The notes under the pieces are model-generated. The model had not been told where the DNA came from. It did not search any database and saw only the letters and a list, made by a program, of their open reading frames with translations. From Quercus robur (lineage: Eukaryota; Streptophyta; Magnoliopsida; Fagales; Fagaceae): a DNA stretch of 64,000 nt. The stretch covers positions 68,379,362-68,443,361 of the forward strand of contig NC_065535.1 in the NCBI RefSeq assembly GCF_932294415.1, given 5' to 3'. The position numbers were made by a program, and so were the translations under genes. Positions 1 to 64,000 of the stretch are shown here, one piece after another. Every line of letters starts with the position of its first letter. Within the stretch, counting starts at the first letter, position 1.

Positions 1-1873
1 GCATAAGCTTTCTCGAACAAACATATGAACCATGTTCGGGAAAATCATGAAATGCTCGGGGAACAGCATTATGGAGCACAATCAACTAAGCTGGAACCAA
101 GTTCCAAGGCCATAATTGTTGCATCCCACTCTCACCTAAACACCCACTTAAAACAGATAATATTGGACCTTTAATAGCACTAGCGGTGGCTGTAATCATA
201 ATCTCCCCACTAACCTCAGCTATAGATAGCAGAAGTTTGGGAAGAGGAAGGGGTTCAGAAAAAAAGAGAAAAAACAGTCGATGAGGAAGAGAGGAAGAAT
301 ATTGCTTTAAGTCTCTGTGCCGAGAATGACCCAGAGTAGGAAATCTTAAAGCCCACTCAACAAATAAATTGTGAGTCCAAGTGAGTTCAAGCCCAACAGT
401 CTCATCTCTGGTTTCCACAGTATCTGTTTCGATGAAAATAAGAACGAGAAATATACTAAAAGCCACACAGTTAAATATGTAGGATACTGACCAATGTCAC
501 GTGGCGAGCCAATTACCGCTTACTCGGACGTACTCTCCCACCGAATTTTTGTTAAAGTCGGGGAGGCACGATATGAGCCATACCCATACATCCCTAACTT
601 TCAAGTAATAATCTGTCCTAATGTTACCGCATAGGCTATACATAAAATTGATATCATAGTGGTCTAATTGTAACCCGTATATCTAATTTAAGCGGCTAAC
701 ACAACTCACTACTTGGTAAAAATTAGGAGGGAGTTGGTTGGGACACAAAACATAGAACCTAAGTGTATTGAGTATAAGGGGATCTACGGGGAACCTAACC
801 CCTCCTTCCAAAATGGCGATCAAAGGGAAAAACACTACATGAGGGCGTCGTTGAAGAGTGATGTCACCCTCATGGTAGTAAGCTATACCTACATCCCCGG
901 GAATGTTGTAAGCTACCCTAAAACTAGGCAAAGTTGCTTCAGTGTCAAGAAGGTGTGAATAACCCATTCCTAATACTAGAGTAAGGAAAAGAAATTGAAG
1001 AAAAGGAAGAAGAAAAGAGGATAACTTACTAGGGCTCTAAAAGGAAGTGCTCTTGGTTGGAGGATCTGTGCGCAGGAGGAGTATGCTCAGTAAAGAGAAA
1101 TTTTGTAGAGTAGGGAAGCAAAAAATAAACTGAAGAAACGGAAGGAACTATTTATAGGGTGAAGGCATTTAATGGAGTGGAGAGGCGGAAAAACCTTTCT
1201 GAATTCTTTTTGTAACCCCCACACACGCAGCCTCAGTTCACGAACCGTCAGGTTATGATTGCGGTTAAGCATGACAGCTTGGCATAATGCTCCTTTTGAG
1301 GGAGCATTAATGGCCATCTTGTCCGTTTAATGACTGACGGCTGGTTTCCCTGAGAAGTCTCTGATGCTGGTCGGGTTGTCCTTGATTCATTCCTGGAGGC
1401 CAGGCACAAATCAAAGGAGGGCTATTGTACGGGGAATGGGCCCAGGCCTTATAAAACAGCGTACGATCCCCTTTCCCATCGGACCTTTGATCTTGGGCCG
1501 AACACACTCTAAGGCCCAAATTAAGCCTAAGTGTCATGATGAGCCCATCTTGTCTTGAACATATGAGAAGCGAGCCCCTGCTGATCAACCACGACTTGAA
1601 CGGTAGCATTCTTACTCGGGAAAGCCAACATTCTCAGCGGCCTGATAGTGCCTTGGGGAATATCGCTGCCGAGCAGTCTTTTGGAGGCTGGAACCAGTTC
1701 CAATGCCACTAGCACCATTTCCAACAAACCTAACCCTTATCAGGGATAAGTAGATTGGATCCCACCCACACAAGTGAGATCAGGAGGTAATCATAACGCC
1801 TCCACCCATTTCAAGCTATAAATAGGAGAATAGAACGAGAACAAGGGGTTGGAAATTCTAGAGAGAAAAAGTA

Positions 1874-1907
<34 letters not shown>

Positions 1908-2125
1908 GGAGAGAGAGAGAGCAAATAAGTGAGACCTTAGGGGTGAGCAGCATCGAGAGGAGTGCAAGGGTGTTCATTGGGATTAAGGGAAGCTATAAAG
2001 TGATTTGAGGTGGAACTGCCCTTAGTAGGAAACACTAGGCCCACTATACAAGTAGATTGTGTGCCCAATTCTGATCCTGATCCATATAGTAGAATTTGGG
2101 TACGTATAGTATTCATTTTCAAGAA
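1..2125. mobile_element. Decayed LTR-type repeat, two diverged LTR-like copies
   Basis: Two stretches, about 1-475 and 1560-2125, share the same order of landmarks. These are a 'gctggaaccaagttcc'-like block, a 'gtaatcataa' block followed by a TATA-like 'ctataaatagg', then 'gtaggaaa..cccact..aca' and an A-rich 'gaaaataagaacgaga' end. The similarity is loose, so the element is old. The middle (about 480-1550) has no recognisable coding region. I read this as a non-coding LTR-retrotransposon relic in plus orientation whose left end may lie outside the window. Family is unknown and no target duplication could be assigned. Confidence 0.4.
1875..1921. repeat. (GA)n microsatellite
   Basis: Slightly interrupted GA dinucleotide tract inside the right LTR-like copy, just downstream of the TATA-like motif, where it would lie in a 5' leader. 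Confidence 0.9.
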
Positions 2126-2979
2126 AACGAAAACACTAAAAAGTTGTATTTAATTTTTGTATTCAAATCCTATTTTTTTGGATAATAAAAATGAAAACTG
2201 AATACAAACACAAAGCCAAACAAGTTTTTAGTAGTGGATTCCACAAAAAATTGAAAACGAATACAAAATAAATCCATTTTTTGCTCAAACCAAACAGGCC
2301 TTTAAGATTCAAATCCCCCAACTATATCTCAACTAAAAAAAAGGAAAACCATTTACCTCAACTAAAACCACCATTACATATCACCAAAATCATCCTATTC
2401 ATTACATACAAACACTAGTCACCATGAACCAAAAGTCGCCCCAATCACTCTCTAGTTCACATTCCAGGTCATTATTATCCTATTACCCAAAATCATACTT
2501 AACCCCTTAACAAACCTCCATCCAAAACCAAAAGGATTTAAGATCGTACTTAGGCCCAGTTTAGTATATAAAAAAATTACTATTTAATTTCCCAAATAAA
2601 GGAGACCACAAAGTTCTATTGGTGATATACTTTGTATTTTATTTTATTCTTACAACTAGTTTTGGTGTGAAATATAAAGAGTATATATTAAATTTAAAAA
2701 AAAGAAAGAAAAAAAAGGATCTATAGACAATTCCTATTATTAGGATTAAGAAAAAAAACCTTTTTATTATGAAATCATACTTGTAGTTACTTTTATTATG
2801 TTTTTAATTTGATGTGTTCTAAATTGAATAAATAGTTAGGTTACTTAGTTATATCAATTTTATTCTACTAATATAAATTAATATATAGAAAATAAAATTG
2901 GTGGTAACCCAAAATGGTACGATACATAGGTATCGAGATATATATATATATATATATATATGTAATATGTAATATATAA
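2126..2979. other. AT-rich gene-free stretch
   Basis: No gene seen. It holds a PIF/Tourist-like right end near 2290-2303 ('aaaccaaacaggcct' then TTAA) whose left partner I could not place, and a (TA)n run at about 2938-2961. Confidence 0.5.
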
Positions 2980-3454
2980 CATTGTTATTGATTCTATTCC
3001 GTTCCGGCTGGAACGGTCGAAATTTTTCGTATCGGAATGCAAACTGGTACCGGAATACCCTACATTCCACCTTGGGTCAAATTTCGGTCCGTTGTCCATT
3101 CCGGCCAAATTCCAGCCAATTCTAGCTGAGATGTAAATTTCGGCCGGTATTGGATTTGGCCTGTTATTTAAAAAAAAAAAAAAAAAAGAAGGTTATATTT
3201 GGGAGTTCTTTTGATGATGAATTTGATCCTTCTCTCATGGATGATGATGAGGAGGAAGAGTAAATCTTGTATTATTTGATATTTAGTTATTTATTTATTA
3301 CAATTGAAAATTTTATGTTCTATAAGAATATATATAAATTATTTTTTAAGAACCCTGAAACACCCTGAAACGGTACGCCGAAATCGGCCAGTATCGAAAT
3401 ATTCCATTCCACTAGACAAACCGAAACGGGTCCAAAACGGTATTAATAACAATG
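2980..3454. mobile_element. hAT-like non-autonomous element (475 bp)
   Basis: The element starts CATTGTTATTGAT and the reverse complement of its right end starts CATTGTTATTAAT, giving terminal inverted repeats. It is flanked on both sides by the perfect 8-bp duplication ATATATAA (2972-2979 and 3455-3462). An 8-bp duplication with short inverted ends fits the hAT superfamily. There is no transposase. The interior has degenerate 'cggaatg/ggtacc' sequence near both ends and a poly(A) run near 3171. Confidence 0.7.
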
Positions 3455-3669
3455 ATATATAATATGTTTATGTGATGTGCAGGCGAATCTATATACACAC
3501 ACATGTGCGCATAGTATCATGCCTATGGTTGTCAATTCCCTTCAAATTTGACTTCACCACAAGGCTTAAGTCTTAACTAGCCAACTCCGATTCAAGGGAT
3601 TCATACTTGTAGTCTCATTTGAGGAAACTATAGTGACATTATCTAGTCAACAACAGTCTCTATATTAGG

Positions 3670-4413
3670 CAGGGGCGGAGGGAGGGAGGGAGGGAGGGAG
3701 GGGGGGGGGGGGGGTGGGGGTGGTTGAAGGGGGCACTCCCCCCGGGCTTCTCAAAATTTCTCAAGCAGTAGTGGTGTAAAATGCAGTAAAAGTCCCCACT
3801 TGATAGTTGACACAAAAGACAATCTACTTTTTTTTTTTTTTTTTTTTTTAATATTTATTAGCTTGTCAACAATTGTCAGACAATTTTACATTCACATGGC
3901 AACACTTTTTTTACATAATTGTTCCCATCTAATAGTACCTTTTTTTTTTTGCACACTACTTTGCCAACTAGACTGAAAAAAAAAAAAAAAAAAATACTGA
4001 ATTGGACTTTGAAAGAAAAAATCTATGTTTATATGTAATGTTCCTATTTTAGCGCCTCACCAGTTGGTTTCCCAGCTTACAATTTTTTCTCTAGTTATCA
4101 ACCTTTTCAATATCAAACTTGAGTTTTTGCTATAAACTTGAATTTTAACGACATAAAAAAGTAAAAATGTCTATATGAAATTTTAGAAGCATTCATGGCA
4201 TTGAGTTGTGTATAGCCGAATAGAACTTCATAAGCATATTGCTATATTCTTAATATTTTTACATTAATTTATTTTTCCAATTTATTTTAAGATCCAAATT
4301 ACATGTTTAAATTGTGTGTATTTAGTATCGATTAATTTATCTTAGATTAATTCTACCTTCAATCTTGTCTTTTAATTTTACCCCCCTAACTTGAAATTCT
4401 AGTTCCTCCACTG
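3670..4413. mobile_element. hAT-like non-autonomous element (744 bp) with G-rich end
   Basis: Starts CAGGGGCGGAG and ends CCTCCACTG (reverse complement CAGTGGAGG), the CAGNGG terminus common in hAT elements. The perfect 8-bp duplication ATATTAGG lies at 3662-3669 and 4414-4421. The interior is AT-rich with no transposase. The left end carries GGAGGG repeats merging into an 18-base-scale G run (about 3678-3730). It looks like the same family as the element in GAPC intron 2 (58606-59517). Confidence 0.75.
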
Positions 4414-4528
4414 ATATTAGGTTATATATATATATTAGTTAGTTGAAATAAGAAGTTATTTTTCTTAGTGAAAATATTCAATGCGAAATCATAACATTCT
4501 TATGTATTGCAAAACAAGGTAACACCAC

Positions 4529-4562
4529 TTCTACTCAAAAAAGAAAAAAGAAAAAAAAAAAA
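4529..4562 (+). mobile_element. Tail-only poly(A) insertion
   Basis: AAGGTAACACCAC occurs at 4516-4528 and again at 4563-4575. Between the copies is only TTCTACTC followed by an A-rich tail. A 13-bp target duplication plus an A tail is the signature of LINE-driven target-primed reverse transcription, here with almost no body. Confidence 0.65.
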
Positions 4563-4997
4563 AAGGTAACACCACACTACAGGGAAGAAGGCTGAACTAA
4601 CAAGTACCATTGGTTTATGACCATGAGCTATACTAAAAATCCAGAAGTGTATTTGGTGAATAAATGTTACACCTATACCCACTTCACAAAAGCAAAAATA
4701 AGCCCAATGACACGTGTATGCATACAAAGTAAAATAACCTATAATACATTAAAAAGGCCTATTGAAGATTCAAAATCCCCCCTTAGTTGCTTTTGTAGCC
4801 AGAATTCCTTTCTCCACAGACACAGCAATGTCTCAATACTCCAACATTCCGAAGACAACATATATGTGTCCAATTGATTACAGATAGTCTCATCCACTAT
4901 TAACATCAATAGCATCATCAGCATCATTGGCTTCCCTTTATCTAAAAGGATTGCATTTGCATTAACCCAGTACCTCTTTTTGGCTTGGGAGGATGAT

Positions 4998-7900
4998 TTA
5001 CGAGTAAAATTCATAGGTCTTGGCTTTAATTACGATAGTCCTCAATCCTCCAATTGGGGATAAAATCATTAAGCAAAGGCCAAATGCGATGCAGATCTGA
5101 AATCAATGAAGCCAAATAAGTTCAACTAAACTTAAAGTTCCAAGCAAATCAAAACATAATGACAAAGGAACAAAAATCAAGTGGAACTTACCCAGTTAGT
5201 CCACCAAGATAAACCGAATCTCCTTGGTTTGTAGATGGCAAGCCACATGACACAAGGGAGCTGAGGATTAAAATCAAGAAGAGTCAGAGATTATATGAAA
5301 GTTCTTTTTCTAGGATAGTAATTGCTCCAACAAAATTTACAAATAGCATTTTTCTAAAATTAAGGATGACAAAGATTCATGACAGGGTGTGGCTTACGAA
5401 ATATGTAGTTGGGGCAAAAGCAAATCCACCAAAAAATCCAAGAAGTCCGCCGAAGAAAGGGAAGGTAATGCCAATGAACATGGTAAATGCTGCAATAGAA
5501 AAATGTCATACAAAATTAAGTTCAAACCAAGCCCATAAATTGGTTCTTGATCCCACAACATTGTTTGACATGAGCATAAGGGGGAGAGGAGTTTACTTAC
5601 CCACGTATACATTACGTGTAATGAAACGCAGAGTACTTGTAGGCCGGAAATGCAATTTCTTTACCAATACAGTTTCTATCATGTCAAACACTGGCATTGC
5701 ATAAATCTACATAAAAAAATAAAAAATAAAAAAAATTCAAATGGGAGTTTGATTAATAAGATGTTATGTTATAGATATGAGGAAAAATATGTAAAGCTTA
5801 AACAAATATTGTAGAGTTTGGGCATTACCTGATAGCTTCCAATAACATGGATGACAACAAACATGTTAGCCGTTATAATAAGCCATTTAGGCTTATTTAA
5901 TGAGATGAGAATATTATCTTCAACAGCATTTCCAAACATCCAATATCCAATCAGGGCAACAGGAAAGTAACACAAAGCCACAACTATATAGGCAACGACA
6001 ACTCCCCTCCACATTGGCCCCTTTGATGGCTTTTCTGGTGTAGATGGGATTGTGGCTTGGATCTCCAATACCACATTGTGACCAGCATAGGCAAAAGCCA
6101 CATCACCCAAGGCACTGAAGAAGTTGAACACTGTTCCGGCAGTAGACTTGGCTTTGTAGCCGTATTGCACATCTTGCTGAACACCTTTGTTAAGAGAAGC
6201 TGACCAGGCAATGGTAGAGTAGCTGCCAAACAAAATACCAATCACATATTAGCATATTGCATATTGTTTAGAGAAATGAAACACTATAAGATTAAAGTGC
6301 GTTTGGATGAGCATTTTGCTGATATGCTTATTTGCTGAAAGTTGATTGAAGAAGTATAGTTTTGCATGGAAAAAGCAATGGTTTAAAGAATTGTACATAA
6401 ACCAAAAGCAATGCTTGTTACAAAAGTTGGCACATAATTTTAGAGAAATGAAATGCACATAAGACTTGAGTGTACCTTAAGGACATGACTGCAGCAGCCA
6501 AAGAGATACCGGAGATAGCGTTGAGGTTGGGAAGGTGGGAGAGCACAAAGTGAACAGAGGCAAAGATCATAATGAAGTATGTTAATTTGATACTTTTACA
6601 GTGATCACTAGGTTCAGCACAGACGGTGTCATGGACCTTCTTCAATGATGTCCCACCAGTGACCATATAGACTATGTTCACACCAACTTCAACAATGAGC
6701 TGTTGAGGCACCACAATATAAAGACCAAGCTTTTCACCAAAGGCATGCTGACCCAGTTCATGGTATCTATCAAACCGTTTTCCTGGTACCATTTCGTGCA
6801 TCTCAACCATTTGCCATAGAGTGTACAAAGTAATGATCCAGGATAGAACTAGTATTGCCACACCAGGACCCCTGAAATTGATAAAAGGAAAGCTCAGTTT
6901 TGAAAGTCATTTCTTAATTACCAGACAAAGGTTAACATAATTGTAACACAACATTAAAAACATACCATCCAAGCTCTGACATAGCATAAGGGAGACTGAG
7001 GACACCAGCTCCAACCATGGCAGTGACATTGTGGAAAGCTGAATACCACCATTTTGCATTCCTTGAAGAAGTAATTGGAAGCCAATCATCAATAGCCTTC
7101 TCCTTTGCTAATTTCTCATCAATCTGTATTTGACGATTACACAAGTCTTCATCAGTATCAATGACAGTTTACAAGCAATGCTTTTTTGCTTATTGCTTAT
7201 TTAGTGTTTTTATTTTTTTTTCTTTTTCTTTTTATGTACAATTTTTTTTAAAACTTCATTTTTTTTTTGTTGCCTTATAACTATATTTTTATTCTCTTTG
7301 AATAAATAAGCCAATTCAAAGGAGCACTAAAATCAATAATGTTGGAACTAGAAAAACTAAAAAGAAGAAATATAAATTATTTGTCTCACTTTTTATATTC
7401 CACTTTATACTCCATTAGTCATAACTTGTCATGTATTCATTTGACTTTATTTATAAATTAAATAAAGTTTAAAATGAAAAAAAAAAAAAAATTCAAACAC
7501 TTGTTATTCCATGATTGGTGAAACATGAAGTGGAATACAACAAATGGAACAACTATTTGTATCTAGAAAGAAGTTTTTTTTTTTTTTTTAATAAAAAATA
7601 TAGCTTTTTAGTGGTAACTTAATCCAATAAAATTGAAGTTAGTGAACATCAAGATCAAAAGAAAAAGATAGTGTACTGGTGACCATCATGAATGTGTGCC
7701 TTTCCCTTGAAATTGGAACTCATTTTCATATAAACTAGTTTTGGAGGTAAGCACAAAATAATGATGTTTCCCAAGTGCTGGAGTGGAGGGGTCTATAATT
7801 ACAGATTGCCTTAAAAGTCCTAGGCGCACTAGAGTAATTCTTGAAAGTTGAAGCTTATTATATATTGGGTGATTGACGTATATCAGTTGGCAACTAGGCA

Positions 7901-8500
7901 TATATCCCCAAGTCTTTGGAAAAGTTAAAAGGCCAAACAGTTGCCAACTTGTTAGTTCTCCATGGGCTGCTTATGCAGTAAGTCAACAAAACCTAGTAGA
8001 GGCCCACTCGCCTCCAATCACGTTTCCACTCAATTTGACTTTTTTTTATTTTATTTTATCCTATTCCTAAATATCACTTGGTATCAAATGGAAAAAACTC
8101 CTTTTAGCTCAGCCTGTAATTATTTATCTCTCCCACTTCCCTAGCATGCCGGAAAAGCTCAATTACTTTTTCATGTATTTTAAAAAGCCCCCTACTTGTT
8201 TGTTGCCTTATAAATATTGTTAAAGTTGTTGTGTAATTGTGAGTGATTGAATGATGAATGAAAGCATAAAAGAGAGTATATACAAAAGTTTATGTGGTTT
8301 GGTTTGACGGCCTATGCTTATGGTAAAAGGTCCTTAACGACTATATAATCTAATTAAGCTCTTATTTACAAAGAATCAAATATAGGGTCTATATACTAAA
8401 GAATACTTGATTAACTAACCCTACACTAATCTTAGACTAACCAAATGTAAATTTTTACTTGTTCTACAACTACATGAACCTATAATTAGTTTGGGTCATA

Positions 8501-8537
<37 letters not shown>

Positions 8538-10292
8538 AGGATGTTGTTTTTGACTGGTACTATGTAGAATAATCACTTTTACATTAAGGATCTCCCAATT
8601 TCACTAAAAAAAAAAAACCCTCCTAATCACAGTACCTACTGCGGCTAGTCTACCTTACATGAAACTACTTATAAAAGAAGAATTAATTGTTCTATTCCTT
8701 TAGCAAAAAATAAAAAAAATAATAATAATAAAAAATAAAAAAAAAGGTTCTATTCATGTTTTTAAATAGTATAACAATTAACGAACACGCAAATTTGGTA
8801 ACCATGCATCTTTTCTCTCGTCTTCATTAATTGTTCTATTCATGTCACGCAAAGAAGGCAGAGTCACATGGAACTCGGTATAAAGAAACCGGGTTGTAAC
8901 GAGATCACCGGCCTAAAATTTGGCAGACCTGAGGATGACTCCTATATATATATATACAAAAAAAAATGACTACAAGTTTGGTGTTCAACACAAAATAGAG
9001 TTTTTTTTTTTTTTTGGTGGGTGGAAGAACGCAAAGAATTTTATTAATACATCCCACTAGATGCCAAAATACAACCTCCGTGGAGTTGTTTTTATTTTTT
9101 TATATAAGATATAGTAGAATTTTAATCCGTTTTATAATAATTATCTTTTATATCAATTGATTTTTAGATTTTAGTATTAATGCAAAAAGTTATTTTTTTA
9201 TCATCAATGAACATGGGCCTGTTTGGTAAACAAGTTTAAACTACCGTTTTCATTTTTTAAACAAAATTACATATATTTTTTCACATTTTTTTTTCTACAT
9301 GTATTTTAAAAAATTACAAAAAATATTACTAAAACTTTTCTACCAAACGACTCCAAATTTTATAAAGTTTAAAAATTTTAAGAAAGAAAAAGCCATTATT
9401 TGAAGAAAAATAATGGTAGGGACACAAAAAAAGTCTACCACAACTTGCTACGTGGGAAATTTATAAGCAGCGAAACTAGCATAGACCGAAGCATGACGCG
9501 TATACATTAATTGAAAATATCTTTATTTCTTTCGGCTAAGATCCGTTTAAGGCAGAGGAGAAAATCACATGAGAGCAGCAAGAGGGGTCCACGCGTGAAT
9601 TAAGAAGAGCCCAACAATCAACATGCAACGATGGGCTAACTTCTTCTAAATCTAAAGATGCCGTAAAGAAAGGGTTGAGTTAATTAAGGAAGAGTCTTCT
9701 TTCCTTTACCCAATTCTCTACTCATAACCATTTCATGATCTCATGCTTGGGAAAAATTTGAATCAGAAAGACCAATAGTTTATGTTTATTAGATTAGGCT
9801 AATGAAGAAGAAAATTGTGTCGTAGCACAGTACGTTACATACTTACATTATTATTTTTTTGGCTGAAGTCAAGTACATACTCCCATTATAATGTAATGTA
9901 ACAACAAACATTTGACCCCAATAAAATTATATAGTGATTATATATATTTATAAAGTGAGACAAACCAATGAAAAATATTTATAAACCTGTAAATTTAGTT
10001 TTGTGAATGTTACGTATTCTAGCCAGTTTTCATTTTCTTTCCTTCAAAAGGAAATCTCTCTTCAGACTCAGAGAACTCAAAAAGTCCTAATTCATAACTA
10101 AGAAGAAGAAGAAGAAGAAAGAAAAACATTGCACACAAAAGCATACAGAAAATTTAAACAAGAAAGAAAAAAAGCTAAAGACAGAAGTCCAACAACTTAG
10201 GAAATTTAAAGTATCAGAAATTTGAGAGAAAGAGAGAGACTAACTTCAGAACGGGCATATGAGTCTTGGTCGGTTGGAGCTTGAGTTCCCAT
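4998..10292 (-). CDS. LHT: LHT-type lysine/histidine (broad amino-acid) transporter, spliced
   Basis: Proton-coupled amino-acid permease of the plasma membrane (AAAP family, LHT clade); LHT1-type members take up neutral and acidic amino acids. My exon model is: 10292-10245, 7123-6966, 6871-6476, 6222-5829, 5706-5601, 5489-5398, 5260-5192, 5096-4998. All introns are GT..AG, frames agree, and the total is 453 codons plus stop, close to Arabidopsis LHT1. Seen in the translation: [16 protein letters not shown] start, [20 protein letters not shown], the family block [21 protein letters not shown], 10-11 hydrophobic helices, and the family's C-terminus [16 protein letters not shown]. The first intron is 3.1 kb and AT-rich. 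A truncated LINE-like 3' tail lies in it at about 9001-9085 (minus strand, poly(A)). The precise LHT paralog is inferred only from context. Confidence 0.92.
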
Positions 10293-10402
10293 GGCTTTGT
10301 TCACTGTGGTGAATTGCAAATAGCAGAAGAAGGAGATGAGGCAAAAGGGTGTGAATGAATTCAAAACAAGTTAGAGCTTAGAATTCGAAATGGGTCTCTC
10401 TG

Positions 10403-10410
10403 TATTTAAA
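10403..10410 (-). promoter_or_regulatory. Possible TATA box of the LHT gene
   Basis: On the minus strand TTTAAATA lies about 110 bp upstream of the LHT start codon, in a region otherwise made of GA-rich leader-like sequence. Weak motif evidence only. Confidence 0.3.
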
Positions 10411-10792
10411 GGGAAATGATGTATGAGAACAGCTGTGTACCTGAGACATGAGATTCTGAGAGAGAGAGAGAGAGATCTTGAAAGTGACGTTTTTTTTTTT
10501 TGTGTTTGTCTTTCATCTACAGACTTCAAAAGCAGGAATTATTTATTTATGTTTTTTAATAGCTTAGGACCACATTCTTTTTGACCATTTTTTTTTTCCT
10601 ACAATTTTAAACTCGTCGGTTGTAAGCGATTTTTTATCAATTATCTATGGGCCATCATTTTCCTTCGTCACTCACATATTTCCATGTAACAGTTGTGGAA
10701 AAAGAGTTGTGAGATAAGCCATTATACTAGATTTTCTCTCTTTAAAAAAAAAAAAAAAAAAAAAAGAAGAAGAAGCAATGACCTTTATAATA

Positions 10793-10949
10793 AATGAGTA
10801 ATTTTAATACCACATAAAATGTTACAACTATATATTCAATGCACTACATTGTAACTGATTGACTCTCACTTTCATGTTCACAACTTTTTTTTACTACTTA
10901 TAAACCTATAATGTGAACAGTTGAAACATTTCATGTGGTTTTAAAATTT
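10793..10949. mobile_element. MULE-like MITE (157 bp)
   Basis: Terminal inverted repeats centre on ACCACATAAAATGTTACAAC (left) and the reverse complement of GTTGAAACATTTCATGTGGT (right). The 9-bp duplication TTTATAATA is at 10784-10792 and 10950-10958. The size of the duplication fits Mutator-like elements. Related to the MITE at 54030-54199. Confidence 0.65.
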
Positions 10950-11202
10950 TTTATAATATATAGATAACATGTTTACATGCAATCCAGGAATTTCCATGAA
11001 ACACAATCCTCAGCCGGCGGCCCACCACTCCGGCAGGACAGTAACTTTTTTATATAAATAACATCCATAAAATATATATCCAATTATAAAAATGGATAAC
11101 GGTAAAAAATGTATCAATTCTTTTATTTTTTATTTTAAAAGCATCTTGAATTATCAAATTATCAAATAAGTTGCATTTGCAAGTTGTAACATAGTGATAA
11201 TC

Positions 11203-11226
11203 ATTTACCAAAACAAAAAAAAAAAA
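11203..11226 (+). mobile_element. Tail-only poly(A) insertion
   Basis: AACATAGTGATAATC (15 bp) occurs at 11188-11202 and 11227-11241. Between the copies is ATTTACCAAAAC plus a run of A. Same type as the insertion at 4529. Confidence 0.65.
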
Positions 11227-11775
11227 AACATAGTGATAATCGATTTTTTTTTTATGCCACGTCCAAATTTAACATCTGGCTACTGGGTAAAACGATGTGG
11301 TAAATTTTGATTATGTCTTATTATAATAGGAAGGAACCGACGTGATACTTTCCATGACTATACATTTTATTAACCAAAAAAAAAAAAAAAACCACAGTAT
11401 TACTGTTACTTACACATCATTATTGTCAAATGGTTTGCTTAAAAAATGACTAATTGTCAACCTATAAATCTACACAAACAAAAATATAAAAAGATTTGGC
11501 CAATTGGTTTCGAGTCTTTTGAGTTTTGACCCGCAATCAGTCCTATAAGTAAAAGTATAAGATAAAAATAGGTTTTCGTAATTCATAAATGGTAATTTTC
11601 TATTTTATACTCAAACCCATTCAGAATATGCCAGAGCGGCAAGTAAAACGCATTGTTGCACAGCTCTAAAAAGTAAAAAATAATTAGAGTAATTTTAATT
11701 ACAACGTCATGATTACGGGGAGGCTTCGAAAATTTTGACAATGGAATAGCTGTGCTGCGTTTATACACGTAACTA

Positions 11776-12536
11776 GGAGATTCTAGCCTTTTACCCTTAA
11801 TTTTTAAAAAATTTAGCAATATGCCTCTATTTCGAAAACATATAGGGATATGCCCCTGTTTCGACACTCGATTACCTTAAAATCGAGTTTCAATGAAATA
11901 CTCGATTCGTAGAAAATCGAGTTATACCGAATAAAACTATAAAAAAAAAAAAAAAATGGAACTCGATTTTAGGGAAGTCGAGTTCCAAAACGCCGCTATA
12001 GGGCTTTAAAATGCCGCTATAGGGCTTAAAAACGCCACTATAGGACCCCTTGAAGCTGGTATGGGACGTATAAAGTTTTTTGCATGAAAACGCCGCTATA
12101 GGGCTCTAAAACGTCACTATAGGGCACCCAGAACAGGCCGATTACTAATTAAAAATTTTTGCAGGAAAACGCCGCTATAGGGTCTTCAAACGTCACTATA
12201 GGGCTTAAAAACGCCACTATAGGGCACCCTGAATATGGGCCAATTACACTTATAAAAAATTGCAGGAAAACGTCGCTATATGGCTTTAAAACATCACTAT
12301 AGAGCTTAGAAACGCCACTATAGGGCTCCCTGAATATGGGGCAATCGCACTTATAAAATTTTTTTTTGTATGGAACTCGATTTCTTGAAACTCGAGTTCC
12401 ATGGAAATTTTTTTTTTTTAAAATATTTTTTTTAAGTTTGATCAGGCATAACTCGATTTTCTACAAATCGAGTATCAAAACATGGGCATATTGCCAATTT
12501 TTTAAAAAAATTAAGGGTAAAATGCCAGAATCTCCC
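11776..12536. mobile_element. MULE-type non-autonomous element with CTATAGGG module array (761 bp)
   Basis: Long terminal inverted repeats of about 50 bp: the left end runs GGAGATTCTAGCCTTTTACC.. and the right end reads GGGAGATTCTGGCATTTTACC.. on the other strand. The perfect 9-bp duplication ACGTAACTA (11767-11775, 12537-12545) points to a Mutator-like element. Inside each inverted repeat lie TCGAG/CTCGA hairpins (for example ACTCGATTTTCTACAAATCG). The core, 11987 to about 12330, is about four diverged copies of a unit near 105 bp. Each unit carries two or three short modules of the form ACGYCRCTATAGGG, eleven in all, followed by 'accctgaatatgggccaat' and a 'ttgcagg' spacer. No open reading frame. 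Confidence 0.75.
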
Positions 12537-12545
12537 ACGTAACTA

Positions 12546-14473
12546 ACATGTTACTCATGCAAACGTATGAATATAATTAAAATTAAATATAATTTTTATT
12601 ATAAAAATATAAATAGTTAATCAAAATATTAAAAAAATATCATGTAACACATGTATACATGTAGATATATTTAGAATTAAACACAATTTTTATCATAAAA
12701 ATATAAATAATTAGTCAAATTATTTTTTTAAGGTAAATATAGTTAATCACATATTAAAATTTTTACTTAAATTTAATACTATTTATGATTAAATTTTTTT
12801 CTTCTAATTTTTAATAAGATAGTGTATGTGATGATTTTTGTTGTATGGTGATTTTCATTGAGTATATATAATTGGTTTTTTTTTTTAATTTTATAATTTA
12901 TTAATATTAGATTCTTAGTATTTTGAACTCATTAACTCATTGGGCATAAAGATTAAAAAAATTAAATGGACACATGGCACAAACTTAAGTGGATAATTAT
13001 GGTATGGTCCCCAAATAAATTTAGACACTTTGTGCAAAATTGGATTCTAATTTCAAATTCTAATTGAACTTTCTCTAAATTTTTCCTATTAATATATATA
13101 AACTAGCACGTAACCCATGTAAACGCATGGATGCATTTAAAATTAAACACACTTTTTATTATAAAACTATAAATAATTAGTCAAATTATTTTTTAAAAAA
13201 TAGCATGTAACAAATGCATAAATATGGATACATTTAAAATTAAATACAATTTTTATCATAAAAATATAAATAATTAGTCAAATTTTGTATTTTTAAGTAA
13301 ATCTAATTAGTCACATATTAAAATTCTTACCTAAATTTAATACTACTTATGATTATTTTTTTTCTAATTTTTAATAAGATAGAACGTATAATAATTTTAT
13401 AGAGTATATGTGATTGTTTATTTTATTTATTTTTATAATTCATTAATATTATATTCTTAGTATTTTGCACTCATTAATTCACTTGACACAAAGATTAAAA
13501 AAACATTTAAGTGGACGCATGTTACAAACTTAAGTGGATAATTATGGTGTGGTTTCCATATAAATTTAGACAAATGGCGTAAAATTAAATTCTAATTTCA
13601 AATTCTAATTGAACTTTTTCTTAGTTTTGCCTATTAATATATATTAGTGTGTAACCTCGTGCATATGCACAGATACATTTAAAAACAATCACAATTACAT
13701 ATAATATATATATATACACACACATCTAGACTCTTCAGTTTTTGCACCCAATAATTTACTTGCCACGAAAATTAATAAATTAGATGGGACACATGACGCA
13801 AAATTGAACTCCAATTAAAATTCAATCTAAAATCTAATTGAATTTAGACCTTTTGATTTTTGCACTTAATAATTCACTTGACACAAAAATTTAAAAATTA
13901 TATGACGCGTGACACAAAATTAGACTCCAATTTAGTATTTAATTAAATTTTCTCTTTGCTTTAACTATTAATATATATATATATATATATTTATGTATAT
14001 ATGACTTATAAATTTGAATTTTTCTAGTTATATGATTATGTTTTTTATGGTTTATTATAATGGACTCCTCGTTTTCTACATTAAATTAACTAATTTGGCA
14101 TAAAAATTTAAAAATTTAGATTAGATGGGACACATTGCGTAAAATTAAACTCTAATTGAAATTCAATTTTTACCTAAATTAACTCACTTAACACAAAATT
14201 CTAAAATTTAGATTAGATGAGACAAGTGGCATAAAATTAGACACTAATTCCAATTTGAAATTTAATTGGATTTTCTCTTTACCTTACCTATTATATATAT
14301 ATATGATTTAGAATTTAATTGGATTTAGACTCTTTGGTTTTCGCACCCAATAATTCACTTATCATAAAAATTAAAAAATTAGATGGGACACATAGCGTAA
14401 AATTGAACTCCAATAAAAATTCAATTTAGAATTTAATCAAATTTAGACTCTTTGATTTTTGTACCTAATAACT
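12546..14473. repeat. AT-rich repeat cluster, possibly Helitron-related
   Basis: Two long direct copies, roughly 12546-13090 and 13105-13640, share 'aacatgtaaacgcatgg', 'atttttatyataaaaatataaat' and 'gtggataattatggt' blocks. From 13650 to about 15130 a shorter module recurs several times ('cacttgacacaaaaattaaaaa', 'gtaaaattgaactccaatt'), ending in 'ctattaatatatata'. Units open with phrases such as 'GTGCATATGCAC', a palindrome. The layout recalls nested non-autonomous Helitrons, but I could not define TC and CTRR ends. No gene seen. Confidence 0.45.
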
Positions 14474-14481
14474 CACTTGAC

Positions 14482-15048
14482 TAGAGGTGGCAAAATTGGA
14501 CACGACCCACGAACCTGACACAACATGACACGAAATTAGCAGGTTATAGGTTGAGACTTAATGGGTTCATGTCATATTCGGGTTGACATGCCTAACTCGT
14601 TTAATAAACGGGTTGAGTTAGTGTTCAACATATGGAATCCATTTAACCTATTTGACCTGTTTAATTAAATGACATTTTATCAATATACCCTTCAAATCCT
14701 AAGTATATAAACTTATTAGTTGTTGTGATTTATTTTCTTTAACATATTGTGATTGATTATTTGTGATATTGAGATATGCTTTAGTTTTGAATGATTATTT
14801 ATGATGCAGTTACTCGTTAGTTTTGAATTTTATATTAAAAATATTTATTTGCTTGTTTTTTTATAAATATTATTTTCATTTTGATAAAATCTGATAAACA
14901 AGTTGACACGATTGACCTATTTAATAAATGGGTTGTATTAGGGTTGAGGAATCTTGACTCGTTTAATAAACATGTCGGGTTAGTGTTAACCCATATAGTT
15001 GGATACTCATGAGTTGACACGACACACGAACACGAATTGTCACCCTTA
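14482..15048. mobile_element. hAT non-autonomous element (567 bp)
   Basis: Ends TAGAGGTGGCAAAATTGG and, on the other strand, TAAGGGTGACAATTCG, a common plant hAT terminus. The perfect 8-bp duplication CACTTGAC lies at 14474-14481 and 15049-15056. Repeated 'acacgaccc/cacgaac' and 'cgtttaataaacgggtt' motifs near both ends are subterminal repeats. Inserted into the AT-rich repeat cluster. Confidence 0.8.
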
Positions 15049-15390
15049 CACTTGACACACAAATTTAAAAATTAAATGAAACACATGGTACAAAATTAGA
15101 CTCCAATTTATTTAATTAGATTTTCTCTTAATTTTGGCTATATATATAGATGACAAACAAACAACTTGTGGACTAAACCTATAAGATTAAACTTATGACA
15201 AACTTTCACATCAACTTATGACAACCAAATATGAGTTAATTACTTAATTATATGTACTGCTGATGTAGTTAGTTTAATATTTTTGATGAAGTAACGAAAA
15301 TTGTCTGTATGTATAGAAGTGAAAGAGATAAAACGTCAAGAGAATATGGATGTTATAGTCTAGGAAAAAGTTTAGTTCCAAACAAAAACC

Positions 15391-15719
15391 TATTAGAATG
15401 AGGGCAATAAACACAAGCAAGGGTAGATGGGCTTGACAGAAGAGGATCAAGGTTGCAAGGTCAACTACAGAACAGACTTGAAGCTGAATGACAGTAGCTG
15501 TAGCTTAAAGCAACAAAACGACTTGTAGCTAGAGTATAGTTATTGTTAGTAGTTAGCACGTGTATATGTTAGTTATTGATATTGTACAGCACGTGTGAAA
15601 GTTAGTTTGTTTTTGGTAGTTTCTTTCTTCTTTGTACATATATATATATATATATATGTGAAACTCTGTATTTGTTTTCTAATTAATGAGAATTAGTTTT
15701 TACTAGAGCTTTTCTGTTA
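15391..15719 (+). repeat. 5' LTR of the copia element
   Basis: 329 bp, starting TATTAGAATGAGGGC and ending CTGTTA immediately before the primer site. Contains a (TA)n tract near 15640 that is longer than in its partner. Confidence 0.88.
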
Positions 15720-18700
15720 TGGTATCAGAGTTTTCTCTCTAGAATTTTCTCTAAGTTTCTAGATATTTTCCCAAATTCCAATCTAGGGTTTGGTTTTTCT
15801 TTTCGATTTTTCTCTCAAATTTTCTCTTTCTCTCAACTTGCCTAAGATTTTTCTTATCATCAATGGCTTCTGCTGCTTCTTCATCTACTCCCACTTCAAA
15901 GAATGCTCCTCCATTTGCTCAGGATTCTCCAATGGACAATCCCCTGTTTTTGCACCATGGAGAGGATCCAAGCATTATGCTTGTGACTCAGCCTTTGATA
16001 GTGAGTGAGATTACTCAGCTTGGGCACGAGCAGTAAGGAAAGCTCTGCTCACCAAGAACAAGTTAGGCTTCATCAATGGCACACTCACTTTGTCATCTTC
16101 ATTGGTGTCCACACCTTCAGCTGTTCAAGCTTGGATCAGGTGTGATAATATGGTGGGAACTTGGTTGACAAACTCAGTTTCTCCTAAGCTTCAAGCCAAT
16201 ATCATCTATGAAGACACTGCCTTGGAAATCTGGAATGATTTGAGAGATCAATTTGCTCAAAAGAATGGTTCTAAGATTTACAACCTTCAGAAGGAGACTG
16301 CAGAACTCCATCAAGGTGAGACTTCCATTACTAATTTTTTCACTCTATTGAATGTTCTTTGGGATCAATAGCAGAACAATAGTCCTTTTCCTTCTTGCAC
16401 TTGTGGGAAATGTACATGTAATGTGAATAAGAGACTTAATGACTTGCAATCTAGAGAATTTGTTATGAAGTTTTTGATGGGGCTAAATGACTCTTTTTTA
16501 CAAGGACACAAATTTTGCTTATGGATCCTTTTTCCATCTGTCAATAAAGTGTATTCCTTGATGATTCAAGAAGAAACACAAAGGTCTGTTACTCATTGTT
16601 CCAATACAAGGGTTGAATCAGCTGCCTTGATTGCTAAATCACAAAATTTCAATGTCAATTCTGGGGTCAATTATGTTGGTAACAATGGGAACAAAGGAAA
16701 CGATAAGCCAATTTACACCCATTGTGGTAAATTTGGTCACACCATAGATAAGTGCTATAAGTTGCCTAGATTCCCTTTTGGTTACAAGTTCAAAGGCAAA
16801 AATCCAATGGCACATCAAGTGTCTCTTTCACAACCCCAAGATCTCTCTTTTCTGGCTTCTTTGGGACTTGTGACACCTGGTTTCACTCTAGACCAATATC
16901 AACAGCTACTTGCTCTTATTGGCACTCCTAGTTCTCCATTAGTTCCATTTGTTCAAGGGAAAGACACACTCACTACTGCCATGGCTAATGTGGTATCTTC
17001 TAATGCTTCTGCAATGGCAGGTACGTATGGATTTTAGTCACTCAGTTTTTTCTACACAAGTGGTTAATAAAAGGGCATATGATTCCAATACTTGGGTCAT
17101 TGACACTGGTGCCACTGATCACATAGTGAGTTCTGTCCATCTTTTGACCACTGTTACTGCTATTACTCAGTCCATGGTTCAATTGCCTAATGGAGAAACA
17201 ACATTAGTAACACATGTTGGCACTGTTATTTTATCATCCTCTCTTATCCTCCACAATGTCCTATGTGTACCTTCCTTTTCCTTCAATCTTTTCTTTGTCA
17301 GTTCTTTTACTAAATCTCAACCATATTGTCTTGTTCTTTTGTCTACCTTTTGCTTCATACAGGACCTTACCTTTTGAAGAAAGATTGGAGTGGGACATGC
17401 AGTTGATGGACTGTACCTATTACATTGTGGCACTTTTCAACAACCTTCTTCTACTGCATTTTCAGATTTCCTAGCCAATCACAAATTGGGTGATGCTTTT
17501 CATCCTTTCTCTTCTGCAATGTCATCAAGCTCCCTTTCTTCTCTCTAGCATGCAAGATTAGGCCATCCATTAGATGCTAAGCTTCAAGTTTTAGGTCATA
17601 TTTTTCCTTTTTTGCAAACACCATGTAATGATCTTTGTAAGGTCTGTCCTTTAGCTAAACATAAACGTTTGCCTTTTCCTTTCAATAATAAACTCAGTTT
17701 TTGTGCTTTTGATTTGATTCACCTAGATGTTTGGGGACCTTATGCTACTTCTATTTTGAATGGTTTTAAGTATTTCCTAACTGTGGTTGATGATGCAACC
17801 AGAGCAACTTGGGTATACTTAATGAAATCCAAATCTGAAGTTGGACCCCTCATTTCTTCTTTCTATTCTATGGTTCTTACACAATTTGGATGCAAAATCA
17901 AATCTGTTAGAACTGATAATGCTATGGAATTTAACATGCCAAATTTCTATAGTTCTAATGGCATTGTGCATCATCATAGTTGTGTTTACACTCCACAACA
18001 AAGCTCTATTGTGGAGAGAAAACATCAACATCTCCGTCCATAGCTAGAGCTCTACATTTTCAGTCTAAAATTTTCCCATTCAATTTTGGGATGATTGCAT
18101 CCTTATAGATTACCATCTTTCTTATTGAATAATAAAACTCCTTATGAGCTTCTTTTTAAACAACCTCCTTGCTATGATCATTTGAAAGTGTTTGGTTGTG
18201 AATGTTATGCCTCTACTGTTGCTCAAACTAGGACTAAGTTTTCTCGTAGAGCAAAGAGAAGTGTTTTTCTTGGTTATCCTTTTAATGTGAAGGGTTATAA
18301 GTTGTTTGATCTTCAATCTCATTTTGTCTTCATCTCCAGAGTTGTTGTATTTCATGAGTCTGTGTTTCCTTATCAATTTGATCCTTGCTCTTCTTTACCT
18401 GCTCGTTCCATTCCTCTACCTTGCTCTCCTTCTGTTTCTTCTGAATCTTTTGATCCAATTCTTCCTTCTTCCACTTTACCTTTTGCTCCTCTATCATCTG
18501 ATCCTATTGCTGATCCCATTATCCAAGTTCACACTGATCTTGATGATGAATTCTTACAAGATGTCCTTGCTGAACCACCTGAGCCTTTGGTTGATCCAAT
18601 TCCCCTTAGAAGATCTATTAGGATTCATAGACAACCTTCTTACCTCCAAGCCTATCACTGTAATCAGGTACCCTCAATTCCCACTGCTGTTGCTCTCCAG

Positions 18701-20335
18701 TCTGGTACTTCCCATCCTTTATCTTCTCATCTTTCTTATCACTCTCTTTCTCCTTCTTATAAGCATTTTTGTTGTTCTATCTCTTTTGTTGTCGAACCTT
18801 CATACTATTGCCAAGCTATTTCTAATCCTAAATGGCAAGAGGCCATGGCAGCTAAAATAGCAGCTCAAGAAGCCAATCACACTTGGACTTTGATACCCTT
18901 GACTACCAATAAGAAGCCCATTGGTTGTAAATGGGTTTATAAAATCAAGTACAAGTCTAATGGTTCCATAGAGAGTATAAGGCTCGGTTGGTGGCCAAAG
19001 GTTTCACACAAAATGAAGGAGTTGATTACAATGAAACCTTTTCACCTGTTGCCAAAATGGTTTCTATTAAGTGCCTTTTGGCTGTGGCTATTATGAAGTG
19101 TTGGTATCTTGGTCAGCTTGATGTCAATAGTGCTTTTCTACATGGGGATTTGTCTGAGGAGGTTTATACATCTCTTCCATCGGGGTTTCAGAGCTAGGGG
19201 GAGATGGTTTGTAAGTTGAATAAGTCTCTTTATGGGTTTAAGCAGGCTTCTAGGCAATGGTTTGCGAAATTTTCTAACACCTTGGTTCAGTTGGGCTTTA
19301 AGTAATCCAAGGCAAACTATTCCCTTTTTACTAGACAAAAGGGTCATTGTTTCATGATTTTATTGATCTATGTGGATGCTGTTTTGATAGCATGTAATGA
19401 TAAAAAGGAGGTAGATCAGTTCAAGGTGTTGCTGGATCAGAAGTTTAAGTTGAAGGATTTAGGTGACTTGAGGTACTTCCTTGGTTTGGAGATTGCAAGG
19501 TCAGATAAGGGTATATCACTTTGTCTAAGAAAAGACACTCTTGAAGTGTTGAATGATGCTGGTTTGTTAGGATGTAAACCATCTAAAACACCAATGGAAC
19601 AAAATATAAGGTTGAGTAAGTATGAAGGGGAAGAGCTCAAACACCCAAGTGCTTATAGAAGGCTTATTGGGAGGCTGTTGTACTTGACCACCAGGCCAGA
19701 CATCACCTATATTGTTTATGGGTTGAGTTAATACATGGCCAAGCCAAGGAAGCCACATCTGGATCCAGTGCATAGAATTTTACAGTATTTGAAGAATGAA
19801 CCAGGGAAAAGCATCTTGTTTTCAGCTAGGACAGAGTTACATGTAAAGGGTTTCACAGATTCTAACTGGGCTGCTTGTCCTGACACTAGGAGGTTTGTCA
19901 CAGGCTATAACATTTTCATTGGGGATTCCTTGGTCTTATGGAAATCACAGAAACAATCCAGAGTATCTAGATCCTTAGCAGAAGTAGAGTATAGGGCAAT
20001 GGCAATGGCTACTTGTGAGATAGTGTGGATACTGTATTTTCTTAAAGACATTGGTGTTGAACACAAAAGGAAAGCCTTGTTGTTCTGTGATAGTGAGGCA
20101 GCCTTGCACATTGGATCAAATCCAGTGTTTCATGAAAGGACCAAACATATTGAGATAGATTGTCATGTAGTTAGAGACAAAGTGTTGGAAAAGGTCATTA
20201 AATTGAATCATGTTAGGACTCATTGCCAACTTGCAGATTTGTTGACCAAGGCATTGAATTTTAATCAATTTTCAAGTCTTATTTGCAAAATGGGAATGAT
20301 CAATATACATTCAGCAGTTTCCTTTGAGGGGGGAG

Positions 20336-20656
20336 TATCAGAATGAAGGCAATAAACACAAGCAAGGGCAGATGGGCTTGACAGAAGAGGATCAAGGTTG
20401 GAAGGTCAACTGTAGAATAGACTTGAAGCTGAACGACAGTAACTGTAGCTTAAAGCAGCGAAACGACTTGTAGCTAGTGTATAGTTACTGTTAGTAGTTA
20501 GCACGTGTATATGTTAGTTATAGATATTGTACAACACGTGTGAAAGTTAGTTAGATTGTTTTTGGTAGTTTTTTTCTTCTTTGTACATATATATACAAAA
20601 CTTTGTATTTGTTTTCTAATTAATGAGAATTAGTTTTTACCACAGCTTTTCTAATA
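20336..20656 (+). repeat. 3' LTR of the copia element
   Basis: 321 bp, starting TATCAGAATGAAGGC directly after the purine tract and ending TTCTAATA. Together with the start of the left LTR the outer ends form a perfect 8-bp inverted repeat (TATTAGAA / TTCTAATA). Confidence 0.88.
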
Positions 20657-20689
20657 AAACCGGTTTAGAACTACAATTTTTAATGGATT

Positions 20690-20855
20690 GTGTTGTGGGG
20701 TTAGGTTTAATTTGTTACTTTTGAAATCTCATGATTTACTTTGTTATTCTTGAAATTATAGGATTTAAGTTGTTACTTTTTGAAGCTTTAAGATTTTTTT
20801 TTTTTTTGAAGCTACAAAGTTTAATATGTTACACCTTTAAACTATTTGGTTTAAA
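20690..20855. repeat. Degenerate minisatellite, unit about 36 bp
   Basis: Four or so diverged units of 'ttgttacttttgaaa.ctataggattta'. After it, to 21252, a 'ggttttgaggy.gagt' phrase appears twice (about 21010 and 21180) beside A/T runs. No gene in 20662-21252. Confidence 0.55.
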
Positions 20856-21254
20856 ATATAATTTTCCAAAAAAATATTTTGTTGGGGGAGATTATAATTT
20901 GAATTTCTATGATCGCATTAATTAAAAAATAAAAATAGGCCAAAGGCACAACATCGAATGTCATTAAAAAAAAAAAAAAAAAAAACCTTGAGTATGTTCT
21001 CATCACTAATAGGTTTTGAGGCGAGGTGACACAGGTCACAATCTGACAAATGGTATTAGGACTATAGTCATGGGTTCAAGTCACAGGAGAGATCGCTCTA
21101 AAACCATGTCTGCGAAGTGTGATGTTGAACTCCATAAAAGTCTTGAGTTTAGTTTTTTTTTTTTTTTTTGAATTGCCAATTGGTTTTGAGGTTGAGTAGT
21201 ACAGCTCATAGTCCAACATATTTAAAGTTGTTTGGTTGAAATGAACAATTATTA

Positions 21255-21515
21255 CTCCTTCCGTCCCACTTTTTTTGTCCTGTTTGAAAAATCAAACTTT
21301 TTAAGGGAACATTATTTATTATCTTGTCTACCTTTTAAAAATGTATAAGTTTCCAAAACTACCCTTAAAAAAATTTATCAAAAAATTGAATTAGTAAATT
21401 AATAGGGGTATAATAGGAACATTAGTAAATTAATGACTTTTATTTTTAGAAACAGGACAATATTTTGGGATATCTCAAAATGGAATAGAGGATAAAAAAA
21501 GTGGGATGGAGGGAG
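21255..21515. mobile_element. Stowaway MITE (Tc1/mariner, 261 bp)
   Basis: Ends CTCCTTCCGTCCCACTTTTT and, on the other strand, CTCCCTCCATCCCACTTTTT, the classic Stowaway terminus, with TA duplications at 21253-21254 and 21516-21517. No coding capacity. Confidence 0.88.
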
Positions 21516-21782
21516 TAATATTTTGTGTAAATGTGGTGGTGAACTGGTGGCAGCAAAGATGACGATGGGGACAATATTGGAGATGGTGAGGATCCAAATC
21601 CTTCACAATTTGGATTGCTTAAGAAATCTATTAAACTCTCTTTGTGTTACAATACGCATCCATCCACATCAAAGTACTGATCTTGATCCGTCTTTTTCTT
21701 CCTTTCGTTATTCTTTTGCTTCTAGATGATAATAAGTTTAGTACTCAGCTCACATTTCCAACAATTTTGGCAATTACTTTTA

Positions 21783-22250
21783 GGGTGTGTTTGGTTGGGG
21801 TGAAAACAAGGAGGATGGAAAATAGGAAGAGGAAAATAGGGTGGAAAATGATGTTTTCCACTATTTGGTTGAGAAAAGAAAATAGGAGAAACAGAAAATA
21901 GGGGAGAAAGTTTTCCCTCCTGGGCCAACTTTTTTTATCCTCCCAAATTTGGAGGAAAATGAGGAGGGAAAACTAATGAGAAATGCATTTTACACAAATA
22001 ACTCCACTTTATTACACTCACCTACCCCTCTCACTTTCCCATTATTATATAACAAAGGACATAATAATCAATTTATATAAACTACATTTTTCATCCTCCC
22101 ATTTTTTTCTCCAACCAAACAAAAAAGTTTTCCACCCTTCCACTTTTCCACCTCTCTAACCAAACACACATGAGGGAAAACCAAATCTTTTCTATACTCC
22201 CACTAATTTTCCATATTCTCACTTTTCCACTCCTCCAACCAAACGGACCC
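21783..22250. mobile_element. Tourist-like MITE (PIF/Harbinger, 468 bp)
   Basis: Ends GGGTGTGTTTGGTTGG and GGGTCCGTTTGGTTGG (other strand), with TTA duplications at 21780-21782 and 22251-22253. The interior is rich in 'ggaaaatag' and 'ttttccac' phrases that extend the inverted symmetry. Confidence 0.85.
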
Positions 22251-22253
22251 TTA

Positions 22254-23167
22254 AAGAGAATCGATGCTCTTAAGAATATGAATGATCATAAAGAAGAAGT
22301 GGGATATATCAATTTACAAGGCACTTAAATGATCTTCTCATCTCATTGATCCAAGCTTTTACTACATGCTGAGAAGTTATTACGGTGTTGTAAATGCTGA
22401 GAAGTTATTATGGTGTTGAATTATGCAGCTCCATTTGTTACTTTCGAATGAAAAAATTTGTGTAAATATAATTTTTCATATTTTTCAGTATTTAGTAGTA
22501 TAAAAAAAAATTTATTTTTAGTCAATAAAAAAAATATGACTTATTTTTTAAAGATTGTTTTTCAATTTTTTTTTTAAGAAAATAAGTCTATCTCATGATA
22601 AGCAAAATAAGAAAAGTTATGAAATTGTTTTTCAACTTCTTTAAAGTTGCTACTAAATATAAGAAAATGAAAAAGTTTTATAGAAAGTATTTTCTAAAAA
22701 ATGACTAATTTTTTTAGAAAACATTAACATTGAAACAAATAAAGCGTTCAAAAACTAGTTATAATTGTAACTCTCAAGTCTCAACAGTTGCAACCATATA
22801 TAGTTGAACTGATTATGGAATACTTTGAACATAACCCATTAATCTTCATCCATATTCGTTGGTTTCCCAATTTTCTTTGCCTTCCATTTAACATGACAGT
22901 GATCAACCTCTGTTCCCACAATGAAACTGCATAATTACTCTTATCTCAGTATATAATATATTGATAGTGGCCATTTTTTCCACCGTGCCCACCACGTGCT
23001 CTTTTTGTGGAATTCTTAGTTTCATTATGATTTATAGTATTGGCATTAACCTTTAGCTTACCCAATTACCTATTTTTCCCCATTGTTAAATTTAAACCGT
23101 GTATCATAACGCACTAGCCCTATTAATGATTTTCCATTATTTTTTCTTAGGTTAACATCCATCTTCT

Positions 23168-23211
<44 letters not shown>

Positions 23212-23555
23212 TGTTTTCTTAGCTCAATTTATCTAAATAAGAAATCTGAAATTTGAATAATGTTTACACCAAAAATTAATTGATATATTAGTTTAATGAT
23301 AAAAAGTATAAGTTGAAATTCTATTGCATCTAAATAAAAAAGATGTCTAGAAAAATAATATTTAGATATTGTTTTTAAGTGCAGTATCTTAGCTATAGTG
23401 TATTATATTATTCAATTAAATTTAAACACATAATTGCATTAAATTTAATTGTCCTTAAAACAAACAATATTGTTTGTACTTTATTGATCAATATAATTAT
23501 GTGTTTGAATTTAATTTAAAATTTTAATAAATTGTAAATAAAAAATTTATCTAAT
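22254..23555. other. AT-rich gene-free stretch with a 47-base A run
   Basis: No gene seen. 23169-23215 is an uninterrupted run of about 47 A. The phrase 'gctgagaagttattayggtgttg' is duplicated near 22365-22415. Confidence 0.6.
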
Positions 23556-23644
23556 TTTTGCCACTCTAGAAATGCTTAGCAGGATGGAGTATTTGTTCTA
23601 AATTTTGTCACTCTAGAAATGCTTAGCATGATGGAGTATTTGTT
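23556..23644. repeat. Tandem duplication, 47-bp period
   Basis: Two copies of 'ttttgycactctagaaatgc..' at 23556-23602 and 23603-23644 with only a few differences, so a recent local duplication. It abuts the 3' side of the SINE. Confidence 0.85.
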
Positions 23645-23649
23645 ATTTT

Positions 23650-23780
23650 CGAATCCCATGTGATGATAAAGAACAATCATCAGACCAAGAAACCAATCAG
23701 TTTTTGGTGTAGGCGGGGGTTGAACCCCAGATCTCTTATACAATCATCAGAGACTTTACCAGTTGAGTTAACTGGAACCC
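23650..23780 (-). mobile_element. tRNA-derived SINE (Au-like)
   Basis: On the minus strand the 5' part reads GGGTTCCAGTTAACTCAACT and continues with a Pol III box A-like element, then box B as GGTTCAACCCC (23715-23728). The body 'cctacaccaaaaactgattgg' is what I remember of the widespread plant Au SINE. The 3' part fades out near 23650. Not a functional tRNA: no cloverleaf around the boxes. Confidence 0.75.
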
Positions 23781-23871
23781 ACGTGACATCAATATTTAAA
23801 TGGTTCGAATCGTTTGATTGTGAGTAGTTTAATGAGATGCTATTTTTAGCCAAAAAAGAAATAGAAAAGAA

Positions 23872-23924
<53 letters not shown>
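23872..23924. repeat. Compound (AT)n(AG)n microsatellite
   Basis: AT dinucleotides to about 23888 pass directly into about 18 AG units. Confidence 0.9.
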
Positions 23925-23930
<6 letters not shown>

Positions 23931-23947
23931 TAGACAAGTAATTTGTT

Positions 23948-23967
23948 TTTTTTTTTTCTTTGAAAAT
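23948..23967 (-). mobile_element. Tail-only poly(A) insertion
   Basis: CAAGTAATTTGTT (13 bp) flanks it at 23935-23947 and 23968-23980. The insert, read on the minus strand, is ATTTTCAAAG plus A tail. Confidence 0.65.
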
Positions 23968-23980
23968 CAAGTAATTTGTT

Positions 23981-26704
23981 AACCTACACAGATATGTAAC
24001 ATGGAATTAGGGATGAACACATCTTTCTGATAATTGGAACAATTTTTTTTTTTTTTTGAAAATATTTAGTATTTTAACACATACATACAAGGAGAGAGGG
24101 AAGAAGATTTTAAAGAAATTAATAGTGATGTATATCCAAAAATGCCTAATTCTTGAAGCAACTGGATGTCCTATATGATACATAGGATCTAAATCAGAAC
24201 CATTCGGAATCTTATTAATTTGTTGAATTTATTATTCTTCTTTGCTTCGTAAGCGGCAATTCATCAGATGCAACAACAGTTATGTGCCAGCAAGATAATG
24301 CTATGCCACTTCTATAAATTTCTGGGTATGATATTTTAATAATTTTGATTATTCTTAATTTTTTTCTGAAATATTTTTATATATGAATGGTTGATATATT
24401 ATAATAATTGAAATGAATAATCAAGAAGGACCCGTACACGCAGGCAAGATGATGATGTTCGATCTATGCGTATCAACTACACAAAATCAGATCATGTATT
24501 AATTTTCTTTGTAATAGATTTTTCACATTATTTACATGAACTTTTGGTCGTGTTAAAAAAAAAAAAAAAAAAAAAGAAGGTAAAATACAACCTTTGTTTT
24601 GGGGTACATGGACTACCTACAAGGCTACACCAAAGATAGTAATCAGGTTTTTATAGAACTTTTATATATATATGTTATAGAATAGTTGAGAAATAACAAT
24701 GAAAACATGTTAAAAAAATTGAAGATTAGTTATGATATAATGAGAAAATATGAAAAATTAAATAGAGAGAGAGAGCACAATGAATCAACATGGTTCAATT
24801 TTAAATGTCTACACAAAGGTTGTGAAGCCTGGACTAGACCAGGCGGTCTAATCAGGTTAACCATGAATTAGGTGTAGAAGAAAGATGCATGTGCCTATTG
24901 AATTTAGTTGAAATTACCAAGATCGATTGTCTTGTCATAATATATTAGATATGAAAAAGCGGCCTTTGAAATTGTCAAGATGTTGTCCACAGTAGCAGGT
25001 AGGGAATAAATCACAATAAGCCTACAAATTGGGTAGCAATAATAATGGTGAGAGAAAGAACCTTGATGTTGTCCAGGAAATGGAATAAATTAGGATGAGC
25101 CTACAGAATGACTGAAGCAGTGATGACAGAAGCAACCTAGATCTAGCGATTAAAAACAAATTTAGCAATTTAAATGGCTTAAGAGAATCTCATTGTACAT
25201 GCTCATAAATCCAATTATCCTATCAATTTTCTACTTGTTCAATTGATAATAGAACATAAAAGCGACTAGTGGGAAGAAACATGACACATGCTTCTTTACC
25301 ATGTTGATTTACAGTTTTCCAATTATATATTACACTTTTACAGAGACATGACACATGCTTCTTAACTTTTTTCTCCCAAAGAATTTTCCTATCACTCTTT
25401 TTGTGTTATCCCTTTCCCGCCGCAAAGTTGAGAATTTTCTCACTGGAAAGAAACTAAGAAAGAAAACAACAAAATATTTTTCTTAGATATTAGAGTCGAG
25501 TAAAACTAAAATAGGATTTCACTAATTCAATTCGCACTTTTACTCTATTTTATCACGTAAAATCATTCAATGCTCAGGACAGTGATGTTTACTTTTCTAC
25601 TCTCTCATAAATAGTAAATTTTATCATTTTTTTTTTTTTTGGTCAAAAGTAAATTTTATCATGAATTATATTAATAGAACCCACAAGTTGATGAGATTAA
25701 GAAGCATTATTAAATATAATTGCTTGTTTTGTAGCCGTTGGAGAGTTGACTTGTATTGCTTGGTGTGAGCTGCTGCAAAAAGAAAAGGTTGGAGGCTTTA
25801 GATTCCTACCAAAGCACTTGAAATTTCCATAACATTGACTGCATTTTGTACCTCAGGAAAAGTGATTTTCACATAACTCAAAAGCACGAAACATAAAGTA
25901 GAAAGGTAAACTGAGTTTTTCATTCTTCCAAAGTCCGCAATAGTACCTAATATTCAACAAAAATGATAAGATTTACACCTTATAAGATATACAATTAGTG
26001 GGAATTCTTATACAACTCAAAAGCATAACATGCTTGCAATTTTTCTTTTCTTTGATTTTTTTGCTGATATTGTTGAGTAGATTACTTGTACTACTTCCAT
26101 TTCAAATCATAGAAATAATCATCAGACTTTTATAATTATTTTCAACAATAAGTGCAATCTCTTATTAAAATCATAACGTGATTCAGGAACAATACAGTAC
26201 CCCTGATTCATTTAAAAAATAATAATACTAAGAAACCTAGACGCAATGCTGGAATAATCACGTTAGAGAAAATTAATTAGAAATGATAGTCAATGCAAAC
26301 ATCATGCAGCCTTTGATTCAACTTGGTGTTCCAAGTTGTCAATTCTCAATTTAGCATACGGACTCATTGGTGCATGTGTGTCCAAATGTGATACGGATCA
26401 GTACCAAATGATCGATGTTGAAATCACAAAGATTTTTTCATCTTAAACCAATGAAATTTCAAAGGAGAAGCCCACAAAAGGCTAATAAAACTTTCATTCA
26501 CCAGCCATCTCAAATGTGTTGCACTTTAATGTTGCCAATTTTCTCATAATAATTTCTTTCTTTTTCCTCTAGCTGTCCAACTTTGATTCCACGTGTAATG
26601 CCCCGAATTCCAGTCAGCTATCAATGATCATGTTGACTTCTTTTTATATTCTTTTTGGACAATTTTTCTTTTCACAATTTTTAAGATAATAAGTTATGAT
26701 TGTT
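23981..26704. other. AT-rich gene-free stretch
   Basis: No gene seen. Apart from the tail-only insertion at 25628-25647 it holds A/T runs (24041-24056, 24557-24577) and ordinary AT-rich sequence. A 'gatgttgtccasrrrgtagcagg' phrase near 24980 and 25070 is faintly repeated. Confidence 0.5.
25628..25647 (-). mobile_element. Tail-only poly(A) insertion
   Basis: AGTAAATTTTATCAT (15 bp) lies at 25613-25627 and 25648-25662. The insert on the minus strand is TTTGACC plus 13 A. The same TTTGACCAAAAAA appears on the plus strand at about 40727, at the end of what looks like a longer retroposed tail. Confidence 0.7.
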
Positions 26705-26712
26705 ATAATATT

Positions 26713-27140
26713 TAGGACCGTAAATGAACCAAACTGTTTATGAATAGTTTGAAGAAGAAAAAAAAAAAACTTGTTTATGTTAGTTTGTTTAGTAAACAAG
26801 TCAAGCTTAAGCCCAACTTTACCCTTAATTATTAAACGAGCCAAGCTCAAACATAATAATGTGTTCGTAAGCAAGTTTGTGAACATGAATGCTAGAATTA
26901 AATATATATATATATATATATAAATACATGTAGTTATGATTATATTATAAATAGAAAAATAATAAGTTAATCAAGTAGTTTGTGAGCAAGTTCGAACTTG
27001 CTTTACAAGTAAATGAATCAAATTTGAATATGTAATCTTATTTGGTGATGAATTCAAGCTGGACTTGTGTTTGAAATAAAATTAAATAAGTAAGTATGAA
27101 CTTTTAATATTCGGCTCAGCTCAGTTTATTTACCACCTTA
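26713..27140. mobile_element. hAT non-autonomous element (428 bp)
   Basis: Ends TAGGACCGTAAATGAACC and TAAGGTGGTAAATAAACTGA (other strand), with a perfect 8-bp duplication ATAATATT at 26705-26712 and 27141-27148. Subterminal 'caagyc/gcttgaac' phrases repeat inside. A (TA)n run at about 26903-26922 has expanded within it. Confidence 0.8.
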
Positions 27141-29010
27141 ATAATATTACTTTTATTTGACTATACATTGATATGATTTTATTGTACACCAATCACAATA
27201 TTCTTTTAAAAAAAAATTATAAAAGCTGTTTATGAAAAAAAAAAAATTGTGTTAAATTAATTGTTAATTGTTAAGATTTTTTTTTCTTTTTTTGTGAATC
27301 AAAAAACTATTTAGAATCTCACTTCTTTAAAAGAATCTAATTATTTCATTTTGTACTAACATAAGGCTGTCAGCCAAATGGAGCCGACATATAATTATAA
27401 TATTTTAATTTCAATCAAAGGTACACGTATTGACAATATTGAATATTGATTGTCAACGGTCGCGCATGGCCATAACTCGCGTTCATATTGAACCTTCCCT
27501 CCATGTTCATTTCCCACCCGAATTGTCATTGAGTGTGGGGGACTCTTAACTTGAGATATTTTAGGATAACAATTTTAATCGCATACTTTTTCACAATTAT
27601 TTTATGTAGTAGTCTATAATTGGTTGTCTATTATTTCCATATAAGCTCACTATCTTTTTTTCTATCACTCACAGTCAATCGTAGATAAAAGAAGAGTGTT
27701 TTTTTCTTTTTTTTGTTTTTGTTTTTAGTGTGTTCTTCGAATTATTGCTCTATAACTTAACCGTCACTTGTTTCAGAAATGTGCAAGTTACTTCACCGAG
27801 TGGGGGGGACTATTTTCAAACCTACCCACCCACTCAAAGCCTTTCATTTTCATCAACATAAGAAATCATGCTACACCACACCACAAGGATAGAACTTGGA
27901 AGATTCAGAAAAACTTCACACGAAGACTTGGACTAAGGAGGTATAAAAGTCAACACAACACAAAGTGCTATTGTGGTACACTCGCCTCTTTTTGAATTTA
28001 GTCGACCATGTGGATGGCGATATATGCGCTCACCATGTTTTTGCACAAAATTGACCTGAATTTCTTAATTAATTTGCACATGTTTTTACGGCTGGTATGG
28101 CTCCTCACGGCACGGCTGCTAGCTGATTCAAAGTTGGCTCACACGTTTCACTCAATTTTTTTAATGCCAATTATTATTTCTTGAAAATGTTTTAAGTATG
28201 ACTACAGTTTTTTTTTTTTTTTTAATTACAAATTTTTTCCTGTATTCCAGTTGTTCATATCTAACCAAAAAGGCAAAATTGATTCTTAAAAAAAATCAAA
28301 AATCAAAAAGACAAAAAATATATGCTTGTATGGTATTTCCATCATTTCTTTAAAAAGTTGTGGATACAAGGAAAATATTTCCAAACTTGAAGACAAGAAA
28401 TATGTCTAATGTGAAAAATAAATAAAGCAAATCAATTGACAAAAAACAATAAACTAACCAAGTAATTGGTTTATCCTGCAAGGGCTTAGTTTAGTAAAAA
28501 ATATTGTGGATGTAATTTTTTTTCACCACTTATAAGTGTTGATAAGCTAAAATTTGAATAACGTCACTTTTACAATGATTTATTAATAATAATATTTTTA
28601 TGTATCAATCATAATAGGCAGCATCAACCTTTAAAAATTTTGTTCACTTATATTTATTGTTTAGCTTTACTATGAGTCTGTTTGGCTAAACATTTTGAGA
28701 GTTTAAAATATCTTTTTAAAAATCTAAAACTCTATTTTTGTAACCACAACTCTTCATAACTTTTTTTTGTTTTTCACGAACACTCATTCTAAATTCAAAA
28801 TACAGTTTTTCATTTCACAATCCATTAAAATGTAGGATTAAATAAAATTCAATCTTGATCCAATTGGTCAGTATTCTCAAGCTTTGATCTTACAAGCCAA
28901 GCTAGTTTATTAGGATTAAACGCTACTTGCTTGTGTCCATATATATCCACCCTGAAAAAAAAAAAAAAAGTCCTCCATATACATGTGGTTTACATTCAGC
29001 TATTCAATCT

Positions 29011-29068
29011 TTTTATTTTTTTTTTTTTTTTTTCTGTTTTTTTTTTTTGTTTTTTTTTTTTGAGAATG
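29011..29068 (-). mobile_element. Tail-only poly(A) insertion with long tail
   Basis: AGCTATTCAATCT (13 bp) lies at 28998-29010 and 29069-29081. The insert on the minus strand is CATTCTC followed by about 50 bases that are nearly all A. Confidence 0.65.
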
Positions 29069-29595
29069 AGCTATTCAATCTATTGGTTGTGAACCAAGCA
29101 GCTACCCACTATTTTGTCATAGTCAATTTATAATTAATTAATAAATGGCAGAGGTAAATAATCGAAACCGTTCAGGGAAATTTATTCAACACCTTCCAAG
29201 AAATTCAAAAGAAATTTTCTATTGACGCTTAATGTGAACAGGCTATTGTACCCGCACACGGTTAGTACAATTATTTGTGTTAGAAATAGAAGAGTTATCC
29301 GAATATATGGAAATCTGTGTCCACACCTCTAAATACAAAAAATGTCGATATATTTGAATGGACTGCGAGTATGGAAGATTGTGCTTGGATTTTAAAGCTG
29401 ATGTTAACACGGAATAATTTAATAAGTGCAACCTTAGTCACACTATTGGCTTAAGTTTTTGAGTTGTAATATCTAAAATTCTAGACCATATAAAATGTCA
29501 CAAATTATGCCATAATTGTCTATGTCGTAAACGGTAAATAGTAGAGCAAAAATAATGGATTTATATAAAAGTGACAGATAATCAGTCACAGTCTG

Positions 29596-29677
29596 ACACG
29601 AAGAATAGTTATGATAATAATTGTGAAATTTTATATACACGAAGAATAGTTATGATAATAATTGTGGAATTTTATGT
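29596..29677. repeat. Tandem duplication, 41-bp period
   Basis: 'acacgaagaatagttatgat..' occurs at 29596-29636 and 29637-29677 with one or two differences, so a recent local duplication. Confidence 0.85.
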
Positions 29678-30649
29678 AGTACTAGAATTACTCGTGAAAT
29701 TTTTATTTTATTTTTTTGGAAGTTTTTTATTTATTACTATTTAGTTATATATGTTTCTAAACGAATGACATCATATGTTGGAAATTTTGCATTATTGACT
29801 ATTGAGAGTTAGACAATTAGAGTCACCGTGACACTTGGGTTTGAATAACTCCTAGTAATTGTTTGACAGTTGACACAGTATGGAAAGCGAAAGCAAAGAA
29901 ATATAGGGATAATGGAATAAAGAATGCAAATAATTAGCCCAAAACAAGAATGCAAATAATAAGAGATTACTCATTATCCTTAGTTCTGAGTTCTAGCTAA
30001 AGACGGATGATGATACCTTTTAAGTATGAAAAAAAATTCACGGTTGGTGATGACAGGTGAAAGGAATAAAAAAGCGACATGATAAATAAAATTTAAAAAT
30101 AAATCTTATCCCAAACTTCTATTATATCCAAGTTTGAAATGGAGATTTTTTTATTACAAACTTGATTATAGTCAATGACTATAATTATCTCTAAAAAAAA
30201 TTAACATAACTACATAATTTAAAATTTTAATTGTTAGATTACATGTTCTTTATGTTCTTAACATGTATATCCAATTTCATGCCAATAGAATGTTATTTAT
30301 TATTTGATTTATAAACTTATTTTTTTATACATAGTTTTAGATTACAAAAACTTGAAATTTAAATATTTAATTGATGACATAGCTATTAATATTTTTTTCT
30401 TTTCTAAAAATTTTGCAAGCATGAAAGATAAAGAAGAAAATGTTATCCACTTATAGATTTGAAATTGTTTATAATAAATTAAAAGGTTAAATTGGTGGAT
30501 AATATATGCACGGGCATAAAAAAAAAAAGAAAAAAAAGGGAGGCCTCGTATATTTTTTTAATATAAAATTTGAAAGCCCGGATAAGTATAGGAAAAATCT
30601 CCACCGTCCTTTTCGAATAGCATGTATACAATCCAACGCAACTAATATA

Positions 30650-30684
30650 TGTTTCTCAAAAAAAAAAAAAAAAAAAAAAAAAAA
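30650..30684 (+). mobile_element. Tail-only poly(A) insertion
   Basis: AACGCAACTAATATA (15 bp) lies at 30635-30649 and 30685-30699. The insert is TGTTTCTC plus about 27 A. A third partial copy of the target phrase, AACGCAACTAATA, follows at about 30705. Confidence 0.72.
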
Positions 30685-33600
30685 AACGCAACTAATATAC
30701 AATTCAACGCAACTAATAACTGTGTTTTTAAAAAGGAGAATTTGCACGGAAACGTTACAGAAAGTTAGTACCAAGTTATGACATTCTGGTAGATGGTTGC
30801 AAGAAAGTCTATATTTTTCTATGGATTTGTTGGTTATATTCGGATAAGAAGTTAAAGTTTTACTTACCACCATATAAAATAAGGGCTTGGACGGTTTGAG
30901 TTGGACCCGCTAAAACCCTTAAGCATTAAGCAAAAATATTCAGTAGTATTCAAATGCAGCTAATTGCCTCATTATGTACACTAATATACCAAGAATTCAT
31001 TTACCACCACACCCTCTTTTTTTCCGTTTTAATCTCTTTTCTTGTTGAAGAGTAAATTGGGATCATTACAAGAAATGTACTAAACAAGTAAATTCGGTCT
31101 ATGGGTTATCCTTGTGAAGCTTTATTTACTCATCTTTGTATCTTAATCGCTTGGAAAAAGAAAGAGGCTTATCCTATATTGTATCTTAATTCTTAATCCC
31201 TCATTATCTTCTCTTCCATTTAGAGCATCTAAACAAGAATTGGGGCTACCTAGTGGATAAGAAGAAAGAGAATCTTGAATACTCATTTGTTAGATTAAGC
31301 TAACCCAATTGAGGTTTTTTTTTTTGGTTATTAATGTACTATCATTTATCACATTCAAATGGTACTTCAAAATGAGACTGTTGTGGTCCTGGTTTCCACC
31401 AATTACAATGTCTACAATGAGGTTGATGGTTTTAGAAACTTGAGAAAATCCAAGCCACTGGTATTGATTATTGAATGGTTGATTCTTAACAAAATATATA
31501 GTTATATTGTTGAATGATCAATTAAAAGAGTACTAAAAAAAAAAATTTCAAGTTCCCTTGTAAATTTTGTATTAAAGATCATGGAAAAAAAATATAAGGA
31601 ATGAATAACATGTTTGATTATTATACCTTGCTTTTTTTAAAAAAAAAAATTCCATTTTATTATAACTCTATCAATTTTTAGTTTTTATTTCATGTTCTGT
31701 AGGTTAACCAAACATTATTTTGAGATTAAAAAAGGTAGGAGTACTCAAATTTGTTGATTCAGTAACTTTGAAAATTCTAGTATAAACGGGCCACTAATTA
31801 ATATGCTTCTCTTAGAAGAGCTCATAAATTGATTTTAATTTCATATCATTTGCATATTAAACTGGGTTTGTTACTAGTCCCTTGCTAAAGTTTGCTAGAA
31901 ATGTTGTTGAAGAGGTACTTTAGTTAGAAGAATCTTCAACTCCAGCTTCAGCCATGAGAGTTTGTATATCATGTATCCGAAACATGTAACCATCCTCACA
32001 TATGGGGTAAATGTAAAAGGTTGATTACATGTGTTGAATACCCAACTACATGAAAGGGTGGTTATATATATTTGATATACGACATGACATCCCTTTTTCT
32101 GCCATAAAAACTTTGTAGTATTTACTTTGATGCTCACATTATTTCTTGATATTAAAAATATCAATGTTTATTCCTTTAAAAAAATATTGTGTTTGTTATA
32201 TATTACTTGAGATTTTTACAAACACAACAAATTGATACAACATTTTCACAACAAATGGAGCGTCAATAACTCATAGGTCAAAATAAAATAAAATATTAAA
32301 ATAAAACCTATTACGACTAAAAAAAAGTATTGTAAAAATGTTATAATATTTTATTATATTTACTCTCTCTTGCCTGAGCCATGGCATACCGGTGGGCACC
32401 CTGGCAAGGCCATGACATGCTTATGTCTACGCTGGGCCAAATAACCTTTTTTGGGCACGCTTCTGAGACCACGGCATGCCTGTGGCTGTGGGCGTGCTTC
32501 TGACACCAAATAACATTTTTTTGGGCACTGTTTTTTGGTCGGACTATATATATAATAACTGCATAATTAGGTGAAGCCGATAAGAGGGTAAGTCAAGCGA
32601 CTAAGATCAAAGGTACATTTAATGGGCTGTCCACTGACCCAAGGGCAAAGATTGATGGGCCTTTGATATTCTCTTCTTTTAAAAATCAAAATCTGCCTCA
32701 ATGTTTTGTAGGTTGGGACTTGGGCCGAATGTATTTTCACGGCAAGTTCAAATTAGTATGTAGCAAACCGGTTGGGCTCGCGAGTCTAAAACTAATTTGG
32801 GTGTCTACCGTTGTGAAATGAATTGGAACTAGGATAGGGAAAACCATTTTAAAAGAAATAAAATAATTGCAAATTTTGACCCAATGGGCCTGCCTAGGAC
32901 AACAAAAAATGAAAACAATCAGTTTAAAAATGAAACACAAAAACAAAAACACCTTATTTACATGTAAACAAATTTTATTTTTTACTTCCTTTGTGTTAGT
33001 TTCAACAGCCTCTGATCCATTTTTAATTAATTGAAATATGTTAATGATCATATAACATTATTGTTTCATGCCATTTCAAGTAGTTTTCATTTTTTTTTTT
33101 TTTAATTGCTAACTTTTTTTTTTTACTAGCTCATTTAGATTGTTAAATAAATTGGATAAAAATATAAGTTCATCAGCTTATAAGCTTAAACAAATACGCT
33201 TATGATTTTATTAATTCAAAACTACGAAATTGAGAGCCAGCAATAGTGATAAGTTCTTACATTCTTACTTGCTAATTGCACATTCTAAGTTACATTGTCT
33301 TGTATAATAAAATTTTTGTTTGTTTATATGAAATGCAAACTGCGGCTATTTTTTGGGGAATTTTAAGAATAGCTTTGGCTGGATGAGCATCAAAAGCATC
33401 ACATTATCACATTGATTTACATGGTAAGGTTTTTAGAGGCCTTCAAAATTCCATGTCCTTTTACTCAAGTAACTGCATAATGTAAATTAATTTAGACATG
33501 TAACTATGTAAGTAAGCCGATCCATGTTTCTCTGAACAATGTGTTTGCTTAGCTACCAGAAGTTACTACTTTTTATGGATTATATTTAGATCATTTTGGC

Positions 33601-34456
33601 CAAATGAAATTTTATTTCAAATATGGTTGGATAAATCAGCTCCAATTCACCATGGTTTCTCTCTTTGAGCTTGTAAGCCTTGTACTATGCTATAAAGTAT
33701 GAGACAAGCATACAAGTGCATGAACTATCCTAGAACCATCAAAGATTACTTGTTTGATAGAAGATAGGTTGAACTTCACAAACAAAAAATCAATAGTAAG
33801 AATGTGAGCCTCCTTTGTAAGAATTATTTTTGGCCGTATTTGCTCCTTTAGAAGCTCTTTAATTCTCATAAATCTGTCTGTAATCACACAGCTCTGACTC
33901 CACTCCCTTCCCCCCAACTTTTTGCCTTCAGCTGCTAGATTAAACATTGTCTAAAGGCATTGACAAACTTGGTTCCCTAGATTTTATTTTAAGCTGATGC
34001 ACATTGAACGTTTATCTATCCATAGAATCACAAGCCTTTACATACTGTAAAAGCATATCACATTGTGCCTTTCTAATTCCCTGCCTCCCTCTTCCATTTC
34101 CCTTTTACTCGACTAAAAGATAAGGATAACAGATAAATACATGCTAATACAGAATATTACATTTTTTATTCTGCTAATCAGCTCCAATACAGCATGAAGC
34201 ATAATTCTGGAGCCAGTATTGAAGAACAAGTACATAACTTCTACATATTGAACAAGCAAACATGCTACAATGACATAAACAAAGGAAACATGCTAATAAT
34301 TTCTAAACTTCAGGAACCAGCTAGAGGACTGGTCTGATCCTTCTTCTAAGTCAGTGCATTTCTTTTTTGTTGGCATGGTTTCAAGTAGTTGTTACTTCCT
34401 TTCTGCATTTGAGGGGCCTGTATCATTTCAATACCCAAGTGTTCACATCAAGTGAA

Positions 34457-37400
34457 TCAAGCTACTGAAACTACAGGACAACTCTGACCATGTCGCTGCC
34501 TGCTTATTGGGGTTTTCACAGATAGACCTGATGCACCAAAACAGAAATATTGGCTCCTCGACCTTCTATGACTGGAGCCTTGTTTGGTCAAATTTGGTGT
34601 TTCATCATCAAATAGTTGATTGGAGGAAGATGGTCCTGCCACATCATCTTCAATAAAAATACCTTTTTGTTTATCTACTGAATTAGGTGAAGAAAGTGAT
34701 GATTTTGAAAATGAACTTGAACGAGAACGGTGTGGCACAGAAATATGAGGCACGGCCTGCATAACACCATGTACTAGCCCTGAAGCAAATCTTTTCTTCG
34801 CAGATGGACTTGATTGGTTGCTCCTGACAGAAAGTGTCCGTTTGTTGTTCGGAAGTGATGAAGGCTTTGAAAATCTCTCTCGAAGAGGAGTTGGAGCTTC
34901 ATCTGAACTGTTGCATTTCTTATATGATTCAACAGAACCCTCATCAATTGATTTTTTGGATCTCTCAGTTTTCTTTTCTTTCATCCGGGGCCATGGAAGG
35001 ACAGCTTTTAATCGTTGTGCTGCACTATTCATGGAGCCTGGTTTCTTGCTAGTTAGTCCCTTATTGTTCTCATTGGTTGAGTCATATGGACCAAGTTCAC
35101 TTGTAGATGAACTCATTACTGCACTACCTTGATCAGCAGTTGCATCTGATGAATTCTCAAGGCCCGTATACAAGAATATTTCTGTGTCAGAGATTCTAAA
35201 CGAAGTTCCCGGACTGCCACCATTACCTTGCATCTTTATGCGAGAAGCAATGGCTCTTCTTGCAGTATAATCCTGAGAGCCAAATATTCCCCCAGCTGAA
35301 ATTAACTGCCTAATCAGCATATCGGATGATGCAGAACGTGGCTGTTGTCTAAGGTAATCAAGTGGTGTCAGGCCATCTACATCATGGACATTCACATTGA
35401 TTGAAGGAGAAGTCATCAGAAGCTGCACGAGGTCAGAGTGAACATTCCCAATGATGGCCATGTGAAAAGCAGTCCTTCCATCATTATTTTTGGCATTGAT
35501 GACATCTTCCATATTGAAAACCTTCCCGTATACCAACTTCTTCATAAGCTCAATTTGCCGGTCCAGTCTTCGAAACGCAGCTGTCTGGAAACCAGAGACA
35601 GCCTTATGGAGAAATGTTTCTCCAGAATTGTTTTTCAGAGAGATGGATGAAGGAGACGCAGAAATTAGAACTTCAACTGCGGCTAATTGGCCCCTATTTG
35701 CTGCTACATGAAATGCTGTATTGCCCTGATGATCAGTGGAGTTGATGATATCATAGGATGCTATTAGATACTTAACTACCTGCATTAACAACAAGATGTC
35801 AATTTTTTTTTTCTTCTATTTTTGCTAAATAAGGTGTCAAAATTTTTATTTATCAAGTACTTGGATTTAAAATAAAAATAAAAATCCTACAGTTGCACCA
35901 TGTAAGTGAAAACCCCATATGGGCCTTAATAACAATATTTGAGAAATATTGTAAATTTAAATCAGAGGTTTTTGGATATCAATAAGTTTACAAGGGTTAT
36001 TTCATACAGCAATAAAATATTAATAGAAAACTAATTAAGAGTCAGGCAGCAGGTCTTTAGAACCATTAGTTCATAAGAGCCTCTGAAAAAAGAGATATCA
36101 GTATTTGCAAGTTTACTCTTTTCTGATTCGTTTTCAACCTAAGATATAACTTTATGGAGCAAATTAACTTTAAGATAAAAAGGTCCATGCAGATCACGGT
36201 GAACATTTTATAGATGGTATTGTGTCATTGTCTATTTTTGTACAAGTTAACTGATTCGGGCAGCCTTTCTTATCCAACAAAAGGGGCATGCATCTTAAAC
36301 CACTTTTAGGCCAAAACTGACGAGTATGGCTTTCAATGAGATGAGGACTTGACCTCATCTAGTATGATTGGTGACCTACTGGTTTAACAAAATTTGGATG
36401 AGCAGAAGCCTGAGAAAGGGGGCTTAGAGTTTATATGATTATTTTCAAGCATTTAATACCCTGTTGCTCAAGCTTCACTTCCATGATTACACATCTTTAA
36501 ATTGGTTCAATAAAAAAAAAAATCTTTAAATTGGTATTGTAAATGAACAATCATTAATTTAAAGTGAATGAATCACTGCTAAAGTAAATTAATTAAAGGA
36601 TTTCGCAATTGTGACTCAGTTATTTCCAATGATTTTTTTTTTTTTTCTTTTGGGGGGGGTGGAGACGAAAAAAATTAAAATTTTAGTTCTATGTAATGGT
36701 AAAGTATGAGCAACAAAACCAAAGGGTCAGTTTTCCATGAGCTTATAGTAGTTAGAGTCTCACCTCAACTTGCCCTCTCCCAGCTGCAGCATGTAGGATA
36801 GTTGAGCCCTGAACATCTCTATAAGCCAAAATATCAGAGCAATCAGCAAGAAGCTCCTTTAAAACATTCAAATTTCCTCCTCTAGCAGCAGCATGAACAG
36901 CCCTGTTCATCATCTCCCACTTGTAAACTGAAGGGATTTCCCCAATGTGCTCCACCATTTCTCCACCTTTACCTGTCAAAAACCTTGGGGAGACTGCAAA
37001 ATCAAAAAGAAGCCTGAAAACCTCAGAATTCTTACTCCTGGCTGCTGCATAGAGTATATCAGTTACACCATATTCTCCTTCTCCAAAAACAAGTAAAGGG
37101 TTCCTTTCAAGAAGTTCTTGAACAAAACCCAAGTCTCCAGCTGAGGCAGCAGTGTACATAAGCCATCCTCCATACCCAGCTCCAATGAGAGAATTTTTCC
37201 CTCTCTTGGATTCACACTCAACAAGAAGCCTTCTTGCAACCTTAGAACGACACTTGGCCACATCGTCAAACTGTACTTCATCATCCCAGACAGTTTCAAG
37301 TCTTCGAATTCGGCGTAAAGAGGTAAGCTTGATAAGGTGATTGCCATCAATGCGAAGCAGCTCCCGGACCAAGTCATAGTGGCCATTAGCAGCTGCCCAA

Positions 37401-37471
37401 TCAATTGGAGAAGCATACCACCATTGGTCTCCAGTGCTCTCCCACCGAAGAGGAAAATATGCTGGAGGCAT
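34457..37471 (-). CDS. Ankyrin-repeat protein, two exons (676 aa)
   Basis: Exon 1 is 37471-36764 (236 codons, from MPPAYFPLRWESTGDQWW) and exon 2 is 35779-34457. The intron has GT..AG borders in phase 0 and joins RGQVE to VVKYLIASYD inside an ankyrin repeat. About eight ankyrin repeats fill residues 20-400, with clear cores such as STILHAAAGRGQVE, NTAFHVAANRGQLAAVEVL and RTAFHMAIIGN. The remaining 270 residues are basic, Ser-rich and probably disordered (KKPGSMNSAAQRLK, RSRSSSFSKSSLSS), ending in a Cys-Phe-Gly tail CFGASGLSVKTP..SCPVVSVA. No membrane segment. It resembles the Arabidopsis At3g01750 type, whose role I do not know; ankyrin repeats bind proteins. The intron carries one of the tail-only insertions. 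Confidence 0.9.
36506..36521 (+). mobile_element. Tail-only poly(A) insertion in ankyrin-gene intron
   Basis: ATCTTTAAATTGG (13 bp) lies at 36493-36505 and 36522-36534. Between the copies is TTCAAT plus about 10 A. Confidence 0.6.
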
Positions 37472-40400
37472 TGGTAAGATGAGAAACTAGAGACTAGTGG
37501 AATATGATGATAAAGATCAAAGCTTATATGTGAGCAAAATCAAATTCTTTTGAGAAAAAAAACTCAAATCAATTCAACAAGACAGGCAATATTCACCAAG
37601 CATATTGAACTTTTAGAAATTGCAAATACAGGGTGAATGAGCAGAGTAGAACTAGACAAAAGGAAAAGATCAAAGTAATCAGAAAGAAATTTGAGAAAGA
37701 CCACTTCTATGCAAAAGAGCGGGAAGGGACCAGAATAAAGTTAGAACAAACAAAACGAGAAGAAGCAAAATATGACAACTAACAACAAGATAAGTAAAGA
37801 GTCAAGCCTAGGAAAACCGAGAAAGACACACGGAGAATTAAAGAACTTTACTAAAGCTTACACAAGGAGACAACAGAAGAGGACCACTTGTGGTATTAAT
37901 GTAGTGTAAGCTGTTGAACTACCTTTAGTAAAACCAATTACAACTCTGGCAAAGGAAATGAAGGATAATAGAGGGCACAGTTTGTGAAAATAAATAATGC
38001 CTTGTGTGTTTTGATGCCAGGTTAGTTAGTTGGAATTAATAATATCAACTAGATGATATGTGAAAGGAAACAGCCATCATTGCTCACACAAAGCAACCAG
38101 AGAAAAAGAAATAGGCCCTTAAAGGTGGAGAATGACAATATAGTTACAAGGTCAAACACTAATTATTTCCATAATGGAGTGCAAATACTAAAACTTTTTC
38201 TTTTTTTTAAGAGAAAATGAGAGGGTAATGCTAGGGTCACAACCTTTTTCATAATTGTTGGTATAACTTATTATGATCGAAATAAAATAATATCACTTTC
38301 ACCTAGTCCATCAATGACACAACTTTTATTATACACCAATTACAATTGGTCATGTCAAAGTGGAAACATATTGTGATCCTAAACTTATTAAAAAAAAAAT
38401 ACTAAATTACCAATTTCACCCTTCAACTTTGTCTAAAGTTGAATTCAGTCTACTAACTTATAACTTTATTCAATTCAGACCTTGTATTGGTGTCAAAACT
38501 GAGAAGCTGCAAGATTAGTGATAGTTGGAGGACTGAATTGAATAGTGAAAGTTATATATAATATCCTAAGGTGAGATTCCTTTTGAACAGTGAAAGTGCA
38601 GTTTAGAGAGACACAGACAATGATGGTCATCCAAAAAGATAATTTAATAAAGAATATATATATACACAAGAGGGAGAGAGGATAGTTTTCACTTATATTG
38701 GTTGGTTGTAGTGATGATAGAGGTCGCAAGCTGAGCCAGTTGATTGAAACTTTCACTGTGCAGAAACATGAAGATGTTGTAGTACAACTTTCAGAAAGAA
38801 AAAGAAAAAAGGATTTTGGAGTAATTATAGGAAAGCTTAGCACAATGCCTCTAAGGTTTAGAGAAATTTTAACCCAGCTTATCATATTATCAAATGCTTA
38901 ATGACCCTTACAACTTTCTTAATTAATTTTTAGCCTTTGGATAATTTGCCACGCGTGGTTAAAGTGATGGTTGAACTCCTAGGTCCACATGCTGGAGCTT
39001 GGCCCATTCAAGTACTCAACCAAAAAAGTGTTTCTCTTTCAATCTGAATTTGATCTGAAACATCATTATTATAATTCTCAGATTTCTTTTTTAACTAACA
39101 GCTTTTGGACCTAAAAAAATTATAACTTAAGATATGAGCAGTGACTTAACCCAAGTATTGCTTCACATTTATAAACAGTAAAGCGCTGAACCTCACAACA
39201 GCTTAGAGCCTTAGTCGTCCTTCCCTGAAATGGAACTTTCATGCTGGAGCAAGAACTAGAGTCCAAGGTTGTGCAATCCTTCTAGCTGCTATCCAGAATT
39301 TTTTTTCAAACCATTTATCACTTCAAACAAATATATTTTCAGCACAAACTACCCAATTTTTGTGTGTTAATGTGGCTGGGATGCTGCAAGATTAGGCCAC
39401 AGAAAGTGCAACTCTTTTCATTGATATGGTAATAATGTAGCACAAGTAGTGGGTGGTGCAAAGCACCTTTAGACTGTCACATTAAATGATAGTTTTGTTG
39501 GTTCAATCAACTTTTCTCCCCCTATTTTCAGAAGTTGATATATTGAGATTTTCATTTGGTAGTTAGTTCTTTTCATAGGTACTAAATATTTACCAAGACA
39601 AACCAGGGCCACTTCAAGATGAAATGAGTTCTCTCAAGCACCCACCAAAGAACACTTTAGTCTTTCCAATTATTCCTTCTTATAAGGAAACACAACCATT
39701 CCTGCAGCATTGCGTATTAAGATTCAATCCATATCACGTCCAATCCAGAGTAAAATCCTTGCCCCACCCCCAAAAACAGCATAATTGGTTAAAGAATAAG
39801 TCCATCGACAAAACTTATTCATCAACTTTTTTTACAACTTGTTGAAATGGTTAATTGAGAACGATGTCAAAATAAAAGTAGTGTCGATGGTGATTCTTGT
39901 GAAAGTGATTTGTCTACCATTCACAAGTTTCCATCTCAACAAATTATGAAATAAGTTGTGTCCATAGCAAAATTGTTAATTAAAATGTGCATGTGAGTAG
40001 AAAATATAAAATTGAAAAACAATACATGAGAGATGCATTAAAGCTGATACGCATGAACGATGCAATTTGCATCGTGGTGCTTCAAATCTGGAAAAAAGGA
40101 AGCCATGTGGTCAGATAAGCTTTTCAAGGACACCCTATCCATGGCTTTGATTGTAGCACCAAATCTTCGCAAAAAATTTGCCAAACTTTGTCTCCAAGAA
40201 CAATTCTTCTCCCTTAAGAAGTAGATGAAGGGCAACATCATGAGTTTTAAGATCTACATACGTGTATAATTCATCCCCCCAAAAAATATATCAAGTAGAG
40301 AAAAACAACATGCTTGCCCTCTCTTATTTATTTTTTATTTTTTTGGGCTCTCTAATTAATTTTAAATGTTATTTACGTTTAACTCTTAAAGTGTAATGAG

Positions 40401-42289
40401 TTTTGTAGCGAGTTTTATAGCTCAACTAATTAGCATGTTATGGGACCCAACTATAAGAATTTGTCCAATTAGTTAGCTCATATACCCCTTTCGGAACTAA
40501 AGATGTTAGGTAGCATATTAACCCCATGTTTGGCATATGTCGTCCACTAATGCTTCCAAACCTCTGCAAATCAAGTATGACATACTCAATGAGGAAGCTA
40601 GCTGGATTTGCTACTCTGTTCGAGCTTTTATATTGGGGGCTTGTACCTTGCAGATTGATGAGCGGTGCTATTTTGGCTCTTTAAAAGCCCTGTAACTAGA
40701 AGGTACAAACTCTAAAATAAATTTTTTTGACCAAAAAAGAAAAGAAAAGGATGACACGTGAGAGGCAGCTTTACTTTTTGCAGTACCTGCATCAAAAGCC
40801 ATAATAGAGGGTGGGATACCTGCTTTAACAATAATAATGCATGTGTTGGTTCCCTGCTTCTATCATTTTCTTGCTTTTCTTTTCTTCTGCTTCCACTAGT
40901 CTCTTTCCCACTTTAATGGGAGTCATAAAGCCTAATGTTCACATGGCTCGAAGAAAGGCATGACAATCTCTATTGTAGCACATAGTTCAGTCCCAACACA
41001 ACACCATCATGGTGGGCTAGAGGGTCAGGTTGTAACGTGTAAGCCATGCTGCACTACAATAGTTCATAGGAGTACCAAGAAGGCAAGAAATCTGGACCAC
41101 CAAAACCAATTCATATCGATTATAAGATGATAACAATCGACAAATGTAATGTCAATGTGTCCATATGTCCTTAGTTCATGCAATATGGACAGATAGGTTC
41201 ATCAAGTTTACTTGATAGGAAGGGCTGGACCACCAAGGCTCCAACTCAATGATACGAGGAAAAGTGAAAAAAGAAAGAGATCTCTTAGGATAAACTCCAA
41301 TCCCCCACCATTGCTAAGAGGGGACAAGAGGATGTGGCTTCCACCTATGAAGTTTAATTGCAATACCAAAACTCTCAGGTCCCAACTCCCAACAGAGTGA
41401 TGCAATAAATTGTACATATAATAGTCTGTATTGAACCCAATATCTTCCATGTATAAAATCCAATAACGCCTTGAGCGCACTCAATGTCGGCACCTTATAT
41501 TGGAACATCCTTGCCTCAAGCAGTTGGGGATCCAACATCTAATGGACCCTATAGAAAATGCATCTTAACTTTGGGGAAAAATACCCACAAGATGCAATGT
41601 AAATTGAAAAGTAGGATAATACATCCTTTGCATTGCAACCAGAGAGGAACCATGAACCAACATCTAATGGACCCTATAGAAAATCCATCTTAATAGTTAA
41701 TTCCCACAACTAGGTTTCACATAGTGACACCTCTCAAAGTAAAGAATCACCTGTCTAAATGGGGTCCAGCTCCACAACCCCCAGCCACAAGTCTATAATG
41801 CATAATGTTGTAAAACTAAAATATCATGTTGGAGGTCCTATTAACGATTTGAGCCATTCCCCCCTATATTGCACATCTGGAAGATTGTTACCATAATAAC
41901 ATCATTTCGTCAAACAGTCAAAGCAGTAATGAACAACAAATCCCTACAATGAGGGAAATTAATAGGAACTCAGGGTCAAAAAAAAAAAAAGTACAAAGTG
42001 ACTGTACAACCTAGTCCAATTATAATGTTAAGCAAAAGATAATGCCATGGTAGGGCTATGCCACAATGCTAGTGACAACATATCAAATCTTTTCTGCATC
42101 ATTAAACATGATAAATCTAAAAAGTGAAGAAAAAGTGTTCAAAGCTACAGAGAAATTCTAAATCATTTCTTCTCTGTTCCAATCCCATTTGATCATTTCC
42201 ACACATGCAAATCAATCACCCAAAAGAATCCCAGAAGATGAAAATGAACCAGACTTGACAAATAAATGATGCCTCTAACAGATTTTAAT
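37472..42289. other. Intergenic region upstream of the ankyrin gene
   Basis: Holds the ankyrin promoter and leader at its left and the mL54 3'UTR at its right. At 38222-38390 a sequence opening 'taatgctagggtcacaa' is mirrored by 'ttgtgatcctaaactta', a probable decayed MITE. At 38400-38560 'cttcaactttgtc' and 'ggaggactgaattgaat' phrases mark another decayed repeat. A retroposed 3' tail ending TTTGACC plus A-rich sequence lies at about 40640-40745. No gene recognised. Confidence 0.5.
41532..41693. repeat. 37-bp direct repeat, 125 bp apart
   Basis: A 37-base phrase beginning CCAACATCTAATGGACCC stands at 41532-41568 and again at 41657-41693 with one difference. The intervening 88 bp are unrelated to it. 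Confidence 0.85.
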
Positions 42290-44453
42290 TTAGTTCTTGG
42301 CCTTAAGGGAGTTGTTTTCCTTGATCCTTGCTCGGTTGTCCAGCTTAACAAAGCGTTTGAGATCTTCATAAGGGAGGGTTTCAGTTTTCTTCCTCCTTAA
42401 TTCACTCAATGCTGTTTTTTTATCGATCAAATGCCATAGCCAATCGGGGTATTCAGAATCAGGTAGGATCTTGGGATCTGCCCCATCCTTGAGGATATTA
42501 GCACCAACCACTGTAGTAGACTTGACTTCTTTGCTAAGAATTGATTCTTTTGGTGCATCACTGGCTGCACTCCCTTTAGATCCCTTCTTTGCTTTACCAC
42601 TAGAATATGTTCGTCGGCTTACCAACCCCATTGCCTCCCTGGTAATGGCAATGCTTCTAATCAATCTGACATGGTTCATTGCCATAACTTTAACCTGTGT
42701 CATCAATGTAAATGAATATAGGAAGGAATTGTTTCTTAACAGGAAACCTGGGATTTATACCCTAACACTATCAATTTAAAATGGATTTACTAGTTTCCAA
42801 GTTCCTCCATCTCCTGCATGAATGTATGTTGGTCAACAGATTATATCCTTCTAAAGTTAATTTTCAAGGGAAGCTAAGCACAGACCAGGAATGCTTACAT
42901 TTTAGAGCAATTCATTCAACCATTTGACAGATAGACAATATTTGACCAATAATTTTCTGAATGGTCCCATGTTTGGGCCATAATGAGATACATGCTATTG
43001 TTTTTTTGATAAGTAAGATACGTTCTAATGTAGTATTAACTATTTCTCTTTCTTTTAGACTTTAACTTCCATTTATTGCATCTCTCTAGGACTACTTTGT
43101 GTATTTCCTTTGTACAAAAGGTAGTTCCTTTTCCTCAATAAAATTCCATTATTTATACCCCCCACCCCGCCCCAAAAAAAAAAAAAACTTTCTCTTACAG
43201 GGTTATATCTAAAAATTAAAATGCCAGTGCCCATTCAACAAAACTAAGCTTGTAGACTACCAAATGAAGCAAAATCATTTGAGTCCCAACATCCAGAGTT
43301 AGAATTAATTTTTGGCAAGTAACATCAAATGCTTTGTTAAAACAAGAACAAGAACATGAACAGATTGTCAGTAATTCTTAATTCTCACGTATCTAGAATA
43401 ATCCCTCAAATCAATAATCACAATCATAAAATGGAACTGTACATCACAAAGCTTCTCTTCTACTAATCTTTTGCAACTCCTAACTTTCTAAAGTACTCAA
43501 CTTGTTCAGCATTAAACCTCAATTCAAAATTCCCAAACACATTCAAACTCAACTTTACCCTCTATATTGCTAAAGGATCACGAGCCAAACTAAAACCTCC
43601 TGGTAGTTCCTTGTATTAAAATCATCAAACAGCTTGAGTGTAACATAACCGACTCAAGAAAATAAGGAATTAGAATAGCACCAATTCAGTTTCCTCATTC
43701 AACAACTTACCCAAAAAAAAAACAGGATTATAAAAAACCTAAAAAATTCTTATCTATCTCCAACAACTACCAGATAACGATAAAAACAAAGCTTTAGTCC
43801 CAAAACATTTTGGGTTGGCTATGGATTCTCAATAGATTAATCAGGTCCACCACTAGTATTTTTTCTTTGCCATTCAATCCTATTGTATCCAAAATCATAT
43901 ACTCTTTGTCACCTTGAAACATCCTTAATTAACAAATATGTCCTTTTTTATGTTATTTAAGCTCTTCTTTTACCTCACTGATCATTAATAGCAAATGCCA
44001 TTCATAGCAAATGTCAATCGCAAAGCAAACAAAAACAAAATTTAGATTAAAACGTTAGATAACTAGGAATTAAGCATGAGTTTAGTATGACTGTAAGGGT
44101 CCGTTTGGTTAGTCGTTTTTGGTAGCCTAAAAGAGCATTTTTAAAACCCAAAACTCTTCGTAAACGCTCATTTTAAACTCAAAACACTGTTTTGCAATAG
44201 TTTATACAAACGCAACCTAAGTACAACTTCTAGTATCCAATGAATACCATTAGTACTTGTGATTGTGAACTCCTGAAGAACCCTAAACTAAGAAAATGAC
44301 ACTCTAACACTACTGCAGCTTTAGCGCACTGTTTGGTTAGCTGGAGAAATCAGAGGAAAAACAAACAAATTTGAGAAGCTTGTAATTTTAGATCTACTCT
44401 ACCACTTCTCAAACGGTGAGGGAATTCAGAAAATTTCAATATCCAAAAATACC
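42290..44453 (-). CDS. Mitochondrial large-subunit ribosomal protein mL54
   Basis: Structural protein of the mitochondrial ribosome large subunit (mL54, the yeast MRPL37 family). The coding part is uninterrupted, 42685-42290, 131 aa from MAMNHVRLIRS. An upstream in-frame Met at 42706 would precede a good acceptor (CACAG, exon from 42694), so I place it in intron sequence. The N-terminus, basic with Arg and Ser and no acids for about 30 residues, looks like a mitochondrial presequence. The family signature follows: ILKDGADPKILPDSEYPDWLW, then a basic helical tail to SLKAKN. A 5'UTR intron, 42695-44452 (donor after CGAACCAG), is inferred. It holds a Tourist MITE, an RTE fragment and a tail-only insertion. 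Span start at 44453 is the 5'UTR exon edge. Confidence 0.82.
42998..43015 (-). mobile_element. Probable tail-only poly(A) insertion
   Basis: AGATACATGCTA (42986-42997) and AGATACGTTCTA (43016-43027) match at 10 of 12 bases. The insert on the minus strand is TACTTATC plus a short A run. Older or less certain than the other copies. Confidence 0.45.
43780..43960 (-). mobile_element. RTE-type LINE 3' fragment
   Basis: On the minus strand the phrases 'gattttggat', 'aatggcaaag', 'gaatccatagccaaccc' and 'tgggactaaagctttg' match, as I remember it, the end of plant RTE LINEs. That family encodes a C-terminus with '..EWRKRIHVADPN' and ends near 'gactaaggctttgttgttg'. Truncated and decayed, in the mL54 5'UTR intron. 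Confidence 0.6.
44097..44217. mobile_element. Tourist-like MITE (121 bp)
   Basis: Left end GGGTCCGTTTGG, right end on the other strand GGTTGCGTTTGT, with TAA duplications at 44094-44096 and 44218-44220. Lies in the mL54 5'UTR intron. Confidence 0.7.
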
Positions 44454-44626
44454 TGGTTCGAGATTTCGAAGATTCGAATTCAATATGGTGGCCCCTGCTT
44501 TTTGATAAGAAGCTTCTTCTGCGATAGGGTTTCTCTGAGACCCAAAACCAAAAATGGCAGGCACTGCAATTTGTTGAAGGAGAAATGGGGACAGAGGGAC
44601 AAGAAAGTTCTGCTCTTACTATTTTT

Positions 44627-44743
44627 TGGGCCATAATAGCTTTAAACCATTGCTAAAAGCCCAACTCTAAAACTAAGTTCTTTGTCTTAATGTTGGGCCA
44701 TCTTCATCATTCTTACAATTGGGCCGAAATCCACTAGTGGGCT
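44627..44743 (-). promoter_or_regulatory. Cluster of five site II (TGGGCY) elements, mL54 promoter
   Basis: TGGGCC at 44627, 44694 and 44720, TGGGCT at 44738 and AGCCCA at 44658, all within 117 bp just upstream of the 5'UTR exon of mL54. Clustered site II elements are known TCP-factor sites in plant genes for ribosomal and mitochondrial proteins, which fits the product. Confidence 0.65.
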
Positions 44744-44748
44744 TTATT

Positions 44749-45175
44749 TCTTTATTTGTTTTTAAAATTGCAAAGTTTTTTTTTTTTTTAGAAATAAAAA
44801 TTGTAAATTGAATATTCACCTTTTTATCCATTTATGGCCAGGAGTAGAGTAGAGTTGACTGAAAATAAACACGTCTTTATTTGTTTTTAAAATAACAAAT
44901 TTTTTTTTCTTGAGAAACAAGAATAGCAAAGTGTATATTCTCATTTTTTTTTTATCAATTTAAAGATGCATGTTGTGTCGTGTCGTTTAAAAATCAAGAT
45001 TTTTTTAGCAGAGGTTATATTATCCTTTTTATCAATCTAAAGATGCATGTCTTTATTTGTTTTTAAAATAGTAATTTTTTTTTTGGGAAAAAAAAAAGCA
45101 AAGTATATATTCACTATTTTATCAATTTAAAGATGCATGATGTGTCATATCATTTAAAATCAAGAATCACCATCA
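44749..45175. repeat. Diverged tandem repeat, about three copies
   Basis: 'tctttatttgtttttaaaat' starts copies at 44749, 44874 and 45050. Each continues to an A/T run, 'agcaaagtrtatattc', 'atcaatttaaagatgcatg' and 'tgtgtcrtrtcrtttaaaa' (the last part absent from the first copy). It sits directly behind the mL54 promoter. Confidence 0.75.
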
Positions 45176-45390
45176 TTTTTACGCAGCCACGCGATGAGCA
45201 CATAGTGAAAGAATCACCATCATTTTTGGAAATAATTCATTATATGGCGATTTTTTTTTTCTCACAAATAATAAGGAATTGAATTGGGTTCAATGTTTTT
45301 GTGCACTAAAACTCTACCAATAAAATCTTATTTCTTTTAATAAAAAATAATAAAATACCCACACAACATTTTTACGTTTTTAGGAACTAA

Positions 45391-48300
45391 GGGGGTGTTT
45401 GGATTGGAAGTATCTCAAAACTCAAAACTTATAACTCAAAACACATAACTCATTTCTCAAAACTCTATCTCACTCAAAACCCAAAACTGAAAAAAATTGT
45501 TTGTCTCCAATATCTCAAAACCGTACCCCACATCTCAATCCTCAATTTTTTCACTTTTTGGTGGAGCCCACAGCCTGCACAAGTCAGAAGGTTGGTTTTC
45601 TCTCGCGCGTGTCCTCTTCTCTCTCCTTTCACCCAATATTGTTTTGTCTTCCTATCTCCACAGACACACACACGCAGAACCTAAGAGAAAGGTCTGAGCT
45701 TTTTTCTTTTCTTTTTCCTTCTCTATTCTTCTACCTCCATATCCTGAAGACCCATCGCCTGCAAACAGCCAACTGGTGAGTTCCTTTTCTTTCTCTGTTT
45801 TATTTCTGTCCCGAAAGAACCCCTAAATCCCCAAATTTTGGTTGAAACCCATCTCTATCTGTAGGGGCCTTTTTTGTGTATGGTGTATTGGGCTACCTCC
45901 TGCGGTAATGAGCTGGACTGCCTCCTGCGGTGATGGGCCCGAATTTTCTGAGTAAGGGAGTTGGGGCCGGTCTAATTGTAACTCAACTTGGGCCGGTTTG
46001 TGCACAAACTTATGCCTTACCTGCCAGGAGTGAACTTACGGCAAGCAGAACTGCTATAGACGAGTTACGGCAGACAGATATAATAACAATCAAAACAGAG
46101 TATTCTGACTATTTAAATAAATGACTATGTATTCCCTACTAATAAAACGTGATTACAATCATAATGATATCAATCACAGGGAAAAGTGAAGAAAATAATA
46201 CTAGCTAATCAAATGGGCATAAATCAAGTTTTAAGCTTAGTCTGCCGCAGCAAAACCAAAGAGGAGAGAACGCCTCTTCTCAATGCAAATAATCCCCCAG
46301 GAAAAAGATCCTGCGGTGGGGATTAATGGCTTTGAGGAAGTCGGACCTGAATGGTTATTGCCCAAAAAGAAAGAGACCTTATTTACGTTTTGGAAGAAAG
46401 TAAGATTTAAAGGGGGAGAGAGGGAAACCGATCTATTGGTGCATGCCCATTGAACTAACTCTCCTTTTTCCTTAGTTTCCTTTCTTTTCTTCTCTGTTTT
46501 CTTTTCTTCTTGCTCTGTTTTTTCTTTTCACTCTCTAAAATGCTCTGTTTTTCCATCCTTCCTTCAGGGCACGGCAAGAGCCTTTTTATAGCGTCTGCCA
46601 TGGCTAGTGTTTTACCGTTTTGCCCCTTAACCGCCTTTGTCTGGTCTGGGCGTACTTGCCGACCATCAGGACTGTGAGACATCCACCCTTGCTAGACAGA
46701 GGCAGGTTTGTTTTGTTCTTCTGTATACCGTAATATTTCTTCCTGCCACGGTATTAATGCTTTCTCTATCTACTCTCAAGGTATGCACCCAACGGTTCTC
46801 CCTCAAACTTGCCTCTTTTGGGTGGTCTATCATCCCAGTAGGACGTACCTTCCAAAAAGGCTTGAGCAGGAACCACAAAATAGACCTTTTCCCCTTTCCC
46901 CACCATCAAACTATACCCCCTTTACCTCTTACCTCTGGCCCATGGCCCCACCATGTCCTATATTGGCTGGGTACAGGCTGGTGGTGCTTGGGCCTTGCGC
47001 GTGCTTCCCTTTCAGATTTTTCTAAGAGTCTGCCTGCTGCTCATGCGTCTGCTGTGACCTGGAGACTCTCCGTCTGCGTTTCATGACCCTTCATGTGGGC
47101 TTTTCTTTGGTTTCTTACTCCATTCAGGAGTTGGGCTTCGTATGATGATGGGCCTTACATTTCTTTGGCCCACTTTTGTTTTTCTTTATTACCTGCTACG
47201 TTGAACTATTATTCCTGCCGCAATAACTTAATCCTGCTGGACCTCTTTTTGGGCCAGCCGTTTATCCCTTTTCTCAGTGGCCTGTCATGGGCACTGTTTT
47301 GCTTTTATTCATGGACTCCTATGTCCCTTTAGGCCTTTCTTTGGGCATCCATGGCCCGATTGCTTTCTTTGGGCTTCCTCGGCCCGTTTGCTAATTCCAC
47401 ACTCCCATGGGCTTTTTACTAACTTCATTGGACTTTCCTGGCCCAATAACCTTATCCTTATCTTTGGGGTTCATGGGCCTGCCATAAACCCCTTACTCTT
47501 TTAGTTTGCATTGTTTTGGGCCTGCGACGGCCCTTTCTCACTTTTCTACCTCATACTCTGCTCATGGGATGCTATTTCTTTCTTTCCTGGCTTCTTTGAG
47601 CCCGCTTGCCTCTTCAAGACCCATTTATTTGTTTGTTGGGCCTATGATCCATTATTCATGCCGCTTGGGCCTAATGTGTTTTTTGCTATTTATCTTGTCA
47701 ATTCTTTGTAGCCCTCATTATTGGGCTTTTCTGTCTACCTGGGCTTCCACAAATGGCCCTCAACACCATCAAACCCCTTTCTCCGTGTCTTCTAGCCTAG
47801 TCGTACCCACTGTTGTGCCTAAACCCCATGGGTTTGTCCTTTCCCTTTTAACTCTAGGCCTCTATTGTGTCTGATTTCCCCTTCTTACTCTGGCCCCAAA
47901 GAACCCGAAAATCAACCAGTGGGTTATCCATTTTAACAATGTAATAGACACAAATTTCATTATTTTACAAAACCCATCAATGTTTAGAGAAATTGAAAAA
48001 AACAACCAAACACAAACAAAATCAAAACAAAGCACCTGAACAAAAACTTTGAAATACAAACATTGAAATTTAGAGGAACACAAAACAGAACAAGGTGGGT
48101 TTACAGAGGGAGAGAGAGAAAATGCAGTCACCTAGGCAGAGGTTGGATTCTCAAACTAGAGTCGGTGCTGGTATCGGATATGTCGGGGTGTGCTTGTTTC
48201 TGGCTGAGACTCCTTCTTCTTCCTCTCGCTTTGTGCTGGGTTAAGAGTGGCTTGTGAAAAAATGGAACAAGTGAGAGGTCTAAGTAATAAAAGAAAGGCA

Positions 48301-48738
48301 AAAGTTTGAAATAATGGTATGTTGGTAGAGGTGAGTGAGAGGTGTTAATGGAGAAGCAGTAAATGGAGTAAAATTGTAAATGGAGTAAATGGAGAGTCAG
48401 CGGAGTAAAGAGAAGAGAGGAAAACAGAGGCCGAACTGAAGCTAGAGCATTTGGCATAGCAAAAGCTTCCAATGGCTCTGAGGATGATGTGACCATACAT
48501 TAAAGAGGGTCCCACACGTTTGCAATTATTTACAAAAAATGCCACAAAACTCATATTTCAAAAACTGAAAACAGCTTCGGAGGAGTTCTAATTTCTCATT
48601 CTCAAAACTCAAAAATTTGATATATGAGAACTGGAAACAAATACTGGAAACTAAACCAAACAATATTTCAACTGGTGGGTCTCACAGATTTTGAGTTTTG
48701 AGTTATATAACTCAAAACAGGCCAATCCAAACACCTTC
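45391..48738. mobile_element. PIF/Harbinger-like element (3.35 kb) carrying nested insert
   Basis: Ends GGGGGTGTTTGGATTGG and GAAGGTGTTTGGATTGG (other strand), with TAA duplications at 45388-45390 and 48739-48741. Just inside both ends are 'actcaaaactcaaaac' and 'gtggagccca / gtgggtctca' phrases in inverted order. The left interior (about 45500-45780) looks like a plant 5' leader ('cagacacacacacgcag..', then 'aactggtgag', a possible splice donor), so gene-derived sequence may have been captured. No transposase recognised. Most of the excess length is a separate insert at about 45862-47900. Confidence 0.65.
45862..47900. mobile_element. Probable solo LTR or non-coding LTR-type insert, nested
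   Basis: GC-richer than all around it, starting TGTAGGGGCC and ending near GGCCCCA. Carries dozens of GGGCC/GGCCC phrases ('tttgggcttcctcggcccg'). Composition and style resemble the LTR-type repeat at 1-2125. I could not find a target duplication and the right border is uncertain. No retroelement coding region is seen inside. Confidence 0.35.
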
Positions 48739-48741
48739 TAA

Positions 48742-49045
48742 TTTATTGATTATTAAAGAATAACAAAAAAAAGTATTCCCAAAAAAAAAAAAAAAATTAA
48801 CAGAGAAAATACGAACTGGCCCAAATAATTAAATTTCATTACAGCCCAAGTCCATAACTTGCTCAAGTAGTCGAAGTGAAGCGTTTCGCTCTTTTCCCTT
48901 TTCCCAAGCAAAAAGCATTGAATACATAAACCCAACCTCCAAAACCCCACCCATTTCCTAAACCCTTCTTCACCTTCAGCCGCTCAAAAAGTCTCACTGT
49001 CCCATTACCAAAAACCCTAACAAACCCACACTCACTCACTCAACC
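48742..49045 (+). promoter_or_regulatory. PHB3 promoter and 5' leader
   Basis: About 300 bp separate the transposon from the PHB3 start. It holds GGCCCA (about 48819) and AGCCCA-type site II motifs and telo-box-like AAACCCT/AACCCTA phrases (about 48960-49020), both usual upstream of plant mitochondrial and translation genes. No clear TATA box. Confidence 0.45.
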
Positions 49046-49882
49046 ATGGGTAGTAACCAAGCCGTTTCTTTCCTGACCAACATCGCACGCGCCGCTTTGG
49101 GACTCGGCGCCGGCGCCACCGCTCTCAGCTCATCTCTCTACACCGTCGACGGTGGCCAGCGCGCCGTCATCTTCGACCGTGTCCGTGGAATTCTCAACGA
49201 GACCGTCGGTGAAGGTACTCACTTCCTCGTCCCATGGCTCCAGAAGCCTTTCATTTTCGACATTCGCACAAAGCCACACACTTTCTCTTCGGTCTCCGGT
49301 ACTAAGGATCTCCAGATGGTCAACTTAACCCTACGCGTTCTCTCGCGTCCTGAGGTCACGCGCCTCCCTGAGATCGTCCAAACCCTAGGTCTCGAGTACG
49401 ACGAGAAGGTCCTCCCTTCGATCGGAAACGAGGTGTTGAAGGCCGTGGTGGCTCAGTTCAACGCCGATCAGCTACTCACCGAGCGTCCGCAGGTCTCGGC
49501 GCTTGTACGGAACGGACTCACCGAGCGCGCCAAGAACTTCAACATCGTGCTCGATGACGTGGCGATCACGCACTTGTCTTACGGCGCTGAGTTCTCTCGC
49601 GCCGTTGAGCAGAAGCAGGTGGCGCAGCAGGAGGCGGAGAGGTCGAAGTTTGTGGTGGCGAAGGCGGAGCAGGAGAGGCGTGCGGCGATCATTAGGGCCG
49701 AAGGAGAGAGCGAGTCGGCGAAGATGATTTCGGAGGCTACTGAGAAGGCTGGAACGGGACTCATTGAGCTCAGGAAGATTGAGGCCATGAGGGAGAATGC
49801 CGCGACTCTCGCTAAGTCCCCGAATGTCGCTTACTTGCCCGGTGGCCAGCAGATTCTGATGGCTCTCAATGCCAACCGTTGA
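49046..49882 (+). CDS. PHB3: Prohibitin, PHB3/PHB4 type, mitochondrial
   Basis: Prohibitins form ring complexes in the inner mitochondrial membrane that stabilise respiratory and protease complexes; plant PHB3 also affects growth, ethylene and nitric-oxide responses. The protein is 278 aa, the normal length. It shows an N-terminal hydrophobic anchor (about residues 10-32, [16 protein letters not shown]), the PHB/SPFH domain (about 33-195, with [13 protein letters not shown] and [13 protein letters not shown]), then an Ala/Glu/Arg/Lys-rich coiled coil (about 180-225) and the tail [18 protein letters not shown]. The coding region is one exon and clearly more GC-rich than its surroundings. 'ACCATGG' frames the start. 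The gene is probably split in its 3'UTR (see next entry). The closest match is Arabidopsis PHB3 or PHB4; choice of PHB3 rests partly on neighbour LHT. Confidence 0.95.
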
Positions 49883-50967
49883 GAGTAAAGGTATATTCAT
49901 TCTTATCATTATCATGTTTTCATTGGTTTACTATAATTGCTAATGTAATAAGCCATACAAACTGATGTATTTAACTTTTAAACACAAGAAATTCGTATGT
50001 AATAATTGCTGATTATTACATTCGTTGTCGTTTCAGTTTGTAAGTAGTAAAAATAGTTGTAATCTTAGCATTTTCTCATGATAATTTAGAATTGCATGAC
50101 ATGTAAGCAAAAAATTGCTTGTGTAGTATATCACCATAAGAATAATGTGTTTGTATGATAAATCAATGGTGCATGTCATTTCCTTCAAGATCAAGAAATG
50201 AGCTTTGTGAAGTGCCTAGACCCTAGGGCTTTGAGTTTTGAGCTTCTATACATTAAGTCTAGGGTTCTATTGATTAATAAATATACTTAAACATAATTAG
50301 GCCAGTATATGTGTATGCATTTGGGAACACCACCCCACATGAGGCAAGACAGTTAGTTAGTAATATCCCTATGAATGATCCCAAAATTATGTGATTTTTT
50401 TTGGTTATGATGATTCTGTGGCTATTATTGAAGTCACTTCTCCCTCTAGATGGAATGGTTCTTCCACTTTATCATTGCTCATTTCCTTCTTTTTGTTGGA
50501 GGTTAGCAGTAGCCTTAGTTATAATTTTTTTTAATAATGTAATTTATTTATTCTTTGGAAGTATTTTTTAATACATCATAGTCTTGAAATAGACTTGCTT
50601 TAAATCATTGCTTGAAAAGATATCAAGAAAAAATTTAGCCTGATTTTTACAATGCATAAGTTTCTGTTGGTTGACCTGTTTTTAAGTTATTTAGCCTGAT
50701 TTTTTACAATGCATAAAATTTAACCTGTTTTTAAGTTATTTAGCCTGATTGTATTTGTTTCAAGAGCAGTGAGTTTACAATCGTAAACACATTGTTCCTT
50801 TTCATCAATAAAACTCTTATTATCTATCCAAAAAAAGAGTGAATCTGTGTTTAACTATGGGGTTGACCTGTTTCTGTTTTATATGTGTGAAACTTTTGCG
50901 TTGTTTAAAATGGTATTAAGGACAATCAGTTAGGATAAAACAACAACACAAAAGTAGGACATTCTTT

Positions 50968-51505
50968 TTTTCTTTTCTTTTCTGAGTTGAAAATGGCAGG
51001 AAGAATTTTATTAATGAGAATCAGAATATACAATGTTCTAAACGCAAGGAGGAAATCCTCAATCCAAAGGAGAGGTCCCTCAGTGTCTTGAGCATGCTTA
51101 GCTAAAACAGGAGATGCATGGTTGACTGATTTATTAATAGGAATAAGAGAGACAACTAGGAGTCTGCTCAGTGCGTCTTTAATATCATCAAGAAGCAAAC
51201 CAAACTCTGAGAGATCATATCTGTCTATTGTAAGAGCCCCAAAAATTTTTGGATCTTCACATTCAACTTGCAGCTTCCAAAAGCCAGCCTCAATGCTTAA
51301 AATATGAGTCTTATGGGCAGCTAGGAGTTGCATGAGATTTTGTTGTATTGATGACTTCAATTTGTCTCAAACGGCAGCTAGAAGTACGCCTTCTCCATCT
51401 CTAATAACAGCACCTATTCCCCCACTGGTTATCAACCATGTGTTTGCCTTTTGCAAAATTTAACTTGTAAAAATTCTGATCTGGGGGTTGCCACTTTTGC
51501 TCCCA
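50968..51505 (-). mobile_element. 5'-truncated LINE copy with RNase H domain
   Basis: On the minus strand it begins with WEQKWQPPDQNFYKLNF, continues GGIGAVIRDGEGVLLAAV and later DIKDALSRLL and NHASPVLAKHA. These are the plant LINE RNase H (RVT_3) pattern, decayed. It ends in 'attaataaaattcttcc' and an A-rich tail. Near-identical 12-bp duplications AGGACATTCTTT (50956-50967) and AGTACATTCTTT (51506-51517) bound it, so it is a 5'-truncated single insertion. Confidence 0.8.
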
Positions 51506-51534
51506 AGTACATTCTTTTGATAATTAAAAACTTA

Positions 51535-52042
51535 GGGTACGTTTGATAGACTGTAATAGACACTGTAATGTAATAGATATTCCTATGGCATAACTATTCG
51601 GTTGTTTGGTTATGTTTTTATTACAATGAATAATTATTCCTTATGAATAGCTATTCTTCAAAATGAGGAATAACTATTCCTTATCAAAAGTACTGAATAT
51701 CTATTCATTCATCTTATGTAATAACTTTTTAAAATTTTTTCCTAAAAAGCCATTAGTTGCCACTTCTTCAAAAGGAAAGAAAATAAATTTTCCTTGTTGT
51801 TAATTATTAGCTCTATTTTGGACACCTTAAAATAAGTGTATTTTAGAAAATTGACTTAAAATGATTTAATTACACCTTCTTTTTATACTTTACTAAATTG
51901 TGGATGCATATTCAAAATTCTATTTCTAAATAGTCACCAAACTAATGAATAGTAATACTTATTACATTCCAACTTAATGTATTCCTTGTAATACTTATTC
52001 CTATTCCCATGTAATAATCATTACAGTGTACCAAACGTGCCC
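51535..52042. mobile_element. Tourist-like MITE (PIF/Harbinger, 508 bp)
   Basis: Ends GGGTACGTTTGATAGACTGT and GGGCACGTTTGGTACACTGT (other strand), with TTA duplications at 51532-51534 and 52043-52045. The interior repeats 'gaataactattcctta' in both orientations. Confidence 0.85.
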
Positions 52043-52464
52043 TTAGTGATATTTGTTTATTATAGCTTAATAAAATGTGCTGAGACTATTCAATTTGGCT
52101 GTGGAGGAATCACATTTTCTTGTTGCAGTCCTGACTTGACATCAGAAAATTAAGACTATCCTCTATAAATGTATTCAACCTTTGTTGTTGCTTTTGTATA
52201 TATGACTCTTGAATGAATTCCTAATACTTGAATAGAAATTTTAATTAGCTTGCGTGCTTCGTTCTGATTCACATGTAAAAATTATGGGTTACATTGGCAA
52301 TTGTTTCAATGTTTTTCATTACATATCATGAGAAACACTGTGAATTGGATTCATCTTTAGGAGGCTGTGCCAAAAAAACCCACAAAACTGTCAGTGTGAC
52401 AGATCAAATATTATCATAAAACATCCAATCATAAATTTTCATTTTTTGGCTTTTTTGTTTGCAG

Positions 52465-53639
52465 GGTCTCATGACATGGCATAACAGCTTGACGAGGTCA
52501 TGGATTTGGACAAATTGTTGGTTTATTGCTCTGAAGTTGTTTCTTTATGTATCTAAGATCATATCATTTGAACTTTCTTAAGATCCAGTCAGGAAACTGT
52601 TTTGGATGTTTTGTTGAAGAGCATGGGTTTTTTTCCCTGTCCTAGAAGTATGACAATGTTTATAACTTACATGATAAAATTGGATATGTTGCCAAATGCA
52701 TTTTCCTTTCCCCAATTTACTTTATGGCCATCATTGATGGTTCTGGTTTATTGATTGATTTCCCTTTGAGACAATACAAGATGATCTAAACGCTGTCATT
52801 AAGTTCTCTGTGTTTTATAGATTGTGGAACTTAACGATGTGATGAATTCAATCATGTATGCACTTGGTAATGTATATAGCTGTTATGTAGCTTCTGGTGG
52901 TTATCTTCATATAATACCTAGTAAGTGCAGAATAGTATCTGTTTATCTAGTACAGATGTGCATTTACTGCCATCGGATAGGGTTGCAAGCCTGCAAATAA
53001 GCTCAAGCTTGGGTTTGTTAAAAAATACAGTGGTTTGATCTCCAGTTGAGTTATGATACCCACTTACCCATGCTCAACCTGAGCTCGATGTGAGCTTTAT
53101 GTATCTAAGAACAAAACTTTAAGCTCATGAACAGGCTCATTTATTCTATCGTAGTTGGAACCCCTAAATTCACTCTTTCCTATAGTCTGTTTTTATTTTT
53201 TGGTTCGTTTTTAATAGGATAGCAAGAGGGATGCCAATGTGCTTGCATTTCTGTTTTTGTGAATGAAAGCCTATGCAAAAATTATTTTTCAGACAGGTTT
53301 TGTGTGGTCTGGTAAGCCGCAACAGAAATATAGGTCAGAATATAAAGCACTGCTCTAGTGCTCTCAACAATCTAGCACCGGGGCCAGCCCTGTGCTCTCT
53401 CAGTAAGTGTGCTCATAAAGTTTAAACCAGTTCTGGTCATTTACCATTTGGGCGGTGTAAAAGAAAATGGACAATTTTCATCCAAACTAGTTCGAAGAAA
53501 AGTTTCTCCAACCTACTATGCAATAAGCCGCCAACTCAAAAGATTATCTATTTATACTTTAAATCACACAATTTACTTAAATATGGTAATAGGTGTTATT
53601 TAGCAACCCACTAAGCGCTTATCAGTGTTATTTAGCATC
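52465..53639. other. PHB3 3' region and intergenic DNA
   Basis: The first 400 bp or so may be PHB3 3'UTR. At about 52985-53160 phrases 'aagctcaagcttggg' and 'gctcatgaacaggctca' suggest a decayed hAT-type repeat. No gene seen. Confidence 0.4.
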
Positions 53640-54950
53640 CAAGTTTTGTAGCACGGTACTTTTGTGTTGCTTAAGAAAGTTATTCTCAAGATGATTGAGC
53701 GAAAGCTAAATGCTTTTTTATGGGCTAGTAAAGCTGAAAAAGCAGCTGGAGTCAGTTTCTTGGGACATGTTATGAGAAGAGGAAGAACACTTTTTTACTC
53801 AATCAGGTTCAATTTGGATTGCTTGGATTAGATTGTACTTACTTAAAGGGGGTTGCTTCTGGAATATCCACATCCTTCCAAGTTCCTCATAAGTTGTTCT
53901 TTGTTAAGAAGGTTAACAAGGCCTCCAACACAATTTAGGGGTTGGGGATGGAGCTTCTATTCATCTTTGGCACGAGAGTTGGCACCCTAAGGGGCCATTG
54001 AACTGCCAAGTAATCTAGCTTTATTAAAAGAGAAGTTTTAGTACAACATAAAATGTCACAATTATACTACGTGTTACACTATGATTGGTTGTCTATCACT
54101 TTCATATGGACCTATCACTTTTTTCTCCACCACTCACAGTTTGTCATGTGGACAGTTGTGACACAAATTGTGACATTTTATGTAGTTTTAGAATTTTTGT
54201 TATTAAAATTAGCAGGTGGGATTGACCTCTTGCCGGGTTTGAATGGCTGGTTGCTGTCGAAGGTAAGTGTTTTGAGGTTCAAATTAATGGGAATGAAGAT
54301 GGTCCTTTGAACTACGCATGGTAATTACAATTCATGAGATCCTTGGGGTGCTATTAGGCACAAACAGCTTGTGGTAAATTAGTAGAGAAGTGTACGGTTT
54401 TCTGGTTTTATCCCTAGACATGCTTTCATAAACCTGGTTAACAGTCAAATACAGATTGATTATAAGAGATAGAATACTCGTATGAGGTTATAAAGGTGAT
54501 ACCACTGGTGTTTTCTATAGAAGCAAGATTAAATTAAGAGACCACCTTTATTTTGAGTGTTCTGTCACTCATAGATTGTGGAAGTAAATCTTGTTGTTGT
54601 GTGTTTTTGATGGCCAAATTGGGAACATGAGTTGAATTGGGGGATCAATAGGTTGAAGGGTACTGGTTTGAACTTTTAAGGCACAGGTTGTGTGAAAATT
54701 GGCCTGGGAAAGCATCTATCTACCATGTTTGGAGGGAAAGGAATGAAAGGATTCATAATTGTAGGATGTGATGAGAAGAACAAATCCTGAACTGTATTGC
54801 TGTTGATGTGAGGGGTAGAACTAAAATCCCTGCAAGATCCAAATTGAAGAGTTCAATATTGTATTGCTCCTTGTGCTGCATATGGAAGATTCCTTACTTG
54901 GTGCTTGCTTTATTGAGTTGCTTGGTTGCGCTGTTTTTGGTATGGTTTTG
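53640..54950 (+). mobile_element. Decayed L1-type LINE, C-terminal part
   Basis: Frame-broken plus-strand translation shows the end of a plant L1 polyprotein. First comes a KKVILKMIERKLNAFLWAS-like segment, then LKGGCFWNIHIP and VGDGASIHLWHESWHP, then WPGKASIYHVWRERNERIHN, the zf-RVT region. The 3' end falls about 54860-54950. Contains several stops and frame changes and is interrupted by the MITE at 54030-54199. Confidence 0.7.
54030..54199. mobile_element. MULE-like MITE (170 bp) inside LINE
   Basis: Inverted ends share ACATAAAATGTCACAATT. The 9-bp duplication TTATTAAAA lies at 54021-54029 and 54200-54208. Nearly palindromic core with 'tgattggttgtctatcac'. Its removal restores continuity of the LINE relic, so it landed later. 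Confidence 0.7.
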
Positions 54951-55161
54951 TAGCAGATTATATTTCTAAAAGTCTTTTGATATGGTGTTTTAGTTTGTTA
55001 AAGTGGTTTGTTTTGTAGGGTTCCAATATGAGTAATGTTGTGTTGTCTGTAAAGGGGTTGGTCTCTTCTTTTGTGGGCAGTTTTGCTGCTTGTATTAGTT
55101 GACCTGCTTTGCAGGCTTCTTTGTTCTCATTTGAAATTGAATAAGTATACTTATTCATTAA

Positions 55162-55299
55162 ACACTCTTTCATTTCTTTTCTTTTATTGTGTTATATTTC
55201 TTTTTCTTTTGTAAGACCATAAAAATGAAAACACTTTTTTCATTTCTTTTCTTTTGCTGTGTTATATTTCTTTTTTCTTTTGTAAGACCATAAAAATGG
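55162..55299. repeat. Tandem duplication, 70-bp period
   Basis: Two copies start 'catttcttttctttt' at 55171 and 55241 and share 'gtaagaccataaaaatg'. They lie between the LINE and the GAPC 3' end. Apart from the possible GAPC 3'UTR, nothing else is seen in 54951-55694. Confidence 0.85.
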
Positions 55300-55694
55300 A
55301 AAGTATATCTTTTCACTCTTGAAAATGTGTGGACTGATGAGCTTAGCAATCGTGATGATTTTTTTTTTCCGTATATAGCATACAACAAGAGAACCAAAGC
55401 AAATAAATCACGGCAGAATCTGTTAAAATTTTCAAGGCAGAAAAACCATCCAAGAAAGCCACAAAATTAGGAAATAAGATAATTAATAATCATATCTTAT
55501 GGGAAAACACCAGTCAAGAAAGAAAGGGGCGATACAATGACACCAAATTTAAAAGAGACACATGGTATATAACCATCCTCATATCAATTATTCCAAAACA
55601 TTTGTGTACCTTAAAAAAATTAAGCTGCAAACTATGCCAAAGGAAAGGGAAGTGAAAGGGTAAAACATGGTGATCGTCTAGACTCCAACACTAC

Positions 55695-60065
<4,371 letters not shown>

Positions 60066-60082
60066 GTTCCTCAGAGAAAGTG

Positions 60083-60098
<16 letters not shown>

Positions 60099-60130
<32 letters not shown>
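60099..60130. repeat. (TA)n microsatellite in GAPC leader
   Basis: About 16 TA units preceded by about 16 A, only 34 bp upstream of the GAPC start codon, so in its 5'UTR or core promoter. A possible TATA box (TATATATATGAAG on the minus strand) lies near 60198-60210. Confidence 0.85.
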
Positions 60131-60131
<1 letters not shown>

Positions 60132-60210
60132 CGTTAGAAGGAGAAAGTCTTTGTGAATGAAAACGAGACTTTTACAGTAGAGAGAGCAAGTTCATCTCTT
60201 CATATATATA

Positions 60211-62309
60211 CGTGAAAAAATAGGAAGACGCGGATTTGTCGAGGGAGGGAAAGAGTGGGGACCACTAATTGCTCATTATCACCGTTGATTTCGAGAGAAC
60301 ACATGGGAATCATGGGATTTCTCTTTCTTTTTTTTATTTAAAAAAAATAAAATAATTCTCGTGAATTTTTCACGGATCTGCAGGTTAGAATCAGTAAAAC
60401 TGAATGGAAATTTTACTATTTTTAGTTTGGTTTCCATCAGTAATGATAATTACTAATTAGAGTTTAGAGATCAGCAGTGTATTTTTGGTGATATTCTGGA
60501 TGCTTCTATAAAATTAAAGTCTTGACTGTCATTAATAGCTTAAGTTAACTTCTCCTCCAAGGTTGAAATATGGAGATCACACCAAGTCTGTGCTCTTTTA
60601 TAGGAGAAACTAGAAAGTACATCCTCTGTGTGTGCGTGCAGCAGATGGGTACCACCAGTCAGTGGGATCCACATATTGTGAGAGGACTGTTACATGCATC
60701 GGGTAAAGAATGTGACGTAATTGTCAATGAAGCAATTCATTTTTTACACAAACTTAACTCCTCCCAGAACATCACCGAAATTAGTTGATAGGACCGAAAG
60801 ATACAAGATAAATCATTATTTCTTTCTTATTATACACGTAAAATCAAATTTAATTCATGATGCGATTAATGTTTTGACAACTATGATTGGGGTGATCCTA
60901 ACAAACCATAAATGTAACCGAACTATAAATGCCTTTGTCGTATCGAAGAATGTAATAATTTTCTTTTTCAATTAATTTTTTATAAACGAAGGAGCAAAAG
61001 AGTGCTTCATGAGGGGTGATCCTCAATCCATTGTGCCACCCCTCGAGTCAACAGAATTTATATAACAACTGCATATCATATGCTTCTTATTAGCGTCATG
61101 ATACATGTGATTCAGCGGCCAATTGTATCAAAATTAAGTTGATGAAATTTTAATGCACAACAAGATAAACTGATAAAACAGTTGGCATTATGGGAGAAGA
61201 CGATATTGGTAATACATTGATTTTTGGAGAATATTGTTTCATAAAGTTGATAAAGTAAAAATTCAAGTCCAGGAATTTTCTAAATGAAAATTTGAAATTC
61301 AATATGTTCAATCGGTCAAAACTTTTGCTTGATTGATCGAAATGATGAGAAAAATAACCCTGGAGCTCCTGCCTAACTCGATTACTATTTGATTCTTATT
61401 CAATCAATCAAAAAGAGCCTTTGATCGATTCTTGATTCCTCTAAATCGGTCAAGACTTGTTAAACTGAATTTTTTGCAGAATTTTTTGATAAACATTTTG
61501 AAGGTTTGAAAAACTTTCAAACCTTGTGAATAGTTTTATGAAACGTTTTAACTCTTCATACGTGTTTTTTGGTGAAATAGAACCCTATGAGTATAAATAG
61601 TGGTTTATGTTCACTTGATAGCTTCTTTTTCTTCTAAAAGTTAGTTTCTAAGAAACATAAGAAATTCTATGAATATTCTCCGGAATTGTTATCTATAGAA
61701 TCCAACAACTTAATTATATCTTGGAGACAAGTTTGTGATAACCTTATAGCAACAATAGTGTAGGGGCAAATATTGTCTAAAGATAACAATTTTGTGCCTC
61801 AAAATTATTTATTTTCCGTTCGTCTTTTGCGTTAAACTTGGTCTTCCATTATTACTTTGTGTAATATTCCCAATAGTCAAACATCATAACACAGCTCTTT
61901 TAATCATTGTGGGCCACTAAATTTAGTAGCTAATGTCCATTTGAATATGGCATGGAACTATCATCGTGGCTGATACAGGGGTTAATTCTTTGATTAAGGA
62001 TGATTAACAATGATTGCTGCTGGCATTTTAGAAGAACCTTTGAAGTGAGAACAAATGCTTTTGGTGTATGCATCAGAGCCAGATTATCCCTAATCACTTT
62101 AAGATATATCAAAGGACTATGCACAAAGCATGGCCACAAAACTCCAGAGGTTAAATATCATTACATTCAAATAGCAGCTATGTTACGAATAAATACATAT
62201 AAGTCGAGTAATTCAAAAGCCACAAGCTTAAGAATCCATGCTATTATTAAACATAAAAAGAAACACAAAATTTTGATCCACATAAGGACCACAAGCTGAA
62301 GCTAACAGC
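60211..62309. other. Intergenic region between GAPC and NBP35
   Basis: GAPC promoter at the left, NBP35 3'UTR at the right. About 61140-61880 looks like an LTR relic: 'gatcgaa/atcggtcaa' phrases repeat at 61300-61440, followed by a TATA-like 'gagtataaatagtgg' (61588) and a tail 'gtgtaggggcaaatattg'. No second copy, so it would be a solo LTR; confidence is low. No gene recognised. Confidence 0.4.
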
Positions 62310-63238
62310 CTATGCACTATCTACCAACATACTTGAGAATCCATTCTTTTCAATCATTTTTTCTATGACGATCTTCAGTGCAGGAGCGCTCACCTGGCAT
62401 TTCTTATCAATGAAGCAGGATCTACCTTCTTCAGCAGCCTTACAAAGCTGCGGATCCAATGGCACCTTCCCAAGAAAAGGCACTTCCATTTCCCTACACA
62501 TTTTTTCTGCACCACCACTGCTACTATCAAACACTTCACTGCAAGCAATCAAATTTTGAAGTTCTGGTTCTTTCTCTTTAAGATATTCCCTAACCCGCTC
62601 TGAAACATCTATATGTTCACCGGTCTCTGTCGTCCTCATAAACTTGAAATCCATTAGTGGCTGGCACAAGCCGCTCATATTCTCAACAACCCCAAGAACC
62701 TTAACTCCAACTTTTTTGCAGAAATTGATTTCTTTTCGCACATCAATCAAGGAGACTTGCTGTGGAGTTGTGACAATAATTGCACCATCTATTCCAGTAG
62801 CCCCAAGGCATTGAACAATTGAGATATGCTCATCTGAGGTCCCAGGAGGAGCATCAACAACCAAAAAATCAAGTTCATTCCAGTACACTTCCTTCAGGAA
62901 ATTCTTGATGAGCCCATTCTTGCGAGGGCCCCTCCATATAACAGCTTCATCAGGATCAGGAAGCATGAATCCAATTGACATGACCCCAAGATTATCATCA
63001 ACATAGACAGGAGACCAGCCGAGGTTGCTCTGGTGGATTTCTTGACCTTCTAGGCCAAGCATCTTTGGGATGCTCGGGCCACAAATGTCAATGTCAAGCA
63101 GACCTATCTGGAGGTTCATAGCTGCCAGGGCGAATGAAAGTTGGGCAGAGAATGTGCTCTTGCCAACTCCACCCTTCCCTGATAAAACAAGTATCTTATG
63201 CTTAACATTAGCCATCCTTTCTGCAATAACAACCAAGT
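62310..63238 (-). CDS. NBP35: NBP35, cytosolic Fe-S cluster assembly factor (5' exon(s) missing)
   Basis: P-loop ATPase scaffold of the cytosolic Fe-S protein assembly (CIA) pathway. The visible exon codes about 309 residues and ends in SMLVDSA. It starts at an acceptor (TTTCTGCAG) with ACTTGGTTGTTATTGC, so the phase needs one base from the previous exon. Seen: deviant Walker [51 protein letters not shown] and [15 protein letters not shown], all Mrp/NBP35 marks. The N-terminal ferredoxin-like cysteine region (about 45 residues in Arabidopsis) is not in the next 760 bp and must lie beyond the window. The CPXC motif of yeast and animal NBP35 is absent: here the segment reads [12 protein letters not shown]. 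This agrees with what is known of plant NBP35. Confidence 0.93.
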
Positions 63239-64000
63239 CTGCAGAAACAAGAGTATAGAACATTAAGACAATAAGCATACCACCTCTAAGTCATAAAATA
63301 TGTTTGCAGAATATTAACTAAACCAGAGTGACACTTAAAACATGTTATACATAAATGAAACACCATCCTTGAATAATTAATCCATACGTTTATCATTCAT
63401 TTCAGGCTGCAAGCCCCAGAGAGTGATGCTCTTCTTGGAATTTTCACTTAGTTTTAATTTTGAAAATTTTGGTCTAAGGGTATGTTCAGGCAAACAAGTA
63501 AATGAAATAAATTAATGCTCATCATCAGCAAACACCTTATCAGGAAAAAAGGAGGAAAAAGAAAAAGATATTAATTTGACTGACAGTTGATGAATTGCTT
63601 GTAATATCAAGGGCTAACTGAAACCATGCCTAGCTGCCAGGATAAGGAAACCAACAATGCAGGAACTTAAATAAGTCACCTTTTTTATTAGAGCTCACTC
63701 TGTGTACCTTCTCAACTCCTCCTTTTCTTTTTTCTTTTTTTTGACATAGGAGAACTTATCTCAGATTAGTTGCACATCACAGAGTATATGTACAACAATC
63801 CTCACTGTTAATCAACTCCCTCCTTTTCTTTTCAAAAAGTAAGATAAATCTTTCTCCTTTGTGTTTAACAGAAAAGTTCAAGATTCTTTTAACTGTTACT
63901 TGTCATTGTCACACCTCTAAATATTTTGTCCGAAGTTGTCAAATTCATCATAGTAATTTCCTCTCCTTCTTCTTAGTAAACAGACAACTCAATATATAGT
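63239..64000. other. NBP35 intron (partial) to window end
   Basis: No exon seen. 63712-63731 and 63812-63832 carry a near-identical 'tcaactcc(c)tccttttctttt' pair. Between them, on the minus strand, is an 80-bp body ending in an A-rich tail, again a small retroposed insertion with target duplication. Confidence 0.5.

Follow-up and report, generated by a model that had tools for sequence, protein, structure and literature searches.

Poly(A) insertions reduced to the 3' tail in the genome of Quercus robur

The window, i.e. the whole stretch of 64,000 nucleotides analysed here, corresponds to C2:68379362-68443361 of the 785.7-Mb genome, which comprises 42 contigs. Pfam matches in ten open reading frames (ORFs) of the window include ankyrin repeats, Band 7, an amino-acid transporter and an NUBPL-type ATPase, and further matches comprise a mitochondrial ribosomal protein and the SH3-like domain of a retroviral polymerase. 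The region 16009-20343, which shows broken frames and one ORF matching the Pfam SH3_retrovirus domain, looks like the remnant of a copia-type retrotransposon. A search of the window against Rfam gave zero matches at gathering thresholds.

Distributed over the window are short insertions consisting of a poly(A) tail preceded by a few other nucleotides (the body) and flanked by a direct repeat, the target duplication (TSD). Seven perfect repeats of 13-15 bp around such a short residue and A run had been claimed in a preliminary description of this DNA, and an exact scan of both strands recovered all seven, where the exact TSDs measure 13-15 nt and the bodies 5-8 nt (up to 10 nt for the site at 23935). 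Together with an older copy and a weak candidate, these sites are as follows:

4516-4575, plus strand: tail-only insertion, TSD AAGGTAACACCAC, body TTCTACTC, interrupted A-tail (exact scan)
11188-11241, plus strand: tail-only insertion, TSD AACATAGTGATAATC, body ATTTACC (exact scan)
23935-23980, minus strand: tail-only insertion, TSD AACAAATTACTTG, body ATTTTC(AAAG), i.e. ATTTTC or ATTTTCAAAG (exact scan)
25613-25662, minus strand: tail-only insertion, TSD ATGATAAAATTTACT, body TTTGACC (exact scan)
28998-29081, minus strand: tail-only insertion, TSD AGATTGAATAGCT, body CATTCTC, interrupted A-tail of about 50 (exact scan and recheck)
30635-30699, plus strand: tail-only insertion, TSD AACGCAACTAATATA, body TGTTTCTC, A27 (exact scan)
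36493-36535, plus strand: tail-only insertion, TSD ATCTTTAAATTGGT, body TCAAT, A10 (exact scan)
42991-43016, minus strand: old tail-only insertion of the TTACTTATC LINE family, reading TTACTTATC-A7, target repeat decayed
22554-22635, minus strand: weak candidate with a 48-nt body and the 12-nt repeat TTGAAAAACAAT, A-rich and possibly due to chance

The body length at 23935-23980 is set by the chosen start of the tail. At 28998-29081 the scan gave a 35-nt body because of the interruptions in the tail, and the 7-nt reading was checked separately. A query with positions 4400-4700 against the genome returned the self-match and 11 short matches, all confined to the surroundings of the A-run, while the letters preceding the tail at 11188-11241, searched as TTTACC-A12, occur 1,197 times genome-wide compared to 357 times for the mirror pattern. 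The insertion at 36493-36535 is flanked by two ankyrin-repeat ORFs, one on each side, and the genome search revealed no paralogous copy of this site. Of two weaker sites claimed before, the one at 42998 does belong to the same class (TTACTTATC-A7 on the minus strand), but its repeat is not perfect, with about 10 of 13 letters matching when compared by eye. The other, at 63732 with an 80-bp body, did not come up in the scans; its repeat is low-complexity C/T-rich sequence and it is left uncounted. At 50675-50750 (minus strand), an exact 27-nt direct repeat surrounds 18 nt and a short A-run, which exceeds the size of the class and looks like a different kind of duplication. The tail at 4516 shares an A6-7 G A6 G pattern with the tails of L004 and of a SINE in L016, i.e. 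with unrelated insertions, and this pattern is perhaps that of a templated tail.

In a strict test, an exact repeat of at least 11 nt had to begin directly after the tail, with its partner at most 40 nt upstream. Among the 103 tails of A8 or longer in the window, six passed compared to 0.098 expected from 10,506 exchanged flank pairs, and none passed in the mirror orientation, i.e. the poly(A) adjoins the duplication at the 3' end of the insert. A harsher control, for which the repeat was read at offsets of 20-210 nt, averaged 0.6 cases and never exceeded 3, compared to 8 observed (repeats of at least 12 nt). Markov models of order 1, 4 and 6 (100 sequences each, 10-nt repeat) yielded 0.01 passing tails on average. 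A frequency no higher than in shuffled sequence had been named beforehand as speaking against the claim; the observed number exceeds that in Markov sequences, and the tail-only observation in the window is confirmed.

To determine the abundance in the genome, 20 stretches of 10 kb (200 kb) were sampled at random. They contain five tail-only insertions (two in L013 and one each in L015, L016 and L019), where the insertion in L019 was counted though its tail comprises only A5, and weaker repeat matches in L011 (including a 17-nt case), L017 and L022 were excluded. In a looser test, 6 of the 287 tails in these stretches passed, compared to 0.52 expected. With 7 insertions in 64 kb, the density in the window is higher than the 5 in 200 kb of the random stretches, from which a total of ~20,000 per genome is extrapolated with wide limits (95% 6,400-45,800; 15,700 if calculated from four sites). 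Genome-wide, TTCTC-A12 occurs 13,110 times compared to 1,006 times for the reversed pattern, a 13-fold excess, and TTATC-A12 occurs 4,030 times compared to 1,512 for its mirror. The five insertions in the random stretches and the polarity of TTCTC-A12 both bear out the earlier suggestion that such insertions are an abundant source of A runs.

A sample of TTCTC-A12 sites was taken as the first 40 of 100 places listed, all within the first 2.45 Mb of C1, from which one duplicate (L054) was dropped (n = 39). At a score of at least 8, 16 of the 39 sites were tail-only, including both L048 and L068, which are copies of one repeat, and 23 were without a supported short-body repeat; a TSD-flanked insert was likewise seen in only part of each other sample. 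Extrapolation leads to ~5,400 (3,350-7,600) tail-only insertions behind TTCTC-A12, assuming that the first 2.45 Mb of C1 are typical, which is doubtful because the exact-8 LINE ends described below show a trend towards the end of this contig. When A-runs of A16 or longer were picked regardless of the letters before the tail, 5 of 40 passed, including the long tandem-like repeat L077; this sample omits L030-L032, none of which is tail-only, and contains the near-duplicates L071 and L087. The difference between 16 of 39 and 5 of 40 (P = 0.005) indicates that tail-only insertions are a minority of the long A-runs, although behind certain pentamers they make up much of them.

When bodies of up to 280 nt were permitted in the TTCTC sample (n = 39, score at least 10), 17 sites were supported compared to 0.24 expected. 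Thirteen of them comprise bodies of 5-12 nt, and the remaining four bodies measure 62, 88 (L061, repeat-like), 89 and 238 nt, where the search pattern itself bars bodies shorter than 5 nt. In a TTATC sample (20 of 100 listed sites, bodies up to 150 nt), which omits the tail-only L095 with 7 nt and the unsupported L094 and L106, 11 sites were supported, ten with bodies of 4-13 nt and one with 115 nt. The gap in length is not absolute, as the window and the random stretches contain, besides twelve tail-only sites, bodies of 13 (L017), 17 (L011), 26 (window 58699), 31 (L024), 48 (window 22554), 62 (L012) and 152 nt (two SINEs). Strong repeats were determined for L024, L012 and both SINEs, and weaker ones for the bodies of 13, 17, 26 and 48 nt, so that these 264 kb contain five intermediate bodies of 13-48 nt, of which one has a strong repeat. 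Where bodies below 5 nt were permitted, none was found in the window or the random stretches except in the satellite L014; short exceptions elsewhere are a 4-nt body in L138 and a 3-nt body in L079, whose repeat contains one mismatch. L014, a 10-kb stretch with the look of a tandem satellite of ~146 bp period (from repeat matches), was excluded from several comparisons. A catalogue of 27 exact-repeat sites provides no independent evidence for the length range, because its 15 TTCTC members had been admitted only with an exact repeat and a body no longer than 15 nt (L054 and L068 dropped); such evidence comes from the TTCTC (n = 39) and TTATC samples. Altogether, the bodies cluster at about 5-9 nt, and intermediates are present but few.

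The -CTC and -ACC endings of several residues had been taken as a hint at a few parent LINE or SINE families. This holds in so far as more than one source RNA is involved and the residue TTACTTATC is a LINE 3' end, whereas the -CTC ends could not be traced to a LINE, and the variable letters ahead of TTCTC do not bear out a small set of fixed parents. Ten LINE loci were chosen mainly by long open frames from 150 scored zf-RVT matches (11,838 first-look candidates), and the first A-run past the stop codon was taken as their 3' end. The end TTACTTATC-An was found in four of the ten (L109, L110, L115, L117), TTTACYG-An in two, and GTATC, CAATC, GTAAC and GGTG in one each, while TTCTC was found in none (0/10), i.e. 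no TTCTC parent with coding capacity is present among these ten loci. Matching of the residues to LINE 3' ends, as the preliminary description had proposed, therefore shows agreement for the TTACTTATC family and none for TTCTC.

A SINE of ~150 bp ending in GAAACTCTCTC-An with TSDs of 15-16 nt is located at L013 1995-2192 and L016 3228-3443, with a partial copy in the window at 23676-23782, and its head appears tRNA-like by eye. As a source of the -TTCTC tails this SINE was rejected, since the match stops after TCTC. A Pol III promoter body, as expected for a SINE, is absent from the tail-only insertions, whose bodies of 4-14 nt are too short to contain one. The best match of TTCTC bodies to twelve candidate ends often reached 8 nt, which is weak given the many candidates and is not relied upon. 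A repeat ending in TGTTTGTTTCTC-An or near to it was observed in L049, L050 and L055, with the copy in L055 comprising a 62-nt body and a target duplication, and is a candidate parent of the TGTTTCTC tails. Another explanation would be that most -TTCTC tails are tail-only processed pseudogenes of host mRNAs, introduced by the same insertion machinery. The letters upstream of TTCTC vary from copy to copy, as would be expected in this case, and AATAAA lies ~15-30 nt before the tail in some long-bodied TTCTC sites (L031, L042, L047). However, these three sites are, by eye, alike as copies of a repeat, and the 13-fold excess of a single pentamer would be unexpected for random poly(A) sites, which makes an origin from host mRNAs somewhat unlikely.

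For the TTACTTATC family, the residue of the tail-only copies is the 3' end of its LINE parent. Before A10, the last 7 nt of this end occur 1,952 times genome-wide, the last 8 nt 1,587 times and the last 9 nt (TTACTTATC-A10) 1,279 times, compared to 87, 24 and 8 in the mirror orientation. Exact matches thus amount to 365 sites at 7 nt and 308 at 8 nt, where chance matches (mirror 87 and 24) and long copies with a single altered position are included in both classes. A supporting TSD was found within 60 nt for 11 of 19 exact-7 sites and for 10 of 18 later exact-8 sites (15 of 23 with the five earliest included). For matches of at least 9 nt (bodies up to 60 nt; L106 and L139, both unsupported, omitted), support was found for 3 of 20 sites, with bodies of 15, 20 and 22 nt; compared to 10 of 18 for exact-8, this results in P = 0.016. 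The bodies exceed the matched letters in 2 of the 11 exact-7 and 4 of the 15 exact-8 supported sites. Scaled accordingly, there are ~210 stops at 7 nt, 170-200 at 8 nt and ~190 across 9-60 nt, all from small numerators, so that stops at 9-60 nt are, based on small samples, roughly fifty times rarer per position than at 7 or 8 nt. The five first exact-8 sites, all with good target repeats, had suggested a stop at exactly 8 nt. This is wrong because there are 365 exact-7 compared to 308 exact-8 sites, and tail-only insertions of the same quality make up 11 of the 19 exact-7 sites. Among the matches listed on C1, exact-8 ends account for 5 of 9 in 0-3.4 Mb and for 18 of 91 beyond; insertion or survival of tail-only copies may be favoured towards chromosome ends.

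Of the 27 exact-repeat sites, 24 have a pyrimidine immediately before the first-strand nick, and the target copy begins with A at +1 in 21 and with A at +2 in 20 cases. The 15 supported exact-8 LINE sites show Y at -1 in 13, A at +1 in 11 and A at +2 in 8 cases. This corresponds to a nick context of Y/AA (the slash marks the nick), although the definition of the sites itself favours A at +1/+2 to some extent, because the repeat can run into the tail. A comparison of target end and cDNA end in the same 15 sites showed 1-4 shared nt in 10, none in one and 1-3 extra nt in four, where the selection of sites inflates the shared nt. Microhomology at the 5' junctions of human L1 insertions has reportedly been seen as well. 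Two tail-only insertions on opposite strands, L057 and L058 (C1:2129296-2129377), comprise the same target sequence ACTTGAGTTTG, as if this target had been hit twice.

At L131, two copies of AAGTTGCTATTGTA enclose GGCTTATC and an A-run inside repeated sequence. L021, a related repeat copy with flanks 77-86% identical to L131, carries a single AAGTTCTATTATA and no insert. This sole empty site, a diverged paralog and not an ortholog, gives the only direct hint that the insert brought the second target copy to L131; L009 and L010, likewise copies of the host repeat, yield no information because of rearrangement at this site.

The anatomy, the non-chance frequency, the nick context, the LINE-end residue in one family, the empty site and the pile-up of bodies at 5-9 nt lead us to regard the sites as target-primed reverse transcription (TPRT) insertions by L1-type LINE machinery, in which copying was limited to the poly(A) tail and roughly the final 5-9 nt of the RNA body, with a probability of roughly 0.8. 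That the sites are TPRT products consisting of practically the 3' tail only, as first claimed, is backed by the order of repeat, body and tail, by the absence of the mirror orientation and by the empty site; that reverse transcription was 'abortive' is our inference. In such a process, a nick would leave a 3'-TT on the bottom strand (top strand Y/AA), and this T end would pair with the poly(A) of the RNA and prime the reverse transcriptase. The enzyme, which probably belongs to the L1 clade (the parent loci are known from a zf-RVT match), would copy the tail, enter the RNA body and halt ~6-9 nt on. Joining of the cDNA end to the target end upstream would follow, often across 1-4 shared nt, and fill-in would result in the target duplication of mostly 12-18 bp. 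The stop itself may mean that the enzyme failed to proceed from initiation into elongation, or switched too early to the second strand, rather than that pre-shortened templates were used.

Such templates would be poly(A) RNA fragments with a 6-9-nt remnant, e.g. a footprint protected from decay, which TPRT copied fully. They would likewise lead to a narrow length class with varied residues from many RNAs, and the bodies of one LINE family indeed end at both 7 and 8 nt. However, direct evidence for such RNAs is missing, and the nucleotides shared with the target in 10 of the 15 exact-8 LINE sites fit the joining of an incomplete cDNA, although this is indecisive as selection of the sites favours sharing. 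Altogether, an origin from short templates is considered unlikely. Ordinary 5' truncation with broad lengths, followed by a selective loss of longer copies near genes, is improbable. While it is in line with the larger exact-8 share near the C1 end among the matches listed, and with the five bodies of 13-48 nt (one strong) in 264 kb of unselected sequence, it should also populate the range of 14-60 nt, which selection could hardly distinguish from 8 nt. In this range, the TTCTC and TTATC samples contain one case (18 nt, repeat-like) and the LINE family 3 of 20. Tandem duplication or replication slippage with later expansion of the A-runs is extremely improbable, since in spite of some tandem-like matches (L061, L077 and the satellite L014) the strict polarity and the common residues before the tail stand against it, and the empty-site comparison, which had been expected to reveal such an origin if there was one, points the other way for the L131 copy.

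For the TPRT reading, we tentatively propose an early checkpoint, at somewhat less than even odds: once the poly(A) is copied, the plant L1-type complex would have to clear the first 6-9 nt of the body, and frequent failure would be sealed as tail-only scars, on the order of ten thousand per genome, which would record attempted instead of successful retrotransposition and seed a share of the A-runs.

As a kind, tail-only insertions are extreme 5' truncations. 5'-truncated L1-type LINE insertions likewise show a target duplication, poly(A), a T-rich nick and the 3' end of the parent, but the medians given for human L1 insertions in the accessible portion of PMC12016303 are 394 bp (somatic) and 1240 bp (germline), compared to bodies of 5-9 nt in the present class. 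Poly(A) and target duplication are also common to plant poly(A) SINEs, whose body the tail-only class lacks; the GAAACTCTCTC-An SINE of this genome agrees with the -TTCTC residues over TCTC only. Processed pseudogenes share poly(A), target duplication and possibly varied mRNA sources, whereas the tail-only class keeps no recognisable coding or UTR sequence and 5-9 nt are too short to assign. PMC3747384 describes a predominance of L1-clade LINEs in flowering plants, where an (A)n end is given for 224 of the 233 L1 families listed, and proposes a relaxation of stringent template recognition in plant evolution. The accessible portions of PMC12016303 and PMC13295347 contain no description of tail-only insertions, and the class is unnamed in the titles and abstract openings of a limited open-access literature, where absence does not mean that it is unreported. 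Within this limited literature, no description was found of such insertions as a separate class with a distinct length peak and abundance, and a body of 5-9 nt should escape similarity-based annotation.

If the proposed reading is true, LINE activity would be undercounted, as the stops at 7 and 8 nt make up ~1/5 of the A10-tailed ends of the TTACTTATC family (~380-410 of 1,952; small samples). The scars would be short enough to persist near genes and would yield A-run polymorphisms with a recognisable empty site. Furthermore, they would point to the stage of reverse transcription where the plant L1-type machinery fails, which would be testable in vitro.
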